Position numbers and translations under genes: made by a program. The notes beneath the pieces were generated by a model. It ran no database searches. It was not told the origin of the DNA and saw only the letters and a list, made by a program, of their open reading frames with translations. Below, piece by piece: positions 1 to 64,000 of a DNA stretch of 64,000 nt (position 1 is the first letter of the stretch; every line of letters begins with the position of its first letter). Origin of the DNA: Paracoccaceae bacterium (GTDB lineage: Bacteria; Pseudomonadota; Alphaproteobacteria; Rhodobacterales; Rhodobacteraceae); contig JAIXZY010000035.1 in assembly GCA_027489355.1 (NCBI GenBank), positions 62,001-126,000 on the forward strand. Reading direction: 5' to 3'.

Positions 1-290
1 TGGGTGCCGGTGTGTTCGTAGATCGTCAGCTTCCACAGCTGATAGCCCGAATCCGCGAATTTCACCGCGGGTTCGTACAGGATGCCCGGATTGCCGTCGA
101 AGGTCGGAAACTCGCCGTCGTAGGCGTGGGTCAGGTCCACGACCTTCCCGGAGGCCTGCGCCAGCGCCGGCTTTGCCGTGGTCAGTCCCGAGGCCACCAC
201 GGCCGCGGTCGTCGCGGCGGCACCCGTAAACAGCGCGCGGCGCGAGAGCATGGAGGACTTGATGCTTTCGATCAGACAGGCGTCACACAT
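1..290 (-). CDS. Tat-exported cyclase family protein (kynurenine formamidase-like), 3' part missing
   Basis: The gene runs off the left edge; about 96 N-terminal codons are visible. It starts at the ATG complementary to 288-290, with an AGGAG ribosome site just upstream. Residues 17-45 form a twin-arginine-type signal (SRRALFTGAAATTAAVVA, then an ALA-Q cleavage-like site). After it come VVDLTHAYDGEFPTF and, at the edge, YEHTGTH. In the cyclase/kynurenine formamidase fold (PF04199) the H-x-G-T-H motif binds metal and the DLTH segment is also conserved. The family hydrolyses amides or lactones such as N-formylkynurenine; a Tat-exported version has no well-defined substrate. Divergent from the kinase gene at 617. 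The family call is good; the reaction is not determined. Confidence 0.8.
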   Translation of the reverse strand, partial: MCDACLIESIKSSMLSRRALFTGAAATTAAVVASGLTTAKPALAQASGKVVDLTHAYDGEFPTFDGNPGILYEPAVKFADSGYQLWKLTIYEHTGT

Positions 291-537
291 GGGTCGTTCT
301 CCTGTTTCAGTTGCGTGGGACAGCGTTTCCTTGCCGCCGCTTTCCGTCAAGCGGCTTTGGAGGACGTCGTGCGGTTGCGGGGCGTCGCTGCCATGTCCAC
401 CGGGTCCCACGCCCCGTGCCAACTGCCGGCTTGACAGGCACCCTGTGCAATTTTTCATCATCCACGATCTGGCGCGACTGCATGTTACCGGCACCTTGCG
501 TCGTCTCAACCGAAGGTTGCTGTCCGGCGCCATCCCG

Positions 538-565
538 AACGGCACAGGTTTAGCCTTGTGCCGTT
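538..565. repeat. 9-bp inverted repeat upstream of the HWE kinase gene
   Basis: AACGGCACA (538-546) and TGTGCCGTT (557-565) are a perfect inverted repeat with a 10-bp loop, about 50 nt before the kinase start. The gap 291-616 between the divergent cyclase and kinase genes holds no other structure that I recognise apart from a TTGACA hexamer near 433. It could be a regulator site or a leader hairpin; no T tract follows, so a terminator is unlikely. Confidence 0.35.
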
Positions 566-616
566 GCGGATTTCGGGCAAACTGCCCGTCGGGCCATCGG
601 AATGGGGAGGTGTCTG

Positions 617-2302
617 GTGCGACTGAAGTCGCTTGCATCGCGCCTGTTCGTTCTTACCGGCGTAGCCATCGCGCCCGCGCTTGTGATTGCCGTTTCCACC
701 GTTGTCTCGATCCAGAAGGAACGCACCGAGGACCTGCATGCCGATGCCAGGCGCAGTGCCGAACTGGTGATGATGGAGGTCGAACAGACTTTCGCCGGCA
801 TCGAAGGCGTGATGCGGACTCTGGTCGCGGCGCCGGTGGTGCGGGGCGCCGATACCAGCGCCTGCTCGACCATGCTTGCCGAAACGGTCCGGGCAGTGGA
901 GTTCATCTCTGCCCTCTACATCCTGGAGGAGGACGGCACGCTTCGCTGCGAGTCCGCCGCGTCCCCCGCGGCGGACTTCCGCGGCCAGAGCTTCTTTACC
1001 GAGGCGCTGGCCACCGGAAAAAGGATCACCGGCACCATGATTGACCAGGGGGATGGGGTGCCTCTGCTTCCTGTCGCCCTGCGGATCTCCGGCCATTCCC
1101 GCGACAGCGCAGCAGTGGTCGTTGCCTTTTTCGACCTGACATGGATGGAAACCAGCCTGCAGCGTCGCAGCCTGCCGACCGGCGGGGCGCTGACCATCGT
1201 CGACCGCTCTGGCACCGTGCTTGCAAGGGTTCCCCAGCCCGAAGAGTTCATCGGCACCAAGGTCCGCCCGGAAAACATGTATCTCTTGAATGAAAAGGAG
1301 CCCGGATCGGTCGAACTGGTCAGCAGCGACGGTACCAACCGGATCGTCGGCTACTTCCCGCCCGCGGCATCGCCCTCGGGCGTCTATGTCAGCGCCGGCT
1401 TCTCGACGGTGGAGGGCTACGCCGTGATGCGCGAGATCGCGCTGCAGTCGCTGGGCCTTGCGCTGCTGGGCACGGCACTGGCCTCGGTCCTGGCCTATTA
1501 CACGGCGAGCCACTTCATTGCCAGGCCAGTGGGCGTTCTGCTTGACACCATCGCCGACTGGCGCAGGGGCGACACGACCTCCCGGACCGGGATGAGCGCC
1601 GAGGACGGCGAAATGGGTGAGGCCGGCGCGGCGCTGGATGCCTTCATGTCCGAAGTGCTGGCCAACCGCGAAGCCCGGCAGAAGGCCGACGAGGCGCGCG
1701 ATCTGATGCGGGACGAGCTGGAGCATCGCGAGAAGAACCTGCTGGCCACGGTTCAGGCCATCGCACGCCAGACCTTCTCCCAGACCGGGACCGAGGACCG
1801 ACTGCGGGTCTTCTCGGACCGGCTGAACGCGATCAGCGAAGCGAACCGGCTTCTGAAACAGTCCGGCTGGCAAAGCACGCCTCTGCAGGACCTTATCCTG
1901 GGCGGCGTGTCGACCTTCGTGGGCGAGACTGTAGATCGGGTGGTCGTGCGGGGGCCGGACCTGGTCGTCAAGGGCAATGTCGCCACGGCCCTGGGCATGT
2001 CGATCCACGAACTTTGTACCAACGCCGTGAAGTACGGCGCCCTTAGCAACGATACCGGGCGGGTGCTGATCGAATGGGACGTGCTTCCGCCAGAGCGGGG
2101 CGGCGCCTTCACGCTGCTTTGGACAGAGCGCGGCGGGCCACCCGTGACCAAGCCCGAACGCACGGGCTTCGGCTCAAAGGTGATCCGCCACGCGCTCTCG
2201 GCCCAGACCGGAGGCACGGTCGAGATCACGCATGAGCCGGAGGGGCTGGTCTGCCGCCTGACTGCCCCCGCCGAGGCGGTGATCGCCTCCTCGGCGGCCT
2301 AG
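617..2302 (+). CDS. Membrane-bound HWE-family sensor histidine kinase
   Basis: A 561-residue sensor kinase. A transmembrane helix near residues 7-28 and a second near 275-295 frame an extracytoplasmic sensor domain of about 245 residues; a HAMP-like linker follows. The H box ELEHREKNLLATVQAIARQT carries the likely phospho-acceptor His near residue 370. The ATPase region has the N box HELCTNAVKYGALS and the W-x-E of LLWTERGG, both diagnostic of the HWE/HisKA_2 class. GTG 617 is preferred because GGGGAGG (604-610) sits 6 nt before it; an in-frame ATG at 602 has no ribosome site. HWE kinases often feed the alphaproteobacterial general stress response or act with single-domain receivers. No receiver gene is adjacent; the nearest is at 7654. 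The signal sensed is unknown. Confidence 0.88.
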   Translation: MRLKSLASRLFVLTGVAIAPALVIAVSTVVSIQKERTEDLHADARRSAELVMMEVEQTFAGIEGVMRTLVAAPVVRGADTSACSTMLAETVRAVEFISALYILEEDGTLRCESAASPAADFRGQSFFTEALATGKRITGTMIDQGDGVPLLPVALRISGHSRDSAAVVVAFFDLTWMETSLQRRSLPTGGALTIVDRSGTVLARVPQPEEFIGTKVRPENMYLLNEKEPGSVELVSSDGTNRIVGYFPPAASPSGVYVSAGFSTVEGYAVMREIALQSLGLALLGTALASVLAYYTASHFIARPVGVLLDTIADWRRGDTTSRTGMSAEDGEMGEAGAALDAFMSEVLANREARQKADEARDLMRDELEHREKNLLATVQAIARQTFSQTGTEDRLRVFSDRLNAISEANRLLKQSGWQSTPLQDLILGGVSTFVGETVDRVVVRGPDLVVKGNVATALGMSIHELCTNAVKYGALSNDTGRVLIEWDVLPPERGGAFTLLWTERGGPPVTKPERTGFGSKVIRHALSAQTGGTVEITHEPEGLVCRLTAPAEAVIASSAA

Positions 2303-2364
2303 GTCGGAACGACAGCGGAGAAGCGGCCCTTGTCGCCCGGACCGCTTCCGAACCGTCGGCCGGA

Positions 2365-2607
2365 CTAGGGGCGCTGGTGCGGCGGGAGGTCTGACATCGG
2401 GTATCGGGTATCCGTCAGAAGGCGCGGCAGCGCGAAGAGCACCACCAGGGCCGACAGCCCCACCAGCACATAGACGATCCGCGACAGCGCCGAGTCCTGT
2501 CCGCCGAACAGCTGCGCAACGAGATCGACCTGAGCCGCACCGACGGCGAGCCAGTTCAGTCCGCCGACGATCAGCAGGATCAGGGCGATTGTCGTGAGGG
2601 TCCGCAT
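2365..2607 (-). CDS. DUF378 small membrane protein
   Basis: An 80-residue protein with two transmembrane helices (about 5-27 and 43-65) and a short polar C-terminus. The segment LILLIVGGLNWLAVG is the hallmark of DUF378 (PF04070), small inner-membrane proteins of unknown function. It lies 40 nt downstream of the catalase gene on the same strand and is probably cotranscribed with it. The ATG is preceded by a GGAAA sequence. The family is confident; no biochemical role is known. Confidence 0.85.
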   Translation of the reverse strand: MRTLTTIALILLIVGGLNWLAVGAAQVDLVAQLFGGQDSALSRIVYVLVGLSALVVLFALPRLLTDTRYPMSDLPPHQRP

Positions 2608-2647
2608 GGTGTTTCCTTTCGGGATCGGGGTCCATGGCGCAAGCAGC

Positions 2648-4732
2648 TCAGGTCATGCCCTTCCGGGTCCAGTGGCGCAGACGGGCGCAGCTGGCAACGA
2701 AGGCGTCGACGGTTTCCCCATCGTCCACCAGTCCAAGGTCGAAGCAGCCATCGTCGGCCCTTCCCTCGAGGCCCGCCGTTCTGAACAGTTCCCCGGCCAG
2801 CGCGTGACCGATGAACTTGCCGTGGGCGAACGCGTCCCTGAGGAACCCCTGCGCCTGCGGCATATCGGCAAGCGCGGCCTCGCCTTCGGGGCCGACCAGC
2901 ACCGCCACGGCGTCGAACAGAACCGAGGACCCGGCCTGAATGTCGAACTGCGCTTCCCGCAGGTCGCCCCGATCGTCAACCGCGCCACCGACCCGAGGGG
3001 CGACCAGCTTGACCTTGCCCCCGACCTCAATCACCGCGCCGGTCAGCCGGTCCAGAAGCGTGCCGTCGAACCCGTCACCGATCAGAATGCCCATCACCCG
3101 GCCGGCAAAGCTTTCCGGCCCGTTCTTCAGGATGCTCAAGGCATCCGAAGGTGGCAGGTCCTGCCGCGTCGGTCGCGCTGCCGTGGCGGGCGGCGGAAGC
3201 TCGGGCAGGCCAAGGCCGGCTGCAACGCCGGCAGCGAGGTCCTCGTCGATGTTGCGCAGGTGGCCCACCATCGCCCGCCGGATGCGGGCCTGTTCGCAGC
3301 GGCCCAGCTCGAAGATCAGCGCATTGCGCAGATGCGCCTGCTCGACCGCGGTCTGGCTGATGTAGAACTGCCGCGCCTGGCTGTAGTGGTCGGCAAAGCT
3401 GTCCGACCGAATGCGGACCTTGGTCCCCTCGACCGGCTCGGCATAGCTGACATACCCCTTCAGCGGATCCTCGCGCGGGCCTTCCTCGAACCCGTTGGGC
3501 TCATAGTTGATGCGGCCCCGGCGGTTGTCGCGGCGCATGTGGCCGTCCTGCTGGAAGTTGTGCATCGGACAGCCGCGCGGCTGGTTCACCTTAAGCTGGG
3601 TGAAATTCGGACTGCCCAGCCGCTTCAGCTGCGTGTCCAGGTAGCTGAAGTTCCGCCCCTGCAAGAGCGGGTCCTCGGTGAAGTCGATGCCGGGAATGAC
3701 ATGCTGGGTGCAGAAGGCCACCTGTTCCGTGAACTCGAAGAAGTTGTCCACCGCGCGGTCAAGGGTCAGCGTTCCGACGGGCTCGGCGGGCAGGATTTCC
3801 TCGGGAATGATCTTGGTGGCATCCAGGATGTCGAAGTCGAAGCTGTCGGCGAAGTCCTGGTCGAACATCTGCAGGCAGAGGTCCCACTGCGGATGATCGC
3901 CGGTGGTCAGCGCCTCCCACAGATCGCGGCGGTGGTGGTCGGGGTCGGCGCCGTTGATCTTCAGCGCCTCGTCCCACAGGACCGACTGCAAGCCCTGGCG
4001 CGGCTTCCAGTGGAACTTGACGAAGGTCGCCTCCCCGGCGGCGTTGACCAGCCGGAAGGTATGAACCCCGAAGCCTTCCATCGTGCGGAAGGACCGGGGG
4101 ATGGTCCGGTCCGACATCTGCCACATCACCATGTGCATCGATTCCGGAGTCAGCGAGATATAGTCCCAGAACGTGTCATGCGCCGACTGCGCCTGGGGAA
4201 AGGCGCGGTCCGGCTCTGGCTTCACCGCATGGACAAGATCGGGAAACTTCATCGCGTCCTGAATGAAGAACACCGGGATGTTGTTGCCCACCAGGTCCCA
4301 GTTGCCCTCGTCCGTGTAGAACTTGACCGCGAACCCCCGCACGTCGCGCGCCAGGTCCATCGAGCCTTTCGAGCCGGCCACGGTGGAAAAGCGCACGAAG
4401 GTCTCGGTCAGCTTGCCGACCTGCTGAAACGGTGCTGCGCGGGTGATCGCGGACAGGTCGCGCGTGCACTCGAACGTGCCATGCGCCCCGTAGCCGCGGG
4501 CGTGGACCACGCGTTCCGGGATACGTTCGTGGTCGAAGTGGAAGATCTTGTCGCGCAGGACGAAGTCTTCCAGCAGCGTGGGCCCCCGCTCACCCGCCTT
4601 GAGGCTGTTCTGGTTGTCCGAAATCGCCACCCCCTGCGAGGTCGTCAAGGCCTCGGCTCCGGTGGCGGTGGTCTGGTGCACCTCGGCCGGGCCGCCATCG
4701 GTTCCGTTCTGCAGCTGGGTGTTCGGCTTCAT
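2648..4732 (-). CDS. katE: Large-subunit (clade 2) catalase, HPII type
   Basis: A 694-residue monofunctional haem catalase that converts hydrogen peroxide to water and oxygen in the cytoplasm. The distal haem His lies in [11 protein letters not shown] (about residue 77), the catalytic Asn in GNNIPVFF (about 150), and the proximal Tyr in [14 protein letters not shown]. About 150 C-terminal residues after the catalase core form the DJ-1/PfpI-like domain found only in large-subunit catalases, so the length fits HPII. The ATG at 4732 is chosen because CAGGAG lies 6 nt before it; an upstream in-frame ATG (4747) lacks a site. A strong terminator stands about 30 nt upstream, so the promoter is not obvious. 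I see no GGAAC-type promoter here. Confidence 0.95.
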
Positions 4733-4763
4733 CAGGGACTCCTGCATCTGGACATGAAGAAAG

Positions 4764-4787
4764 CCCCGGCAGTCTGGGCTGCCGGGG
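4764..4787 (-). terminator. Rho-independent terminator after the FGDSEGH-repeat gene
   Basis: On the minus strand CCCCGGCAG and CTGCCGGGG form a 9-bp stem around a 6-nt loop, followed by CTTTCTTC. It closes the transcript of the gene at 4803-5654 but also lies only about 30 nt before the catalase start codon. Confidence 0.75.
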
Positions 4788-4802
4788 CCACCGGGTTACG
4801 GA

Positions 4803-5654
4803 TCAGCGGTTGCGCCAGCCGCGGCGGGCGGCTTCGGAATGGCCTTCGGAATCCCCGAACCAGCCACCCTGGCCACGGTCGTCGCCGCCCCGCGAGGACC
4901 GCGAGCTGCGCCGGTCGTCGTCATCGTAGCGCGACGAGGACCGACCGGACGAACGGCCGCGGTCATCGTCATCCCGACGTTCCCAGCCCAGCCTTGCCGC
5001 ATCGGCGTGCCCTTCGGAATCGCCGAACCAGCCACGACCGTCGTCGCCCCGCGACGAACGCCCGCCACCCGACCGACGATCATCGTCGTCATAGCGCGAG
5101 GACGACCGCGAGCTGCGCCGGTCATCGTCGTCGTCCCGGGAGGACGACCGGGAGGACCGGCCGCGGTCATCATCGTCGCGACGTTCCCAGCCTCTGCGGG
5201 CCGCCTCGGCATGTCCTTCGGAATCGCCGAACCAGCCGCGACCATCGTCGCCCCGCGACGAACGCCCGCCACCCGACCGGCGATCGTCGTCGTCATAGCG
5301 CGAGGACAACCGTCCCGAAGAGCGGCCGCCGCGGTCGTCATCGTCGCTCATGAACCGGCCATAGCGATCGCGCTCACGGTCACTGCTGCCGCGACGGTCG
5401 TCATCGTCGTCCCGCCGGCTGCGCCCGCCCGAGGACCGTCCGCCGCGGTCGTCGTCGTCGCTCATGAACCGGCCGTAGCGGTCGCGTTCGGGCTCGTCCC
5501 GCCCGCCGCGGCTTCCGCCGGAGCTGCGCCGGTCATCATCGTCATAGCGCGAGGAGGACCGGCCACCGCCGGACGACCGTCCGCGACGGTCATCGTCATC
5601 GCTGGTGAAACGGCCATACTCGTCACGCTCTCGAGAATTCGAGTTCCTGTCCAT
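4803..5654 (-). CDS. Low-complexity Asp/Arg/Ser repeat protein, probable stress protein
   Basis: A 283-residue, highly charged and probably disordered protein. The N-terminal half repeats E-R-D-x-Y-G-R-F-x-S-D-D-D-D three times (first copy at about residue 10). The C-terminal half has three copies of GWFGDSEGHAEAARRGW separated by Asp/Arg/Ser-rich linkers; the last copy ends the protein. Similar FGD-x-x-GH-x-x-A-A/S-R-R-GW motifs occur, from memory, in alphaproteobacterial stress proteins; the function is unknown. It has a candidate GGAAC-N17-GGTT promoter (5707-5732) about 50 nt upstream and a terminator downstream. The encoding DNA contains near-identical direct repeats. The reading frame is supported by the regular protein repeat; the overlapping plus-strand frame is a shadow. 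Confidence 0.7.
   Translation of the reverse strand: MDRNSNSRERDEYGRFTSDDDDRRGRSSGGGRSSSRYDDDDRRSSGGSRGGRDEPERDRYGRFMSDDDDRGGRSSGGRSRRDDDDDRRGSSDRERDRYGRFMSDDDDRGGRSSGRLSSRYDDDDRRSGGGRSSRGDDGRGWFGDSEGHAEAARRGWERRDDDDRGRSSRSSSRDDDDDRRSSRSSSRYDDDDRRSGGGRSSRGDDGRGWFGDSEGHADAARLGWERRDDDDRGRSSGRSSSRYDDDDRRSSRSSRGGDDRGQGGWFGDSEGHSEAARRGWRNR
5011..5308. repeat. Near-identical direct repeats, 204-bp period, inside the repeat-protein gene
   Basis: 5011-5104 and 5215-5308 are nearly identical over about 94 bp (start CCTTCGGAATCGCCGAACCA), differing by a few substitutions. A third, more diverged copy begins near 4843. The 204-bp period is 68 codons, so copy-number change by recombination would keep the frame. 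Confidence 0.8.
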
Positions 5655-5706
5655 TCTGGTTCTCCGTTGCTGCTGTCGCGGCGGACGTGCCGCCCGCTAT
5701 CCAATG

Positions 5707-5732
5707 AACCGGAGAGGCGGAACGATTGTTCC
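5707..5732 (-). promoter_or_regulatory. EcfG-type promoter for the gene at 4803-5654
   Basis: Minus strand: GGAAC (5732-5728), 17-nt spacer, GGTT (5710-5707). The start codon is about 50 nt downstream. It matches the general-stress sigma EcfG pattern GGAAC-N16/17-NGTT. Confidence 0.65.
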
Positions 5733-5762
5733 CAGGTGCCATTTCCCGTTCATCGCCTTCAA

Positions 5763-5798
5763 GAAAATCACCGGCCGGAAAAGGTGATCCGGCCGGTG
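5763..5798 (-). terminator. Rho-independent terminator after the GYGQG-repeat gene
   Basis: Minus strand: CACCGGCCGGA pairs with TCCGGCCGGTG (11-bp stem, 8-nt loop), then ATTTTCTT. It lies directly after the stop codon of the gene at 5806-6609. Confidence 0.8.
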
Positions 5799-5805
5799 TC
5801 GGCAC

Positions 5806-6609
5806 TCAGTTCTTCTTCGACGAGGAGCCGCTGCTCTCGCCAGAGGAGGAGCTGCCGCTCATGCCCGAGCTGCCCTGGCTGCCCGAACCCGAGCTGCGGC
5901 TCTTGCGCCAGTCCTCGAACTCCTTGTCGAATTTCTTCTGCCGCTCTTCGTTGAAGGCGCGATACTCTTCGTCGTGCGACTGCATCTGGCGCTCGCGCCA
6001 GCTGCTGTAGTGCGGGTCGTGGCCCATTCCGCCCTGCCCACCCTGCATGCCCTGGCCGCCCATGCCTTCGATACCGGCACCACGGCTGCCATACATGCCT
6101 TGCGAACCGGTCATGGAGCCCTGGCCATAGCCGCCCTGGCCATAGCCGCCTTGGCCATAGCCGCCTTGGCCATAGCCGCCTTGCCCATAGCCGCCCTGGC
6201 CAAACCCGCTCTGGCCATAGCCGCCCTGGCCGTAGCCACGCTGGCCGTAACCCTGGCCGCGGTCATCGCCGGTGTAGCCCTGACCGGAGTACACGCCTTC
6301 GCTGCTGTAGCCGCCCTGGCCATAGCCGCCCTGACCGTACCGGCCATAGCCTTGGCCGCCGCGCCCTTGCGAGCCGTATCCGCCCCGGCCGCTGCTTTCC
6401 GACCAGTCGCGCGAGCTGCCGTAATCGTCGTCCTCATCCCAGCGGGACCCCGAAGAGCCGCGCGACGACGCCCGGCGTCCATAGCCGCGCTCCATATCGT
6501 CGTCATACCCGCCCCGGCTGGCCGAGCTGCCGTAGGACTGCCCGCCCGAGCGGCTGCGACCGCCTTGACCGCCGCGCTCATATTCGTCGTCTTCGTATCT
6601 CTGTGCCAT
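5806..6609 (-). CDS. GYGQG-repeat low-complexity stress protein
   Basis: A 267-residue protein rich in Gly, Tyr, Gln and Ser. After an acidic/Arg-rich N-terminus, the middle (about 95-165) carries many GYGQG units, resembling prion-like or phase-separating sequences. The C-terminal part is better ordered: [20 protein letters not shown] followed by an amphipathic charged segment ending in FEDWRKSR, which resembles a C-terminal module seen in rhizobial proteins of this kind, then a Ser/Gly tail. The start at 6609 is chosen because GGAGAG lies just before it; the longer frame to 6657 has no site. It has its own EcfG-type promoter and terminator. No enzymatic motif is visible. A role in desiccation or osmotic protection, or in condensate formation, is inference. 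Confidence 0.7.
6118..6240. repeat. Tandem 15-bp repeat encoding the GYGQG block
   Basis: About eight degenerate copies of CCATAGCCGCCTTGG lie head to tail. They are coding (minus-strand Gly-Tyr-Gly-Gln-Gly) and in frame, so length variation between strains would be tolerated. Confidence 0.8.
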
Positions 6610-6676
6610 GGTTCTCTCCAGTTGCTCGCCATGGGATCTGCCCGTCGCCGGGGCCATCCTCTACGGCCAGTCTCTC

Positions 6677-6701
6677 AACCGATGGCCAACACGATTGTTC
6701 C
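6677..6701 (-). promoter_or_regulatory. EcfG-type promoter for the GYGQG-repeat gene
   Basis: Minus strand: GGAAC (6701-6697), 16-nt spacer, GGTT (6680-6677), about 68 nt before the start codon. Confidence 0.65.
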
Positions 6702-6758
6702 AGAAATCAAGCCAATCACGGTCGACTTCGGACATACAAACGGCAAGTGGAGCCAATG

Positions 6759-6799
6759 AAAAAACCGGTGGCCGCAAGCGGTCAGCTTGCAGCCACCGG
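6759..6799 (-). terminator. Rho-independent terminator after the Thr/Ala-rich gene
   Basis: Minus strand: CCGGTGGC-TGCAAGC loops back on GCTTGCG-GCCACCGG and is followed by six T residues. This is a textbook intrinsic terminator for the gene at 6876-7535. Confidence 0.85.
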
Positions 6800-6875
6800 C
6801 GCCGACAGGGTGGGAGGGACATCCGCCCGTCGGGGGTCGTAGATGCGCCGGCATCGGGCCGACGTCGGATCGCGG

Positions 6876-7535
6876 TCAGAGCGTCTGGACCGCCTCGCAG
6901 ATCGCTTTCATCTCGGTCATGTCATAACCGACAGCGGTCGAGATGGTTCCCTCGGTCCCCGTCGAAGCGGTGCCGGTATCCGTTGCCGTGGCGCCAGCCG
7001 TGGCATCGGTTCCAGCCGCCGCGGTCGTGTCAGAGCCCGAGGTAGTGGCCGACGTGTCCGCACCAGAGGTGGTCGAGGTGGCGGTGTCGGTTCCGGTCGC
7101 GTCGGTGGACGCACCCGTCGTCGCGTCGGTCGAAGCGGCTGCGTCCGTTCCGGTCGCGTCGGTGGCGGCACCCGTCGCGGCATCCCCATGCGCGGCCATG
7201 AAGGTCGTGCAGTCCGCCTTGATCATGTCCTTCTCTTCCTGGCCAAGCGATTGCCAGCCGGTGCTGATCTCTTCCGGGGTGCGCAGGGCACCCGTGTCCG
7301 GGTCGCTGAAGAAGGTGGTCCCGACCGACAGCGGCCAGTTGGTGCCGAAGCTTTCGCCCGACGCCCCGGCAGTCGCGCCGGCGGTGACGCCGACGTCTGC
7401 AGTCGCGCCGGTGGTGGTGTCGGTCGCCGCACCCGTGGCGGTGTCTGCGGCAGCGCCGGTTCCCGTATCGGTCTGGGCCATCGCCCCGACTGCCAACAGC
7501 GCCACGGCGGGCACGGCTAGGATGACATGTTTCAT
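6876..7535 (-). CDS. Exported Thr/Ala/Asp-rich repeat protein
   Basis: A 219-residue protein with a clear Sec signal peptide (MKHVILAVPAVALLAVGAMA, cleavage before QTDTG). The mature protein is dominated by degenerate T-G/D-A-A-T-D repeats (about 21-55 and 115-195) around a more normal globular stretch (about 60-115: FGTNWPLSVGTTFFSD through DMIKADC). A short C-terminal segment with another Cys (AICEAVQTL) closes it. Two Cys residues in the ordered parts could pair in the periplasm. It has an EcfG-like promoter about 84 nt upstream and a strong terminator. Function unknown; a cell-envelope or periplasmic stress role is inference. Confidence 0.7.
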   Translation of the reverse strand: MKHVILAVPAVALLAVGAMAQTDTGTGAAADTATGAATDTTTGATADVGVTAGATAGASGESFGTNWPLSVGTTFFSDPDTGALRTPEEISTGWQSLGQEEKDMIKADCTTFMAAHGDAATGAATDATGTDAAASTDATTGASTDATGTDTATSTTSGADTSATTSGSDTTAAAGTDATAGATATDTGTASTGTEGTISTAVGYDMTEMKAICEAVQTL

Positions 7536-7618
7536 CGCTGGTCCTTTCTCTCGTTGCTCGATGGTCGCCGGGCGGCCGTCGTTGCAGCCCGTATGGCCGA
7601 AGTGCCAATGCCCAACCG

Positions 7619-7644
7619 AACAGAGAGAAGCGCGGGTTTGTTCC
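7619..7644 (-). promoter_or_regulatory. EcfG-type promoter for the Thr/Ala-rich gene
   Basis: Minus strand: GGAAC (7644-7640), 17-nt spacer, TGTT (7622-7619), 84 nt before the start codon. The -10 element is a weaker match than in most sites here. Confidence 0.5.
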
Positions 7645-7653
7645 CGCGGAAGG

Positions 7654-8229
7654 TCAGTTCATGAAATGGCCCGGACCGGAGTCCATCAGCTTTTCCATCA
7701 GATGCAGCAGCCACGGTCCGATTGCCGCGCCGGTCGGCATCGGCTCGGGATCGTCGATGGCCGTTCGCAGGGTGATTTCCACCAGCCGGTCCGCTGCGCC
7801 GGGGTCTTCCAGAAATCCGCGCGCCCGCGCCCGCAGGACCGGGATCAGCTCGACGATGCTGTGACTGTCCACCTCGCGCGAGCGGGCGTCGAGAAGCTGC
7901 ACTGCGATCAGAGGAGGCTGCGGCTTGGTGATGAAGTCGATCCGCGCGAAACGGTCGGGAAGCCGCTCGCGGTCATAGCCGCTGAAGAAGACGTAAGGCA
8001 CATCCAGCATCGCCAGCCGGTCGGCAAGGTCGAAGGCCTTGCTGCCGCGAATGTCGATGTCCAGAACCGCGAGGTCGCTGTGGGCCAGTTGCAGTTCGGC
8101 ATCCGAGAGGCTGGCACAAGGGCCGACCACGATTGCATTGGCGGCCTCAAGCTCGTCCGCAATCTCGCGGGCCACCATGTAGTTGTCCTCGACCACCAGA
8201 ACCCGTTTACCGTGGAAGTTGCAGTTCAT
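7654..8229 (-). CDS. Receiver-domain response regulator with C-terminal extension
   Basis: A 191-residue protein whose first 115 residues are a CheY-like receiver. VVEDN gives the acidic pair, AVLDIDIRG the phospho-acceptor Asp, FFSGYD the switch Ser and ITKP the conserved Lys. The remaining 75 residues are not a DNA-binding domain that I recognise. The ATG at 8229 is preceded by GGGAGG; the longer frame to 8319 is not needed. Receivers of this type are common partners of HWE kinases, and one such kinase lies at 617-2302. Output is probably by protein-protein contact. It is divergent from the NepR-like gene at 8604. Confidence 0.8.
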   Translation of the reverse strand: MNCNFHGKRVLVVEDNYMVAREIADELEAANAIVVGPCASLSDAELQLAHSDLAVLDIDIRGSKAFDLADRLAMLDVPYVFFSGYDRERLPDRFARIDFITKPQPPLIAVQLLDARSREVDSHSIVELIPVLRARARGFLEDPGAADRLVEITLRTAIDDPEPMPTGAAIGPWLLHLMEKLMDSGPGHFMN

Positions 8230-8603
8230 TACGAAGCCTCCCTTCGGACGGGTGCCAGAGGGCACCCAGGCCACGCGATCCCTTCTTCGACATCGCGCCG
8301 TTGGAACATCTAGCAGCAATGTGGGGAAGGATTCGTGACGATGTGTCCACTATCACAGATTTTGTGGAAAAGAGCCAGCGCCGCCGCCCGCAGGCCACCT
8401 TTGTCCGCTGCTTTCCGCCCCGGATGCCTGGACCGGCCTGTTCCCGCAGACTGGATTGTCGGACGACGGGAGCTATCTGCCGAATGTGTCCCCATCGCGC
8501 CAGAGAGCGCCTGATCGACGCGCCGGGACAACTTGCCGGTCGCATCACGGGTCCGGGTGGGATAGAGTCGGAGACAGGAAACGCGCGCGGGGTGGAGAAG
8601 GTG

Positions 8604-8783
8604 ATGCCGCAGGATTCGGGACCAGAGCCCAAAGGCGACCCGGCACTCGCTGCGGCCGCGGCCCGCGTACTGGATGAGGTTAAGGCCGAGCCGGTGCCGG
8701 AGCCGATCCTTGAACTTGCGCAGAAGCTGGACCGCACGCTTCAGGCCCAGCGAAAGAAGGCGATCACGCCCGCGCAGGACTGA
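8604..8783 (+). CDS. NepR-like small protein (candidate anti-sigma factor)
   Basis: A 59-residue protein with ATG 8604 after GGAGAAGG. Its core, RVLDEVKAEPVPEPILELAQ followed by KLD, resembles the NepR family pattern (two short helices around E-P-[IV]-P-x-x-[FI]-x-x-L-x-x-x-L-D). NepR binds and blocks EcfG sigma factors and is removed by phosphorylated PhyR. No PhyR (sigma-like domain plus receiver) is visible in this window, and the neighbouring receiver protein lacks the sigma-like N-terminus, so the match rests on the short core only. The 370-nt gap before it (8230-8603), shared with the divergent receiver gene, shows no GGAAC-type promoter for either gene. It may be an unrelated short helical protein. 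Confidence 0.5.
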   Translation: MPQDSGPEPKGDPALAAAAARVLDEVKAEPVPEPILELAQKLDRTLQAQRKKAITPAQD

Positions 8784-8801
8784 CAGTCGGGGGCAGCCAT
8801 C

Positions 8802-8990
8802 TTAGCCACGGATGGGCGGAGTAATCTCGCCCGGAGGAATCTGTTGCGGATCCTGCGGAGGGATCGGCTGCGGGTCCGGCATCGGGTCCGGGTGCACGTC
8901 CGGAGGCGAAGGGTCGCCGGGCACGGGCAGATCGGGTTCCGGGGGCGGAAGATCGGGCTGATCGGGGCGACCAAGGGTGCTGAAGGTCAT
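8802..8990 (-). CDS. Small proline/aspartate-rich protein
   Basis: A 62-residue, almost wholly disordered protein: about one third Pro, many Asp, with P-D-P and Q-P-I-P-P repeats. It starts MTFSTLGRPDQPDLPP at ATG 8990, chosen because the 5' extension lacks a ribosome site. A candidate EcfG promoter (GGAAC-N17-GGTT) is 50 nt upstream, which supports a real gene. Tiny Pro-rich genes like this are common in alphaproteobacterial stress islands; the function is unknown. Confidence 0.6.
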   Translation of the reverse strand: MTFSTLGRPDQPDLPPPEPDLPVPGDPSPPDVHPDPMPDPQPIPPQDPQQIPPGEITPPIRG

Positions 8991-9039
8991 TGCGGGTTCT
9001 TTCCGGGGGTGAGGGGCGTCCAGGGGGGACCTGACCTTC

Positions 9040-9065
9040 AACCCTGACAATCGCCCTGCGGTTCC
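9040..9065 (-). promoter_or_regulatory. EcfG-type promoter for the Pro-rich gene
   Basis: Minus strand: GGAAC (9065-9061), 17-nt spacer, GGTT (9043-9040), 50 nt before the start codon at 8990. Confidence 0.6.
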
Positions 9066-9117
9066 GCCCCTGCCCTGCAAAAGGCCGGGCCGGCCCTGCG
9101 ACCGGCCCGGCATCTGG

Positions 9118-9414
9118 TCAGTGACGATGTTCCGGCAGGCTCTTCAGCTGATCCTTGGTCCACGAGGTCAGCCCGTGGATGTTGCCGTTCTCGTCGCGCA
9201 TCATGTTCAGCTCGCCAAGGCTGACAAGCACCGGCTTCGAGCCGATCCCGAGGAAACCGCCGACATCCACCACCGCCTGCGGACTCGCCCCTTCGCGGTG
9301 CAGATGTGAGATGGTGCCGACCTTGGAATCGTCCGCGCCGTAGATCGTGGCGCCAACAAGGTTCGACTCGGTCAGTTCGGCAGGACTAAGACGGGTGTGG
9401 GTGCTGTGGTCCAT
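9118..9414 (-). CDS. PRC-barrel domain protein
   Basis: A 98-residue protein. ESNLVGATIYGADDSKVGTI and a later VVDVGGFLGIGSKPVLVSL are the typical beta strands of a PRC-barrel (PF05239), followed by a short helical tail ending in EHRH. Stand-alone PRC-barrel proteins are common, usually stress-induced, small proteins of unclear function in alphaproteobacteria. The ATG at 9414 follows GAAGGAG. An EcfG promoter (GGAAC-N16-GGTT) lies 54 nt upstream, back to back with the one for the divergent gene at 9542. Confidence 0.85.
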   Translation of the reverse strand: MDHSTHTRLSPAELTESNLVGATIYGADDSKVGTISHLHREGASPQAVVDVGGFLGIGSKPVLVSLGELNMMRDENGNIHGLTSWTKDQLKSLPEHRH

Positions 9415-9467
9415 TGCATCGGTCTCCTTCTTTCGGTGCCGGGAAAGCTCCGGCGGAATGGACGCCC

Positions 9468-9492
9468 AACCGCTCAGGCCCGGCGATGTTCC
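9468..9492 (-). promoter_or_regulatory. EcfG-type promoter for the PRC-barrel gene
   Basis: Minus strand: GGAAC (9492-9488), 16-nt spacer, GGTT (9471-9468), 54 nt before the start codon. Its -35 is only 2 nt from the -35 of the divergent promoter. Confidence 0.7.
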
Positions 9493-9494
9493 CC

Positions 9495-9520
9495 GGAACA
9501 ATCGGGTCCGGCCGGGGGTT
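9495..9520 (+). promoter_or_regulatory. EcfG-type promoter for the small membrane protein gene at 9542
   Basis: Plus strand: GGAAC (9495-9499), 17-nt spacer, GGTT (9517-9520). The ribosome site AAGGAGG follows at once, so the leader is very short (about 15 nt). Confidence 0.7.
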
Positions 9521-9541
9521 GTTCGCGCGAAGGAGGCCGCG

Positions 9542-9757
9542 ATGCCCCGCCTGATCCGCTTTCTCTTGTCCAGGTTCACCAACGGTGCCGTTCTGGGCCT
9601 CGCCGTTGCCGAGGCGCTGCTTTGGGCCGACTTCGGCCAGCTTGCCAGTCTGTTCGCAGGCAGCGTGGCGCTGACCCTACTGTTCTTCGGCCAGGCCGCA
9701 ATGCTGTTCGGCACCCTGGGGATGAGTGTCGCCGTCATGAACCTGTCGGACCGCTAG
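9542..9757 (+). CDS. Small two-helix membrane protein
   Basis: A 71-residue protein with an Arg-containing N-terminus (MPRLIRFLLSRF) and two hydrophobic helices (about 15-33 and 38-65), probably an inner-membrane hairpin. No family is recognised. AAGGAGG precedes ATG 9542 by 5 nt. Expression from the GGAAC promoter at 9495 suggests a stress-induced membrane protein. Its 3' end overlaps the convergent DUF3008 gene by 4 nt. Confidence 0.65.
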   Translation: MPRLIRFLLSRFTNGAVLGLAVAEALLWADFGQLASLFAGSVALTLLFFGQAAMLFGTLGMSVAVMNLSDR

Positions 9758-9936
9758 TCCTTCTTTTCGGGCAGGCCCTTGCGCCGGGTGCTGGCCAGTT
9801 CTTCCAACTCTTTCTCGGTCATTGACTTCGCCATTTCCCTTGACGCGCCGAACAGGTCCTTCCTGTCCACCTCGCCCCGCTTTGCCGCCAGGGCCGCCCC
9901 GGCCGCCTTCTGCTGTGCCTTCGATTTTGCCGGCAT
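9754..9936 (-). CDS. DUF3008 family protein
   Basis: A 60-residue basic protein starting MPAKSKAQQKAAGAALAAKR, with MAKSMTEKELEELASTRRKG near the C-terminus. Both segments are typical of DUF3008 (PF11450), small Lys/Ala-rich proteins of unknown function. GGAGG precedes the ATG. It lies 2 nt downstream of the gene at 9939-10103 and is probably cotranscribed from the GGAAC promoter at 10145. Confidence 0.9.
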   Translation of the reverse strand: MPAKSKAQQKAAGAALAAKRGEVDRKDLFGASREMAKSMTEKELEELASTRRKGLPEKKD

Positions 9937-9938
9937 CG

Positions 9939-10103
9939 TCAGTCCTCCGTTCTGGGCTTCACGCTTTCGGGCACCTGCTTTGCCGGATTGGCCTGGTCGA
10001 ATTCCTCGGGCCGGTGAGGTGAGCCTTCGTGGTCGTCCTGTGCATTTTGCCGGTCCAGAGGCGGCGTCCGCTTTTCGGCGGCGGGTCTGGGTTCGTTGGG
10101 CAT
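9939..10103 (-). CDS. Small disordered Pro/Glu/Asp-rich protein
   Basis: A 54-residue polar protein (MPNEPRPAAEKRTPPLDRQN at the start) with no predicted fold and no recognised family. AGGAGG precedes ATG 10103 at good spacing. It is the first gene of a two-gene unit with DUF3008 and has a GGAAC-N17-GGTT promoter 42 nt upstream. Function unknown. Confidence 0.6.
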   Translation of the reverse strand: MPNEPRPAAEKRTPPLDRQNAQDDHEGSPHRPEEFDQANPAKQVPESVKPRTED

Positions 10104-10144
10104 GGGTTCCTCCTGCAGCGCATCCACTTCGCCAACCCGAAAGC

Positions 10145-10170
10145 AACCCGAAAGGACGCCGGATTGTTCC
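10145..10170 (-). promoter_or_regulatory. EcfG-type promoter for the 10103-9754 gene pair
   Basis: Minus strand: GGAAC (10170-10166), 17-nt spacer, GGTT (10148-10145), 42 nt before the start codon at 10103. Confidence 0.65.
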
Positions 10171-10209
10171 GCCCCCAAACCGCAGACCTGGGATCATCGC
10201 ACCCTGGTT

Positions 10210-10256
10210 ACCCGTGGTTCTGCCCTGCAAAGCACCCGTGGTTCTGCCTGCAAAGC
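10210..10256. repeat. Tandem 23/24-bp direct repeat in an intergenic region
   Basis: ACCCGTGGTTCTGCCCTGCA (10210-) with AAGC is followed directly by a second copy lacking one C (10234-10256). It lies in the gap 10171-10397 between the small stress operon and the Tm-1-like gene, which otherwise shows nothing recognisable. Confidence 0.8.
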
Positions 10257-10397
10257 TGCGGTCTTGCGATCCCGTCCCTGTTCGGCCCGAGCAAGCCTGC
10301 CGTCCGGGGGGTACGTGCTGTGGCGAGCGGCCTGCATCGTCGGCGGCCAGGTAGCGGCCGCTCTTGCATTCTGCTGCCGAGGCTCGGAAGTCGGTTG

Positions 10398-11675
10398 TTA
10401 CAGCACTCCGTCCGCCAGCCACTGATCAAGGACCATCAGGGTTCCCTCAACAAAGCTCGGATCGTTGATGTGGCAGTTCGCGATGGTCGTGGGGACCTCG
10501 CCCGAAAGCTCATGCCGGAGGGTTTCGAAAAAGGCGGCCAGATCGGCGGGGGCGTGTGCGACTTCGCCCTGGAGGTCCCAGGCTTCGATCCCGTGCAGCG
10601 GAAGGACGACATGCACGGGGCCTGTCGCTGCGTTCAGGCGCAGAGCCATCTCCTTGGCAAGCAACCGACGTTCGTCGGCACTCAACGTCAGCGAAGAAAC
10701 TAGCTGGTTGTGCACATGGACCGGCCGTTCCCGCCACTTTTCCGGGAGAGGTTGCCAGGTCGGCCAGTCGACCAGATCTGCCGCGCCGGGGGCCACGATC
10801 TGGGGCACCCCATGTCGCCCGGCATTCCGCAGCCGGTCCGGCCCGCTTGAGACCATCGATCCGAACAGGTCGTTGGCAAGCTCTTGCATGCACAGGTCGA
10901 AGACTGCAGCGAAGCGTCCCTTCGCGGCCAGCGACTCGAAGGCACGGCCCCCCATGCCGGTGGAGTGGAATACGGCGACGCTGAAACCGCGCTGTTCCAG
11001 AGCAGGCTTGAGCAGCCGGATGTAGCTGAGGCAGGTATTGCCCAGCGAGGTGACGCCGATGAGCGGCAGATCGGAGTCCAGCGGGATCGCCGACCGAGCA
11101 GCGCCAAGCACGGCCCCGGCGGCCTGCGCCAGCGTCGACTTGCAGATCGCGTTCAGCCCGTAGAGACCGCCTGCCCAAAGGATCATCTGGACATCGGGAG
11201 CCAGACGTTCCGGCGGAATGATCGGCGAGAAGGCGACCGTGGACACGATGTACTTCGGCACACCAAGCGGCAGTGCCAGGGCAACGTCCAGCGCAAGGTC
11301 GGTACCCATCGTACCGCCCAGGGCGATCATCCCGTGGATCCGACCCGAGGTCACAAGATCGGCCGCAAGCCGAGACGCGCCCCGCGCCATCACGGACATT
11401 GCCTGGGATTCCTCGCCCAGGGCCGCCAGATCCGCAATGGATGCCCCGCCGGCCTCTGCGACCGCATGTTTGGAGATGTCCACCTCGTGGTCCGTGGTGC
11501 CCAGGATGCTGACGTCCATCCGCAGGACGCCACCGCCCTGTGAGCGAATGGTGTCCTCAAGGAAGGCCAGCTCGGCGGTCTTGGTGTCGTAGGTGCCGAC
11601 AATCAGGATCGTCCGGTCCTGTGCCGCCGGGGACCGCTGCAGATCAGTCTCGGGCCGCGTCACAGCTGAATCCAC
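10398..11675 (-). CDS. Tm-1-like ATP-binding protein (UPF0261)
   Basis: A 425-residue protein. ILIVGTYDTKTAELAFLED near residue 23 and the Gly-rich ALGGTMGTDLALDVALALP are typical of the Tm-1-like ATP-binding family (UPF0261), named from the tomato mosaic virus resistance protein Tm-1. Bacterial members sit in catabolic clusters, sometimes with TIM-barrel partners; their reaction is not settled. The start overlaps the end of the aldehyde dehydrogenase gene by 16 nt, so the two are cotranscribed and probably serve one pathway. The C-terminal part (VHVVLPLHGIEAWDLQGE) is complete. No truncation is seen. Confidence 0.85.
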   Translation of the reverse strand: MDSAVTRPETDLQRSPAAQDRTILIVGTYDTKTAELAFLEDTIRSQGGGVLRMDVSILGTTDHEVDISKHAVAEAGGASIADLAALGEESQAMSVMARGASRLAADLVTSGRIHGMIALGGTMGTDLALDVALALPLGVPKYIVSTVAFSPIIPPERLAPDVQMILWAGGLYGLNAICKSTLAQAAGAVLGAARSAIPLDSDLPLIGVTSLGNTCLSYIRLLKPALEQRGFSVAVFHSTGMGGRAFESLAAKGRFAAVFDLCMQELANDLFGSMVSSGPDRLRNAGRHGVPQIVAPGAADLVDWPTWQPLPEKWRERPVHVHNQLVSSLTLSADERRLLAKEMALRLNAATGPVHVVLPLHGIEAWDLQGEVAHAPADLAAFFETLRHELSGEVPTTIANCHINDPSFVEGTLMVLDQWLADGVL

Positions 11676-13147
11676 GCCGATTTGAGGTTCGTATACTTGT
11701 CCAGCGCATGCAGCGACTTGTCATGGCCGTTGCCCGATTGGCCATGCCCGCCAAGCGGAACCGTGAGGTCAGACCCGCCATAGGTGTTCACATGGACAAG
11801 CCCAGCGCGTACGGACCGCACCATCCGGTGCGCGCGTGACAGGTCGCGGGTCCAGACTCCGGCTGCAAGGCCGTACTCTGTCGCATTGGCCAAAGCGACG
11901 GCCTCGGCCTCGGAGTCGAAGGACATGACCGCCAGCACGGGGCCGAAGACCTCTTCCCGGGCAAGCGCCATGTTCGGGGTGATGCCCGTCACGATCGCCG
12001 GGCGCTGGTAGAAGCCGCCGGTCTCTTGCAGCAGACGCTCGCCTCCGAACAGAAGTTCTCCCCCCTCGTTCACGGCGCGGGCGATGTGGCCAAGGTTCTG
12101 GGACAGTTGCTGCTCGCTGATCACGGCGCCAATGTCGTTCTGCGCGTCCAGGGGATCGCCGACCCGCAGTTTGGCCGTGATCTCGACAAGCCGGTCCAGG
12201 AACGAATCCCGGATCGAGCTTTCGACCAGCAGGCGCGATCCGGCCACGCAGACCTGACCGGAGTTGCGGAAGATTGCGTTGGCGGCGGCTTTGGCGGCGA
12301 TCTCCAGATCGGGCGCATCGGCAAAGACGATGTTGGGCGACTTGCCGCCCAGTTCGAGATAGACGCGCTTGAGGTTCGAGCGCGCCGCGTATTCCAGAAG
12401 TCGCCGCCCCACCACGTTCGAGCCGGTGAAAGCCAGTACCTCGACATCCATGTGGGTCGCCAGCGCCTCACCCACCACCGCGCCCGCACCCGTGACGACG
12501 TTCAGCGCGCCCTCTGGCAGTCCGGCCTCCAGCGCAAGTTCGGCCAGTCGCAGCAGGCTGAGAGAGGCGGCCTCGGCCGGCTTCAGCACCACCGAATTGC
12601 CCTGCGCCAGCGCCGGGGCCAGCTTCCAGGCGCCAATCATCAGCGGCATGTTCCAGGGAACAATCGCGCCCACCACGCCGACGGGTTCGCGGTGAATCAG
12701 ACCAAGTGCGCTGGAAGCGGTCGGAGCAATCTCGCCATAGACCTTGTCGATGGCCTCGGCATAGTAGCGAAAGGTTGCTGCAGCCCCCAGGGGCTCGGCC
12801 TTCAGGGCCATACCGACTTCGGTTCCATTGTCACGGATTCCAAGAACCGCAAGCTCCTGGGCGTTCTGCTCAAGGAGGTCGGCAAGCCGCAGCAGCACCT
12901 TCTTGCGCTCTGCCGGGGCGCGCCGGGACCAGGTTCCGGCCTCGAAACAGCGTCGGGCGGCAGCGACAGCCGCGTCAATGTCCCGTGCGCTGCCCCGCGC
13001 GATTGTGGTGAGCGGGCGGCCGTCGATCGGAGAAATGACCTCGATGGTTTCTCCGGTGCTGGACGGACACCAATCCTTGCCGATCAGCATCTTGCGCGGC
13101 GCGATGTCTTGCTGGCGCAAACGGCTGAGCAGGTCTGGATCGATCAT
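11660..13147 (-). CDS. NAD(P)-dependent aldehyde dehydrogenase
   Basis: A 495-residue cytosolic ALDH of normal length. VVLKPAEAASL and FTGSNVVGRRLLEYA belong to the Rossmann cofactor domain, YLELGGKSPNIVFADA supplies the general-base Glu, and SGQVCVAGSRLLVES the nucleophilic Cys. It oxidises an aldehyde to the acid; the substrate is not fixed by sequence. The overlap with the downstream Tm-1-like gene and the divergent IclR regulator suggest a small inducible catabolic unit, and the nearby aminotransferase (14796) could supply an aldehyde from an amine. It resembles amino- or hydroxy-aldehyde dehydrogenases of amine catabolism, but this is inference. Confidence 0.93.
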   Translation of the reverse strand: MIDPDLLSRLRQQDIAPRKMLIGKDWCPSSTGETIEVISPIDGRPLTTIARGSARDIDAAVAAARRCFEAGTWSRRAPAERKKVLLRLADLLEQNAQELAVLGIRDNGTEVGMALKAEPLGAAATFRYYAEAIDKVYGEIAPTASSALGLIHREPVGVVGAIVPWNMPLMIGAWKLAPALAQGNSVVLKPAEAASLSLLRLAELALEAGLPEGALNVVTGAGAVVGEALATHMDVEVLAFTGSNVVGRRLLEYAARSNLKRVYLELGGKSPNIVFADAPDLEIAAKAAANAIFRNSGQVCVAGSRLLVESSIRDSFLDRLVEITAKLRVGDPLDAQNDIGAVISEQQLSQNLGHIARAVNEGGELLFGGERLLQETGGFYQRPAIVTGITPNMALAREEVFGPVLAVMSFDSEAEAVALANATEYGLAAGVWTRDLSRAHRMVRSVRAGLVHVNTYGGSDLTVPLGGHGQSGNGHDKSLHALDKYTNLKSAWIQL

Positions 13148-13254
13148 TTGATTGTCCGTTCAAGGCAATGGACCCGCAAGGGGCGATTTCCCGCAACCCT
13201 AGAAGTCGTCAGGGCCGCCACATAGCCCCGCAAAGGGTGACATCAGCCGCAAGT

Positions 13255-13285
13255 TATTTCATTATTATCAACGCTAATGGAAATA
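13255..13285. promoter_or_regulatory. Candidate IclR-type operator between ALDH and IclR genes
   Basis: TATTTCATTA (13255-13264) and TAATGGAAATA (13275-13285) are an imperfect inverted repeat in an AT-rich spot. The half-site TGGAAAT/ATTTCA resembles the classical IclR-family box (TGGAAAT-N-ATTTCCA). It overlaps the first possible start codon of the regulator gene (13277). Confidence 0.4.
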
Positions 13286-14131
13286 TTGACACGAATGGAC
13301 GACGCGCCTCTTCTCTTCCCCAGGGCGCCAGGAAAGGGCTTCACGGTGCGGACAGTAGCCAAGGCTTTGACGATTCTGGATCTCTTCACCGAAGAGACCC
13401 CGTCCCTTCGCCTGGCCGATATTGCCGAACGAACCGGACTGGACCGTTCGACGGCCTATCGGATGCTGCAGACCCTGTGTGAGTTCGGCTATCTGGACCA
13501 ATCCGAGGAAACCAAGAAGTACCGGCTTGGCGCGACGGTCGTCCGTCTGGCCCGCACGCGGGACGCCGTGGTGCAGACGGGCGATCTGTACCACGATCTG
13601 CTAAGAAGACTGACCCAGGAGACGCAGGAAACGAGCCACGCCTCGCATCTGGCCGGCTACCAGATCGCAACCATCGCTGCCTGTCCGGGCCTGCACAACA
13701 ACCGCGTTTTCGTAGAAGCCGGCGGTCGGCTGGAGCCGCACGCCACTGCCTCGGGCATCGCCTGTCTGGCCTATGCCGGTCCGGCCTTTCTTGAACGAGC
13801 ACTCGCCCGACCGCTGACGTCTTTCGCCGAGAACACGCCCATGACGCCGGAAGATCTCATGGCGGCGCTGACGGCGACGCGGAAGCGGGGTTACAGCACC
13901 GCGCCCGGCACCTTTGACCCCGAGGTCTATGGCGTCGCCGCCCCGATCTTCGGCGCAAAGGGTCTTGCGGTGGGCGCGGTCGCGGTGGCCACGCCCTTCT
14001 CGCGCATGACCCCCGAGTTGGAGCGCCACATAGCGCGCTGCACAATTGCCGCCGGACTAGAGGCCAGCCGCGTCGAGGCTGGCGTCGTCCCGGAAAGCTA
14101 TCTCGAACTGACAAGGACGATACTGGAATGA
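13277..14131 (+). CDS. IclR family transcriptional regulator
   Basis: Up to 284 residues. The N-terminal winged helix-turn-helix (TVAKALTILDLFTEETPSLR, then LADIAERTGLDRSTAYRMLQ) and the C-terminal IclR effector domain are both present and of usual length. The start is uncertain: ATG 13277 and ATG 13295 lack ribosome sites, while GTG 13346 is preceded by AGGAAAGG and would begin directly at the HTH. IclR proteins bind small organic acids or amines and repress or activate adjacent catabolic genes. Likely targets are the divergent ALDH/Tm-1-like unit and its own operon with the HAD and aminotransferase genes. Confidence 0.9.
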   Translation: MEILTRMDDAPLLFPRAPGKGFTVRTVAKALTILDLFTEETPSLRLADIAERTGLDRSTAYRMLQTLCEFGYLDQSEETKKYRLGATVVRLARTRDAVVQTGDLYHDLLRRLTQETQETSHASHLAGYQIATIAACPGLHNNRVFVEAGGRLEPHATASGIACLAYAGPAFLERALARPLTSFAENTPMTPEDLMAALTATRKRGYSTAPGTFDPEVYGVAAPIFGAKGLAVGAVAVATPFSRMTPELERHIARCTIAAGLEASRVEAGVVPESYLELTRTILE

Positions 14132-14784
14132 CGGACTACGGTCAGGCTCTCGTGCTGGACTTCGGCGGGGTTGTCACCCGCACGATGTTCGAAACGCACG
14201 AGTTGAGCGAAAAGGCCCTTGGCCTTGCCCCCGGAACGCTGACCTGGCGCGGCCCCTTTGCGCCCGATCAGGACAGCCTTTGGCGCGACATGCAGGCGGG
14301 CAAGATCACCGAACGCGACTACTGGATGGTCCGCGTGCGCGAGACCGGCGCCCTGCTGGGCGAGACGTGGAGCAGCTTTCCGCAGCTGATCTCACGCGCC
14401 CGCGGCGACGATCCGCTGGCCGTGATCCGGCCGGAGTTCCACGACGCCATGCACAAAGCCAAGGCGGCCGGCCGGCGGCTGGCGATCCTGTCGAACGAGC
14501 TTGACCTGTTCTACGGCGACGGCTTCCGCGCCAAGCTCCCCTTCCTGGCCGAGTTCGAGCTGATCGTCGATGCCTCGCACACCGGCATCCTGAAGCCCGA
14601 TCCCCGCGCCTATGAGGCCATCACAAAGGGCCTGGGGCTGCCGGCCTCGGCCTGCGTCTTCGTCGACGACCAGATGAAGAACATCCGCGGTGGCGAGGCG
14701 GCAGGCATGGCCTGCGTGCCTTTCGACGTCACCAAACCTGCCGCAAGCTATGGCAAGGCGCTGGCCTTGCTGGGAATTCACTGA
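14128..14784 (+). CDS. HAD-superfamily (IA) hydrolase
   Basis: A 218-residue protein. Motif I is LVLDFGGVVTR (nucleophile Asp near residue 11; the usual second Asp is Gly, as in several HAD-IA phosphatases). Motif II is ILSNE, the Lys lies in GILKPDPRAYE, and motif IV is CVFVDDQMKN. It is likely a phosphatase or dehalogenase-type hydrolase. The ATG overlaps the IclR stop (ATGA), indicating translational coupling. The aminotransferase gene follows 11 nt later. The substrate is unknown; the operon suggests a phosphorylated or halogenated intermediate in amine catabolism. Confidence 0.85.
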   Translation: MTDYGQALVLDFGGVVTRTMFETHELSEKALGLAPGTLTWRGPFAPDQDSLWRDMQAGKITERDYWMVRVRETGALLGETWSSFPQLISRARGDDPLAVIRPEFHDAMHKAKAAGRRLAILSNELDLFYGDGFRAKLPFLAEFELIVDASHTGILKPDPRAYEAITKGLGLPASACVFVDDQMKNIRGGEAAGMACVPFDVTKPAASYGKALALLGIH

Positions 14785-14795
14785 AGGACCCCGAC

Positions 14796-16157
14796 ATGTT
14801 CGACACCAATTTCACGCGCGAAAACAACGCCCGCCACTTCTGGGCCCCGATGTCCCACCCGCGCGATCTGCGCGCCGCACCGCCCAAGGTGATCGTCCGC
14901 GGTGAGGGGGTTCACATCGTGGACATCGACGGCCACCGGACACTGGACGGCGTCGGCGGACTGTGGTGCACCAACCTGGGCCACAGCTCCGAGCCGGTGA
15001 AGGAGGCCATCCGCCGCCAACTGGACACGCTCCCCTATTACAACACCTTCCGCAGCACCACGAACGCGCCGACGATCGAGCTGTCCTACCTTCTGCAGGA
15101 ATATTTCGCACCGGAAGGACTGACGCGCTGCTTCCTTACGGCGGGCGGATCCGACTCGGTCGAGACTGCGCTGCGCCTCGCCCGCCAGTTCCACCGCGTG
15201 AACGGCGAGCCGGAGCGCACCAAGTTCTTCTCGCTGAAGCGCGGCTATCACGGTACGCATTTCGGCGGCGCTTCGGTGAACGGAAACCCGAACTTCCGCC
15301 GGAACTACGAGCCGATGCTGGCGGGCTGCCACCACCTGCCCGCCCCGTTCGCCTACCGCAACGAATTTGGTACCGAGGATGAAGAGACGATCGCCAAGGG
15401 CATCGCCCGGGCCTTCGAGGAGGAAATCGCGTTCCAGGGCGCAAACACCATCGCCGCCCTGATCATGGAGCCTGTCCTGGGCGCAGGCGGCGTCATCGTC
15501 CCGCCCGAGACCCTGTTCCCGCTGATGCGCGCCATCTGTGACAAGCACGGCATCCTCCTGATCGCGGACGAGGTCATTACCGCGTTCGGCCGGACCGGGG
15601 CTGACTGCGGCTCGCGGCTCTGGGGCATCAAGCCCGACATGATGACGATGGCAAAAGCCCTCACCAACGGCTACTTCCCCCTGGGCGCGGTGATGATCTC
15701 GGACCGCATCGCGCAGGCCTTCGAAGCCAACGCCGACACGCGCGGCGTCATCAGCCACGGCTACACCTACTCTGGACATCCGGTCGGCGCGGCCGCAGCC
15801 GTCGCCGCCGTGACCGAGATCCGTCGCCAGAACCTTGCCGCACACGCCCGGACGCATGGCGAGACGCTGCTGGCCGGGTTCAAGGCGCTGCAGGACCGCT
15901 ACGAGCTGATCGGAAACGTGCGTGGCAAGGGTCTGATGCTTGCGATGGAACTTGTGACCGACCGGGCTGCCAAGACGCCCGCCGGGAAGCAGGTCGTCGA
16001 AAGGGTCTACGAGGCGGCCTATGCCGAAGGCCTGATCATGCGCACATCGGGCAACAACCTGATCCTGTCCCCGGCGCTGATCATCGGACCCGAGGACGTC
16101 GAAACCATCCTGCACTGTCTGGACGTGGGCCTGAAAGCGGGAACGGAGGCGCTTTAG
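14796..16157 (+). CDS. Class III PLP-dependent aminotransferase
   Basis: A 453-residue fold-type I enzyme of usual length. GGSDSVETALRLARQFH binds the cofactor phosphate, LIADEVITAFGRTG holds the PLP-ring Asp, and MAKALTNGYFPLGAVMIS the Schiff-base Lys. The segment TRENNARHFWAPMSHPRDL at the N-terminus is typical of omega-amino-acid or taurine:pyruvate type members. These transfer an amino group from a primary amine or beta-amino acid to pyruvate or 2-oxoglutarate. It lies in an operon with IclR and HAD genes; a product aldehyde could be oxidised by the nearby ALDH (11660). Confidence 0.9.
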   Translation: MFDTNFTRENNARHFWAPMSHPRDLRAAPPKVIVRGEGVHIVDIDGHRTLDGVGGLWCTNLGHSSEPVKEAIRRQLDTLPYYNTFRSTTNAPTIELSYLLQEYFAPEGLTRCFLTAGGSDSVETALRLARQFHRVNGEPERTKFFSLKRGYHGTHFGGASVNGNPNFRRNYEPMLAGCHHLPAPFAYRNEFGTEDEETIAKGIARAFEEEIAFQGANTIAALIMEPVLGAGGVIVPPETLFPLMRAICDKHGILLIADEVITAFGRTGADCGSRLWGIKPDMMTMAKALTNGYFPLGAVMISDRIAQAFEANADTRGVISHGYTYSGHPVGAAAAVAAVTEIRRQNLAAHARTHGETLLAGFKALQDRYELIGNVRGKGLMLAMELVTDRAAKTPAGKQVVERVYEAAYAEGLIMRTSGNNLILSPALIIGPEDVETILHCLDVGLKAGTEAL

Positions 16158-16228
16158 GCGCCGACGTTCCCGAAGCGACGTTGTCACGCGGCACGACCAG
16201 AACCATACTCACCGAAACGGGGATCGCC

Positions 16229-17026
16229 ATGCACGCCGAGACTTGCCTCAATGGAGTGACGAAACTGATCGACGTGATCGGTTCGAACGATTTTGCAGCG
16301 GACTTCTTCAGTGCGATCAACTCGATGGTGCCGATCGACCACTGCACGGTGTTCATGTCGGATGCGGGCAGCGTCCGCACTGTCATCGCACAGGCGCGAT
16401 CGGCAACAGCGAATCGACAGGTGCAGCATCTGGCGGATGCCTATTCGAATTCGGCCTATCGCGACGATCCGGTCTGGAGCAGCATCGACGCCCAACCGGC
16501 GTGCTGGGTGATCCTCCCGTCGGCCCTTCCCGATGCGAACTATCGCCGCGAGTTCTATGACAAGCCGAACATCCTGGAGGAAGTCGCGGTATCGGGGGTA
16601 TCCGGCCCACGGCGGGTGTATATCAGCTACTACCGCGAACGGGGCCATGCCCGGTTCAGCCGCGACGAGATCGACCGGCTGACCGCCTGTGCGCATCCCA
16701 CGATCGCGGTCCTTGGCAAGCATGTCGAACTGGCCAGCCGCGCCCCCGCGCCCCCGACCCCATCGGCCCCAGTCAGCCGGGACGAGCTTTACCGCAGGGT
16801 CCAGGTGGCCATTCACGATGAAAACCCGGCCCTGACCAAGCGCGAGGCCGAAATCTGCGCGGGGATCGTGCTTGGCTACACCGTGCTGGGTCTGAGCCTG
16901 AACCTGGGCATCAGCATGAACACCGTGGCCACCCATCGCAAGCGGGCCTATGCCAAGCTGAAGGTCTCAAGCCAGAACGAACTTTTTGCCCATTACTTCG
17001 GGATGGTCGAAGCCCTCAAGGCCTGA
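16229..17026 (+). CDS. LuxR-type transcriptional regulator
   Basis: A 265-residue protein from ATG 16229 (weak GGGGAT site; an upstream in-frame start at 16181 is less likely). The C-terminal LuxR helix-turn-helix is clear: LTKREAEICAGIVLGYTVLG followed by LGISMNTVATHRKRAYAKL. The N-terminal 190 residues include W/Y-rich segments (YRDDPVWSSID, RRVYISYYRERGHARFSR) that suggest a GAF-like sensor rather than a clear autoinducer pocket. No luxI is present in the window. It ends at a strong bidirectional terminator shared with the flavin reductase gene. Target genes are unknown. Confidence 0.85.
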   Translation: MHAETCLNGVTKLIDVIGSNDFAADFFSAINSMVPIDHCTVFMSDAGSVRTVIAQARSATANRQVQHLADAYSNSAYRDDPVWSSIDAQPACWVILPSALPDANYRREFYDKPNILEEVAVSGVSGPRRVYISYYRERGHARFSRDEIDRLTACAHPTIAVLGKHVELASRAPAPPTPSAPVSRDELYRRVQVAIHDENPALTKREAEICAGIVLGYTVLGLSLNLGISMNTVATHRKRAYAKLKVSSQNELFAHYFGMVEALKA

Positions 17027-17042
17027 CCCGCCCTCTGACAGG

Positions 17043-17078
17043 AAGAAAGGGCCGCCAGGATGCGCGGCCCTTTCTTTT
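17043..17078. terminator. Bidirectional Rho-independent terminator
   Basis: AGAAAGGGCCGC and GCGGCCCTTTCTT form a long stem with T tracts on both strands. It separates the convergent LuxR-type gene and the flavin reductase gene. Confidence 0.9.
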
Positions 17079-17090
17079 GATTTCCTGCAC

Positions 17091-17594
17091 TCAGGCGATC
17101 CGCTGCGCCGTCGGGGCAACGCCGTGATAATGCCGGTCGAAGTAGACCAGCCCCGCCCGATCCTCGCCCAGTTCAATCTGCACCACTTCGGCCAGAAAGA
17201 TCGTATGCGACCCGCATTCGACCATCTCCGAAATCCGGCAGTCGAAGGCGACAAGCGCAGAGGTCAGTATCGGCGCGCCGGTGGTGCCCTGATGATGCGC
17301 CACATGGTCGAACCGAAGCTCGGCCGGCACACCGGCCATGCCGGCGAAGATCCGGGCGATCTCTTCGTCCTCGTGGGCCAGAACGTTCACGCAGATGCGC
17401 CCGTTGGCCTTGATGGTCTTGTTGGACCAGCTGTTGCGGTTGATGCAGACCAGCAGGGTTGCCGGACTGTCGGTCACGGAACTGACCGCCGTGACCGTGG
17501 TGCCACATTTCCCGGCAACACCGTCCGAAGTGACGACGCTGACCGCCGCGCCCAGTTTCGACATTGCCGTGCGGAACAGGGATTGATCAAGCAT
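17091..17594 (-). CDS. Flavin reductase component of a two-component monooxygenase
   Basis: A 167-residue flavin reductase-like domain (PF01613). FRTAMSKLGAAVSVVTSDG, then GTTVTAVSSVTDSPATLLVC, INRNSWS and ICVNVLAHEDEEIARIFAG are all typical, as is the C-terminal YFDRHYHGV. It reduces FMN or FAD with NAD(P)H and hands the reduced flavin to a monooxygenase. ATG 17594 follows GGAGACC; the gene lies 14 nt after the monooxygenase-like gene at 17609 in the same transcript. It may also serve the HpaB-like enzyme at 20189. Confidence 0.92.
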   Translation of the reverse strand: MLDQSLFRTAMSKLGAAVSVVTSDGVAGKCGTTVTAVSSVTDSPATLLVCINRNSWSNKTIKANGRICVNVLAHEDEEIARIFAGMAGVPAELRFDHVAHHQGTTGAPILTSALVAFDCRISEMVECGSHTIFLAEVVQIELGEDRAGLVYFDRHYHGVAPTAQRIA

Positions 17595-17608
17595 TGCGGT
17601 CTCCGGGA

Positions 17609-18784
17609 TCAAGCCAGGCGTGCCAGGTCGGTTTCGCCCAGCAGCTGGGCACCAGGGTTCTGCAATTGCTTGCGCTGGTGGCCGATGTGCACCATCACCG
17701 CCTCCAGGTCGCGGCGGCGCCGCTCGAAGGGCGAACGCTTGTAGATGACCGACGCACCCATCAGTTCCAGCGCCAGAAGGCATGCCTTGCGCACCTGATG
17801 GCCGGTGTTCACCGAGGACAGCGCGGCGTCGGCCAGTTCCTCGGGCGTCAGCATCTCGCCGGCGAACAGCTTGTCGCTGAAGTAGGTCGCGGCCGAAATC
17901 GCATAAGCCCGTGCCGCGCGATAGTTCATTTCCGCCTCGGCATATTGCGTGCGGGTCAGTCGGTCGGTCGGCCCCCGCTTCTGCAGCTCTTTCCGGACGT
18001 CGTCCAGGATGCGGCGACCCAGGCCCAGGATGACGCCCTGAAGCGAGATCGAGATGAACTTGCCATAGCGCGACAGCGGCGGCAGATGCGGGGCGGCGCC
18101 GTCGAAATACTTGAAGACATGGCCGTCCGGGATCGTGACGTCTTCGACCAGGTAATCCGTGCTGCCCGATCCGCGCAGGCCGATCACGTTCCAGGTGTCC
18201 AGCAGCTTGACCTTCTCGACCGGCAGATAGGCGACGCGGAACTCGGGCTGCCCGGTTGCATCCAGGATCGGCTTGCCGTCCTGGAACAGCTGGATGCCGC
18301 CGACAATGTTCTGGGCGCTGTGTATGCCGCTGCCAAAGGGCCACTGGCCCCGGGTGATGTGCCAGCCGCCCTCGACCTTGTCGGCCCGAACGGGCGGGAA
18401 GAAGCCGCCAGCGGTGGCGTCATCCATCGAGACATAAAGTGATTCGGCCACCTCGCGCGGGAACTGCGCACCGTAGAAGCCGGTGTCGGACAGGATCTGC
18501 ACGTTCCAGGCGACAGAGGCGTCTTCGTAGCCCAGGATTTCCACCAGACGGATCTGGTCCTCGAAGCGCATGGCAGGCCCGCCCCATTCGGCCGGCCAGG
18601 CAATGCGATAGACACCGGCTTCGCGCAGCGCCCGCTGCAGCTTGGGGGTCAGGTGCCCAAGACGGTCCACCTCGTCCGCCTCCGCCGCCACCAGCGGGGT
18701 CAGCTGGCGGACCGCCGCAATGATTTCTTCGCTCGATTTGTACACGTCGCCGCGGGTCATCTTGGGCGGGGTCATCTGATTCAT
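17609..18784 (-). CDS. Acyl-CoA dehydrogenase-fold flavin-dependent monooxygenase
   Basis: A 391-residue protein from ATG 18784, or 433 residues if the in-frame ATG at 18910 is used; neither has a strong ribosome site. The N-terminal helical domain, central beta domain (GGWHITRGQWPFGSGIHSAQ, then LLDTWNVIGLRGSGSTDYLV) and C-terminal helical bundle match the HsaA/DszC-type oxygenase branch of the acyl-CoA dehydrogenase superfamily. In this family enzymes use reduced flavin from a partner reductase to hydroxylate or oxidise a ring, sulfur or nitrogen atom. The reductase gene directly downstream supports this over a true CoA-thioester dehydrogenase. The substrate is unknown. Confidence 0.8.
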   Translation of the reverse strand: MNQMTPPKMTRGDVYKSSEEIIAAVRQLTPLVAAEADEVDRLGHLTPKLQRALREAGVYRIAWPAEWGGPAMRFEDQIRLVEILGYEDASVAWNVQILSDTGFYGAQFPREVAESLYVSMDDATAGGFFPPVRADKVEGGWHITRGQWPFGSGIHSAQNIVGGIQLFQDGKPILDATGQPEFRVAYLPVEKVKLLDTWNVIGLRGSGSTDYLVEDVTIPDGHVFKYFDGAAPHLPPLSRYGKFISISLQGVILGLGRRILDDVRKELQKRGPTDRLTRTQYAEAEMNYRAARAYAISAATYFSDKLFAGEMLTPEELADAALSSVNTGHQVRKACLLALELMGASVIYKRSPFERRRRDLEAVMVHIGHQRKQLQNPGAQLLGETDLARLA

Positions 18785-18965
18785 CGGATTCGATCTCGCT
18801 TCCTGGTCTGGGAGCAGAACCTCACTGGCCTGCTCGGCAACGGTCTTCGGCTCTGCAGCCCGCATGGCGGCAAGCATGCGGGGCTGCTGTTCATCTTGGG
18901 TTCGGGGCATTGAAACCAGATGCCCGCGGGACTGGCACTACCCTCTGCGGGGGAGATTGAAAGAA

Positions 18966-19008
18966 ATGTGTACATCTGTCCATCAAAAATTTGGACAAAC
19001 GTACACAT
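18966..19008. promoter_or_regulatory. Large inverted repeat with TGTAC cores in a divergent promoter
   Basis: ATGTGTACATCTGTCC (18966-18981) and GGACAAACGTACACAT (18993-19008) match as an inverted repeat at 14 of 16 positions around an 11-bp AT-rich centre. It lies between the monooxygenase/reductase unit and the DapB-like gene. A related palindrome is upstream of 20189. It is a probable operator for one regulator controlling the cluster. Confidence 0.7.
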
Positions 19009-19078
19009 CCCTCGTATGGTCCCTCGAAGGATGTGGCCGCCCGGCCTTTTTGCGGTCCACAGCAGGGGAGAGATGGGG

Positions 19079-20098
19079 ATGAACGGCCCTAGGGTAATCG
19101 TCTATGGCATGGGGCGGATCGGTTGCCGGATCGCGCGGTATGCGATGGACAAGGGCGCGCAGGTCGTGGCCGGCTATGTCCGCAGCGCCGAGAGCCGCGA
19201 CGCGATCGCCCGCGATTTTCCCGGACTTGAACTCTGCCTGCCGGACCGCCCGCTGGCCAGCCATCGCGCCGACATCCTGCTGATCGCGCACAGCGGCCTT
19301 TACTGCGAAATGTTCGACGTTGCCCGTCGCGGCGCGCTGGCGGGACTGGATGTCATTACCCTGTCGGACGAGGGCTTCGATCCCTTCATGCTGTCCGAGA
19401 ACATGGAAGCCTCGCAGATCCTGCATCATCTCTTCGTCAAGGCAGGTCGCACCATGCTGAGCGTCGGGGTCCAGGATGCCCTCTGGTATGCCCAACCGCT
19501 GGGTCTGGCGATGGGGGCGCAGCGCATCATTGAAATGCGCTGCACCTGCATTTCCGACCGGGGTCTGTTCGGTCACGCCGCCTCCGCAGACCTGCCCCTG
19601 GGCCTGACGCCCGCACAGTTCCGGACGGCAGGACTGGCCTCCGGGCAGGCTCAGCCTGGCGTGCTGGCGATTGGCCTGCGTCCCTTGATCCACGCGCTTG
19701 ACCTGTCGATTCGCCACTGCGACCTGCGCAATGAACCTTTGATTGCGGAACAGGACTTCAGCCTGCCCGACGGTCGCCAGATCACCGCGGGCATGACCTG
19801 CGGCATTGTCGAGCACGTCACCTATCACACGGAAGAAGGTCCACGAATCGGTGGGCAGTTCAGCAAGGGATACTTCCCGGCCGGCACCGCCACCTACAAC
19901 GAATGGGTCCTCCACGGAGAGCCGGACCTGAGCCTGCGCATCGACGGCCTGCGCGGGGACGTCATGGTTGCCGCAACGGTGGTGAACCGGATGCTGGACG
20001 TGATCAAGGCAGCGCCGGGGATGGCCCGGGTGGACCAGATCGCGCCGGGGCGTCATGTCAGCCGGTTGCGCCACGTCACGCATCTGGCGGCTTCGTAA
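19079..20098 (+). CDS. DapB-like NAD(P)H-dependent amine dehydrogenase (copy 1)
   Basis: A 339-residue oxidoreductase. PRVIVYGMGRIGCRIARYAM is the Rossmann fingerprint; VVAGYVRSAESRDAIAR and the later DVITLSDEGFDPF and GVQDALWYAQPLGLAMGAQR match dihydrodipicolinate-reductase-like amine dehydrogenases (related to 2,4-diaminopentanoate dehydrogenase). It is too long and divergent for true DapB. ATG 19079 is chosen because AGGGGAG lies 9 nt before it. A clear paralogue is at 31050. Such enzymes oxidise or reduce an amine/imine or keto group; the substrate here is unknown. TGTAC-type operators lie on both sides of the gene. Confidence 0.75.
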   Translation: MNGPRVIVYGMGRIGCRIARYAMDKGAQVVAGYVRSAESRDAIARDFPGLELCLPDRPLASHRADILLIAHSGLYCEMFDVARRGALAGLDVITLSDEGFDPFMLSENMEASQILHHLFVKAGRTMLSVGVQDALWYAQPLGLAMGAQRIIEMRCTCISDRGLFGHAASADLPLGLTPAQFRTAGLASGQAQPGVLAIGLRPLIHALDLSIRHCDLRNEPLIAEQDFSLPDGRQITAGMTCGIVEHVTYHTEEGPRIGGQFSKGYFPAGTATYNEWVLHGEPDLSLRIDGLRGDVMVAATVVNRMLDVIKAAPGMARVDQIAPGRHVSRLRHVTHLAAS

Positions 20099-20151
20099 CC
20101 CGCAAAGGGTAGGGTGCCGCCGATGAAACCGAATACTAATCCGACAGCTTT

Positions 20152-20165
20152 TGTACACATGTACA
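20152..20165. promoter_or_regulatory. TGTACA palindrome upstream of the HpaB-like gene
   Basis: TGTACA-CA-TGTACA is a near-perfect palindrome 24 nt before the HpaB-like start codon. It shares its core with the inverted repeat at 18966-19008, implying common regulation. The short gap 20099-20188 holds nothing else recognisable. Confidence 0.65.
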
Positions 20166-20188
20166 CCTAAACGGAAGGGGCCAAGCCA

Positions 20189-21733
20189 ATGTTCGATGCC
20201 GATGAAAAGCGACTGATGCCTCCAAATGGAGCCGAGTTTCTGGAAAGCCTCCGCGATGGCCGCGAGGTCTGGATCTATGGCGAAAAGGTCACCGACGTCA
20301 CCTCCCACCCCGCCTTCCGCAACTCCAGCCGTGCGCTGGCGCGTCTGTATCAGGCGATGCATGAGGAAGGGACGCGGGAAAAGCTTCTGGTGCCCACCGA
20401 TACCGGCAGCGGCGGGCAGACCCATGCCTTCTTCAAGGTCCCCCGCTCCAAGGACGACCTGCGCGCCGGACGGCAGGCCATCAAGACCTGGCAGGAACTG
20501 GTTTTCGGCTGGATGGGCCGGTCGCCGGATTACAAGGCATCGCTTCTGACCGGCATCGGCGCCAATCCGGAGTATTTCGGCGAGTACGCGCAGAATGCCG
20601 CGAACTGGTACCGCAAGGCCCAGGAAGGCGTACTGCACATGGCGCATGCCATCGTGAACCCGCCGGTCGACCGCAATCTGCCCTTCGACCAGATCAACGA
20701 CGTCGTCGTTCACGTCGAGCGCGAGACGGATGCGGGTGTGATCATCAGCGGCGCCAAGGTGGTGGCGACGGGCGCGCCCCAGACCCAGTACATGTTCGTG
20801 GCGCATACCGGTGCGCCGGCGACGAAGAAGGAATTCGCCCTGTCCTTCATCGCTCCGACCAACGGACCGGGGACCAAGCTGATCTGCCGTCCTTCGTACG
20901 AATTTGCAGCGGCGACCTCGGGCAGCCCTTGGGACTATCCGCTGTCCAGCCGCTTCGACGAAAACGACTCGATCCTCGTGTTCGACAAGTGCCTGATCCC
21001 GTGGGAAAACATCATCGTCTACGATGTGAACCGCATCAACAGCTACTACAAGGACATCCGCTGGGACGGACAGGCGCTGCTGCAGTCGATCACCCGGATG
21101 GAAGTCAAGATGACCTTCCTTGCCGGCGCGCTGAGCAAGGCGCTGGACATCACCGGAGCCGGGCAATTCCGCGGGGTCGAGGCCGCCTTGGGCGAGGTGG
21201 TGAACTATCGCAACCTGGTCGCCGGACTGCGTGACGGCATGATCGAGACGGCCAAACCCGGCTTTGGCGGCGCGATGCTGCCGAACCCGCGCTACGGCAA
21301 GGCCTATACTTCGGTCGCGCCCAAGCTTTACAGCCGGATCAAGGAAATCGTGGAGACCGTCGTGGCTTCGGGTCTGATCTACCTGAACTCGAATACCGAG
21401 GACCTGAAGACCCCGGAACTGCGGCCCTACCTGGAGAAGTATCTGCGCGGCTCGAACGGCCTGACGGTGGACGACCGCTCCAAGACGATGAAGCTGCTCT
21501 GGGACGCCATCGGGTCCGAGTTCGGCGGTCGGCACGAACTGTACGAACTCAACTATTTCGGCTCGCCGGAACTCAACAACATCGAGTCGCTGGCCCATGC
21601 CCGCGCCAATGGCGAGATTGACGAGATGCGCACCCTGGTCGAGAAGTGCATGAACGAATACGACGTCAACGGCTGGACGGTAAGCGACTTCATCAACCCC
21701 GACGACGTAAGCCGGGTGCGCCGGTCCCGCTGA
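20189..21733 (+). CDS. HpaB-family FADH2-dependent monooxygenase
   Basis: A 514-residue member of the 4-hydroxyphenylacetate 3-monooxygenase oxygenase family. The N-terminus (FLESLRDGREVWIYGEKVTD, then HPAFRNSSRALARLYQAMH) and the middle (SGAKVVATGAPQTQYMFVAH) are highly typical, and the C-terminal helical domain is complete. With reduced flavin supplied in trans (probably by the reductase at 17091) it hydroxylates a phenol or a related ring or N-containing substrate. The true substrate cannot be read from sequence; the surrounding amine-type genes make a plain phenylacetate less likely. A good GGAAGGGG site precedes the ATG. A strong terminator follows. Confidence 0.88.
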   Translation: MFDADEKRLMPPNGAEFLESLRDGREVWIYGEKVTDVTSHPAFRNSSRALARLYQAMHEEGTREKLLVPTDTGSGGQTHAFFKVPRSKDDLRAGRQAIKTWQELVFGWMGRSPDYKASLLTGIGANPEYFGEYAQNAANWYRKAQEGVLHMAHAIVNPPVDRNLPFDQINDVVVHVERETDAGVIISGAKVVATGAPQTQYMFVAHTGAPATKKEFALSFIAPTNGPGTKLICRPSYEFAAATSGSPWDYPLSSRFDENDSILVFDKCLIPWENIIVYDVNRINSYYKDIRWDGQALLQSITRMEVKMTFLAGALSKALDITGAGQFRGVEAALGEVVNYRNLVAGLRDGMIETAKPGFGGAMLPNPRYGKAYTSVAPKLYSRIKEIVETVVASGLIYLNSNTEDLKTPELRPYLEKYLRGSNGLTVDDRSKTMKLLWDAIGSEFGGRHELYELNYFGSPELNNIESLAHARANGEIDEMRTLVEKCMNEYDVNGWTVSDFINPDDVSRVRRSR

Positions 21734-21760
21734 CCGCAGCGGCAAGCGCAGACAACAAAC

Positions 21761-21800
21761 GCCGGGCCCCGCATCGCCTCGGGGCCCGGCTTGCTTGATT
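21761..21800 (+). terminator. Rho-independent terminator after the HpaB-like gene
   Basis: GCCGGGCCCCG (21761-21771) pairs with CGGGGCCCGGC (21780-21790), an 11-bp stem, followed by TTGCTTGATTTT. Confidence 0.85.
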
Positions 21801-21830
21801 TTCGAAGGCACGGCCGGAGATGCTGCCCCA

Positions 21831-23024
21831 ATGACTTCACTGCCTGCCGACCGGATGCGTCCGGCCGACCGTATCCTTGTCCAGATCCTTGTGGGCGTAA
21901 CCCTTTGCCACCTGATCAATGACGTGATCCAGGCCCTGCTGCCGGCGCTTTATCCGATGTTCAAGGCGGACCTCGGGCTAAGCTTCACACAGATCGGCAC
22001 GATCGGTCTGATGTTCCAGGTCACGGCCTCGATCTTCCAGCCGATGATCGGCCTGCTGACCGACCGGCACCCCAGCCGGTTGGGGCTGCCCATTGCCCTT
22101 GGCCTGACCGGGACCTCGCTTCTGCTTTTGTCGCAGGCGCAAAGTTACCCGGCGGTTCTTGTGGCGGCGATCGTCATGGGCCTGGGGTCCTCCATCTTCC
22201 ATCCCGAGGCCGCAAGGGCGGCGCGGCTCAGTTCCGGCGGGCGCTACGGGCTCGCCCAGTCGGTGTTCCAGGTCGGCGGAAGCGTCGGCACGTCTCTGGC
22301 CCCCGTGCTGGCGGCCTTCGTCATCCTTCCGCTTGGCCAGGCGGCGATCCTCAGCTTCGTTCTCCTGGTTCTGGCGGGCCTGCTGATCGTGACCCGAATT
22401 TCGGCCTGGTACCTGGAAGCACAACTGCAACATCGTGCAGCCCTACGCTCGGCGGCGGCATCGGGGCGGCCGCGGCCGCAGGTGATCGCCACCATCACCA
22501 TCCTCTGCCTGCTGATCTTTGCGAAGAACATCTACACCACAAGCATCCAGAACTATTACACCTTCTACCTGATCGACCAGTTCGGCCTGCCGGTGCAGTC
22601 GGCCCAGCTTCTGCTGTTCCTCTTCCTCGGCGCAATCGCCGTCGGCACACTTCTTGGCGGTCCGCTGACCGACCGCTTCGGCACCCGTTTCGTGATCTGG
22701 TTCTCGATCCTCGGTTGCCTGCCCTTCACCCTTGCCCTGCCCTATGCCAACCTGCCCCTCGCCTGTCTGCTATCGGTGCTGATCGGTCTGATCCTGTCCT
22801 CGGCCTTTTCGGCAATCGTGGTCTTCGGGCAGGAACTGCTGCCCGGGCGCGTGGGGCTGATCGCAGGTCTGTTCTTCGGGCTGGCCTTCGGTTTCTCGGG
22901 GATCGGCGCTGTCACGCTGGGCATGCTGGCCGACGCCTACGGCATCCGCACGGTCTTCGTGCTGTGTTCCTACCTGCCGGTTCTGGGCTTCCTGGCCCTC
23001 TTCCTTCCGCGGCTCGTCCGCTGA
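21831..23024 (+). CDS. MFS transporter, fosmidomycin-resistance (Fsr)-like
   Basis: A 397-residue, 12-helix major facilitator protein. LCHLINDVIQALLPALYPMF followed by FTQIGTIGLMFQVTASIFQP is the Fsr-like family signature, and the A-loop is present as LLTDRHPSRLG. ATG 21831 is preferred; a TTG at 21795 would lie inside the terminator stem. Members export small anionic or drug-like molecules. It stands alone after the monooxygenase terminator and may export a metabolite of this cluster; that is inference. Confidence 0.88.
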   Translation: MTSLPADRMRPADRILVQILVGVTLCHLINDVIQALLPALYPMFKADLGLSFTQIGTIGLMFQVTASIFQPMIGLLTDRHPSRLGLPIALGLTGTSLLLLSQAQSYPAVLVAAIVMGLGSSIFHPEAARAARLSSGGRYGLAQSVFQVGGSVGTSLAPVLAAFVILPLGQAAILSFVLLVLAGLLIVTRISAWYLEAQLQHRAALRSAAASGRPRPQVIATITILCLLIFAKNIYTTSIQNYYTFYLIDQFGLPVQSAQLLLFLFLGAIAVGTLLGGPLTDRFGTRFVIWFSILGCLPFTLALPYANLPLACLLSVLIGLILSSAFSAIVVFGQELLPGRVGLIAGLFFGLAFGFSGIGAVTLGMLADAYGIRTVFVLCSYLPVLGFLALFLPRLVR

Positions 23025-23186
23025 CCGGCACAGGCCAGCCGACGTCTCATTCTGGATCACCCATGAGGGGTATCGGATGCGATATGCTTTGGGGGCAACC
23101 TTCGGCTTCAGGTCCAGAAGTCCCGTCCGATGGACCCCCTAAAATGGGCTGGGAACCTGCCCATGCCAAGATCAACAGGAGGATCC

Positions 23187-24713
23187 ATGATCAGGCAAAA
23201 GACGAAGGCGCCGCGACTTGTCGGCAAGCATCTGGCAAGCACCATCGCTGCGACGACCTTGGGCATGATGCTCACTCTCTCGCCGCTGGCCGCCTGGGCC
23301 GAATCGATCGTGACCATCGGCATCGTCGGCAAGGGCGGTTTCGGCCCGGTCGAAGTGCACCGCTCGGAAGGTGATGAAGTGACCCGCGTGGCCAACCAGG
23401 CCGCGGTGTTCGAACAGCTGGTCGGACTAAACCCCGACGGCAGCACCCGCCTGCTGCTGGCCGAATCGATCGAGCCCGAGGACGACTCGGCCACCCGCTG
23501 GATCATCAAGATCAAGCAGGGCGTGAAGTTCCACGACGGGCGCGAGATGGATTCCGAAGACGTGGCCTTCTCGATCAAGCGGATGACCGAGCCGGGCATG
23601 ATCCCCGCAGGGCTCGTCGGCCCGATCACCTCGGTCGAGGCAGTGGACAAGTACACCGTCCGCATCACCTACCCCGGTCCCAAGAACTGGGTCGTCGAAA
23701 GCCTGTCCGACCCCTACTGCGTCATCGTGCAGAAGGATTTCACCAAGGAAAAGCCGATCGGCACCGGCCCGTTCAAGCTGGGCGCCATCACCAATGGCCA
23801 GTCGGTCACCCTGGAACGCTTTGCCGACTATCACGGTGAGCCGGCCGCCTCGGACCGCATCGACGTGCAGTTCTTCGGCGAGTCCCAGGCAGCCCTGAAC
23901 GCCATCACTGGCGGCCAGGTCGACATGATCATGAACTTCGAACCGGCCCTCGTGGACGAGGTCGAGGGCAATGAAGATCTGGTTGTTTACGACAGCCCGA
24001 CCGGCCAGTCCTATCCGCTGCAGATGCGGACCGATGTGGCCCCGTTCTCGGACCCGCGCCTGCGCCAGGCGCTGCGTCTGGTCCTGGACCGTGACGCGAT
24101 GGTGTTCTCGGCCTATAACGGCCATGCCACCCTCGCCGACGACCTTTATGGCCGCGCGGATCCGCTGTTCCGCACCGACCTGAAGCGCGAGCGTGACGTC
24201 GAGAAGGCAAAGGCACTGATCGAGGAAGCGGGCCTTGCCGGCACCCAGCTGGAGCTGGTGATGAACGGCGATCCGACGGCCGGCCTGATCCTCGCCGAGA
24301 ACGCCAAGGAGATCGGCCTCGACATCAGCGTCAAGTCGGTGGATGGACCCAGCTTCTACAACGAGGAATACATGGAACGCCCGTTCTTCGGTGGCGACTA
24401 CTGGCCTCCGATGAGCTACCTGATGACGTCGTCGATGGTGGATGCGCCCAACGCAAGCTTCGGCCAGATCCGCTGGAAGGACGACGAGTATTTCGCCGAC
24501 TGGAAGGTTGCCAGCGAAACGCTTGACCCGGAAGTGCGCAAGGAAAAGGTGTCGCACCTGCAGGAAATCCTGTTCGACCGCGGTGCTTGGATCATCGGGG
24601 CCTATCCGAACGAGTTGATCATCCATTCGGCCAAGCTGACGGGCCTTCCCGAATCCGACCTCTGGGGCCGCGCGGGGTACCGCTACATCCCGGATCTCGC
24701 CAAGACCGAATGA
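23187..24713 (+). CDS. Family-5 (Opp/Dpp-type) ABC substrate-binding protein
   Basis: A 508-residue periplasmic protein with an N-terminal signal peptide ending ...PLAAWAES. VKFHDGREMDSEDVAFSIKR, PIGTGPFKL and the C-terminal lobe are those of the SBP_bac_5 family. ATG 23187 is chosen by AGGAGG just upstream; the longer frame from 23130 is not needed. It is probably the receptor for the transporter encoded at 27305-31015, from which it is separated by three minus-strand genes. Such proteins bind peptides, opines, or sugar- or amine-like compounds. The 160-nt gap before it shows no clear operator. Confidence 0.92.
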   Translation: MIRQKTKAPRLVGKHLASTIAATTLGMMLTLSPLAAWAESIVTIGIVGKGGFGPVEVHRSEGDEVTRVANQAAVFEQLVGLNPDGSTRLLLAESIEPEDDSATRWIIKIKQGVKFHDGREMDSEDVAFSIKRMTEPGMIPAGLVGPITSVEAVDKYTVRITYPGPKNWVVESLSDPYCVIVQKDFTKEKPIGTGPFKLGAITNGQSVTLERFADYHGEPAASDRIDVQFFGESQAALNAITGGQVDMIMNFEPALVDEVEGNEDLVVYDSPTGQSYPLQMRTDVAPFSDPRLRQALRLVLDRDAMVFSAYNGHATLADDLYGRADPLFRTDLKRERDVEKAKALIEEAGLAGTQLELVMNGDPTAGLILAENAKEIGLDISVKSVDGPSFYNEEYMERPFFGGDYWPPMSYLMTSSMVDAPNASFGQIRWKDDEYFADWKVASETLDPEVRKEKVSHLQEILFDRGAWIIGAYPNELIIHSAKLTGLPESDLWGRAGYRYIPDLAKTE

Positions 24714-24729
24714 TCTTCGACAAATGACA

Positions 24730-24766
24730 GGGGCCGCCGCGGATGGTCGCGGCGGCCCCTTTGTCT
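24730..24766 (+). terminator. Rho-independent terminator after the binding-protein gene
   Basis: GGGGCCGCCGCG and CGCGGCGGCCCC form a perfect 12-bp stem with a 6-nt loop, then TTTGTCTT. Confidence 0.9.
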
Positions 24767-24786
24767 TGCCCGACTACCCTGCCCGT

Positions 24787-25773
24787 TCATCCCAGAAAGA
24801 AGCCACCGCAAAGCGGGTCCTGCGGGTCCAGAGTCCAGACCGCCCGGCCCGTCGCATATGGCCTGGTCTCGATCATGGGAAGGACAGTGCCATCCGCCGC
24901 CGCCACCTCGGGGACCGAGATTTCGAAATGCGTTCCAACCGGCGATTGCGCGCGGACCTGCTGGCCTGACGCAATCCGCCCGGTTGCATGAAGCAGCGTC
25001 GCCATTGCGGAACTTGCAGTGCCGCAGGGCGACCGGTCCAGGTTCCCCTCCCCGAAGAACGCCGCTCCGGTGTAGCGCGCGATACCTTCGCTGGTTTGGA
25101 GGGGGTCGTGAAAGAGCACGAGGTCAGGCGCCTGACCATCCTGTGCGGTCAGAGCCGCCTTCACCTCAAGATAGGTCTCGCGCAACCACGGCAGCGCGGG
25201 AATGTCGACGGTCAGGCTTGACCCGGCCAGCGGCACGATCGCCACCTGCGCGCCTGCGTCCACCAGATCCAGCGAAAGGGTGCCAAGGGAGGTCGGACAG
25301 CAGCGGTCCCGGCTGCGCAGGCGGCTGGGCACATGCCGATACCGAACCGCCTGCACCGTCTTGCCGGTCCAGAGGACAGAAGCACCGACCTGTCCCGACG
25401 GAACGTCTATCCTCAGCTGGTTCCACCCGTCCTGTGGTGGGACCCATCCCTCGGCCAGGGCGGCAGCGGCCAGGGCAATCGTTCCATGACCGCAGGCCAT
25501 CTTGAACGCGCTTGCCGGATTGGCATCGAAGAACAAGGCCCCGAAATCGCTGTCGGGACGGACCGGGGCGGTCCGGAAGGCGCCAAACATCTCTGCATGT
25601 CCGCGTGGCTCACTGACGACCGAGCGCAACCGCGCCCAGACCCCGCTCCGCGCCGTAGCCGCCTTTTCCGCCATAGTGCCGCCCAAGGGTTCAGGAGCAT
25701 CCAGCAAGATGCGCAAAGGCTCGCCAGCGACGTGGTAGTCCAGCGTTGCGACGGTCTCGGGGCTTACGGACAT
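24787..25773 (-). CDS. Proline racemase family protein (hydroxyproline epimerase-like)
   Basis: A 328-residue enzyme of the proline racemase family (PF05544). Both catalytic motifs are seen: FKMACGHGTIALAA with the first Cys and DRSPCGTASSAMATLL with the second. Two Cys residues favour a racemase or 4-hydroxyproline 2-epimerase over trans-3-hydroxyproline dehydratase, which has Thr or Ser at the second or first position. The Asp-His/Gly context is intact and the length is normal. AAGGAAA precedes the ATG. The setting, between a family-5 binding protein and its transporter, suggests that the imported compound is a cyclic imino acid or its derivative. Confidence 0.85.
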   Translation of the reverse strand: MSVSPETVATLDYHVAGEPLRILLDAPEPLGGTMAEKAATARSGVWARLRSVVSEPRGHAEMFGAFRTAPVRPDSDFGALFFDANPASAFKMACGHGTIALAAAALAEGWVPPQDGWNQLRIDVPSGQVGASVLWTGKTVQAVRYRHVPSRLRSRDRCCPTSLGTLSLDLVDAGAQVAIVPLAGSSLTVDIPALPWLRETYLEVKAALTAQDGQAPDLVLFHDPLQTSEGIARYTGAAFFGEGNLDRSPCGTASSAMATLLHATGRIASGQQVRAQSPVGTHFEISVPEVAAADGTVLPMIETRPYATGRAVWTLDPQDPLCGGFFLG

Positions 25774-25821
25774 CCGTTGTTTCCTTCGTCATGCCGGCAT
25801 GCGGATCGGCCGGGCCAGTAG

Positions 25822-25851
25822 AAAATGCCGTCCCGCGGGTGCAGGACGGCA
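25822..25851 (-). terminator. Rho-independent terminator after the ABM-domain gene
   Basis: Minus strand: TGCCGTCC and GGACGGCA (8-bp stem, 10-nt loop) followed by TTTTCT. It separates the ABM gene from the racemase gene. Confidence 0.75.
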
Positions 25852-25896
25852 CGGGCCGTGGTCGCGATGCGTGGCCGCACCTTCGCGGCCCGGCAG

Positions 25897-26178
25897 TCAG
25901 GCAAAATCGTAGATCGCGTCCGTCGAGCGATGACCGAAGGCGCTCTCGAAGGCTTCGATCATCGCGCCAGCCTCGGCCTTGAAGGCGGCATAGGCTTCAC
26001 GGCTCGGCCAGACGTCCAGATCAAGGAACTCGGTCTCGTTGGTCACGACCTGATGGCTGATGCGTCCATGCTTCTCGAAAAGGGCCCGGATCGGCGCAAG
26101 CATGCTGATGTTTTCCTTGGCCCAGTCGGCCAGTTGCTGGCGCGGAACGGGAAAGCGAACGACAACCATGATCGACAT
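25897..26178 (-). CDS. Antibiotic biosynthesis monooxygenase (ABM) domain protein
   Basis: A 93-residue ferredoxin-like alpha/beta protein: MSIMVVVRFPVPRQQLADWA, then ISHQVVTNETEFLDLDVWPS and EAYAAFKAEAGAMIEAFESA. ABM-fold proteins (PF03992) are small cofactor-free oxygenases or detoxifying enzymes. CAGGAGCC precedes the ATG. It lies downstream of the TetR gene on the same strand, and is closed by its own terminator. The function is inferred only from the fold; the substrate is unknown. Confidence 0.75.
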   Translation of the reverse strand: MSIMVVVRFPVPRQQLADWAKENISMLAPIRALFEKHGRISHQVVTNETEFLDLDVWPSREAYAAFKAEAGAMIEAFESAFGHRSTDAIYDFA

Positions 26179-26284
26179 GAGGGGCTCCTGAATGACTCTG
26201 CGCGCCGATGCCGGCGCTTGCTCCGCCAGATAGGCAGGAGAGAGCGGTCAATGCGATACCTCTGTTGGGTGACCGCCCCGCAGT

Positions 26285-26872
26285 TCAGGTCGGCCTGAAC
26301 AGGGGGGCCATCAGGGCGCGCACCTCGTCAGCGGGAAAGGCGCGTCCGGTCTTGGCCGAAACCAGGAAGATGCCTTCCAGCAGGATCGGCAGGGTGTCCC
26401 GCACCGCCTCGGGCAGAAACGGCGACAGCGCGCGCCGGGAAATCAGGGTCCAGTCCCGGCAGACATCCGACAACGCCTCGTCATCGAACCCGCTGAGAAA
26501 CAGCTCGTAATCGCGCACCAGGCCGGAATGGTCGTGCAGGGTCACGGCCTCGACCATCTCGGCCACGGTATCCAGAACCGGCGCGCCATTGCGCAGCGCA
26601 CGGACGATCCGGTCGTAGCGCGCTTCGGTACGTTCCTTTCCGTAGAGCAGGATGGCGCGCAGCAGGTCGGTCTTGTCGGTGAAGTAATAGGTGGTCGAAC
26701 CGAGCGGCACCTTCGCCTCGTCGGCAATGCTGCGGAATGTCAGGCTCTTGTGACCGGACTTCTGGACAACCCGATAGCCCGCCTCGATGATTTCGGCCTT
26801 GCGGCCGTTCTGCCCCTCGGCAGCCACCTGTGCCCGGCCCCCCTTGCGCGCCCTGCCCTGCTCTGCAGCCAT
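26285..26872 (-). CDS. TetR family transcriptional regulator
   Basis: A 195-residue repressor. The N-terminal HTH is clear: AEIIEAGYRVVQKSGHKSLT, then FRSIADEAKVPLGSTTYYFT, a standard TetR signature ending DKTDLLRAIL. The ligand domain of about 130 residues is typical in size but not assignable. It is divergent from the ABC transporter operon at 27305, whose 430-nt upstream region holds an inverted repeat that could be its operator. It is a good candidate to control the uptake/oxidation operon and possibly the ABM gene downstream. Confidence 0.9.
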   Translation of the reverse strand: MAAEQGRARKGGRAQVAAEGQNGRKAEIIEAGYRVVQKSGHKSLTFRSIADEAKVPLGSTTYYFTDKTDLLRAILLYGKERTEARYDRIVRALRNGAPVLDTVAEMVEAVTLHDHSGLVRDYELFLSGFDDEALSDVCRDWTLISRRALSPFLPEAVRDTLPILLEGIFLVSAKTGRAFPADEVRALMAPLFRPT

Positions 26873-26981
26873 CGTCTAGCCCCTCGCTGTCGCCTGCCCA
26901 TAGTGAAAAGGGTGCGCAAGCATGTTCAAGCCTTTCCACGATTGCGCGGTGAATTGCCGGTTCAAGGACAGTACAATTCGT

Positions 26982-27000
26982 GTCCGATTATAGAACGGAC
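26982..27000. promoter_or_regulatory. Inverted repeat between TetR and transporter genes
   Basis: GTCCG-ATTATAGAA-CGGAC is a 5-bp-arm palindrome with an AT-rich centre, about 110 nt before the TetR start. The gap 26873-27304 has no gene that I can support; this is its only clear dyad. Confidence 0.35.
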
Positions 27001-27304
27001 GACAGGCGTGCAACCCGGCATCACCCGCGGTTCCCGGGTCGACGGCGGCGACGGCTGCTTCGGATTCCGCAGCGAGTCCGCATCACCTTGCAGGGTGATG
27101 GCCGCCTTGACGCGGATGCGTGTAGCATCCCGCTCATCGAACGAAAACGTTCAGCAGATGGGCATGCCATGAAACTCGTCAGTTACGTCCGGGGTACTTC
27201 CTGGGGTGGGCGCGCACTTTTCCGCCGCTCCGGAGTTGAAGCCTTCCCCCTGGCGCGGCAAGTGTCTGCCGGGCAGGAAAGATAAGCAGAGAAAGGGGCG
27301 GCCT

Positions 27305-28252
27305 GTGCTCTGGAAAACGGTCTTCAAGCGCGTCGTGCTTGGATTGTGCACGATTCTGGCGGTTTCGGTCGTCATCTTCGCCGCCACCAACATCATTCCC
27401 GGGGACGCTGCCCGGGCAATCCTTGGGCGGGCGGCAACCGACGAAGCCGTGGCGCAGCTTCAGGCCGAAATGGGGTTGGACCGACCCCTTGCCGTTCAGT
27501 TCGGCAGCTGGCTCTGGGGCTTCGTCCATCTGGACATGGGGAAATCCCTCCTGTCCGGCTCCTCGGTATGGGAGCTGATCCAGCCACGTCTGGCAAACTC
27601 GCTCATCCTTCTTCTGGTCACGTCCTGCATCGCCATTCCGCTGTCGGTGATCCTGGGCGTGCTGATGGCGCTGCGAGCCGGTCGGGCCTTCGACACCGTC
27701 GCAAATTCTATCATCATCATGATGGCCGGAATCCCGGAATTCGTGGTCGGCATCATCTTGATTCTGGTCTTTTCCACCCATCTCCTGCCGATCCTGCCCC
27801 CGACCTCGATGCTGCCGGTGGGCGAAACCCTGGCGCAGAACCTCTCGATCCTGGTCCTGCCGGTGACAACACTGGTGGCCGCGATCCTGCCCTACCTGTC
27901 CCGCCTGGTGCGCGGCACGCTGCTGGACGCCCTTTCGTCGGAATACGTGGTGACAGCCCGCCTGAAGGGCGTCCGCGAGCGTGACGTGATCATCCGGCAC
28001 GCACTGCGCAACAGCCTGGTCCCGGCGATCCAGGCCTCGGCCCTGTCGCTGGGCTATATTCTGGGCGGCGCCGTGGTGGTCGAGTTCGTGTTCCAGTATC
28101 CCGGCCTTGGCACGGCCCTGCGCGATGCCATCGCATCACGCGATCTCTTCGTCATCCAGGGCGTCGTGCTGATCTTCGCCACCGGCTACGTCGTGTTCAA
28201 CCTCGTGGCCGACGTCCTCACCATCCTCGTTACTCCCAGATTGAGAGGCTGA
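27305..28252 (+). CDS. ABC transporter permease (DppB/OppB type)
   Basis: A 315-residue, six-helix inner-membrane permease. The N-terminal TM1, NIIPGDAARAILG, and the EAA-loop region ARLKGVRERDVIIRHALRNS are typical of the DppB/OppB (BPD_transp_1) family. GTG 27305 is chosen (AAAGGGG site); the longer frame to 27206 adds a soluble extension that the family lacks. It is the first gene of an operon of two permeases, a dual ATPase, a DapB-like enzyme and an oxidase. Confidence 0.9.
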   Translation: MLWKTVFKRVVLGLCTILAVSVVIFAATNIIPGDAARAILGRAATDEAVAQLQAEMGLDRPLAVQFGSWLWGFVHLDMGKSLLSGSSVWELIQPRLANSLILLLVTSCIAIPLSVILGVLMALRAGRAFDTVANSIIIMMAGIPEFVVGIILILVFSTHLLPILPPTSMLPVGETLAQNLSILVLPVTTLVAAILPYLSRLVRGTLLDALSSEYVVTARLKGVRERDVIIRHALRNSLVPAIQASALSLGYILGGAVVVEFVFQYPGLGTALRDAIASRDLFVIQGVVLIFATGYVVFNLVADVLTILVTPRLRG

Positions 28253-28253
28253 C

Positions 28254-29156
28254 ATGGCAGACGCGGCTTCCGGCGCCGTTGGCGCTTCCCCTCGCGCGCG
28301 ATCCGGCTCGGCTCTGACCAAGACGCTGCGCAAGGCCCTGGGCCTGCGGCGTACCCAGATCGGGATCGGCATCACGCTCGTCATCCTGCTTCTCGCGCTG
28401 GTCGGCCCCTTCCTGGCCCCCTACGAACCCAGCGCCTTCATCGCCAAGCCTTTCGCCAAACCCGGCCCCGACTACCTGCTGGGGACCGACGTCCGCGGTC
28501 GGGACCTCTTGTCGCGGCTTCTGCACGGGGGTCTGGCAGTCGTGTGGATGTCGGTGGCCGCCGCAACGATCGGGATGCTTCTGGGCGGCACGGTCGGCCT
28601 GCTGGCTGCCTACAGCCGCAACTGGTTCGGCGAGTTCCTGATGCGCCTGATGGACGTCTTCCTGGCTTTGCCGACCATCATCATGGTGCTGATGTTCGTG
28701 TCGCTGCTTGGTGCTCAGCAATGGCTGATCGTGCTTCTGGTGGGTGTGTCGCAGATGCCGCAGGTGGCCCGCGTCACCCAGGGCGTGGCCGCCGACATCG
28801 TGCGCCGTGATTTCGTCCTGTTCGCCGAGGCCCTGAACGTCCCGCGCTACAAGATCCTGCACCGCGAGGTCCTGCCGAACGTGATGACCCCCCTGCTGGT
28901 CGAATACGGCATCCGCATCGTCTGGGCGATCGCCGGGATCGCCGCCCTCAGCGTCATGGGATACGGCATCCAGCCTCCCGACGCCGACTGGGGCCTCATC
29001 ATCAACGAGAACCGCGGCCGCCTGGCGACCCGTCCCCTGGGCGTGCTGGCGCCGGCCCTGCTGATCGCGCTTTTTGCTCTTGGGGTGAACCTCATGGCCG
29101 AGGGCCTGTCCTCGACCGTGTCGGGCGTGGCGCGGAAACGGAGTGGACAGAAATGA
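28254..29156 (+). CDS. ABC transporter permease (DppC/OppC type)
   Basis: A 300-residue permease. A cytoplasmic N-terminus is followed by TM1, the DppC-specific LGTDVRGRDLLSRLLHGG, and an EAA loop (AEALNVPRYKILHREVLPNV). It starts 1 nt after the DppB-like stop and overlaps the ATPase gene by 4 nt (ATGA), so the three are translationally coupled. Confidence 0.92.
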   Translation: MADAASGAVGASPRARSGSALTKTLRKALGLRRTQIGIGITLVILLLALVGPFLAPYEPSAFIAKPFAKPGPDYLLGTDVRGRDLLSRLLHGGLAVVWMSVAAATIGMLLGGTVGLLAAYSRNWFGEFLMRLMDVFLALPTIIMVLMFVSLLGAQQWLIVLLVGVSQMPQVARVTQGVAADIVRRDFVLFAEALNVPRYKILHREVLPNVMTPLLVEYGIRIVWAIAGIAALSVMGYGIQPPDADWGLIINENRGRLATRPLGVLAPALLIALFALGVNLMAEGLSSTVSGVARKRSGQK

Positions 29157-31015
29157 GCATGCAACCCTCCCAGGACATCGCGCCGGCAGTGTCGAACGAG
29201 TCCGACTGCGCGCTTCGGGTCTGCGGACTTCGCGTCGAACTGCCCGACGGCGGCGACATCGTCGCAGACGTTAGCTTCGACATCCGCCGGGGCGAGGTTC
29301 TGGGACTTGTCGGAGAATCCGGATCGGGCAAGACCACCGTCGCAATGGCGCTTCTGGGCTTTGCCCGTGGCGGCGCACGGATCACGGGCGGAGAGATCTG
29401 GGTCACCACGCCCGCCGGAGAGGTCGACATCCTGGCCGCCGACGCCGAGACGCTGCGGCAGCTGCGCGGTGCGGCGGTTGCCTATGTGCCACAGGACCCG
29501 GCCGCGGCGCTGAACCCGGCAATGCGCATCCGCGACCAGCTGGCCGAGGCCCTGCTGGCCCATCTGCCGAACCTGCCGCGCGCCGAGATCGAGAACCGGA
29601 TCGCAGATGCGATGGCCGAAGTGGGCCTGCCCCGCACCGACGCCTTCCTGCGCCGCTACCCGCACCAGATGTCGGGCGGACAGCAGCAACGTATCGGCAT
29701 CGCAATGGCCTTCATCATCCGCCCGGCCGTGATCGTGCTGGACGAGCCGACCACTGGCCTCGATGTGACCACCCAGAACCGCATCCTCGAGGTCGTCCGT
29801 CATCTCTGCGACCTCCACCGGATCGGCGCGCTGCATGTGACGCACGACCTGTCGGTGATCTCGGCCCTTGCCGACCGGATCATGGTCATGTACTCCGGCC
29901 GCTCGATCGAGGTCGGCCGCGTGGTCGAGGTGTTCGACGATCCTCGGCATCCCTACACGCAGGCCCTGCTGAACGCCGTTCCCGAACTGCAGCGCCGCAA
30001 TGCGCTGGTGTCGATCGCAGGCCACCCCGCCCGTCCCAACCAGCGCCCCGCCGGCTGCTTCTTCGCACCGCGCTGCGCGCTGGCCGACGACCAGTGCCGC
30101 GCGGCCCCGGTCGCGCTGGTCGAGGATGCCCCCGGCCATTTCGTGCGATGCCTGAAATCCGGCGCGACCGCGACGCCGTACGGGAAGACCCTGCCAGACC
30201 ACTCCACCCTCGCGGCACCGACAATCCTGGCGGCAGAGGGGCTGAAAGTGTCCTACGGACCGCTAAATGTCCTTAACGGCGTCACCTTCGAGGTCCGGCA
30301 GGGCGAATGCCTGGCCATCGTCGGCGAATCCGGTTCCGGCAAAAGCACGTTGTCTCGCACGATCGTGGGCATGGTCGAATTTGCCGGAAAAGGACTCACC
30401 CTGAAGTCCGAGCCGCTTGCCCCGCTGGCGCGACACCGCAGCCAGGCCCAGCGCCAGAAGATCCAGTACATCTTCCAAAGCCCGTTCAATTCGCTGAACC
30501 CCCGGCAGTCGGTCGAGGCGATCCTGGGTCTGGTCTACGACACCTTCTTCACCGGCACGGCCCAGGACCGAAGGGCCGCCTTTGTCCGCGTGCTCGAGCA
30601 GGTGGGCCTGCAAGAGGGCTCACTGGACCTCTTCCCCGACGAACTTTCGGGCGGCGAACGCCAGCGCGTCTCGATCGCGCGCGCCCTTCTCAGCGACCCC
30701 GAGATCCTGGTCTGCGACGAGGTGACCTCGGCGCTGGACGTCTCGGTCCAGGCGGCGATCATCACGCTTCTGGGACGTCTGCAGCAAGAACGCGGACTGA
30801 CCATCCTGTTCGTCACCCATGACCTTGCGCTGGTGCGCAACATCGCCAACCGCGTGCTGGTGCTGGACCACGGCATCGTGGCCGAGATCGGCGACGTCGG
30901 CCAGATCATCGATCACCCGGTTCACCCCTACACCCGTCAGCTGATCCAGAATGCGCTCGAGGCCGACCTGGCGCATCGTGCCATGACCTCGACCAACGCT
31001 CAGCCGGCTGCGTGA
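29153..31015 (+). CDS. Dual-domain ABC transporter ATPase (DppDF fusion type)
   Basis: A 620-residue protein with two complete ATP-binding cassettes. The first has Walker A GESGSGKTT, signature MSGGQQQRIGIA and Walker B VIVLDEPTTGLD; the second has GESGSGKSTLSR, LSGGERQRVSIARAL and ILVCDEVTSALD. An oligopeptide-transporter C-terminal motif with Cys residues (FFAPRCALADDQC) ends the first cassette. Such fused ATPases drive uptake through the two permeases encoded upstream. The binding protein is probably the one at 23187. Confidence 0.95.
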   Translation: MSMQPSQDIAPAVSNESDCALRVCGLRVELPDGGDIVADVSFDIRRGEVLGLVGESGSGKTTVAMALLGFARGGARITGGEIWVTTPAGEVDILAADAETLRQLRGAAVAYVPQDPAAALNPAMRIRDQLAEALLAHLPNLPRAEIENRIADAMAEVGLPRTDAFLRRYPHQMSGGQQQRIGIAMAFIIRPAVIVLDEPTTGLDVTTQNRILEVVRHLCDLHRIGALHVTHDLSVISALADRIMVMYSGRSIEVGRVVEVFDDPRHPYTQALLNAVPELQRRNALVSIAGHPARPNQRPAGCFFAPRCALADDQCRAAPVALVEDAPGHFVRCLKSGATATPYGKTLPDHSTLAAPTILAAEGLKVSYGPLNVLNGVTFEVRQGECLAIVGESGSGKSTLSRTIVGMVEFAGKGLTLKSEPLAPLARHRSQAQRQKIQYIFQSPFNSLNPRQSVEAILGLVYDTFFTGTAQDRRAAFVRVLEQVGLQEGSLDLFPDELSGGERQRVSIARALLSDPEILVCDEVTSALDVSVQAAIITLLGRLQQERGLTILFVTHDLALVRNIANRVLVLDHGIVAEIGDVGQIIDHPVHPYTRQLIQNALEADLAHRAMTSTNAQPAA

Positions 31016-31049
31016 TGGCCGGTCAAACCTGCATGGGAAGGAAACAGAA

Positions 31050-32048
31050 GTGAAGGCGCCTCGCATCATCGTCTACGGGCTGGGATCGGTCGGCCAACGG
31101 GCCGCCCGCATCGCGCATCAGAAAGGGGCCGAGGTCGTGGCGGCCTACATGCGCAGCACGCAAGGCAAGGATGTGTCGGCCCCCGAACTGGCCCGCGCCC
31201 GGATCTGCACCCCGGATGTTCCGTTCCGCGACCACGGCGCCGATGTCCTGATCATGACCCATGCTTCGCAGGTGCGCGACATTCACGCAGTTGCCCTGCA
31301 GGCGGCTAAGGCCGGGCTGGACGTCGTCAGCGTGTCCAACGAGGCCTACGATCCCTTCATGCCGGCCGAGGAGCTGGGCCTGATGCAGGAGATCGATGCC
31401 GCATTCAGGGCGGCCGGCAAGTCGTTCCTGGCCTGCGGCGTGCAGGACAGCTTCTGGTACTGCCAGCCGTTGGGTCTCAGCCTTGCGGCAGGACGGATCA
31501 GCGCCGTGACAGGGGAATGCACGGCCGACATGGGGCTGTTCGGACCCGCCGCCACCACTAAGGTTCCGATCGGACTGACCGCCGAGGAGTTCCAGGCCCG
31601 CGGCCATGCGATTCCCAAAGGAAACGGCATCTTCGAGGTCGCCATGCGACCGCTCATCCGCAGTCTCGGGCTTGTCGAAAAAGGGTTGCAGCGCGAGGTC
31701 AGGCCCCATCTGTCAGACCGCGACCTGCTGTTGAAATCGGGACAAACCATCCCCGCCGGCACGACCCGCGGCTATGTGGACTCCACGGTCTTCGCGACGC
31801 GCGAAGGGATAAAGCTGACCGGCAACTTCTACGTCACCTTCCTCTATTCCGAGGAAACCGCCACCAATCAGTGGGTCATTGACGGCGATCCCAAGATCAA
31901 CATGCTCACGCAGAACTTCCCCGGCGACGACATCACGGCTGCCGTCGTGGTGAACCGCATTCCTGACGTCGTGGCCGCCCGGGCCGGGGTGCTCTGCGTC
32001 GACGAATTGCCCGAGGGGCGATACCGCCACTCGCTGTTGGCGGAATGA
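31050..32048 (+). CDS. DapB-like NAD(P)H-dependent amine dehydrogenase (copy 2)
   Basis: A 332-residue paralogue of the protein at 19079: APRIIVYGLGSVGQRAARIA (Rossmann), EVVAAYMRSTQGKDV, NEAYDPFMPAEELGLMQEID and GVQDSFWYCQPLGLSLAAGR all have matches there. It lies 34 nt after the ATPase gene and overlaps the oxidase gene (ATGA), so it belongs to the uptake operon. It probably acts on the imported compound or a product of it. True dihydrodipicolinate reductase is shorter and lacks this C-terminal part. Confidence 0.78.
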   Translation: MKAPRIIVYGLGSVGQRAARIAHQKGAEVVAAYMRSTQGKDVSAPELARARICTPDVPFRDHGADVLIMTHASQVRDIHAVALQAAKAGLDVVSVSNEAYDPFMPAEELGLMQEIDAAFRAAGKSFLACGVQDSFWYCQPLGLSLAAGRISAVTGECTADMGLFGPAATTKVPIGLTAEEFQARGHAIPKGNGIFEVAMRPLIRSLGLVEKGLQREVRPHLSDRDLLLKSGQTIPAGTTRGYVDSTVFATREGIKLTGNFYVTFLYSEETATNQWVIDGDPKINMLTQNFPGDDITAAVVVNRIPDVVAARAGVLCVDELPEGRYRHSLLAE

Positions 32049-33406
32049 GGCGGCACCGGATCGCCCTGCAGGGATCGCGGCTGATCGCGGGCAGGTCGCT
32101 GGCCGATCCCGTACCGGACAGTGCGCCGTGGTCCGGCAAATGTGATGTCGTCATCATCGGCGGTGGCATCGTCGGCACCTGCGTCGCCCTGTATCTGGCC
32201 GAGCGGGGCGTGGACGTCGTACTCCTTGAAAAGGGCGTGATCGCGGGCGAAGCCTCGGGCCGGGCCGTTGGCTTTGTCGACAGCGTGATGATGGCGCGCG
32301 AGAAGCAGGCGGCGATCCGCTGCTCCAAGACGCTTTGGGCCGATCTGGACCGGCGCTGCGGTGGCGCACCGGGCTATCGGCAAAGCGGTCTGGTCTTCGC
32401 CCTGCACCGGGAGTCCGACCTTCAGGCGGCGGCCGGGTGGATCAACCGAATGGGTCCAGAGACCGACGCCCGCCTCCTGACGCCCCTCGAGACCGAGCGC
32501 ATCCTGCCTGGCACCGACGCGGCGCAGTATCGCGGCGCCCTTCACGTCCCCAGCGACGGCCACGCCGAGCCGCGCCGTGCCGCCCCTGCCATAGCGCGCG
32601 AAGCGATCCGGCTGGGCGCACGCGTCTTTCAGCAGTGCGCAGCGCGCCGGATCGTGACCCAAGACCGCCGGGTCCGCGGCGTAGAGACCGAACGGGGCCT
32701 GATCCGCTGTGACCAGGTGGTCGTCACGGCCGGCGTATGGACATCGCTGATCCTGCGTATACTGGGGGTCGATGTCCCGCAGCTCTACGGCTTTGCCACG
32801 GCAAGCGAGGTCGCCTCGGCCCCCTTGTCCGCGCAGATTGGCGGCAGTGCCGGCGGCGTTGCCTTCAGGCCTACATCCGACGGGACCCACGTCGTCGGCC
32901 CGCACCTCAGCCTAGCGCCGGTCACCCCGGCGGGGCTCCGCAATGCCTTGCGGTTCCGTCATGTCCTGCGCAGGCTTGGCCATGTCGTGGATCTTGCGCC
33001 CAGCCTGTCGCACTACGGCTTCATGCGCCGGGCCGAGCATTGGACGGGAACCGGCCCCAGCCCTTTCGAAGGCTGCCGTATCCTGGAACCCGAACGTCGC
33101 CGCTATTCCGAGTTCGCGGCGCTGAACGGTCTCGCCAAGACATTCCGCGGCGGCGAAGAGGCCCGTCTCGTGCGCAGTTGGGGCGGGGCGCTGGCGACAA
33201 CGCCCGACAACATGCCGATCATCGGACCCGTCCCGGGCTATCCGCAGATCCAGTTGGCCTGCGGAATGTACTACGGGTTCACCTTTGGCCCCGTTGCGGC
33301 CGCCCTGATCGCATCCGGGCTTCTCCAGGACGTTCCCCCGACCGATCCGACCCCCTTCGCCCTGGAACGGCTGCTGGATGGTCGTCCCATCAGGTATATG
33401 CCCTGA
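32045..33406 (+). CDS. DAO-family FAD-dependent oxidoreductase
   Basis: A 453-residue D-amino-acid oxidase-fold protein. CDVVIIGGGIVGTCVALYLA binds FAD, VVLLEKGVIAGEASGRAVGF is the ADP-ribose and flavin-loop segment, and the C-terminal GGALATTPDNMPIIGPVPGY plus ACGMYYGFTFGPVAAALIA are typical. It resembles sarcosine/glycine/hydroxyproline-type oxidases that act on secondary or cyclic amino groups. With the racemase (24787) and the amine dehydrogenases this supports catabolism of a cyclic or N-substituted amino acid. It is the last gene of the operon and is convergent with the XRE-cupin gene. Confidence 0.85.
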   Translation: MRRHRIALQGSRLIAGRSLADPVPDSAPWSGKCDVVIIGGGIVGTCVALYLAERGVDVVLLEKGVIAGEASGRAVGFVDSVMMAREKQAAIRCSKTLWADLDRRCGGAPGYRQSGLVFALHRESDLQAAAGWINRMGPETDARLLTPLETERILPGTDAAQYRGALHVPSDGHAEPRRAAPAIAREAIRLGARVFQQCAARRIVTQDRRVRGVETERGLIRCDQVVVTAGVWTSLILRILGVDVPQLYGFATASEVASAPLSAQIGGSAGGVAFRPTSDGTHVVGPHLSLAPVTPAGLRNALRFRHVLRRLGHVVDLAPSLSHYGFMRRAEHWTGTGPSPFEGCRILEPERRRYSEFAALNGLAKTFRGGEEARLVRSWGGALATTPDNMPIIGPVPGYPQIQLACGMYYGFTFGPVAAALIASGLLQDVPPTDPTPFALERLLDGRPIRYMP

Positions 33407-33420
33407 TGCAGCCGGGACGA

Positions 33421-34026
33421 TCAGACGGTCGCCGGCGCGACGACCCAGATTACCTCGCAGGTCTCGTCGCCGATCGTCCAGAACCGCACCAGGGTCGATG
33501 CCGGAAAGGCAAAGCTGTCGCCGGTGTTGATCTGCATCTCGACCCCGTTCAATTCCAGCCCCAGCGTGCCCGAGATCACCAGCCCGCACTTGCCGCCCTC
33601 GGCATTGCTGTAGGGCTCACCCGAAGTCGCCCCCGGCTTCATCACGAAGCGCAGCATCTGGATCTGCGGCTGGGTATCCGGGGTCAGCAGTTCCTTGGTC
33701 AGCGCGCCGTCCAGATAGGTCAGCGACCGCCGCGCGTTTGCCGGGACCACGAACTCGGCCGCCTGGCCGGCAGTCTCGCCGTCGCGGTGGAACAGCCAGT
33801 TGACCGGCATGTCCATCGCCGCGCAGATCGCCCGCAGGGTCTTGATCGACGGTGCCACAAGACCGCGCTCGACCTGGCTCAACATGCCGACCGAGATTCC
33901 GGCCGGCTCGGCCACCTGCTTCAGCGACATCCCCCGCATCTGTCGGCGCAGGCGCAGGGTCTCGCCGACCTGGCGGGTATCGCTGTGATCCTCGGTCGAA
34001 GTGGTATCGGCGACAGTCTGTTCCAC
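33421..34026 (-). CDS. XRE-cupin transcriptional regulator (PuuR-like)
   Basis: A 201-residue regulator. The HTH is LRLRRQMRGMSLKQVAEPAG then ISVGMLSQVERGLVAPSI; the C-terminal cupin has GEPYSNAEGGKCGLVISGTL and a later FAFPASTLVRFWT. This architecture is that of PuuR and other regulators of polyamine or amino-acid use. GTG 34026 is chosen because GAGGA lies just upstream; the TTG at 34047 has no site. Upstream lies a palindrome at 34094-34115, likely its operator. It follows the amine-oxidation operon on the same strand and probably controls it. Confidence 0.9.
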   Translation of the reverse strand: MEQTVADTTSTEDHSDTRQVGETLRLRRQMRGMSLKQVAEPAGISVGMLSQVERGLVAPSIKTLRAICAAMDMPVNWLFHRDGETAGQAAEFVVPANARRSLTYLDGALTKELLTPDTQPQIQMLRFVMKPGATSGEPYSNAEGGKCGLVISGTLGLELNGVEMQINTGDSFAFPASTLVRFWTIGDETCEVIWVVAPATV

Positions 34027-34093
34027 GGGCAATCCTCGGTCCTGCAATCGATAACGCCGCGCCCTTGGGCCAAGACGGTCAGCGTAGTATAGC

Positions 34094-34115
34094 CCTTATG
34101 CCAGTCAACATAAGG
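34094..34115. promoter_or_regulatory. Palindrome upstream of the XRE-cupin gene
   Basis: CCTTATG (34094-34100) and CATAAGG (34109-34115) are a perfect 7-bp inverted repeat with an 8-nt centre, 68 nt before the regulator start. It is a likely autoregulatory operator; on the minus strand a TTGACT hexamer lies in the palindrome centre and TATACT follows it. Confidence 0.55.
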
Positions 34116-34161
34116 CCTTCGAAAAGGCCGGGGCCCACAGGCACCGACCCCGTTGTTGCTG

Positions 34162-35382
34162 TCAGATCAGCGTCAGCAGCTTCGCCGCCCGCGCCCCTGA
34201 CTCCAGCGCCCCGTTCAGCGAGGCATAGTGCGTGTGCTCGCCCGCAAAGGCGATGCTTCCGACCTTCTGGTCGAAAACGCGGTCCTGCTCGGGCTCCCAG
34301 TCCAGACCGGGCATGGAATAGGCCCCTTCGGCATGCGGATCGGTGGCCCAGTTGGTCAGAACGCAGATATCGCTGACCTCAAGGTCGGTGCGATAGGCGC
34401 GCGTCTGTTCCAGCCAGTAATCCGGGCCATCCTCCAGCTTCAGGCTGGCCATCGTGGCCCGCCCCCCGGCGTAAGAGGTCAGGCTCCCCCGGGCATGCTC
34501 TCCCGAGTTGTCGGCCGTGCTCCACGACCACCAGGGCGCGTTCGGGGCCTGCACGCCCCTGGGCGTGGCCTTGCCGCTGACCATGGTGTTCAGCTTGGCG
34601 GCCGCGCCCATCACCCGGCCCTCGATGGCCTTCCGCATCAGCGCGGGCAGCTCCAGCGTCGCGATCAGCCGCTTCAGCTTGGGCAGCGGCACGGCGATGA
34701 CGGCGGCGTCCCCGGTGAACGTCTCGCCCGAGGCCGAGCGCATGGTCACCTGCCCCTCCGCCTGTCGAACCTCGACGATGGGCGTGTCGAAGCGCACGAC
34801 ATCCCCGATCCGACGGTGGATCTCCCGCGCTACCGCGTCATTCCCCGCCATCACCCGGCCCCGGTGCTCGATATAACCGTTGCCGTGGCCCTGAAACATC
34901 CGGGCGATCGCAATGCCGTTGACCTGGTCGGGGTCGCAGGTCGTGGTGGCGAAAAGCTTCTGGCAGTAAGGCAGGCTCTCGTAGTCCGGACCATAGGCTT
35001 CACGCGCGACCTCACGCAGCGAGACACGGTAGCCGCGGCTTGCGCAAAGCCGCTCGGCCGCCGCTGAAAGGGCCGAGATGTGGGCGGCCAGCTCTTCCTT
35101 CGACATGATCGAGCCATCGACCTGCCGGCGGCGGTCGAAGCTGATCCCCAACCCGACGATGGGCAGGCCGAACTCGGCGCAGAGGCGGCGGATCGTGTGG
35201 TCGTTCACGTCGATGAACTCGCCACCATGTTCGAAGACTTCGCCGTTCGGCAGCCGCTCGGACCAGCAGCGCCCCCCGACCCGCGTGTTGGACTCGAACA
35301 CCTCGACCCGGTGCCCGGCCTTCTGCAATTCCCAGGCGGCATTCAGACCGGCAAGACCGGCACCAGCGACCAGAACCTTCAT
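34162..35382 (-). CDS. Flavin amine oxidase (monoamine oxidase-like)
   Basis: A 406-residue FAD enzyme. VLVAGAGLAGLNAAWELQKA is the FAD-binding fingerprint, VEVFESNTRVGGRCWSERL the ribose/GG motif, and the C-terminal IAFAGEHTHYASLNGALESG closes the flavin site. This is the MAO/polyamine oxidase class (PF01593). It oxidises a primary or secondary amine to an imine, giving aldehyde, ammonia and peroxide. Last gene of the presumed amine operon, 19 nt after the EamA gene. The substrate is inferred from context. Confidence 0.88.
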   Translation of the reverse strand: MKVLVAGAGLAGLNAAWELQKAGHRVEVFESNTRVGGRCWSERLPNGEVFEHGGEFIDVNDHTIRRLCAEFGLPIVGLGISFDRRRQVDGSIMSKEELAAHISALSAAAERLCASRGYRVSLREVAREAYGPDYESLPYCQKLFATTTCDPDQVNGIAIARMFQGHGNGYIEHRGRVMAGNDAVAREIHRRIGDVVRFDTPIVEVRQAEGQVTMRSASGETFTGDAAVIAVPLPKLKRLIATLELPALMRKAIEGRVMGAAAKLNTMVSGKATPRGVQAPNAPWWSWSTADNSGEHARGSLTSYAGGRATMASLKLEDGPDYWLEQTRAYRTDLEVSDICVLTNWATDPHAEGAYSMPGLDWEPEQDRVFDQKVGSIAFAGEHTHYASLNGALESGARAAKLLTLI

Positions 35383-35401
35383 CTTCCATGCTCCTTCTGT
35401 G

Positions 35402-36289
35402 TCATCGTCCCCGCCCCTGCCACATGGTCAGGAGCGCGCAGCAGATCAGGATCAGCGTTCCGGCAATGGTCACGCTGTCGGGAAACTCGTTGAAGAACCA
35501 CCATCCGGCCAGGATCGCGCCGATCATCTCGGTGTAGGTCAGCGGCGCGATCAGCGAGGCTTCGGCCAGCTCGTAGGCCTTGATGATGAAGTACTGCACC
35601 GCAAGGCCGATCACCGACAGCTCCAGGATCAGCAGCCATTCCTCCGCGCCCATCTCCTTCCACAGGAAAAAGGCCACTGGGGCCGCCAGCAGGGCCGAGG
35701 CGACATGGGTGTAGAAGGTCGTCGCCAGCGCCGAAAGCGTCCCGGCCGACTTGCGGATGGTGATGACATAGACCGCCATGCAGCCCCCCGACAGCACGGG
35801 CAGGATGCTGGCAGGCTGAAAGCCCTCGGCCGCGGGGCGGATGATCATCACTACCGCCGCGAAGCCGACCAGAACGATCAGCCAGCGCAGCGGGCCGACG
35901 ACCTCGCCCAGCAGAAGCCGCGACAGGATCACGATGAAGAACGGCTGCACGAAGCTGAGCGCCAGGGTATTGGCGATCGGCAGGTGCTCCAGCGCGAGGA
36001 CGTAGCAGGTGATCGCGCCCAGGATCGACGCCCCCAGCAGCAGCAGGGGCAGCGGCCGCCGGGCGTGCGGCAGGACTTCGGCCCGCCGCAGCCAGACCAG
36101 CGGCGCCAGAAACAGGACGCCAAGGCTCATGCGCTGGAAGCTGGTCTGCAGCGGCGAATAGCCGTCCTGGACCAGCACCTTGGCCACGACATCCGCCAGC
36201 GGCACCACCAGCATGGCGATGCACATCAGCGTCGCCCCCAGCAGCGGCCTCGACGCAGAAGCCACCAGCGTTTCCGCCTGGGGTGCCAT
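35402..36289 (-). CDS. EamA/DMT family transporter
   Basis: A 295-residue protein with ten predicted helices in two EamA repeats: LCIAMLVVPLADVVAKVLVQ-like in TM1 of repeat 1 (about residue 20) and AVYVITIRKSAG starting repeat 2. DMT transporters export metabolites. ATG 36289 (MAPQAETL) is chosen; the frame extending to 36424 overlaps the upstream gene. It lies 1 nt downstream of the oxidase gene in the same operon. The exported compound is unknown; it may relieve accumulation of an amine or product. Confidence 0.85.
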   Translation of the reverse strand: MAPQAETLVASASRPLLGATLMCIAMLVVPLADVVAKVLVQDGYSPLQTSFQRMSLGVLFLAPLVWLRRAEVLPHARRPLPLLLLGASILGAITCYVLALEHLPIANTLALSFVQPFFIVILSRLLLGEVVGPLRWLIVLVGFAAVVMIIRPAAEGFQPASILPVLSGGCMAVYVITIRKSAGTLSALATTFYTHVASALLAAPVAFFLWKEMGAEEWLLILELSVIGLAVQYFIIKAYELAEASLIAPLTYTEMIGAILAGWWFFNEFPDSVTIAGTLILICCALLTMWQGRGR

Positions 36290-36290
36290 C

Positions 36291-37604
36291 TCAGCCTGCC
36301 CGGTCGAACAGGCGAGCCGAGCGGTCCAGGAAGCGGTAATAGCTGCCGACCATCGGCAGGAACCAGGGATGCCCGTTGTAGAAATACAGCCGCGGGAAGT
36401 GGCTGTTGACGATACCCCGGTCATGGCCCGGCACGCCCAGCATCATCTCGGCCACCCGATGCCCCAGGTAGGTCATCATCGAGATGCCCCCGCCGTTGCA
36501 GCACGAGACATAGTTGATCCCGTCCTCCATCCGCCCGACATGCGAACAGAAGTCATAGGCAAAGCAGACATTGCCGAACCAGGAATGGGTCAGCTTCGCC
36601 TTCTCCAGCGATGGGAAGGTATGCAGCATGAAATTCCGCAAGCCGACCGCGGACTGTTCCGCCGTCGAGGTCTGGAACCGAGCGCGACCGCCGAACAGGA
36701 TGCGCCGACCGTCGGGAGAGCGGCGGAAGTAGTAAAGGATGTGCTTGGTGTCGCCTGCCACCCGGTTGTTCGGCATCAGCTCCTCCAGCTGATCGAATGG
36801 CAGGGGTTCGGTCGCGATCATGTAGCTTTGCACCGGGATCGTCCGCTTGCGCAGCCAGGGGACCTCGGGGCCGACATAGCCATTCGCCGCCATCAGCAGC
36901 TTTTCGGAGGAGAGCTGCACGTCGTTGCGCGTCTCGACATCCTGCACCCTGATCTGGAACCGGCCCCCGCTGCGGCTTGCACCCAGATAGCGGAAGCCGG
37001 TGAAGATCCGCACCCCCAGCGCCCGGGCGCGATTGGCCAGCGCCCGCACGTATTTCGCCGGATGGATCGACCCGGTGTCATGCTTGACCAGCGCACCGCG
37101 ATAGATGTCGGTCTTCAGCACCTTTTGCATCGCCTGCGCGTCAAGCACATCGATCGTCTTGCGCTTCTCCGGGGACAGCCCGTCGCGATAGGCGTAGAAC
37201 GCCTTCAGGTCCTTGTAGGAATGCGCGCCCGAGACCGAACCTGAGAGGTTCAGGTCGAAATCGTCGGCCAGGGTCGCTGCGCGCTTCAGCATGAAGGGCA
37301 TCGACTGGTCATAGTCGTCCAGGATCTCGCGCGCACGCTGCATCCCGAACCGGCGCGCCGCCTCTTCCAGCGAAAACTTCGCACCCGAGCCGATCTGTCC
37401 GCCATTGCGCGAACTCGCCCCCTCGCCGATGCGCATCGCGTCGACCACGGCCACGTCCGTCAACCCGGCCTCGGCCAGCGTGATCGCCGCGCTCAGGCCC
37501 GCATAGCCCGAGCCGACGATCACGACCGCGAAGCTGCGGGCGTCAAACCGGCGCTCGCCGTGGGCCGGTTCGGCCTCTTCCCACCAGAACGGCAAGGTTT
37601 TCAT
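36291..37604 (-). CDS. FAD-dependent oxidoreductase, PuuB-like (gamma-glutamylputrescine oxidase family)
   Basis: A 437-residue DAO-fold enzyme. LPFWWEEAEPAHGERRF at the N-terminus, FAVVIVGSGYAGLSAAITLA and the Asn/Gly motif GEGASSRNGGQIGSG match the PuuB/OrdL family; the C-terminal NYVSCCNGGGISMMTYLGHR is typical. In E. coli PuuB oxidises gamma-glutamylputrescine. No PuuA glutamate ligase is in the window, so the substrate may be another amine. GGGAGAG precedes the ATG. Operon position, after transporter genes, supports a role in amine catabolism. Confidence 0.85.
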   Translation of the reverse strand: MKTLPFWWEEAEPAHGERRFDARSFAVVIVGSGYAGLSAAITLAEAGLTDVAVVDAMRIGEGASSRNGGQIGSGAKFSLEEAARRFGMQRAREILDDYDQSMPFMLKRAATLADDFDLNLSGSVSGAHSYKDLKAFYAYRDGLSPEKRKTIDVLDAQAMQKVLKTDIYRGALVKHDTGSIHPAKYVRALANRARALGVRIFTGFRYLGASRSGGRFQIRVQDVETRNDVQLSSEKLLMAANGYVGPEVPWLRKRTIPVQSYMIATEPLPFDQLEELMPNNRVAGDTKHILYYFRRSPDGRRILFGGRARFQTSTAEQSAVGLRNFMLHTFPSLEKAKLTHSWFGNVCFAYDFCSHVGRMEDGINYVSCCNGGGISMMTYLGHRVAEMMLGVPGHDRGIVNSHFPRLYFYNGHPWFLPMVGSYYRFLDRSARLFDRAG

Positions 37605-37647
37605 CGATCTCTCCCTGACATTTGCTGACTGCGCCGAATGGTCCCGT

Positions 37648-37992
37648 TCAGGGATCGACGTAGAAATACACCTTGCGAACCGGCGCGATCGTGCGCCACG
37701 TTCCCTGGAAATCCGGGTCGATCCGCACCAGGTCGCCCGCCGCGAACCGCCGGGGGGCCGCGCCGTCCTCGGTCAGCTCGATCTCTCCCTCCAGCAGGTA
37801 GAAATGTTCGATCCCGCTGCCGGTCCGGTCCATCCGATGCAGGCCCGGCGTGGCCGCCCAGAACCCGGCCTGCACCGGGCCCGCTTCGCTGCACGGCCAG
37901 GAGCGGAACTCGGGGTTGCCCTCAAGCAGCCGGTCGGGACCGGGACGGTCGGCCAGCGGCTCTGCAGGTTTCAGGTGTTTCAGCTTGGACAC
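37648..37992 (-). CDS. Cupin domain protein
   Basis: A 114-residue single-cupin protein. HRMDRTGSGIEHFYLLEGEI contains part of cupin motif 1, and RFAAGDLVRIDPDFQGTWRT motif 2. The His/Glu metal ligands are only partly conserved. GTG 37992 is chosen because AAAGGAG lies 8 nt before it; the TTG at 38010 precedes that site. Cupins of this type are common accessory proteins in polyamine/amine oxidase operons. Function unknown. Confidence 0.8.
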   Translation of the reverse strand: MSKLKHLKPAEPLADRPGPDRLLEGNPEFRSWPCSEAGPVQAGFWAATPGLHRMDRTGSGIEHFYLLEGEIELTEDGAAPRRFAAGDLVRIDPDFQGTWRTIAPVRKVYFYVDP

Positions 37993-38012
37993 GGGGAAAG
38001 CTCCTTTCAAAA

Positions 38013-39062
38013 TCAGTCCAGAACGATGGCATTCTCGGCCGCAAAGATCGCGAACAAGGACGCGCCATCCGGGTGGACCCCGCTGCGGGCGCTGCCGTAG
38101 GCCAGGATTTGCGCGCCCGCCTGCGGGCTCAGCGTGTAAAGCGCGCGGTCGCCCGAATAGGTGGAGCTGGCCACCATCACCGGCACTGCGATGCGGCCAT
38201 CGGTCGGCGCGCGTTCTGCGATCTCGACATCCTCGGGCCGCAGCAGCACCAGCGCCTCGCCCTGCGCGCAGTCCGGCACCGGCATGGTGAAGCCAGGACC
38301 GCTGAAGACCTGTCCACCGGCCGCGCGACCGATCTGGCCGGGGAAGATGTTGGATTTGCCCACGAACTCGGCCACGAAGCGCGACACGGGCCTGCGATAC
38401 AGGGTGTGCGCGGTGTCGAACTGTTCGACCCGGCCGTGGTTCATCACGGCGATGCGGTCGGACATGTGCATCGCTTCTTCCTGGTCGTGGGTGACGTTGA
38501 TGAACGTCGTTCCCAGCGTCCGGTGAATGGCGCGCAACTCCTCTTGCAGGTCGTGGCGCAGCTTCTTGTCCAGCGCGGACATCGGTTCGTCCAGAAGCAG
38601 AAGGTCTGGCTTGAACACCAGCGCCCGCGCCAGAGCCACGCGCTGCTGCTGGCCCCCCGAAAGTTCATGCGGCTTGCGGCCGGCAAAACGCTCAAGCTGC
38701 ACCAGTTTCAGCAGTGCCGCGACCTGCTCCTCGATCTCGGCGCGGGGGCGGCGGCGCACCCGCAGCGGATAGGCGATGTTGTCCTGCACCGTCATGTGCG
38801 GGAACAACGCGTAACCCTGGAAGACCAGCCCGAAGTTGCGCTTTTCGGGCGGAACCCGGGTGATGTCGCGCCCATCAAGCAGGATCCCGCCCGAGGACAC
38901 CGGCTCGAACCCGGCCAGCACTTTCAGCAGCGTCGTCTTGCCCGAGCCGGAGGGGCCGAGCAGGGTTACGAACTCGCCCTTGCGGATCGAGAGCGTCACG
39001 TCATGCAGCGCCTGGAACGCGCCGTAATGCTTGGAGACCTGGGTGATTTCGATGAAGGACAT
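38013..39062 (-). CDS. ABC transporter ATPase, PotA-like (spermidine/putrescine type)
   Basis: A 349-residue ATPase. Walker A LLGPSGSGKTTLLKVLAG, Q loop VFQGYALFPHMTV, signature ELSGGQQQRVALARAL and Walker B LLLLDEPMSALD are intact; a TOBE domain follows (about residues 270-349). The gene lies in an operon with PotB/PotC-like permeases and a PotD-like binding protein. The family includes spermidine/putrescine and Fe3+/sulfate/phosphonate systems; the context favours amines. Confidence 0.93.
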   Translation of the reverse strand: MSFIEITQVSKHYGAFQALHDVTLSIRKGEFVTLLGPSGSGKTTLLKVLAGFEPVSSGGILLDGRDITRVPPEKRNFGLVFQGYALFPHMTVQDNIAYPLRVRRRPRAEIEEQVAALLKLVQLERFAGRKPHELSGGQQQRVALARALVFKPDLLLLDEPMSALDKKLRHDLQEELRAIHRTLGTTFINVTHDQEEAMHMSDRIAVMNHGRVEQFDTAHTLYRRPVSRFVAEFVGKSNIFPGQIGRAAGGQVFSGPGFTMPVPDCAQGEALVLLRPEDVEIAERAPTDGRIAVPVMVASSTYSGDRALYTLSPQAGAQILAYGSARSGVHPDGASLFAIFAAENAIVLD

Positions 39063-39077
39063 CAGACGGTTCCGGTA

Positions 39078-39860
39078 TCAGGATTTCGGGGCCGCGACGC
39101 GCATCTGCAGGCGGCGCAAGAGGACAAGGAACAGAAGGCTCACCGCCGACAACAGCACGGCCACCACCACGATCGACGGTTGCAGCCGGTCGCGCAGGCC
39201 GGCGAACAGCGCGATGGGCAACGTGGTCGACCCCGGATCGGCCAGGAACAGGGCCACGACCACCTCGTCGAACGAGGTGATGAAGGCGAAGACGGCGCCC
39301 GCCGCGAAGCCCGGCAGTGCCAAGGGCAGGGTGATGGTGCGAAAACGATAGCTGCGCGAAGCCCCCATCGACGCCCCCGCCAGGTCCAGGTTCGGGTCCA
39401 GCCCGCGCAACGAGGTCAGGACCGACAGGAACACCAGCGGCGCGCCCAGAACGGCATGCGCCAGCACCAGCGAGAAATAGCCTCCGCCGATCCCCGCCCG
39501 ACCGAAGGCATAGGCAAAAGCCACGCCCACGACCACCGTCGGCACGACGATAGGAGAGAGAAAAAGCCCCGTCAGCACCACCTGCAGGACGCGCGGCACC
39601 AGGATGACCCCGGTCGCCGCCAGGCCGCCGATCGCCAGCGCCAGCATCATGGCCCCCAGCGCCACTTTCAGGCTTTTCAGGAAGGCATTGACCCAGGTCG
39701 GCTGCGTCAGAACCTGGTGGAACCAGTCCAGCGTCAGCCCCTCCAGCGGATAGGTCAGGAAGGAACTGGTGTTGAAGGCCAGCGGCCAGACGAGCAGCAA
39801 CGGCAGCGCCAGGAAGGCGGTGCAGAAGGTGACGGTGCTCCAGAATATCACGCGCGACAT
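39078..39860 (-). CDS. ABC transporter permease, PotC-like
   Basis: A 260-residue, six-helix permease with the EAA region DLAGASMGASRSYRFRTITL followed by PLALPGF. It overlaps the PotB-like gene by 1 nt and lies 15 nt before the ATPase gene. With PotB it forms the membrane channel. Confidence 0.92.
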   Translation of the reverse strand: MSRVIFWSTVTFCTAFLALPLLLVWPLAFNTSSFLTYPLEGLTLDWFHQVLTQPTWVNAFLKSLKVALGAMMLALAIGGLAATGVILVPRVLQVVLTGLFLSPIVVPTVVVGVAFAYAFGRAGIGGGYFSLVLAHAVLGAPLVFLSVLTSLRGLDPNLDLAGASMGASRSYRFRTITLPLALPGFAAGAVFAFITSFDEVVVALFLADPGSTTLPIALFAGLRDRLQPSIVVVAVLLSAVSLLFLVLLRRLQMRVAAPKS

Positions 39861-41032
39861 CAGGCAACCTCCACCTTGCGGCGCGCCGTTGCCCAGCGGG
39901 CCAGCCCGGCCACCGCGACCAGCAGGGCGACCATGACCAGCAGCAGCACCGACAGCGCGGCGGCCATGCCCCAGTTCAGCGTCTTGTTGACGAAATCGGC
40001 GATGAACCAGGCCAACATCTGATCCTCCGGCCCGCCGGTCAGCGCCGGGGTGACGTAGAAGCCCAGCGACAGGATGAAGACCGTCCCGCCCCCGACCGCG
40101 ACACCGCGCAGCGTCTGGGGGAAATAGACCCGCAGGAAGGTCTCGATCGGCCCGGCCCCAAGGCTGCGCGAGGCATCGGCCTGCGAGGGGGGAATGGTCC
40201 GCATCACATTCAGCATCGGCAGGATGGCGAAGGGGAGAAGCACATGCGTCATCGCCAGAAGCGCGCCGAAGCGATTGAAGATCAGCTGCACCGGCTCGGC
40301 CACCAGTCCCAGGCTGACAAGGACGGTGTTCACCAGCCCGTTGGTCTGCAACAGCACGACCCAGGCCGTCGTGCGCACCAGGACCGAGGTCCAGAACGAC
40401 AGCAGCACCACCGCCAGCACGAAGGTGCTGACCCGGGCCGAGGCATTGGCCGCCGCATAGGCCAGCGGATAGCCCACAAGCAGCGTCAGCAGCGTCACCT
40501 GAAAGGTGATGACCAGCGTGCGCAGCATCACCTGCAGGTACAGGTCCTCGCCAGAGGACAGGCTGCCATCCTCGGCGACCGTGATCCCCAGCGCCCGCTG
40601 GTAGTGCTTCCAGGTGATCGGTGCGGCATTCTCGCGGATGATCTCCCAGTAACCCGGCTCGGACCAGCGGTCGTCAAAGGCGACAAGCTCCGCCATCGTC
40701 GGGGTGATCCCCTCGGCTTCCTTGCCGGTGGACATGATCAGCGACCGGAAACCGCTGCGCTGCTGGTTCAGCATCCGGGCTACCTCGCCCAGCTGCTTCT
40801 TCTCCATCCCGCCCAGATCCGCCAGCAGGGCCGCGGCCTCGTCATCCGGCGCAGCACCCGTACCCAGGGCGGACAGGTTTTCGAACCGGCCCGACAGCGC
40901 CGAATTGTCCACGCTCAGCGTCACCACCGAGGACAAGGGATAGACGAAGACCAGCAGATACAGGGCCACCGGCAGCATCAGCAGGATCAGGGCAGCAGCG
41001 CGGCTGCCGTAAGGGCGGGGTGCAGAGGACAT
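39860..41032 (-). CDS. ABC transporter permease, PotB-like
   Basis: A 390-residue permease, longer than usual PotB (about 275-310) because of a periplasmic insert of about 110 residues after TM1 (about 45-155, including DDEAAALLADLGGMEKKQLG). The C-terminal six-helix core has the EAA loop ADASRSLGAGPIETFLRVYF. ATG 41032 (MSSAPRPYG) is preferred to 41089. The insert is common in one subclass of polyamine-type permeases. It follows the binding-protein gene. Confidence 0.9.
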   Translation of the reverse strand: MSSAPRPYGSRAAALILLMLPVALYLLVFVYPLSSVVTLSVDNSALSGRFENLSALGTGAAPDDEAAALLADLGGMEKKQLGEVARMLNQQRSGFRSLIMSTGKEAEGITPTMAELVAFDDRWSEPGYWEIIRENAAPITWKHYQRALGITVAEDGSLSSGEDLYLQVMLRTLVITFQVTLLTLLVGYPLAYAAANASARVSTFVLAVVLLSFWTSVLVRTTAWVVLLQTNGLVNTVLVSLGLVAEPVQLIFNRFGALLAMTHVLLPFAILPMLNVMRTIPPSQADASRSLGAGPIETFLRVYFPQTLRGVAVGGGTVFILSLGFYVTPALTGGPEDQMLAWFIADFVNKTLNWGMAAALSVLLLVMVALLVAVAGLARWATARRKVEVA

Positions 41033-41102
41033 GAGGCTCTCGCGGGGCGGAGGGTCATCGGCCCGCCGGAACGGGCCGATGCAGGTCACGCGTCAGGTCG
41101 GA

Positions 41103-42134
41103 TTACTGGACGACCCAGCTGCTCCAGCGCTCTTTCAGCGCATCGTAGTTCTCGATCCAGAAGGCGTCGGAATAGGCCAGCGCGGTCGAGATGTTGTCGC
41201 CCATCGGCAGGTTCGCCACCACTTCCGCCGGCATCATCGCCGTCGCGCCGGTGTTGGTCGGGCCATAAGGCATCTTCTCCGAGAACTTGACCTGCGCGGC
41301 CGCGTCATTGGCGACCTTCAGGAACTCGAACGCCTGGTCCTTGAACGGGCTGTCCTTCGGAACCGCCCAGACATCCATGTTGTAGACATGGTTGTTCCAG
41401 ACGAATTCCAGCGGCTTGCCTTCCTTCTTCGCCGTGATGATGCGCCCGTTGTAGGCGGTGCTCATGCCGACGTTGCCCGCCACCAGCCACTCGACCGGCT
41501 GCGAGCCGGCTTCCCAGAACTGCAGCTCGGCCTTGATCGTGTCCAGCTTGGCGAAGGCCCGGTCGACACCTTCCGGCGTTGACAGTACCGCATAGACCTC
41601 GGCCGGAGGCACCCCGTCGGCCATCAGCGCATATTCCAGGTTCATCGTCGGGTTGTTGGTCATGCCCCGCTTGCCGGGGAACTTCTCAAGGTTGAAGAAA
41701 TCCGCCCAGTCCTTCGGCGCCTCGGGGAAAGCCGAGGCGTTGTAGGCAAACCCGTTGCCGATCACCACGTTGCCGACCGCGCATTCCTGCACCGCCCCGG
41801 GCAGAAGCACGCTACCGCCGCCAAGCGCCTCCCAGTCGATCTCCTCCAGCAGGCCCTCGTCGCAGGCCAGCTGCGCATCGGTCCCGCCCATCATCACCAG
41901 GTCCCAGGTGACATTGCCGGTGTCGCCCATCGCCTTGAGTTCGGCCAGACCGCCCAGATAGGTGGTCTCAAGGATCGTCAGCCCCTGCGCCTTGGCGAAG
42001 GGGTCGAAATAGGCTGCCCGCTGGGCGTCTTGATAGTTGCCACCCCAGGCGGCAATGGTGAAGTCGCGGGCGATCGCCGGGCCGGCACAGATGACGGCCA
42101 AGGCACTGATCGTCGCGGATCCGAAATGTCGCAT
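41103..42134 (-). CDS. ABC transporter substrate-binding protein, PotD-like
   Basis: A 343-residue periplasmic protein with a signal peptide (MRHFGSATISALAVICAGPA, cleaved before RDFTI). DFTIAAWGGNYQDAQRAAYF, then TWDLVMMGGTDAQLACDEG, matches the PotD/PotF-type SBP_bac_1/8 group. GAGGGAGG precedes ATG 42134. First gene of the operon 42134-34162. It may bind putrescine, spermidine or a related amine; the binding residues were not assigned. The AT-rich stretch at about 42245-42290 upstream is probably its promoter region; no palindrome like that at 34094 is seen there. Confidence 0.88.
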   Translation of the reverse strand: MRHFGSATISALAVICAGPAIARDFTIAAWGGNYQDAQRAAYFDPFAKAQGLTILETTYLGGLAELKAMGDTGNVTWDLVMMGGTDAQLACDEGLLEEIDWEALGGGSVLLPGAVQECAVGNVVIGNGFAYNASAFPEAPKDWADFFNLEKFPGKRGMTNNPTMNLEYALMADGVPPAEVYAVLSTPEGVDRAFAKLDTIKAELQFWEAGSQPVEWLVAGNVGMSTAYNGRIITAKKEGKPLEFVWNNHVYNMDVWAVPKDSPFKDQAFEFLKVANDAAAQVKFSEKMPYGPTNTGATAMMPAEVVANLPMGDNISTALAYSDAFWIENYDALKERWSSWVVQ

Positions 42135-42361
42135 AGCATCTTCCTCCCTCAGTTGCTCCTGACGGTCACGTCGCATCATGCAAACCGGGGCGTTCAAGGG
42201 TCGATTCGCAGGGAGACACGCCGCAAGATGCCCGATCCTTACATCCATACTAAAATTTCTCTACATCTTTTTTATAATTGATGCACAAGATTGGGCAGGA
42301 TTCTGGCTCCGGCAGAGAAACCGTGCGCCTGCGTCGGTAACCGCGTCGGCCTCCCAGCCGG

Positions 42362-42928
42362 TTATCTGCCCCGGGCGGGAAGCCTGCTCTGTTCCGGAAA
42401 AGGTCGGCTCAGCCCCGACGCGCCGGCCAGACCAAAGCGCCAGGGACGTTCGGCGGCCTTGCTGATGCCGATCCGCGGGCCGACCAGCAACTCCGGCGCG
42501 GGTGAACCGGTCTCCAGGGCGAACTCCCCGCCGCCAAACCGTTTGCCGCTGTCGGAAAGCGAAATTGCCAGGGCCTGTCCCAGCCGTCCGGGACCCGATG
42601 CGATCTGCCGGTCTGTTCCTCGCCGCGCCACCATCTCGGCCAGGCCGACCTCGGGCAGAAGCGCACGGATCAGCACCGCCTCGCCGGGTCGTCCGACAAG
42701 GTTGAGGCACAGGTGACAGCCATAGGACAAATAGACGTAGACAGTCCCCGGCGGCCCGAACATGGCGGCGTTGCGCGCCGTCGGCCCCCGAAAGCTGTGC
42801 GACGCGGGATCATCGCGGCCATAGGCCTCGGTCTCCAGCACAGTCCCGCCGACGCCCCGCACAAGAAGCCGCGCACCCACCACGGAACGGGCAAGGTCAA
42901 CGACATCCTGATCAAAGCATAGCGTCAT
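42362..42928 (-). CDS. DNA-3-methyladenine glycosylase (AAG/MPG type)
   Basis: A 188-residue methylpurine glycosylase (PF02245). LETEAYGRDDPASHSFRGPT holds the catalytic Glu and following conserved His, AAMFGPPGTVYVYLSYGCHL is the second hallmark and GPGRLGQALAIS the third. It removes alkylated or deaminated purines in base excision repair. The start at ATG 42928 (MTLCFDQDVVDLARS) is preferred; the frame to 43015 is longer than the family. Next to a stress cluster with DNA repair genes; no GGAAC promoter is seen in front of it. Confidence 0.92.
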   Translation of the reverse strand: MTLCFDQDVVDLARSVVGARLLVRGVGGTVLETEAYGRDDPASHSFRGPTARNAAMFGPPGTVYVYLSYGCHLCLNLVGRPGEAVLIRALLPEVGLAEMVARRGTDRQIASGPGRLGQALAISLSDSGKRFGGGEFALETGSPAPELLVGPRIGISKAAERPWRFGLAGASGLSRPFPEQSRLPARGR

Positions 42929-43008
42929 GTCGTCACATTGCGGCAGGGGCGCGCGCACCCAATCTAGAAAAGGCAGGCTGATCGCACGCAAAAAAGTTTC
43001 CGCGCCGT

Positions 43009-43033
43009 GGAACAAATCTGCGCGGGGCGCGTT
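43009..43033 (+). promoter_or_regulatory. EcfG-type promoter for the gene at 43063
   Basis: GGAAC (43009-43013), 16-nt spacer, CGTT (43030-43033), 30 nt before the start codon. A full match to the classical GGAAC-N16-CGTT consensus. Confidence 0.7.
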
Positions 43034-43062
43034 TCACCCGATAATGCTTTGGAAGCTTTCAC

Positions 43063-43335
43063 ATGACGCAGGTCAAGCCACTCAGACCCGTCCCGCCTTT
43101 CGCCCTCCCGCTGGAGGGCAGGCTTCTTGCTCATCGCCGCCTTCTGGTGGAACTGATGCGCAATCTCCCCCAGGACCGTCAGGATGAACTTCTGGACTGG
43201 ATGGGTGAACGCGCGCTCTACCGGGACGGTCAGGAAGACCCCGGTGCGGTACCCGCCGACGGGGTCGAGCTGGAGCTGGCGCGGGCCGACGAATTCCAGG
43301 TCCTCAAGCGCATGGTCCAGGCCCCGAAAGGCTGA
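43063..43335 (+). CDS. Small hypothetical protein under an EcfG-type promoter
   Basis: A 90-residue soluble protein with no recognised family. The central stretch RLLAHRRLLVELMRNLPQDR, then QDELLDWMGERALY, is predicted helical and amphipathic; the ends are polar. The promoter 30 nt upstream is a strong match and the codon use is like that of its neighbours, which supports a real gene. Function unknown. Confidence 0.65.
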   Translation: MTQVKPLRPVPPFALPLEGRLLAHRRLLVELMRNLPQDRQDELLDWMGERALYRDGQEDPGAVPADGVELELARADEFQVLKRMVQAPKG

Positions 43336-43461
43336 CCTGTCCCGGCGTCTAAGGCCAGAGACAGTCCCCAGATACGATCTGAACTCGCGACGGCTGCGGT
43401 CTTTCCCTTAGAGGCGCCGCACCCCCGGCGGGATGCGGCCTGTCTTCCATGCACCGCCGCC

Positions 43462-43872
43462 TCAGGGCGAGGTTGTGGTCCCGGTACCGGACGTGCCGCC
43501 GGTGGTGCCCCCGGTCGTCCCGCCGGTGGTTCCACCCGTCGTATCGCCACCCGTTGTGGTGCCGCCGGTCGTCCCGCCTTCAGGCGCAGGGGCCTCACCG
43601 GCGGGCGCGGTCGGCTCGGCGGGTGCTGCCGGAACTGTCTCGGTCGCATCCGGGGTGGCTGCAGGTTCGGTCGCGGTCGGTTCGGTCGCAGCCGGTTCGA
43701 CCACGCTGGTGGAGCGGTCGACGCTGAAGGCGATTGCGGCCAGAATGACGGCGGCAAGGACCAGGAAGACCAGCCACATGCTGGCCCGAGACGTGCGCGA
43801 GGGATCGGCGATCCGCCGACCATCGGTCCTCGGCGGGGGCGGCGGCGTTCTGGGGGGCGGTACATCGGTCAT
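43462..43872 (-). CDS. Membrane-anchored Thr/Gly/Pro-rich small protein
   Basis: A 136-residue protein: Pro-rich cytoplasmic N-terminus (MTDVPPPRTPPPPPRTDGRR), one transmembrane helix (about 32-51), then a long exported low-complexity tail with P-T-A repeats and T-G-G-T units to the C-terminus. It has a perfect GGAAC-N16-GGTT promoter 39 nt upstream. Similar in style to the Thr/Ala-rich exported protein at 6876 but not clearly homologous. Function unknown; a cell-envelope role is inference. Confidence 0.65.
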   Translation of the reverse strand: MTDVPPPRTPPPPPRTDGRRIADPSRTSRASMWLVFLVLAAVILAAIAFSVDRSTSVVEPAATEPTATEPAATPDATETVPAAPAEPTAPAGEAPAPEGGTTGGTTTGGDTTGGTTGGTTGGTTGGTSGTGTTTSP

Positions 43873-43910
43873 GGTGTTTCCTTTCTGGCGAAAAGTCTCC
43901 CAAGGCTGTC

Positions 43911-43935
43911 AACCGGGCGGAGCCGCTATTGTTCC
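43911..43935 (-). promoter_or_regulatory. EcfG-type promoter for the gene at 43462-43872
   Basis: Minus strand: GGAAC (43935-43931), 16-nt spacer, GGTT (43914-43911), 39 nt before the start. Confidence 0.7.
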
Positions 43936-44038
43936 TCGATCGCAGCGGAGACGCGTGGCGATGGTTGACACCGGGTAAATGCCCACGGCCAACCCCTTGA
44001 TTTTTGCTGCCCGCGGGACTCTGTCCAGCGTGGACAGG

Positions 44039-44896
44039 TCAGATCATCGGCTGCCCACCCGTCACCGCGATGGTTGCCCCCGATACATAGCTCGACATCG
44101 GCTCAGCCAGCATCACATAGGCCGAGGCCAGCTCGACCGGCTGGGCCGGGCGCTTCATCGGACTGTCCTGACCGAACTTCGAGACCTTCTCTCCAGCCAT
44201 GCTGGACGGGATGAGAGGCGTCCACACCGGCCCCGGCGCGACGCAGTTCACCCGGATCCCCCGGTCGGCCAGCAGCTGCGCCAGTCCCACCGTAAAGTTC
44301 TGGATCGCCCCTTTGGTGCAGGCATAGACAAGGAGGGTGGGGTTCGGCTTGTCAGCGTTGATCGAGGTCGTGTTGATGATCGAGCTTCCCGCCCCCATGT
44401 GCGGCACCGCCGCCTGGCAGAGATGGAAGATCGCGTCGATGTTGACGGCAAAGGTGCGGTCCCACTCCTTCGGCGGAATGTCCTCGAAGCTTTCGAACAC
44501 CGCCTGATGGGCAGCGTTGTTGACCAGGATGTCGATCCGCCCCCATTCCTGCACGACCCTGTCGACGACCCGCCGGCAGGCGTCGGGATCGCCGAGGTCG
44601 GCCTCGATCCGGACGCAGCTCTGCCCCTCGTCCTCGACAAGCCTTGCGGTGTCCTTTGCATCCTCGGTTTCGGACAGGTAGCACAGCGCGATGTCGGCCC
44701 CCTCGCGGGCGAAAGCGATGGCGACGGCGCGCCCGATCCCACTGTCAGCCCCGGTGATCAGCGCCACGCGCCCCTGCAGACGTCCGGCGCCGACCCAGGT
44801 CGTCTCGCCGTGGTCGGGACGCGGCTGCATCGGGACGAAGCTGCCGGGAGGCTCCTGCGTCTGTTCGGGGAACGGGGGCTTGGGATAGTCGGTCAT
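44039..44896 (-). CDS. SDR family oxidoreductase (YghA/general-stress type)
   Basis: A 285-residue short-chain dehydrogenase. VALITGADSGIGRAVAIAFA is the NAD(P) motif, NNAAHQAVF follows, and catalysis uses YACTKGA (Tyr-x-x-x-Lys). The long polar N-terminus (PPFPEQTQEPPGSFVPMQPR) is typical of the stress-linked YghA/YhdF group, which reduce aldehydes. ATGA overlaps the upstream small gene at 44893-45102, so the two are cotranscribed, perhaps from the weaker GGAAC site at 45180. Substrate unknown. Confidence 0.9.
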   Translation of the reverse strand: MTDYPKPPFPEQTQEPPGSFVPMQPRPDHGETTWVGAGRLQGRVALITGADSGIGRAVAIAFAREGADIALCYLSETEDAKDTARLVEDEGQSCVRIEADLGDPDACRRVVDRVVQEWGRIDILVNNAAHQAVFESFEDIPPKEWDRTFAVNIDAIFHLCQAAVPHMGAGSSIINTTSINADKPNPTLLVYACTKGAIQNFTVGLAQLLADRGIRVNCVAPGPVWTPLIPSSMAGEKVSKFGQDSPMKRPAQPVELASAYVMLAEPMSSYVSGATIAVTGGQPMI

Positions 44897-45102
44897 GCCT
44901 GCGTGTCCTTTTCGATCCGCTCTCCGTGGCGGACGCTTCCGCCGGGTTGCTTGCGGTTGGCGTCTGGCCGCGCGTCAGGGTCCTCGCGGTGCCGCCCGGC
45001 CGGATCGATCTGTTGCTGCCGCTGGTCGATCACGTTGGGAGCCGGTCGCCGCAGCCTTTCGTTCGCGAAGTCGGGATCGGGGTCGGGGCTGTTGCTGGAC
45101 AT
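44893..45102 (-). CDS. Small disordered polar protein, coupled to SDR
   Basis: A 69-residue protein, MSSNSPDPDPDFANERLRRP at the start, rich in Asp, Arg, Pro and Gln with no predicted fold. GAAGGAGG precedes ATG 45102. Its stop overlaps the SDR start (ATGA). No family is recognised. A candidate promoter GGAAC-N16-CGTC is 78 nt upstream. Confidence 0.6.
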   Translation of the reverse strand: MSSNSPDPDPDFANERLRRPAPNVIDQRQQQIDPAGRHREDPDARPDANRKQPGGSVRHGERIEKDTQA

Positions 45103-45130
45103 CTTTCGCCTCCTTCGGGTGAGGAACGGC

Positions 45131-45157
45131 CCCGCGTTCCGGGCGCGGGGCCGCCTG
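45131..45157. terminator. GC-rich hairpin after the DUF892 gene
   Basis: GGCCCCGCG-TTCCGGG-CGCGGGGCC is a perfect 9-bp stem between the end of the DUF892 gene and the small gene at 45102. No T run follows, so efficient intrinsic termination is uncertain; it also lies in the leader of the downstream gene. Confidence 0.4.
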
Positions 45158-45179
45158 TCTTGTCCGGCAAAGGGGAGTA

Positions 45180-45204
45180 GACGAAGCCGGGCAAGAACAG
45201 TTCC
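45180..45204 (-). promoter_or_regulatory. Weak EcfG-type promoter for the 45102-44039 pair
   Basis: Minus strand: GGAAC (45204-45200), 16-nt spacer, CGTC (45183-45180). One mismatch in the -10 element. Confidence 0.4.
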
Positions 45205-45207
45205 GGG

Positions 45208-45705
45208 TCAGGCGGCTTCCAGCGCCGCCTGGTTGATGGACCCGTCAGCAAGCTGGGTAAGCGACTCGTCGGTCATCCCTTCCTCCTGCAGCGTCTGGTC
45301 CAGAAGCTTGGCGGCATCCTTCATGCCCATCACCTCGGCCCAGCGGCGCAGCGTGCCATAGCGGGCGATTTCGTAATGTTCGACCGCCTGGGCCGCAGCG
45401 ATGAGGCTCGCGTCCAGTGCCGGGCTGTCGGCAAAAGCCTGCAACGCCTCTTCGCCTTCCTCGATGATCCCGTCGATCGCCGGGCAGGTCTTGCCGCGGG
45501 CGGGCTTGCCCATCAGCTCGAACACCTGCTGCAGGCGCTCGACCTGCATCTCGGTCTCGTCCTTGTGCTTCTGGAAGGCAGCCTTCAGGTCCGGCGAGTT
45601 CGCCCCGCGCGCCATCTTCGGCAGGGCGCGGAGGATCTTCCGTTCGGCATAGTAGATGTCCTTGAGCGTTTCGTGGAACAGTTCTTCGAGGGTCTTCGTC
45701 TTCAT
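45208..45705 (-). CDS. DUF892 ferritin-like protein (YciE/YciF type)
   Basis: A 165-residue four-helix protein. LFHETLKDIYYAERKILRAL, QKHKDETEMQVERLQQVFEL and AVEHYEIARYGTLRRWAEVM contain the E-x-x-Y and E-x-x-H iron-ligand pattern of the DUF892 family (PF05974). Members are stress-induced and structurally resemble rubrerythrin. ATG 45705 follows AAGGAG. It has a perfect GGAAC-N16-GGTT promoter, which lies just downstream of the ECF sigma gene's stop codon. Confidence 0.92.
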   Translation of the reverse strand: MKTKTLEELFHETLKDIYYAERKILRALPKMARGANSPDLKAAFQKHKDETEMQVERLQQVFELMGKPARGKTCPAIDGIIEEGEEALQAFADSPALDASLIAAAQAVEHYEIARYGTLRRWAEVMGMKDAAKLLDQTLQEEGMTDESLTQLADGSINQAALEAA

Positions 45706-45748
45706 GTCGTTCTCCTTGCGTTGCGGTGTGGCCTTGGTTCCGAGCCTC

Positions 45749-45773
45749 AACCGGACTGCGGGATGAAAGTTCC
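45749..45773 (-). promoter_or_regulatory. EcfG-type promoter for the DUF892 gene
   Basis: Minus strand: GGAAC (45773-45769), 16-nt spacer, GGTT (45752-45749), 44 nt before the start codon. It sits between the sigma gene and DUF892. Confidence 0.7.
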
Positions 45774-45781
45774 CCCGGAAG

Positions 45782-46255
45782 TCAGACCTCCTCCCCCAGG
45801 GCCGTCTGCAGAAGCTTGCGCCCGCGGTTGATCCGGCTTTTGATCGTGCCGATGTCGCAGCCCAGGATTTCTGCGGCGGACTGGTAGCTTTCCCCGGTCA
45901 CCAGGACGAGCATCACCGCCTCGCGGTAGGCCTGCGGCAGGCCAAGAAGGGCTGCCTCGATCTCGCGGCCGCGGACATGCCAGTATTGCCGCTCGGGCGT
46001 GGTGGGCACGTTCGAGATGCAATCCTCGGCCCCCGGGCGTTCCCGCGCCAGCTTTACACGATCGTTGTAGAACCGGTTGCGCATGATGGTGAACAGCCAG
46101 GCGCGCATGTTGGTGCCTGGGGTGTAGGACTGGGCGCTGGCGATGGCCCGGACCAAAGTGTCCTGCACCAGATCGTCGGCATCGCCGTAGCGGCCGGTCA
46201 ATGACCGCGCAAAAAGGCGTAGTGCCGGGATATGACTCAGCACATCATCGGACAT
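45782..46255 (-). CDS. EcfG-like ECF RNA polymerase sigma factor
   Basis: A 157-residue ECF sigma factor, close in size to the group. Region 2 is LRLFARSLTGRYGDADDLVQ, then DTLVRAIASAQSYTPGTNMR and AWLFTIMRNRFYND; region 4 is AALLGLPQAYREAVMLVLVT, SYQSAAEILGCDIGTIKSRI and NRGRKLL. The G-T-N-M-R-A-W-L-F-T-I-x-R-N segment is characteristic of the alphaproteobacterial EcfG/RpoE-like general stress sigma group. CAGGAG precedes ATG 46255. Its likely targets, GGAAC-N16/17-NGTT promoters, are plentiful in this window, including that of the adjacent DUF892 gene and of Ku. Its own upstream region holds only an imperfect GGAAC-N16-CATT. No anti-sigma gene is adjacent; the NepR-like candidate is at 8604. 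Confidence 0.85.
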   Translation of the reverse strand: MSDDVLSHIPALRLFARSLTGRYGDADDLVQDTLVRAIASAQSYTPGTNMRAWLFTIMRNRFYNDRVKLARERPGAEDCISNVPTTPERQYWHVRGREIEAALLGLPQAYREAVMLVLVTGESYQSAAEILGCDIGTIKSRINRGRKLLQTALGEEV

Positions 46256-46372
46256 GAAGGTAGGCTCCTGCTGACTGCCGGGGTTTAATGCCCGCCACCG
46301 AACCCGGTTCCGGCCCGTCGCAGCCGCGTGATCCGTTCCGGCGGGATCCAGCCGAGACGGTCGCGGACCGTG

Positions 46373-46398
46373 GGAACCGACCGAAGGTAACAGCGGTT
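46373..46398 (+). promoter_or_regulatory. EcfG-type promoter for the Ku-LigD operon
   Basis: GGAAC (46373-46377), 17-nt spacer, GGTT (46395-46398), 44 nt before the Ku start codon. Confidence 0.65.
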
Positions 46399-46441
46399 CA
46401 CGCCCAGGCCGGACTTCGGCCGGGCGTTGCAGGGGGGCTGG

Positions 46442-47281
46442 ATGGCACCGCGGGCGAACTGGAAGGGCCGGATACGGCTGGGCGAGATTTCCATCGGCGT
46501 CGCGCTTTACACGGCCGCCGCGACCTCGGACCGGGTGACGCTGCACATGGTCAACCGACGCACCGGCAACAGGTTGAAGAACGAGCTCGTGGACTCGGAA
46601 ACCGGAAAGCCGGTGGACAAGGACGATGCGGTGATGGGCTATGAAGTCGATTCGGGCGATTACATTCTGCTTGAGCAGGACGAAATCACCGCCGCCGTGC
46701 CCGCCTCGGACAAGGCTTTGCCGATCGAGGCCTTCATCCGCTGCCAGGACATCGACACGCTGTATTTCGACCGGCCATACTACCTTGGCCCCGCTGACGC
46801 CGCCTCGGTCGAGGCCTACACGCTTCTGCGCGAGGGGATGGAGCGCGAAAGCGTCGCCGCGCTGGCCCGGACCGTCCTCTTTCGCCGTTTGCGCACCCTG
46901 ATGATCCGGCCGCATGGCGCAGGGTTCATCGCCAACACACTCAACTTCGACTACGAGGTCCGGTCGGCGGATCGCGCCTTTGCCGACATCCCGGACCTGA
47001 AGATCGAAGGCGAGATGCTGGAGCTGGCCGAGCACATCATCAAAACCAAGCTTGGGGATTTCGATCCGCACGCCTTCGACGACCGCTACGAGGCCGCGCT
47101 GGCCGACCTGGTGAAGGCGAAGCTCGAAGGACGCGCTCCGCCGCGCCGGAAGGAAGTGCCGCGGGAAAAGGTCGTGGATCTGATGGCGGCGCTGCGCGAA
47201 AGCGCGAAGGCGGCGAAGGGGCGGACGGCGCCGTCGAAGGCTGCCCCGAAGGAAAAGGCACCGCGGCGGAAGGCGGGCTGA
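46442..47281 (+). CDS. ku: Non-homologous end joining protein Ku (copy 1)
   Basis: A 279-residue bacterial Ku. The beta-barrel core has LGEISIGVALYTAAATSDRV, HMVNRRTGNRLKNELVDSET and YEVDSGDYILLEQDEI; the C-terminal tail is Lys/Arg/Ala-rich, as in Ku proteins that recruit LigD. Ku forms a ring on DNA ends. ATG 46442 follows AGGGGGG; the TTG at 46427 is less likely. LigD starts 1 nt after the stop. A GGAAC-type promoter lies upstream, so expression is probably stress- or stationary-phase-linked. Confidence 0.95.
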   Translation: MAPRANWKGRIRLGEISIGVALYTAAATSDRVTLHMVNRRTGNRLKNELVDSETGKPVDKDDAVMGYEVDSGDYILLEQDEITAAVPASDKALPIEAFIRCQDIDTLYFDRPYYLGPADAASVEAYTLLREGMERESVAALARTVLFRRLRTLMIRPHGAGFIANTLNFDYEVRSADRAFADIPDLKIEGEMLELAEHIIKTKLGDFDPHAFDDRYEAALADLVKAKLEGRAPPRRKEVPREKVVDLMAALRESAKAAKGRTAPSKAAPKEKAPRRKAG

Positions 47282-47282
47282 G

Positions 47283-49736
47283 ATGGTGCTGGAAACCTAC
47301 CAGTCGATGCGCGACTTCGACGCGACGCCCGAGCCGAAGGGACGCAAGCGCAAGTCCAAGGGCGATCCGGTCTTCGTCATCCAGAAGCATGCGGCCACGC
47401 GGCTGCACTACGACCTGCGGCTGGAGATGGATGGCGTGCTGAAAAGCTGGGCCGTGACGCGGGGCCCAAGCCTTGTCCCCGGCGAGAAGCGGCTGTCGGT
47501 CCATGTCGAGGACCACCCGATGGACTATGGCGACTTCGAGGGCACGATTCCCGAGGGACAGTATGGCGCTGGGACCGTCATCGTCTGGGACCGTGGGACG
47601 TGGACGCCGGTCTTCGACGCGGCCAAGGGCTATGCCAAGGGCCATCTGGAGTTCGAGTTGAAGGGTGAAAAGCTGACCGGGCGTTGGCACCTGATCCGGA
47701 TGCGTGGCAAGCCCCGGGAGAAGCGCGAAAACTGGCTGCTGATCAAGGGCGAGGACGACAGCGCCCGCGACGAGACCGCCCCGGACATTCTTGAGGAACG
47801 GCCGGAGTCGGTGAAAACGGGCCGCAGGATCGAAGAGGTCGGGGGCAAGTCCGCGCCGAAGACCAAGCCGCGAAAAGCCCCACTGGAACCGGTGGTCCCC
47901 AAGGGCAAGATGCCGGGATTCATCCCGCCCATGCTGGCGACGCTTGTCAAGGCCACACCGGGCGACGACCGCTGGCTGCACGAGATCAAGTTCGACGGCT
48001 ACCGCATCCAGGCCCAGATCTCCGGGGGCCAGGTGCGGCTTTACACGCGCTCGGGCCGCGACTGGACGGACCGGTTCGGCAAGGACATTACCGGGACACT
48101 TGCCGCCCTTCCGGTGCGTCAGGCCGTCATCGACGGCGAAGTGGTGGTCGAGGCGTCGGGCCGGTCGTCCGACTTCTCGGCCCTGCAGGCGGATCTGGCC
48201 GAAGGACGGACCGACCGCATGGTCTATTACGTCTTCGATCTGTTGCACCTGGACGAACGTGACCTGACCGGCCTGCCCCTGGTCGATCGCAAGCGGCTGC
48301 TGGAGGGGCTGGTAGCCCCCGCCTCGGGCGCAGTGAGGATCAGCGAGCATCTGTCCGACAAGGGCGAGGTGGTCCTGCGCCATGCCTGCAGACTGGGGCT
48401 GGAAGGCATCATCTCAAAGCTGCGGGACAGCCCTTACCTTCCCGGACGCGGCAAGGCCTGGGTGAAGTCGAAATGCTCGGCCCGGCAAGAGTTCGTGGTG
48501 GCGGGATTTGTGCCCTCGACCGTCTCTGCCCGTGCCATCGGATCGCTCGTGCTGGGCGTCTATGACGGCGAGAGGCTGAAACCGGTCGGGCGGGTCGGAA
48601 CCGGGTTCTCGGTGACGCTGGCCGAAGAGCTTTACGAAAGGCTTCAGGCTCTGGAGATGAATGGGCAGCCCTTCGACCCGCCGCTTCCCCGGCCCGAGGC
48701 GCGGGGCGTCCATTTCGTGCGGCCCGATTTGGTGGCCGAGGTCGATTTCCGTGCCTGGACCGGGGATGGCAACCTGCGTCACGCCTCGTTCAAGGGGTTG
48801 CGAGAGGACAAGGATGCGCGCGAAGTGACGGGCGAGGGCCTCCCCGCGCCGCAATCCGAGCCTGTGCCCGCCCCAGTGCGGCGGATCAAGCTTACCCATC
48901 CCGAGCGCGTCTACTGGCCGGAGGAGGGCGTGACCAAGGCGGGCCTTGCGGACTATTACACCGAGGTCTGGCCTTGGATCGCGCCGCATATCGTCGGCCG
49001 ACCGCTGGCGCTGCTTCGATTGCCGGACGGGGTCGGAGGACGGCAGCAGTTCTTCCAGAAGCACGAATGGAAGGGGATGAATGCCGCCATCCTGAAAGTG
49101 CAGGACCCGGCCGAGCCGAAGGATGCGCCGTCGCTCGCCATTGCCGACCTCGACGGACTGATCGCGCTGGCCCAGTCGGCGGCGCTGGAGATCCACCCCT
49201 GGGGCAGCACGCTGAAGGACTGGGAGCGTCCCGACCGGATCGTCATCGACCTGGACCCCGGCGACGGGGTGGAGTGGTCGGACCTCGTGCGGGCGGCGGA
49301 AGATGTGCGCGAGCGGCTGCAGGGCAAGGGGCTTGCGGCCTTCGCAAAGACGTCGGGCGGAAAGGGGTTGCATGTGGTCGCTCCCTTGAAGCCAAAGGCG
49401 AAATGGCCCGAGGTGAAGGCTTTCTGCCACGGCCTTGCGCGCGAGATGGCGTTGGAGGACCCTTCGCGATATGTCGCGACCATCACCAAGTCCAAGCGGC
49501 GGGGAAAGATCCTGGTCGACTACCTGCGGAACCAGCGCGGGGCGACGGCGGTGGCCGCCTACTCCACTCGCGCCCGGCCGGGGGCGCACGTCTCGGCCCC
49601 CGTGACCTGGGACGAACTGACGTCCGGCATCGCGCCTTCCGACTTTACCGTTCTGACCATGCCCACACGGCTGGCGAACCTGCGACACGACCCGTGGGAA
49701 GGCTTTGCCGAGGCCGCGCGTCCGCTGAAGGACTAG
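47283..49736 (+). CDS. ligD: Multidomain DNA ligase D
   Basis: An 817-residue NHEJ enzyme in the order phosphoesterase (about 30-170: FVIQKHAATRLHYDLRLEMD, then the His-containing VEDHPMDYGDFEGTIPEGQY), ATP-dependent ligase (about 205-500; nucleophile Lys about residue 236 in HEIKFDGYRIQ), and primase-polymerase (about 535-810: LTHPERVYWPEEGVTKAGLA, IDLDPGDGVEW, TSGGKGLHVVAPL). This order, with the phosphoesterase first, is common in Proteobacteria. All catalytic segments appear intact. Its stop codon overlaps the convergent second Ku gene. Confidence 0.97.
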   Translation: MVLETYQSMRDFDATPEPKGRKRKSKGDPVFVIQKHAATRLHYDLRLEMDGVLKSWAVTRGPSLVPGEKRLSVHVEDHPMDYGDFEGTIPEGQYGAGTVIVWDRGTWTPVFDAAKGYAKGHLEFELKGEKLTGRWHLIRMRGKPREKRENWLLIKGEDDSARDETAPDILEERPESVKTGRRIEEVGGKSAPKTKPRKAPLEPVVPKGKMPGFIPPMLATLVKATPGDDRWLHEIKFDGYRIQAQISGGQVRLYTRSGRDWTDRFGKDITGTLAALPVRQAVIDGEVVVEASGRSSDFSALQADLAEGRTDRMVYYVFDLLHLDERDLTGLPLVDRKRLLEGLVAPASGAVRISEHLSDKGEVVLRHACRLGLEGIISKLRDSPYLPGRGKAWVKSKCSARQEFVVAGFVPSTVSARAIGSLVLGVYDGERLKPVGRVGTGFSVTLAEELYERLQALEMNGQPFDPPLPRPEARGVHFVRPDLVAEVDFRAWTGDGNLRHASFKGLREDKDAREVTGEGLPAPQSEPVPAPVRRIKLTHPERVYWPEEGVTKAGLADYYTEVWPWIAPHIVGRPLALLRLPDGVGGRQQFFQKHEWKGMNAAILKVQDPAEPKDAPSLAIADLDGLIALAQSAALEIHPWGSTLKDWERPDRIVIDLDPGDGVEWSDLVRAAEDVRERLQGKGLAAFAKTSGGKGLHVVAPLKPKAKWPEVKAFCHGLAREMALEDPSRYVATITKSKRRGKILVDYLRNQRGATAVAAYSTRARPGAHVSAPVTWDELTSGIAPSDFTVLTMPTRLANLRHDPWEGFAEAARPLKD

Positions 49737-50542
49737 CGTTTCCGCGATGCCGGTTTTTCGGCGGCGATGCTACGCTTCAGGGCGTCGATGATGCTGACCA
49801 CCTTCCCGCTGTCGCGCGGCTCCTCCGCCTTTGCCTTGCGCGCGGGTTTACGGCCCTTGCGCTTTTGCTCGATCAGATCCAGCAGGCGATCCTGGACCGG
49901 GTCCTCGACCATTTTCGGGTCCCATTCAACAGTCCGGCTGTCGATCAGCTTGCTGACAAGTTTCAGCGCCTCGCCGTCCGGCTTTGCCGCGCGCAAGTCG
50001 TCGAAATAGTCGCGCTCGTCGCGGACCTCGTCGCCGTAGCGCAAGGTCCAGAGCACGATGCCCTTGCCGCGCGGGTCCAGCATCACCGCCCGCTCGCGGC
50101 GATAGAGGACCAGGCGCGCGATCCCCACTGTTCCGGTGGACCGCATCGCGTCGCGGATGACCGAGAAGGCCTCTTCTGCCACGGCATCGTCCGGGATGAG
50201 GAAGTGCGGGCGATCGAACCAGATCCAGGCGATCCTGTCCGATGGCACGAACTCTTGGATGTCGATGGTACGCGTCGTTTCCAGCGCGACCTCGTCCAGT
50301 TCTTCCTCCTCAAGAATGACGTGGTCGTCCTCGCCCCGCGGATAGCCGCGCGCCTGATCCTCGTCCGCGACCCGTTTTCCGGTCTCGGCGTCGATGTACT
50401 GGCGCTGAAGGCGATTGCCGGTGCGACGGTTCAATGTGTGAAATCGCAGACGGTTGCCTTCTGTCACGGCGGGCATCATCGCCACGGGACAGGTGACGAG
50501 CGAGAGCTTCAGGTAGCCCTTCCAGAACGTGCGCGGCGGCAT
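49733..50542 (-). CDS. ku: Non-homologous end joining protein Ku (copy 2)
   Basis: A 269-residue Ku, PPRTFWKGYLKLSLVTCPVA, then RFHTLNRRTGNRLQRQYIDA and the barrel segments AWIWFDRPHFLIPDDA; the tail is basic (KGRKPARKAKAEEPRDSGK). It is clearly diverged from copy 1 (different N-terminus and tail). ATG 50542 is chosen; the frame to 50626 is an extension across the promoter. A GGAAC-N17-CGTT promoter is 26 nt upstream. Two Ku homologues beside one LigD allow homo- or heterodimers, as known in some rhizobia. Confidence 0.95.
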   Translation of the reverse strand: MPPRTFWKGYLKLSLVTCPVAMMPAVTEGNRLRFHTLNRRTGNRLQRQYIDAETGKRVADEDQARGYPRGEDDHVILEEEELDEVALETTRTIDIQEFVPSDRIAWIWFDRPHFLIPDDAVAEEAFSVIRDAMRSTGTVGIARLVLYRRERAVMLDPRGKGIVLWTLRYGDEVRDERDYFDDLRAAKPDGEALKLVSKLIDSRTVEWDPKMVEDPVQDRLLDLIEQKRKGRKPARKAKAEEPRDSGKVVSIIDALKRSIAAEKPASRKR

Positions 50543-50567
50543 GGCTGTCCCCCTTTTCCCAGCGGAC

Positions 50568-50593
50568 AACGATGAACACGACCCGGCGGTTCC
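50568..50593 (-). promoter_or_regulatory. EcfG-type promoter for Ku copy 2
   Basis: Minus strand: GGAAC (50593-50589), 17-nt spacer, CGTT (50571-50568), 26 nt before the start codon. It is back to back with the promoter at 50607. Confidence 0.7.
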
Positions 50594-50606
50594 GGCGGGG
50601 AGAGCG

Positions 50607-50631
50607 GGAACATTCCGGCAAGCCAACGGTT
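50607..50631 (+). promoter_or_regulatory. EcfG-type promoter for the Gln-rich gene at 50686
   Basis: GGAAC (50607-50611), 16-nt spacer, GGTT (50628-50631), 55 nt before the start codon. Confidence 0.7.
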
Positions 50632-50685
50632 GTCACTGTCCAGCCGTCTCGCACGGCGGTCCAACTGCAACACAGGAGAAGACCG

Positions 50686-50871
50686 ATGGCGAACAATCCG
50701 AACAACCCGCAACAGGGTCAGCAGGGTCAGCAGAACCAGCAGCAGAATCAGCAAGGCCAGCGCGGCCAGCAGCAGCAGGAGAACCAGGACCGGAACAAGA
50801 CCCAGCAGGGCGGGCAGTCCGGTCAGGGCCAGCAGCAACAGAACAACCAGCAGAAGGGTCAGCAGCGCTGA
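50686..50871 (+). CDS. Gln/Asn/Gly-rich small protein
   Basis: A 61-residue, nearly pure low-complexity protein: MANNPNNPQQGQQGQQNQQQ, continuing with Gln, Asn, Gly and a few charged residues, and ending QKGQQR. CAGGAGAAG precedes ATG 50686. The GGAAC-N16-GGTT promoter and the divergent arrangement with Ku support a real stress gene. Similar Gln-rich mini-proteins occur in alphaproteobacterial stress regulons (from memory). The function is unknown. Confidence 0.6.
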   Translation: MANNPNNPQQGQQGQQNQQQNQQGQRGQQQQENQDRNKTQQGGQSGQGQQQQNNQQKGQQR

Positions 50872-51006
50872 TCGCCTGAACTGAAGGCGCGCGATCTTCG
50901 GACCGCGCGCCGCACCCTTGCGTCACGTGGGCCCGCCCCGCAAAATTTCACGCCTGGCCAAAGCATGATGTCCCCCATATCATGTGATGCTTCGCCCCGC
51001 GTGACG

Positions 51007-51033
51007 GAAGCCCGGCCCCGGTGGCCGGGCTTC
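51007..51033. terminator. GC-rich hairpin between convergent genes
   Basis: GAAGCCCGGCC and GGCCGGGCTTC form a perfect 11-bp stem with a 5-nt loop, followed by GCCGTATTACT. It lies between the Gln-rich gene and the small membrane gene at 51040. A second hairpin, GGCGCGCG/CGCGCGCC (about 50887-50914), lies directly after the Gln-rich gene. T tracts are weak. Confidence 0.6.
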
Positions 51034-51039
51034 GCCGTA

Positions 51040-51249
51040 TTACTCCTCGACGACAGGAGCGGCGGCTGGATTGGTCCCGCTTTCGGCCGGAACAACCGTG
51101 TCAGGCGTGGGGGAGTTGCCTTGAGCGGCCTCCTCGAACTGCCAGTAGATGATCAGGCCGACGGCAAAGATCACGACAACGGCCATCCCGATGAGGGGGC
51201 CGATATGGCGGCGCTTTTCGGTTTCCAGATTGGTTTTCGGGGCGGACAT
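51040..51249 (-). CDS. Small single-span membrane protein
   Basis: A 69-residue protein with a polar N-terminus (MSAPKTNLETEKRRHIGPLI), one transmembrane helix (about 18-37) and an exported acidic/Pro/Ala-rich tail ending PAAAPVVEE. No family is recognised. GGGAGAA precedes the ATG; a GGAAC-N16-GGTT promoter is 33 nt upstream. Function unknown. Confidence 0.7.
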   Translation of the reverse strand: MSAPKTNLETEKRRHIGPLIGMAVVVIFAVGLIIYWQFEEAAQGNSPTPDTVVPAESGTNPAAAPVVEE

Positions 51250-51281
51250 CGGATTTCTCCCTGAAGCTGCATCAGGACAGA

Positions 51282-51306
51282 AACCCCCTGCCGTCCGGAA
51301 CGTTCC
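51282..51306 (-). promoter_or_regulatory. EcfG-type promoter for the gene at 51040-51249
   Basis: Minus strand: GGAAC (51306-51302), 16-nt spacer, GGTT (51285-51282), 33 nt before the start. It abuts the stop codon of the FAH-family gene. Confidence 0.65.
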
Positions 51307-52464
51307 CTAGATCCGGTCCCCCAGACCGCGCCCCACAAGGTTCCGCATCAGAGCGCGGGTGCCGAAGGTCCATTCCGGGCAGTCATCCGTACGCAGGACC
51401 CGGTTCACCAGCCGACCCAGAAGCGGGGTCGCGATCTCGACCACATCGCCCACCTCATGCGTGAAGCCCTGGCCTGCCCCACGACGGTCCTTTGCCGGGG
51501 CGAACATCGTGCCCAGAAACAGCACCACGCCGTCAGGGTACTGGTGATTGCGATTGCGCAGCTGGCGGCTCAGCTCGGCCGGTGTCCGGCTGATCGCGGC
51601 CATCGCGCTTTCGCCCGTCATTTCGAACCCGTCCTGGCCCATGACGCGCAGCGAGACCTTCGCCTGTTCCAGCGCCACCATGCCGAACGCACCGTGGAAC
51701 AGCCGCAGGAACGGACCCAGGGCGCAGGACGCGTTGTTGTCCTTGGCCTTGCCCAGCAGCAGCGCCGACCGGCCCTCGACGTCGCGCAGGTTCACGTCGT
51801 TGCCCAGGGTCGCACCCAGGATCGCACCGTCAGACCGCAGAACCAGCACCACCTCGGGCTCGGGGTTGTTCCATTCCGAGATCGGGTGGATGCCCACATC
51901 CGCCCCGCAGCCGACCGAGGACATGGGCTGGGCCTTGGTGAAGATCTCGGCATCCGGCCCGATGCCCACTTCCAGGTACTGCGACCAGAGGCCGAGATCC
52001 TGCAGCACCCGCTTGACCTCGCGCGCCTTGTCGGACCCCGCCGGAACGCCGCGCAGGCTGTCGCCGATCACCGGCGCAAGCTGCGCACGGATCGACTCGG
52101 CCCGGGCGCTGTCGCCCTTGGCCTGCTCTTCGATCACCCGCTCGACCATACTGTCAGCGAAGGTGACTCCGGCCGCCTTCACCGCCTGCAGGTCAATCGG
52201 CGCAAGAAGCGAAAGTCCCTTTCCCGCCAGAGCGTCGTCCAGCGCGCCCAGATCCCGCAACCCTTGGGCCTGTGCCAGCCAGTCGGCAATCCCGTCGATT
52301 TCCATCAGGCCCGAGACCGTGGCCGAAAGCGTGGTCAGGTCCAGAAGCCGCCCGTCGCGGACCAGCACCGTGCAGGGACCGCCCGCGGCTTCGGACCAGA
52401 CCCGGCCCACCAGGATCGCCTGGTCCGCATCGTCGGGAAGCACGTCGCTGGCGGTAAGTTGCAT
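51307..52464 (-). CDS. Fumarylacetoacetate hydrolase family protein
   Basis: A 385-residue protein with an FAH-type C-terminal domain: SSVGCGADVGIHPISEWNNP, EPEVVLVLRSDGAILGATLG and NDVNLRDVEGRSALLLGKAK carry the metal-binding Glu/Asp region; the N-terminal 170 residues are the helical cap found in long sugar-acid members. FAH-fold enzymes in sugar-acid operons dehydrate or cleave 2-keto acids. GGGAGGG precedes ATG 52464. It is divergent from the UxaA-family dehydratase at 52574 and probably works in the same pathway. Confidence 0.85.
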   Translation of the reverse strand: MQLTASDVLPDDADQAILVGRVWSEAAGGPCTVLVRDGRLLDLTTLSATVSGLMEIDGIADWLAQAQGLRDLGALDDALAGKGLSLLAPIDLQAVKAAGVTFADSMVERVIEEQAKGDSARAESIRAQLAPVIGDSLRGVPAGSDKAREVKRVLQDLGLWSQYLEVGIGPDAEIFTKAQPMSSVGCGADVGIHPISEWNNPEPEVVLVLRSDGAILGATLGNDVNLRDVEGRSALLLGKAKDNNASCALGPFLRLFHGAFGMVALEQAKVSLRVMGQDGFEMTGESAMAAISRTPAELSRQLRNRNHQYPDGVVLFLGTMFAPAKDRRGAGQGFTHEVGDVVEIATPLLGRLVNRVLRTDDCPEWTFGTRALMRNLVGRGLGDRI

Positions 52465-52573
52465 CGGTCTGTCCCTCCCTGTCGCAGTGGCAGATGGATA
52501 GCCCTTGACCTGGCCTGCGTCTACGTCAACCTGCCCGTGCCACCCCGCCAGACGCCCGCCGAAGGTCATCGCC

Positions 52574-54109
52574 ATGCCGCTTGACGAAACCGCTGCCGCA
52601 CTGCTGCTGAACCCCGCTGACGACGTCGCCGTCGCCCGCCGCCGCATCGGCGAGGGAGAGGCCACGGGGATCCCCGGCATCAGCGCGAACCAGCTGATCC
52701 CGCGCGGGCACAAGGTCGCGCTCAGGGCGCTGACGGCGGGCATGGTGCTGCGCAAGTTCGGCCAGGTGATCGGGGTCGCGACGCAGGACATTGCGGCAGG
52801 CGACCACGTCCATTTGCACAACCTGGCGATGGTCGATGCGGCGTCAGACCACCAGTTCGCCGTCGAAACCGACGAGACCGGAATGCTCCCGCCGGAGCTG
52901 TGTCGCACCTTCATGGGCTTCGACCGCGGAGCAGGCGGTGTGGGGACGCGGAACTTCATCGGGATTGTCACCACGGTCAACTGCTCGGCCACCGTGTCAC
53001 GCTACATCGCGGACCATTTCAACCGGATGGGCGGGCTGGACGGGTTCGACAACGTGGACGGCGTCGTCGCCCTGACCCACGGGCTTGGCTGCGCCATCAG
53101 CAGCGCGTCCGAGGGCTACCGCTACCTGACGCGGACGATCCAGGGCTATGCCAGGCACCCTAACTTCGGCGGAATCATCATGGTGGGCCTTGGGTGCGAG
53201 ACGAACCAGATCCAGCCGATCCTGGAGCATTACAAGCTTGAGGAAGGCGAACGATTCCGCACGATGAACATCCAGGCGATGGGCGGCACGAGGAAGACCA
53301 TCGACGCAGCCTGCGGCATGATCCGCGAGATGCTGCCGGGCGTGAACGCGGCCCGGCGGACGAAGCAGCCGCTCTCCGGGCTGAAGGTCGCGCTGGAATG
53401 CGGGGGGTCCGACGGCTATTCCGGCATCACCGCCAATCCGGCGCTGGGGGTGGCATCGGACCTGATCGTGCGGAACGGCGGCACCTCCTGCCTGGCCGAG
53501 ACGCCCGAAATCTACGGGGCAGAGCACCTTCTCACCCGCCGCGCCGTCACGCGCGAGGTCGGTCAGAAGCTGATGGACCGCATCGACTGGTGGCGCGACT
53601 ACACTGCCCGCAACGGTGCCGAACTGAACAACAACCCCAGCTATGGCAACAAGCAGGGCGGGCTGACGACCATCCTGGAAAAGTCGCTGGGCGCGGTGGC
53701 CAAGGGCGGCTCCATGCCCTTGAAAGCCGTCTATGAATACGCCGAGATCATCGACCAGCCGGGCTTCGTCTTCATGGACACGCCCGGATATGACCCGGTT
53801 GCCGTGACCGGCCAGGTCGCGGGCGGCTGCAATGTCGTCTGCTTCACAACCGGGCGCGGCTCGGTTTCAGGCTGGAAGCCGGCGCCGACGATCAAGATCG
53901 CCACCAACACCGAGATGTACGACCACATGCGCGAGGACATGGACATCGACACCGGCAGCATTGCCACGGGGTCGGAAACCATCAACGCCGCAGGCAAGCG
54001 CATCTTCGAACGCATCCTTTCCGTCGCCTCTGGCGAAAGGACCGTGAGCGAAGCCTTCGACTACGGCGACAACGAGTTCGTCCCCTGGCAGGTCGGCGCG
54101 ATCACCTGA
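52574..54109 (+). CDS. UxaA-family sugar-acid dehydratase
   Basis: A 511-residue enzyme. A short SAF-like N-terminal domain (about 1-100, with KVALRALTAGMVLRKFGQVI) is fused to the large catalytic domain (FDRGAGGVGTRNFIGIVTTV, ALTHGLGCAISSASEGYRYL, MVGLGCETNQI). This is the layout of altronate/galactarate-type dehydratases, which bind iron and dehydrate a hexonate or other sugar acid to a 2-keto-3-deoxy acid. ATG 52574 is chosen; the frame to 52505 crosses the divergent promoter. The exact substrate is not determined. Confidence 0.9.
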   Translation: MPLDETAAALLLNPADDVAVARRRIGEGEATGIPGISANQLIPRGHKVALRALTAGMVLRKFGQVIGVATQDIAAGDHVHLHNLAMVDAASDHQFAVETDETGMLPPELCRTFMGFDRGAGGVGTRNFIGIVTTVNCSATVSRYIADHFNRMGGLDGFDNVDGVVALTHGLGCAISSASEGYRYLTRTIQGYARHPNFGGIIMVGLGCETNQIQPILEHYKLEEGERFRTMNIQAMGGTRKTIDAACGMIREMLPGVNAARRTKQPLSGLKVALECGGSDGYSGITANPALGVASDLIVRNGGTSCLAETPEIYGAEHLLTRRAVTREVGQKLMDRIDWWRDYTARNGAELNNNPSYGNKQGGLTTILEKSLGAVAKGGSMPLKAVYEYAEIIDQPGFVFMDTPGYDPVAVTGQVAGGCNVVCFTTGRGSVSGWKPAPTIKIATNTEMYDHMREDMDIDTGSIATGSETINAAGKRIFERILSVASGERTVSEAFDYGDNEFVPWQVGAIT

Positions 54110-54148
54110 CGCAACCGCGCAGGTCTTGTGCCGCGGGTCGCAGCGCCC

Positions 54149-54173
54149 GGAACATTTTGCGCGCCGCCCTGTT
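54149..54173 (+). promoter_or_regulatory. EcfG-type promoter for the DUF2934-LLM-TreZ operon
   Basis: GGAAC (54149-54153), 16-nt spacer, TGTT (54170-54173), 42 nt before the DUF2934 start codon. Confidence 0.55.
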
Positions 54174-54214
54174 TTCCCTCGCATGGCCGGATCGGCCCGG
54201 CGACGGAGGGAGTC

Positions 54215-54457
54215 ATGGACGGAACACCACGCATTCACGAAGACCAGATCCGCGAGCGCGCCTATAGCCTGTGGGAAGCCGAGGGATGCCCGGACGGCTG
54301 CGCCGAACGGCATTGGCAGCAGGCGGAACGCGAGTTGCAGCAAGGTGACAACGCCGGCATGGCCGAGGCGCGCAACGCCAGCGAGGCAGAACTTCAAGGC
54401 GGCGCGCAGACCTCGGACGCGCCGGGTGTTGCCGGCCGGTCCCGCCGGAGCGCCTGA
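54215..54457 (+). CDS. DUF2934 family protein
   Basis: An 80-residue protein. EDQIRERAYSLWEAEGCPDG, then CAERHWQQAERELQ, is the DUF2934 (PF11154) signature: helix with R-x-R-A-Y-x-L-W-E-x-E-G. GGAGGGAG precedes ATG 54215. The remainder is polar and disordered. It is the first gene of a probable operon with the LLM and TreZ genes. Function unknown. Confidence 0.85.
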   Translation: MDGTPRIHEDQIRERAYSLWEAEGCPDGCAERHWQQAERELQQGDNAGMAEARNASEAELQGGAQTSDAPGVAGRSRRSA

Positions 54458-54505
54458 ACAGGCCTGACGCCGACAGCGGCCCCCAGCGACCAGAGGACCA
54501 AGGAC

Positions 54506-55462
54506 ATGGCCCGCATCGGCTTTCACGCCTCGCACGAACAATTCGCCCCGTCCCGCCTGCTGGCGCTATGCCGTCAAGCGCAGGACGCGGGCTTTTCGGT
54601 CATCAAATGCTCGGACCATTTCCATCCGTGGAGTGAGCGTCAGGGCCAGTCCGGGTTTTCGTGGGCCTGGCTTGGGGCGGCGATGCAGGCCTGCGACCTG
54701 CCCTTCGGATCAATCGCCGCACCGGGCTACCGCAACCATCCCGCGGTGCTGGCCCAGGCCGCGGCCACCCTGGCCGAGATGTTTCCCGACCGCTTCTGGC
54801 TGGCGCTTGGCAGCGGCGAGGCAATCAACGAGGCGATGACCGGCCTGCCCTGGCCCGAGAAGGCAGAGCGGAATGCGCGCCTGAGGGAATGCGCCCAGAT
54901 CATCCGGGCGCTGCTTTCAGGCGACGAAGTCACCCATCGCGGCCGTGTGACGGTGGTCTGCGCGAGGCTTTACACCCGACCAACACGGCCGCTTCCGCTG
55001 TATGCCGCGGCCGTCAGCCCCGAGACAGCCGCCGAAGTGGCCGGATGGGCGGACGGGCTGCTGACCGTGGGCGGCAATGCGGAAAACGTCGGCAAGGTCC
55101 TGGATGCCTTCCGCGAGAACGGCGGGGCGGGAAAACCCGTCCATATTCAGCATGCCCTGTCCTGGGCGCCCGACCGCGCCACTGCGATGACCGAGGCGAT
55201 GCACCAGTGGCGCCATGCCGTGCTGGGCGGAGAGGCGATGTGGGATCTGCGCCGCCCCGCCGACTTTGACAGCGCCTGCGCGGTCGCGTCCGAGACGGCA
55301 CTTGCCGAAAGATTTCCTGTCTCGGACGATCTGGGCCGCCATGCCGCCGACATCGCCGCGCTTCTGGCTCTGGATGCCACGGTCCACCTGCATTGCGTCG
55401 GACGTAACCAGGAGGCGTTCGTCGATGCCTTCGGGGCCAAGGTCCTTCCCCAGCTTGGCTGA
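54506..55462 (+). CDS. TIGR03885-type LLM class oxidoreductase
   Basis: A 318-residue luciferase-like TIM-barrel protein. IGFHASHEQFAPSRLLALCR, FSVIKCSDHFHPWSERQG and AATLAEMFPDRFWLALGSGE are typical of the TIGR03885 group of F420-like but probably non-F420 flavin enzymes. It is the second gene of the DUF2934-TreZ operon. Members are often found beside trehalose or glycogen genes, but the substrate is unknown. Confidence 0.85.
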   Translation: MARIGFHASHEQFAPSRLLALCRQAQDAGFSVIKCSDHFHPWSERQGQSGFSWAWLGAAMQACDLPFGSIAAPGYRNHPAVLAQAAATLAEMFPDRFWLALGSGEAINEAMTGLPWPEKAERNARLRECAQIIRALLSGDEVTHRGRVTVVCARLYTRPTRPLPLYAAAVSPETAAEVAGWADGLLTVGGNAENVGKVLDAFRENGGAGKPVHIQHALSWAPDRATAMTEAMHQWRHAVLGGEAMWDLRRPADFDSACAVASETALAERFPVSDDLGRHAADIAALLALDATVHLHCVGRNQEAFVDAFGAKVLPQLG

Positions 55463-55469
55463 TTTCCGA

Positions 55470-57248
55470 ATGACCCAGATATCAAGACCCGATCCTGCGG
55501 CCATGCCATCCGCCCCGCATCTCTGGGGTGCCCGCCCCTGTGGCAATGGCTGGTGGGACCTTGCGCTTTGGGCACCGTCGGTCGATGCAATCACGCTGCA
55601 CCTTGGCCATCTGGACAACCGGATTGCCATGCTGCGCGGCGAGAACGGAGTGCACCGCGCCCGCGCCGAGGCCAGCGAAGGCACACGCTATGCGTTCTCG
55701 GCCACCGGCGAACCTTTCGCCGATCCCACCTCGCTGCAGCAGGAGCTGGGCGTGGAAAGCTGGTCCCTTCTGCGCGACCCCGAGAACTTCCGGCCGTCGC
55801 CCCGGCCCTGGGTCGGCCGGCCTTTCGACGAGGCTGTATTTGCCGAACTGCACATCGGCAGCTTCACCCCCGAAGGCACCTTCACGGGCGCCGCCCGATC
55901 GCGCGAGCTGCGCAGGCTGGCCGAAAGCGGAATAACCGCGATCGAACTGATGCCGGTCGGCCAGTTTCCCGGCACTCGCGGCTGGGGCTATGACAGCGTA
56001 CTGCCCTGGGCCCCGCAGCACAGCTACGGCAAGCCCGAGGATCTTGCCGCGCTGGTCGACGAAGCGCACGGGCTGGGACTGATGGTGTTTCTGGACGTGG
56101 TCTTCAACCACTTCGGGCCGCAGGGTTGCGCCCTGACCGAGATTTGCCCGGAATTCTTCCGGGACGAGCACAACGACTGGGGTCGCAAGATCGACTACAG
56201 CCGTCCCGAAGTGCGCGCCTATTTCATCCAGTGCGCGCTGCACTGGCTGGAGGCCTATCACCTGGACGGACTGCGCCTGGACGCGGTTCACGAGATGGAG
56301 GATCCGACCGAACCTCATGTCGTCGTGGAACTGGCACAGACGATACGCCAACGGGACTGGGGCCGTACGGTGCATCTCGTTGCCGAGGACAGCACGAACA
56401 AGGTCGGCTGGTACGATCCGGCATCGGGCCTCTTCGACGCGTCCTGGGACGACGACTACCACCATGCCCTGCATGTCCTGCTGACCGGGGAAAGCTTCGG
56501 CTACTACAAGGATTTCGTGAAGGACCCTGCCGCCGACCTGCGTCTGGCATTGCGCGACGGCCAGGCGCTTCAGGGCCAGCCGCGCCCGGCGGGGCTGGAG
56601 GAAAAGGGCGAACCGTCGGGCCACCTGCCGCCGCGTTGCTTCGTGAACTTCAACCTGAACCACGACCACGCCGGAAACCGCCCGCGCGGGGAACGTCTGA
56701 TTTCCCTCATCGGCGCCGACCGCGCCCTGGTCGCGCATGCCTTCCTGCTGGCTGCGCCCTATACGCCGCTGATCTTCATGGGAGAGGAGATCGGCTCTCG
56801 CCAGCCGTTCCCGTGGTTCGCGGATTATGGCGGCAAGACCGCCCGAAAGATGCGCGAGGGCCGGGTGAAGCAGTTTCAGGACCTCCCCGGCAAGGGCGCG
56901 GACATGATCGATCCGTTCGACCGTTCGACCCTGCGCCGGTCCTGGCCCTATGCCCGGCCCGAACCCCGCGACTCGGCCCTCTGGCTTGCCGTGACCCGCA
57001 CGGTCCTGGACCTTCGCCGGACGAAGCTGTTGCCCATCTTCCGCTCGGGGCGTCGCCGCGAATTCCAGATCGACCCGCTGGGAGATCGCGGGATCACCGC
57101 GCTTTGGCATTTCACGGACGGGACGCTTCAGGCCGACGTCGCCTTCGACCTGGGCGACCCGGAACCGGAGACACCGCCCGGCTATCAGCCGCTTTACCAG
57201 CTGGGCCAGGCGGGAACCCCCCGGTTCCGGCTGGGCCGTCTGCCCTGA
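55470..57248 (+). CDS. treZ: Malto-oligosyltrehalose trehalohydrolase
   Basis: A 592-residue GH13 enzyme that releases trehalose from maltooligosyl trehalose. An N-terminal carbohydrate-binding-like domain (about 1-100) precedes the barrel: AELHIGSFTPEGTFTGAARS, LDVVFNHFGPQG, DGLRLDAVHEM (nucleophile Asp), HLVAEDS (acid/base Glu) and NHDHAGNRPRGERL (third Asp). All three catalytic residues are present. ATG 55470 or 55503 could be the start. No TreY synthase is in the window, so the partner must lie elsewhere. Expression from the GGAAC promoter at 54149 links trehalose to stress. Confidence 0.93.
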   Translation: MTQISRPDPAAMPSAPHLWGARPCGNGWWDLALWAPSVDAITLHLGHLDNRIAMLRGENGVHRARAEASEGTRYAFSATGEPFADPTSLQQELGVESWSLLRDPENFRPSPRPWVGRPFDEAVFAELHIGSFTPEGTFTGAARSRELRRLAESGITAIELMPVGQFPGTRGWGYDSVLPWAPQHSYGKPEDLAALVDEAHGLGLMVFLDVVFNHFGPQGCALTEICPEFFRDEHNDWGRKIDYSRPEVRAYFIQCALHWLEAYHLDGLRLDAVHEMEDPTEPHVVVELAQTIRQRDWGRTVHLVAEDSTNKVGWYDPASGLFDASWDDDYHHALHVLLTGESFGYYKDFVKDPAADLRLALRDGQALQGQPRPAGLEEKGEPSGHLPPRCFVNFNLNHDHAGNRPRGERLISLIGADRALVAHAFLLAAPYTPLIFMGEEIGSRQPFPWFADYGGKTARKMREGRVKQFQDLPGKGADMIDPFDRSTLRRSWPYARPEPRDSALWLAVTRTVLDLRRTKLLPIFRSGRRREFQIDPLGDRGITALWHFTDGTLQADVAFDLGDPEPETPPGYQPLYQLGQAGTPRFRLGRLP

Positions 57249-57251
57249 CCG

Positions 57252-57416
57252 TCAGGGCGCCGTACCGATCACCGTTCCATCTTCGCGCACCATCGTGACC
57301 CGTCGCCGCCGTTCCCCATCCAGCCGCTCGGCCTGGCGCGACGACCAGAAGAGGCCCACCAACGAGATCGCCAGCAGGATCAGGAACACGACCGCTCCCA
57401 AAGTACGTTCGTCCAT
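57252..57416 (-). CDS. Small single-span membrane protein
   Basis: A 54-residue protein: MDERTLGAVVFLILLAISLV with one transmembrane helix (about 6-24), then a basic segment (SRQAERLDGERRRRVTMVRE). No family is recognised. CAAGGAGA precedes ATG 57416; a perfect GGAAC-N16-CGTT promoter lies 50 nt upstream. It is convergent with TreZ. Function unknown. Confidence 0.7.
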   Translation of the reverse strand: MDERTLGAVVFLILLAISLVGLFWSSRQAERLDGERRRRVTMVREDGTVIGTAP

Positions 57417-57465
57417 GACTGTTCTCCTTGCCTTGGTCCGGCCCGTGCCGAACCCATGTCCCTGC

Positions 57466-57490
57466 AACGTGCGACCAGTCAGGTTGTTCC
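57466..57490 (-). promoter_or_regulatory. EcfG-type promoter for the gene at 57252-57416
   Basis: Minus strand: GGAAC (57490-57486), 16-nt spacer, CGTT (57469-57466), 50 nt before the start. Full consensus. Confidence 0.7.
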
Positions 57491-57560
57491 CCCGTCGGAT
57501 CCCCGGCTTGGCCTCAGGCGTTGGCGTCCCATATCATCGGTCAGGCAACCAGGACGCAGC

Positions 57561-58559
57561 ATGGCCCGCGAGCCGCTTCTTCTTCCCCGTCCCGACGGGC
57601 TTTACTGCCCGGCGGGCGATTTCTTCATCGATCCGCTGCGCCCGGTTCCCCGCGCGCTGATCACGCATGGCCATTCCGACCACGCCCGCCCGGGTCACGG
57701 CGCGGTGCTGGCTACCCGGCAGACGCTTGACATCATGGCGATCCGCTACGGCGAGGATTTCGCGGGCAGCCGTCAGGCCTATGACGGGCCGGTCACGCTG
57801 GGCGAGACCACGGTCCGGTTCCACCCGGCGGGCCATGTCCTTGGCTCGGCGCAGATCGCGGTCGAGGGTCGGGGTTGCCGGATCGTCGTCTCGGGCGACT
57901 ATGCCCGCGTCCCCTCGCCCACCTGCGCGCCCTTCGAGCCTGTCCCCTGCGACATCTTCGTGACCGAGGCGACCTTCGCGCTTCCCGTCTTCCGCCACCC
58001 GCCGCCGGAGGTTGAAATCGCTCGCCTTCTTGCCTCGGTCGCCGCCTTCCCGGAGCGGTCGCACCTGATCGGGGCCTACGCCCTTGGCAAGGCGCAGCGG
58101 CTGATCGGGGCCTTGCGGCAGGCGGGCTGGGATGCGCCGATCCATATCCACGGCGCCCTGCAGCGGCTGTGCGACTACCACGTCGCTGAAGGCATCGACC
58201 TGGGCGACTTGCGCCCGGCGACCGAGGGGAAGAAGGCCGATTTCGCGGGTGCCATCGTGATCGCCCCGCCCTCGGCCTTCGCCGCAACCTGGGCGCAGCG
58301 CTTCCCCGACCCGGTGATCTCGTTCGCGTCGGGCTGGATGCAGGTCCGCGCCCGCGCCCGCCAGCGCGGCGTCGAGCTGCCGATTGTCATCTCGGACCAC
58401 GTCGACTGGCCGCACCTGACCGCCACGATCGAAGAACTGAACCCCGCCGAGGTCTGGATCACGCACGGCCGCGAGGACGCGCTGATGCGCTGGTGCGAGT
58501 TGCAGCAGCGCAAGGCCCGCCCCCTGCACCTTGTCGGGTACGAGGATGAAGAGGAATGA
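57561..58559 (+). CDS. Ligase-associated DNA exonuclease (metallo-beta-lactamase fold)
   Basis: A 332-residue MBL/beta-CASP-type nuclease. ALITHGHSDHARPGHGAVLA is the H-x-H-x-D-H metal motif, FHPAGHVLGSAQI the next His, VSGDYAR the Asp; the C-terminal ISDHVDWPHLTATIEELNPA is typical of the ligase-associated exonuclease family. It overlaps the ATP-dependent ligase gene (ATGA) and acts with it in DNA repair. ATG 57561 is chosen, as the upstream frame crosses the divergent promoter. Confidence 0.9.
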   Translation: MAREPLLLPRPDGLYCPAGDFFIDPLRPVPRALITHGHSDHARPGHGAVLATRQTLDIMAIRYGEDFAGSRQAYDGPVTLGETTVRFHPAGHVLGSAQIAVEGRGCRIVVSGDYARVPSPTCAPFEPVPCDIFVTEATFALPVFRHPPPEVEIARLLASVAAFPERSHLIGAYALGKAQRLIGALRQAGWDAPIHIHGALQRLCDYHVAEGIDLGDLRPATEGKKADFAGAIVIAPPSAFAATWAQRFPDPVISFASGWMQVRARARQRGVELPIVISDHVDWPHLTATIEELNPAEVWITHGREDALMRWCELQQRKARPLHLVGYEDEEE

Positions 58560-60124
58560 GCCTCGCCGCCTTCGCCACGCTTCTGGAACGTCTGGCCTTC
58601 ACCCCGCAGCGACTGGGCAAGGAAAGGCTTCTGGCCCGAGCCTTCACCGAAAACCCGGACCCCCAGCGCGGCTTGATGCTGGCGGCCCTGACCGGCGACC
58701 TGAAGCTGCGCCAGGTCACACCGAGCCTGTTGCGGGGCCTCACGGAAACGCGAGTGGATGCTCAGCTTTTTGCAGCCAGCTACGACTTTGTCGGCGACCT
58801 GGCCGAGACGATCTCGCTGATCTGGCCCGAGGGCACGCGGTCCGACCCGCCCCTGTCCGAAGTGGTGCACGAACTTGCGAACACGCCGAAGACTCGGCTT
58901 CCGGCGCTGATTGCCGAACGTCTGGACAGCCTCGGCCCCTCGGAACGCTATGCCTATCTGAAGCTTGCCACCGGGGCGCTGCGGGTGGGTGTCTCGGCGC
59001 GCCTGGCACGGGCGGCCTTTGCCGGTTGGGCGGGGCTGCCCCTGACCGAGGTCGAGGAGATCTGGCACGCCCTTCAGCCGCCCTACCTTGAACTCTTCGC
59101 CTGGGCGGGCGGGGACCAGCGCCCCGAGGCAGCCGCCCGCGCACCGTTTCGGCCGGTGATGCTGTCGACGCCCACGGACCTTGACCAGCTTTCGGCGCTG
59201 GACCCCGCCGAATTTGCTGCCGAATGGAAATGGGACGGAATCCGCATCCAGGCGGTCAGCGACGGGGGGGTGCGGCGGCTCTATTCCCGGACGGGCGAGG
59301 ACATCAGCGCGGCCTTCCCGGACATCGTCGATCTGATGGACTTCGACGGCACGCTGGATGGCGAGCTTCTGGTGCGGCGTGGGGAGGACATCGCCAGCTT
59401 CGGCGATCTGCAGCAGCGGCTGAACCGGAAGACGGTTACCCCCGCGATGCTGCGGTCGCACCCGGCGGGGCTGCGGCTCTACGATGCGCTGATCTGGGAC
59501 GGGCAGGACCTGCGCGACCAGTCCCACGATGCGCGCCGCGCCGTGCTGGCCCGCGCGGTCGAGATGCTGGACCCTCGGATCGACCTGTCGCCGGAGCTGG
59601 CCTTCCAGACCTGGGACGACCTTGCCGCGCTTCGCCTGAACCCGCCTGCGACGGTGATCGAAGGCGTGATGATCAAGCGCCGCGACAGCCCCTACCTGGC
59701 GGGCCGCGTGAAAGGGCCCTGGTTCAAGTGGAAGCGCGACCCGCACCTGATCGACGCCGTCCTGATGTATGCCCAGCGCGGCCACGGCAAGCGGTCGGGC
59801 TATTACTCCGACTTCACCTTCGGCGTCTGGAACGGCGACGAACTCGTCCCTGTCGGCAAGGCGTACTTCGGCTTCACCGACGCCGAGCTGAAGGACCTCG
59901 ACCGCTTCGTCCGCAACAACACGGTCGAACGTTTCGGCTCTGTCCGCTCCGTCGCCCGGACCAAGGTGGTCGAGGTCGCGTTCGAGGGGTTGAACCGCTC
60001 CACCCGCCACAAGTCCGGCGTAGCCATGCGCTTTCCCCGGATCAACCGCATCCGCGACGACAAGCCAGCGGCAGAGGCGGACCATCTGTCGACCCTGCAG
60101 GCGATGCTCGACCGCGAGGCTTAG
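58556..60124 (+). CDS. ATP-dependent DNA ligase (exonuclease-associated)
   Basis: A 522-residue ATP-dependent ligase. An N-terminal helical domain (about 1-180) is followed by the nucleotidyltransferase core; the nucleophile Lys is near residue 225 in AAEWKWDGIRIQAV. DGELLVRR, VIEGVMIKRRDSPYLAGR and WFKWKRD are the further ligase motifs, and an OB domain ends the protein. In many bacteria this ligase is in a cassette with the exonuclease, a DEXH helicase (Lhr-type) and the PdeM nuclease; here only exonuclease and ligase are present. The stop overlaps the convergent MFS gene by 4 nt. Confidence 0.93.
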   Translation: MSLAAFATLLERLAFTPQRLGKERLLARAFTENPDPQRGLMLAALTGDLKLRQVTPSLLRGLTETRVDAQLFAASYDFVGDLAETISLIWPEGTRSDPPLSEVVHELANTPKTRLPALIAERLDSLGPSERYAYLKLATGALRVGVSARLARAAFAGWAGLPLTEVEEIWHALQPPYLELFAWAGGDQRPEAAARAPFRPVMLSTPTDLDQLSALDPAEFAAEWKWDGIRIQAVSDGGVRRLYSRTGEDISAAFPDIVDLMDFDGTLDGELLVRRGEDIASFGDLQQRLNRKTVTPAMLRSHPAGLRLYDALIWDGQDLRDQSHDARRAVLARAVEMLDPRIDLSPELAFQTWDDLAALRLNPPATVIEGVMIKRRDSPYLAGRVKGPWFKWKRDPHLIDAVLMYAQRGHGKRSGYYSDFTFGVWNGDELVPVGKAYFGFTDAELKDLDRFVRNNTVERFGSVRSVARTKVVEVAFEGLNRSTRHKSGVAMRFPRINRIRDDKPAAEADHLSTLQAMLDREA

Positions 60125-61443
60125 CCTCCCGGCTGCGGCCAGCGCGGGTGCAGGTCGTCGATGACGACCCGGTGGCGGTGCGCAGCCCCGTGCCCCAGCA
60201 GATGCGGGTGGTCGGGTGCCAGTTCCGGGTGGTTATGCTCAAGCGTCTCCGGGTCACGGTCGGGCCAGAGCAGCAAGGTTACCGCCAGCGCGACGGCGCC
60301 CAGTCCGGCCAGCACCGGCGCCACCGCCGACAGGCCAAGCCCCGCGCCCAGCCAGCCTGCCAGAGGGTAGGTGACCAGCCAGCAGGCATGGCTTAAAGCA
60401 AACTGCGCAGCAAAGAGCGCCGGGCGGTCGCCCTCTTCTGCCGAGCGGTTGAGGATGCGGCCGATGGGCGTCTGGGTCAGCGAGAAACCGAATCCCGCAA
60501 GCACCCACGCGGCGATCAGCCCGGCCAGACCGCCGACCAGCGGCACGGCGGCCACAGCGGCGACCATCATCCCGGCACCGGACAGCATGAGCGGCCGATC
60601 CTCCAACCGCCGCAGCAACCGGGGCAAGAGCAGCGCCGCCAGGATCGATCCGCCGCCAAACGCTGCAAAGGCCAGCGCCACCTGCGGCGCGCCCAGGTCC
60701 AGGCGAGTTTCAACCAGCACCACCGTGTTGACATAGACCATGGCCCCGGCCGCCGCGACGCCAGCCTCCAGCGCCAGAAGCCCGCGCAGGCGGGGGGTGC
60801 GGGCATAGATGCGCAGACCGCGTGTCGCGTCGGCCAGGAATGGTTCGGGCCGCGCAGCCTTCCGAGCGGGCAGGCGCGAGGTCCCGACAAGCGTCGCCGA
60901 CAGCAGGAACCCCACGACCGTTCCGGCAAAGAGGACGGGGAAGGACACCACCGTCAGCAGGGCCGCGGCGATCAGGGGCGAGGCGATCTGCTCCAGGTCC
61001 TCGGCCAGGCGCATCAGGGACAACGCCTGGGTGTAGTCGTCTTCCCGCGGCAGGATCTCGGGGATCGTAGCCTGGAACGCCGGGGTGAACCCGGCGGAGG
61101 CCGCCTGAAGAAGGAAGATCAGCACAAAGACCTGCCAGACCTCGCCCACGAAGGGCAGTGCCAGCACCACGACGGCGCGGATCAGGTCAAGCGCCACCAG
61201 GAAGGCCCGCCGCGGCAGGCGCGCGGCCAATGCGGCGGCAACGGGGGCCAGCGTGACATAGGCCACCATCTTGATCGCCAGCGCGGTGCCAAGGACGGCG
61301 CCCGCAGCCTCGCCCGCAAGGTCATAGGCCAGCAGACCTAGCGCCACCGTCGCCAGACCTGTCCCGGTCAGCGCAACCGCCTGTGCTGCAAACAGACGGC
61401 GGAAAGTGGGATGGGACAGGGGCGCAAACATGGCCGGGGTCAT
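60121..61443 (-). CDS. MFS transporter
   Basis: A 440-residue, 12-helix major facilitator. FRRLFAAQAVALTGTGLATV in TM1, AFLVALDLIRAVVVLALPFV and a central loop after TM6 (ARKAARPEPFLADA) are typical of drug/metabolite exporters (MFS_1). ATG 61443 is the likely start (two further Met codons lie nearby); the C-terminal cytoplasmic tail is His/Pro-rich. It lies after the DNA ligase gene where an Lhr-type helicase would usually be. Substrate unknown. Confidence 0.85.
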   Translation of the reverse strand: MTPAMFAPLSHPTFRRLFAAQAVALTGTGLATVALGLLAYDLAGEAAGAVLGTALAIKMVAYVTLAPVAAALAARLPRRAFLVALDLIRAVVVLALPFVGEVWQVFVLIFLLQAASAGFTPAFQATIPEILPREDDYTQALSLMRLAEDLEQIASPLIAAALLTVVSFPVLFAGTVVGFLLSATLVGTSRLPARKAARPEPFLADATRGLRIYARTPRLRGLLALEAGVAAAGAMVYVNTVVLVETRLDLGAPQVALAFAAFGGGSILAALLLPRLLRRLEDRPLMLSGAGMMVAAVAAVPLVGGLAGLIAAWVLAGFGFSLTQTPIGRILNRSAEEGDRPALFAAQFALSHACWLVTYPLAGWLGAGLGLSAVAPVLAGLGAVALAVTLLLWPDRDPETLEHNHPELAPDHPHLLGHGAAHRHRVVIDDLHPRWPQPGG

Positions 61444-61488
61444 AGGGAAGCCAAGGCCCGACACTTGGCCGGGCCCTGGCGTCCCGGC

Positions 61489-62094
61489 TCAGGCCCAGGG
61501 ACGCAGGGCGGCGTTCTTCGCTTCGAAGCTGTCGATGGCCGAAGCCTTTTCCAGCGTCAGGCCGATGTCGTCGAGACCGTTCAGCAGGCAATGCTTCTTG
61601 AACGCATCCACCTCGAACTTGAACGAGGTGCCATCCGAGGCCGTCACGGTCTGGCTTTCCAGGTCCACCGTGATGCGCGCGTTGGCACCCTTGCGGGCGT
61701 CGTCCATCAGGTGATCTACCGCCTCTTGCGGCAGGACGACGGGCAGGATGCCGTTCTTGAAGCAGTTGTTGAAGAAGATGTCCGCGAAAGACGTCGAGAT
61801 CACGCAGCGGATCCCGAAGTCCAGAAGCGCCCAGGGTGCATGCTCACGCGACGAGCCGCAGCCGAAGTTGTCACCGGCCACGATGATCTGCGCGTTGCGG
61901 TAGGCGGGCTGGTTCAGTACGAAGTCGGGGATCTCCTTCCCGTCCTGGGTGTAGCGCATCTCGTCGAACAGGTTCTTGCCCAGGCCCGACCGCTGGATGG
62001 TCTTCAGGAACTGCTTGGGGATGATCATGTCGGTGTCGATGTTGACCAGCGGCATGGGTGCCGCAACGCCGGTGAGGGTGGTGAATTTGTCCAT
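61489..62094 (-). CDS. leuD: 3-isopropylmalate dehydratase small subunit
   Basis: A 201-residue LeuD of standard length. [20 protein letters not shown], then [20 protein letters not shown] and [20 protein letters not shown], are diagnostic; the SSREH segment binds substrate. With LeuC it isomerises 2- to 3-isopropylmalate in leucine synthesis. A glycosyltransferase gene separates it from leuC, with only 17 nt between the two stop/start codons. Confidence 0.97.
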
Positions 62095-62111
62095 GATGGT
62101 CTGCCTTCGGA

Positions 62112-63436
62112 TCAGGAAAGTTTGATGGGTTCGGGGCGGGTCGGGCGGCGACCCAGGACCCAGTCGTAGATGGTGGCGATCTGCTCGGCCCGGCGGGGCC
62201 AGGTGAAGAGGTCGGTGACGCGTTTGCGCGCGGCCTGCCCCATGCGGGCAGTCTGCGCGGGGTCGGCGGCCAACCGTTCCAGGGCGGCGCGGAGGGCGGC
62301 GGTGATGCCTGCGCGGTCGGTCAGCGGGACCTTGATCCCGACCTCGGGCGTGACCAGGTCGGCCGGGCCGCCGTAGTCGACCACAAGCGGCGCAAGGCCC
62401 AGCGCCATGCCCTCCAGCACCGCCCCCCCGCCGAACTCGCGGATCGAGGGGAAGGCCAGCACATGGCAGCGCGCGGCGACGTCCTGCACCTGTTCATGCT
62501 TCAGCCAGCCGTGGAAGGTGATGCCCGCAAGGCCCTTGGCCTGGTCCTTCAGCGCCGGGGTCAGGGGGCCGTCGCCGACCAGGTGCAGCTCCAGCTTTCC
62601 GGCCTCGACCAGAGGCCGCGCGGCCTCGATAAGCATGGACAGGCCCTTCAGTGGCACGAAGCGGCCGATGAAGCAGGCCTTCAGGATGCCGGGCTCGGGC
62701 TTGGCTTCCCGGAAGAAGCGTGTCGGGTCGATGGCGTTTTCCGGCAGGTATATGCAGCGGTCGGCAAGCGCAGCGGGGATGTCCCGGCGGGTGAACTTCG
62801 AGGCGTAGAGGATTGCGTTGCAAGCCTGCAGCATCTTGGCGCGGCCGGGGAAAACCTTCAGAAGTCCCCGGAAGCGCGAGAGCCACTCGCCCTCCTGCTT
62901 CTGTTCCGCTTCGAACCCCTTGGGCCACGGCACGCCACCGTTCAGGGGACCCAGGACAAAGGGGACACCGGCCTTGCGGCATTTCCCGGCGAGTGAGCCT
63001 GTGGCGGCGGGCGACAACGGCGTGATCCGGTGGACGACGTCATAGTCGCCGCGCCGGATCGCCGCGCCGAACTTCTGCCAGACTTTGCGTTCGAACCAAG
63101 GGTAGGTCAAGCTGGCGACCGCCTGCACGATGGTCCAACCCCGGCTTTCGCCCATCCGCAGGACCTGCGACAGCTTCCAGGCGGGGGCGGCTATGGCCTC
63201 GGTGTCGATGGCGGTGAAGTCCGTCCCCTCGACCCAGCCCTTGCGCAGGATCGCGTCGCGGTTGCGGATCTGCGTGACGAGGTGAACATCGGCCACCCCG
63301 CGCAGTGCCTCGGTCAGGGACCAGCCGATCAGGGGGACGCTGACCCATTCCGGGTTCGCGGCCTCGGCAATAACCAGTACGCGGGGCCGACGCGCGGCCC
63401 CGCGGGTGGCGGCATCCGGGGATGCCGCATCCGTCA

Positions 63437-63437
<1 letters not shown>
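62112..63437 (-). CDS. GT4-family glycosyltransferase inserted between leuC and leuD
   Basis: A 441-residue GT-B glycosyltransferase. An N-terminal Rossmann-like half ([20 protein letters not shown]) and the C-terminal GT4 domain with [20 protein letters not shown] and the nucleotide-sugar [20 protein letters not shown] motif (E-x(7)-E type) are complete. Its ATG overlaps the leuC stop (ATGA), so translation is coupled to leuC. It probably adds a sugar to a surface glycan; no other glycan gene is in the window. Confidence 0.9.

Positions 63438-64000
<563 letters not shown>

Follow-up and report, generated by a model that had tools for sequence, protein, structure and literature searches.

An island of EcfG-type promoters with an accessory EcfG-like sigma factor and putative NepR-like and PhyR-like partners in a Paracoccaceae bacterium

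Promoters and genes of the split island

The DNA analysed here, a stretch of 64,000 nucleotides from a Paracoccaceae bacterium (hereafter the window), contains exactly 17 matches to GGAAC-N16/17-NGTT on its two strands, compared to a mean of 2.43 (sd 1.42, maximum 6) in 100 dinucleotide shuffles, so that the enrichment proposed in a preliminary description of this DNA holds. Sixteen of the 17 positions listed there are exact matches, and the same sixteen lie in the correct orientation 19-83 nt upstream of a start codon, where 20-85 nt had been claimed (plausible starts were picked by hand among the listed ORF starts). The other listed position, 45180, indeed has CGTC as its -10 and was rejected as a promoter, GGAAC being absent at this place from three relatives (G020, G023 and G005). 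The remaining exact match, 6926 on the minus strand, is missing from the earlier list; it lies inside the 3' part of a gene and was likewise discarded.

On the left of the window, minus-strand sites precede genes for an Arg/Ser/Asp-rich protein (site 5707-5732, gene 4803-5654; motif in one of four orthologue alignments of this low-complexity protein), a GQGGYG-repeat protein (6677-6701, gene 5806-6657; 2/2 orthologues), an Ala/Thr-rich protein with a signal-like N-terminus (7619-7644, gene 6876-7535; 3/3), a PDPxP protein (9040-9065, gene 8802-8990; 3/3), a PRC-barrel protein (9468-9492, gene 9118-9414; 5/6) and two small proteins encoded one after the other (10145-10170, genes 9939-10103 and 9754-9936; exact motif in 3/6), while a plus-strand site (9495-9520) precedes the gene of a small membrane-like protein (9542-9757; 3/4). 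On the right, plus-strand sites stand before genes for a 90-aa protein (43009-43033, gene 43063-43335; 5/6), a Ku protein followed by ligD (46373-46398, genes 46442-47281 and 47283-49736; 6/6, all GGAACC), a Gln/Asn-rich protein for which tblastn found no orthologue (50607-50631, gene 50686-50871) and an 80-aa protein (54149-54173, gene 54215-54457; 5/5). Sites on the minus strand belong to genes for a Pro-rich protein (43911-43935, gene 43462-43872; 3/3), a DUF892 protein (45749-45773, gene 45208-45705; 6/6), a second Ku (50568-50593, gene 49733-50542; 6/6, all GGAACC) and two small membrane-like proteins (51282-51306, gene 51040-51249, 6/6; 57466-57490, gene 57252-57416, 2/2).

Taken over six relatives, the motif is kept in 59 of 68 orthologues of the site-bearing genes, as opposed to seven of 48 orthologues of neighbouring genes without a site. 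On this comparative evidence, which we regard as decisive, the motif sites are real. Automatic tests of position were less informative. A Shine-Dalgarno sequence plus start codon within 12-110 nt was found for 15 of the 17 window matches and for 15 of 25 comparison places (chosen from 53 GGAACA places outside the window), which does not discriminate. Four window matches (7619, 9468, 9495 and 43911) fall inside called ORFs, compared to two of three matches to the reversed pattern within the window and, for the 25 outside places, 16 of 26 sites, under a rule by which 85% of window positions count as coding. Because relatives carry the motif at the corresponding gene, we think that these four ORF calls are wrong. 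Genome-wide, the pattern occurs 239 times and its reversed control 189 times, so that most matches outside the window are probably due to chance. The reversed pattern varied widely between genomes and was left out of the cross-genome comparison.

No match occurs between 10401 and 42350, in agreement with the reported lack of sites in a catabolic block of about 32 kb. In G020, G023 and G005 the stress island is contiguous and lacks this unrelated catabolic and transport block (10180-42390, edges approximate); the regulon, which had been called split, is literally so. A 6.2-kb probe from the block, searched against 31 relatives with nine candidates scored per genome, gave a long match only in G007, on another contig. 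No tRNA was found in the window; Pfam scans of 26 ORFs of the block detected no integrase, and its edges show no clear repeat.

The accessory sigma factor and its putative partners

The EcfG-like sigma gene noted earlier at 45782 was confirmed (45782-46255, minus strand, 157 aa). Its product matches PhyR_sigma2 (1.8e-15), Sigma70_r2 (2.5e-15) and Sigma70_r4_2 (1.9e-13) in Pfam and thus consists of sigma regions 2 and 4 without an extra domain, as in EcfG (ECF15). In a phylogenetic tree it falls into a clade of its own (37 rows, support 99/96), while the branch with canonical EcfG also pulled in long outgroup rows (support 85/41). Orthologues with at least 78% identity exist in nine of 32 genomes of the genus, its own included, and the standard EcfG of this organism is encoded with nepR and phyR on another contig (C7), outside the window. 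Judged by tree and gene context, the window sigma is an accessory EcfG paralogue; the EcfG-type promoters and the EcfG-like sigma of the preliminary description stand, but not the sigma as the standard EcfG.

The sigma gene has a conserved promoter of its own, GGAAC-N16-CATT (46287-46311, minus strand, 31 nt before the ATG), which falls outside the exact pattern and had been missed. EcfG-type promoters at the candidate targets are conserved, and in front of the sigma gene itself CATT replaces CGTT. The -10 is CATT in eight of nine distinct Tabrizicola sequences and AATT in one; at loci L175-L187 it is CGTT or GGTT in 12 of 13, and loci L055-L066 have CATT (four), AATT (three), CGTT (one) or no such promoter (four). 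Two other candidates for a sigma or NepR, the DUF892 gene (taken as 45208-45750) and a 69-aa ORF at 44893-45102, were rejected on the results of Pfam and profile searches.

The window also contains genes for NepR-like and PhyR-like proteins that had been overlooked. The first, which we call N2 (8604-8783, plus strand), encodes a divergent NepR-like protein of 59 aa and putative anti-sigma factor that evolves with dN below dS. It was missed by canonical NepR queries; detection required a profile made from the small genes next to remote relatives of the sigma. The Pfam NepR model gives no match to the window protein and 13.4 bits for its G020 orthologue (curated cut-off 25.7), and profile-profile comparison with canonical NepR yields a modest score (probability 24, E 1.6e-4). 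N2 profiles retrieve canonical-looking NepRs in the locus sets (E 3.9e-8 to 0.0021), ORFs beside EcfG in four relatives (G024, G005, G025 and G004) and matches at 16 of the 19 sigma loci L048-L066, seeds of the profile among them; the canonical NepR of the same genome fell short of E 0.01.

The second protein, D (7654-8226, minus strand), is a putative anti-anti-sigma factor with a receiver followed by a part resembling sigma region 2, without region 4, which is the reverse of the order in PhyR. Its Pfam matches to Response_reg and PhyR_sigma2 both stay below cut-off; the G020 orthologue exceeds the cut-off for Response_reg, and the PhyR_sigma2 matches of D remain below it. Profile-profile comparison nevertheless places the C-terminus closest to the accessory sigma, whose region 2 it matches with a probability of 97.8 (E 4.8e-12), ahead of EcfG (80.5, 1.5e-6) and PhyR (70.0, 5.2e-6; kinase control 0.13). 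In the receiver, the phosphorylatable Asp is present as Asp56 in 13 of 13 sequences and Lys101 in 11 of 13. A candidate kinase for D is encoded at 602-2302 (plus strand), an HWE-family histidine kinase (HWE_HK 3.5e-19, 69.8 bits with a cut-off of 22.8) with a dCache sensor (dCache_1 7.1e-17) and HREKN as its HRXXN motif, which has an orthologue (66%) in G020 and G023. Canonical nepR and phyR have GGAAC promoters, whereas N2 and D have none in the window.

Within the genus, full-length D is present in eight of the nine sigma-positive genomes and in none of the 23 sigma-negative ones, and N2 (E 1e-9 or better) occurs in the same eight; the ninth (G019, 70% complete) lacks both. Among the sigma-negative genomes the N2 profile gave four matches with E between 1.4e-7 and 0.008, of which two are next to an EcfG gene. 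N2 adjoins D in five of the eight genomes and lies about 6 kb from it in three. Outside the genus, eight D loci were examined: N2 lies within 1 kb in six and at a distance of 6 kb in one, and it was not found at the remaining locus. The distance from the sigma gene to N2 and D is about 6 kb in G020 and about 37 kb here. Across a family sample (n=295), 15 genomes, own genome included, encode a sigma of the accessory clade (score of at least 139 bits), and a D that reaches the sigma-like part occurs in four. Two further D-like matches in this sample are located in G302 (contig C365) and in G283, the latter with two internal stops.

Promoter wording and the candidate reader of the island

Island sites and canonical loci differ in the wording of their promoters: GGAAC is followed by A in 43 of 70 island sites and in one of 57 canonical-locus sites, and the -10 begins with G in 45 of 70 and 12 of 57, respectively, counting orthologous sites as independent, so that GGAACA...GGTT dominates in the island and GGAAC(C/T)...CGTT at ordinary loci. 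Among the genus genomes, likewise counted as independent despite their relatedness, the median density of GGAACAW...SGTT is 6.05 per Mb with the accessory sigma and 2.00 without (p 1e-4). The wording suggests that the island promoters are read mostly by the window sigma. The two regulons probably overlap, since C follows GGAAC in 19 of 70 island sites, as it does in front of the Ku genes in each of the seven genomes.

We therefore consider it fairly probable that the promoters form the clustered core of the regulon of an accessory EcfG-type sigma which has its own partner switch beside PhyR-NepR-EcfG. Its binding and phosphorylation steps, and the identity of the sigma at the island promoters, we infer. 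N2 would hold the accessory sigma in the unstressed cell; under stress an HWE-family kinase, possibly the one at 602-2302, would phosphorylate the receiver of D, which would then present its copy of sigma region 2, remove N2 and release the sigma. The freed sigma would use GGAAC-N16-CATT to transcribe its own gene and mostly promoters resembling GGAACA-N16/17-GGTT to transcribe those of the island, with the two Ku proteins and LigD, the DUF892 and PRC-barrel proteins and many small proteins as targets. The 32-kb insertion would have distanced the sigma gene from N2 and D and left the remaining promoters untouched. Our confidence in this second switch is moderate, lowered by the lack of D in 11 of the 15 family genomes with an accessory-clade sigma; on this distribution another anti-anti-sigma, or none, must serve elsewhere. 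Dense clustering of sites, too, was seen only in the genus, with 0-7 sites in up to 20 kb at loci L055-L070, which counts against a second switch.

Alternatively, the standard EcfG encoded on C7 might read the island and the window sigma be a downstream amplifier or redundant copy, in the manner of SigU with respect to SigT (Caulobacter) or of EcfG1 with respect to EcfG2 (Sphingopyxis granuli). This we regard as rather unlikely, even if the core motif is identical, Ku and several other island promoters are canonically worded, most family genomes with an accessory-clade sigma lack D and EcfG paralogues with shared targets are described in the parts of the literature consulted (PMC8103513, PMC3892343). 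Against it stand the excess of A after GGAAC in the island, the NepR-like and PhyR-like companions of the accessory sigma in the genus and the densities of GGAACAW...SGTT, which are 1.32-3.91 per Mb in ten genomes classed as having a canonical-type EcfG and no accessory sigma, much as in the thirteen others without it (0.83-3.68).

Distinctly less probable is that both proteins modulate the standard switch, N2 by acting as a PhyR decoy (an anti-anti-anti-sigma factor) and D by draining phosphate or serving as an additional trap for NepR, with the accessory sigma controlled by its level only. Precedents exist, in that the sections consulted describe two NepR homologues of Methylobacterium extorquens that bind PhyR and for which no EcfG binding was found (PMC4814048), and single-domain receivers operating in the general stress network (PMC5964349). 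However, N2 and D track the accessory sigma in the genus and not the canonical locus, and the sigma-like part of D is closest to the accessory sigma. That the cluster of motifs reflects chance or base composition is hardly credible given the shuffles and the conservation in orthologues, even though the genome-wide count exceeds its reversed control only a little and both automatic position tests are weak.

Relation to known general stress responses

If a second, partly insulated switch operates here, it would show a route by which a duplicated sigma factor becomes insulated, and D would exemplify a shortened relative of PhyR that may need no more than region 2 to strip the anti-sigma factor. 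According to the portions consulted of a 2021 review, there is no general consensus on the specific functions of alphaproteobacterial EcfG paralogues (PMC8103513); the locus offers a testable answer, namely a paralogue that has an inhibitor, a decoy and a promoter wording to itself. Small NepR-like genes that escape the Pfam NepR model are a further lead from this locus.

Searches of the open-access PMC literature turned up no receiver-first PhyR. Tentatively, and with slightly more doubt than conviction, we propose a type of switch for which we found no description: an inverted, region-4-less PhyR-like decoy resembling its cognate sigma and not EcfG, a short NepR relative and a promoter-shifted EcfG paralogue. 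Such a switch would constitute a second general stress response, insulated at the level of both proteins and promoters; switch and regulon would be co-located in the genus, and the pair of decoy and inhibitor would recur in at least three alphaproteobacterial families.

The overall likeness is to PhyR-NepR-EcfG (ECF15), with an ECF sigma and GGAAC-N16/17-NGTT promoters, a NepR-like protein, a receiver/sigma-like protein, an HWE-type kinase and stress targets. Unlike PhyR, which has regions 2 and 4 at the N-terminus and the receiver at the C-terminus, D starts with the receiver and has only the region-2-like part; N2 stays under the cut-off that defines canonical NepR in Pfam; the window sigma forms a clade apart from EcfG, with promoters moved to GGAACA and GGTT; and, in contrast to the canonical general stress response, switch and targets are clustered in this genus. 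The remaining comparisons draw on the parts of the cited papers that were consulted. EcfG2 of Rhizobium etli is similarly a second EcfG-like sigma apart from phyR/nepR, with partly separate targets and with each sigma favouring its own promoter, but no EcfG2 motif was found (PMC3892343) and a single NepR is known (PMC8103513), whereas the present proposal includes both partners as well as a distinct motif. Rubellimicrobium thermophilum likewise has two loci in one genome (GSR and GSR'), with two PhyRs and one NepR serving both, as opposed to the short receiver-first PhyR-like protein with its own NepR-like protein described here (PMC12148442). In Sinorhizobium meliloti NepR and PhyR are also duplicated, but RsiA1/RsiA2 and RsiB1/RsiB2 all act on one sigma factor, RpoE2 (PMC4814048, PMC8103513).

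EcfG-type promoters of the stress island

The preliminary description had listed seventeen GGAAC-N16/17-NGTT promoters upstream of start codons, and 16 of these are exact matches of the pattern. The remaining site, at 45180, carries the mismatch CGTC, as had been stated there, and was rejected as a promoter because GGAAC is absent in the relatives G020, G023 and G005. On both strands the window holds 17 exact matches, including one at 6926 that was not listed and is located inside a gene; 100 dinucleotide shuffles of the window average 2.43 matches and never exceed 6. A plausible ORF start, chosen by us among listed candidates, lies 19-83 nt downstream of 16 of the 17, which agrees with the placement described earlier, and the 32-kb catabolic block between the two halves of the island, said to lack such promoters, indeed has no match (10401-42350). 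The description had also proposed a scan of the whole genome and a comparison of distances to start codons with a shuffled control. Here the excess in the window held, whereas genome-wide the pattern is weak (239 matches vs 189 for the reversed control; GGAACA 64 matches, 11 of them in the window). An automatic start-codon test was passed by 15/17 sites in the window and 15/25 elsewhere, is not discriminating, and therefore proves nothing; in an automatic coding test 4/17 window sites, 2/3 reversed-pattern window sites and 16/26 sites elsewhere were found inside called ORFs.

The decisive test for the motif is its conservation. In six congeners (G020, G023, G005, G001, G007 and G025), whose matching regions were compared, it occurs within 200 nt upstream of 59/68 orthologues of site-bearing genes, but of only 7/48 orthologues of neighbouring genes without a site in the window; for the site-bearing gene 50686-50871 no orthologue was found in these regions. 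GGAAC and GTT are constant across the relatives while the spacers vary. Five 20-kb sigma loci of Tabrizicola (L048, L049, L052-L054) contain 12-20 matches each, compared with 0-3 for the reversed pattern, and loci of other genera (L055-L070) contain 0-7.

The island promoters also differ in wording from those at canonical EcfG loci. An A follows GGAAC in 43/70 island sites (7 genomes) vs 1/57 canonical-locus sites (11 genomes), and the first base of the -10 element is G in 45/70 vs 12/57 and C in 13/70 vs 39/57; these counts leave out sites in called ORFs and sites that lack a start, so that the window contributes 11 of its 17, and orthologues are not independent. GGAACAW...SGTT has a median of 6.05 per Mb (range 2.41-8.14) in genomes with the accessory sigma factor vs 2.00 (0.83-3.91) in those without (p 1e-4). 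Since the promoters of Ku are GGAACC in all seven genomes (7/7), the island probably overlaps with the standard regulon. The site of the accessory sigma gene itself (46287-46311) reads GGAAC-N16-CATT, and nine distinct Tabrizicola sequences have CATT (8) or AATT (1) at this place, loci L055-L066 CATT (4), AATT (3), CGTT (1) or none (4), and loci L175-L187 CGTT or GGTT (12) or none (1). For Sphingomonas melonis, the portions of the report considered give EcfG-dependent genes with CATT at the same place and list a Ku gene as EcfG-dependent (PMC6599016). Outside the window, GGAACA...GGTT sites lie upstream of genes at three loci of the same genome (L009, L013, L020) that, judged by eye, look like a second DUF892-type gene, a PRC-barrel-like gene and an SRPBCC-fold-like gene.

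The catabolic block between the island halves

The regulon described as split is continuous in relatives: stretches 1-10113 and 42396-64000 adjoin in G020 and G023, with about 230 bp between them, and G005 has the same adjacency near the junction. Among the matches listed (nine candidates scored per genome), a 6.2-kb probe from the block had a long counterpart in 1/31 relatives, on a different contig of G007 with 73% identity, the others being short. The block is therefore most simply read as an insertion into the stress island. Its G+C content (0.649) is near that of the flanks (0.663 and 0.664). A scan of 26 of its ORFs revealed no integrase, and its edges show no clear repeat. It is also conceivable that the contig is chimeric. 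The putative insertion (10398-42248) carries peptide-/solute-type ABC transporter, proline racemase-like, FAD oxidase, HpaB-type hydroxylase, aldehyde dehydrogenase and aminotransferase genes and several regulators, and has the appearance of a catabolic set for amines or amino acids.

In G020 (C1 ~511570-511720, L112) the place of the block is taken by a gene for a very short hydrophobic peptide, with a GGAAC...GTT site upstream of it. Both are missing from the window; the site is also found in L048 and L049. A second, smaller insertion (52524-54225) is absent from G020 and G023, and a D-galactarate/altronate dehydratase gene (52505-54109) lies mostly within it.

The accessory sigma factor and the proteins D and N2

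The EcfG-like sigma gene reported at 45782 (45782-46255, minus strand) does encode region 2 and region 4 domains. It is probably a member of EcfG, but not the canonical one: in a tree of 76 rows it falls in a clade of 37 (support 99/96) with sequences from Tabrizicola, Paracoccus, Pleomorphomonas, Devosia, Pseudogemmobacter and other family members, and canonical EcfGs lie outside, on a branch that also drew long outgroup rows. Two further EcfG-like genes of the genome are 39% (C7:22743-23192) and 40% (C4:36543-37001) identical to it. The former is grouped with a 58-aa NepR (Pfam NepR, 58.0 bits) and a normal PhyR, as in ten other canonical loci examined. The accessory sigma gene is present in 9/32 genomes of the genus, this one included. 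In Paracoccus yeei (L066) it shows an apparent frame change before region 4 (~10385) and may be broken; the NepR-like gene and the D gene beside it are both open.

In protein D (7654-8226, minus strand) some 70 residues follow a receiver domain, with Asp56 in 13/13 and Lys101 in 11/13 aligned sequences. In profile comparisons its C-terminal part matched region 2 of the accessory sigma factors (probability 97.8, E 4.8e-12), EcfG (80.5, 1.5e-6) and PhyR (70.0, 5.2e-6), vs 0.13 for a kinase control. As this region-2 match follows the receiver, D has the parts of PhyR in reversed order and is without region 4. This order fails the definition of PhyR, and PhyR-like is used here as a working name that does not make the protein a member.

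N2 (8604-8783, plus strand), whose gene is transcribed divergently from that of D, is a protein of 59 aa with a motif like EPVPxxxxxLAxxL. The profile that detected it was built on six small genes adjoining distant relatives of the accessory sigma gene. Pfam NepR gives no hit to N2 of the window, and its profile-profile match to canonical NepR is modest (probability 24, E 1.6e-4), so that NepR-like is a working name. N2 profiles also retrieved canonical-looking NepRs (E 3.9e-8 to 0.0021) and ORFs adjoining EcfG in G024, G005, G025 and G004; the genome's own NepR reached E 0.0016 in one search and did not reach 0.01 in two others. dN was below dS in 15/15 D pairs and in 10/10 N2 pairs, although for N2 one dS was beyond range and distant pairs were near saturation.

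Full-length D is found in 8/9 sigma-positive and 0/23 sigma-negative genomes of the genus, and N2 (E 1e-9 or better) in the same eight; the ninth, G019, is 70% complete. The four N2-profile matches in sigma-negative genomes (E 1.4e-7 to 0.008) lie beside EcfG in G024 and G004 and near a third-type sigma gene in G016, and one is in G014. The weak match in G016 (C18:14478-14543, E 0.008) is about 170 bp from the likely counterpart of the C4 gene, perhaps yet another pair. D adjoins N2 in the window, G020, G023, G005 and G026, and lies about 6 kb from it in G001, G007 and G025.

Outside the genus the co-occurrence is mixed. Of the 15 genomes in the family sample that encode an accessory-clade sigma factor, 4 have a D that extends into the sigma-like part; D also occurs in G247, which lacks such a sigma factor. 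N2 profiles matched at 16/19 sigma loci L048-L066, some of them profile seeds (misses L051, L059 and L060), and at 7/14 short loci L174-L187. A class-wide sample of 385 genomes added full-length D in three genomes of two other families. At eight non-genus D loci (P. yeei, G049, G302, G082, G247, G581, G356 and G339), N2 lies within 1 kb in six and at 6 kb in G302, and was not found in the stretch fetched for G082; four (P. yeei, G049, G302 and G339) have a sigma gene of the accessory kind in the stretch.

A probable second partner switch and its known counterparts

The accessory sigma factor, N2 and D, linked in the genus and accompanied by distinct promoters, most likely constitute a second partner switch. 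From what is described of the known system in parts of PMC8103513 and PMC4814048, we infer that N2 would bind and hold the accessory sigma factor until an HWE kinase, perhaps that encoded at 602-2302, phosphorylates D, which would then display its copy of region 2 and capture N2, and the freed sigma factor would switch on the island. In the family, most genomes that carry the accessory sigma factor lack D, and the switch therefore cannot be identical everywhere.

For the general stress locus of Rubellimicrobium thermophilum, the text considered reports PhyR and sigma factor and a single NepR for both loci (PMC12148442), and a NepR of the N2 type may have escaped notice there. Searches of open-access PMC turned up no receiver-first PhyR. 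The PhyR of R. sphaeroides is given as 48-50% identical to standard PhyRs in the part consulted of PMC5830050. In R. etli each sigma factor favours its own promoter, and no EcfG2 motif was found according to the sections considered (PMC3892343). Extra copies of EcfG are common.
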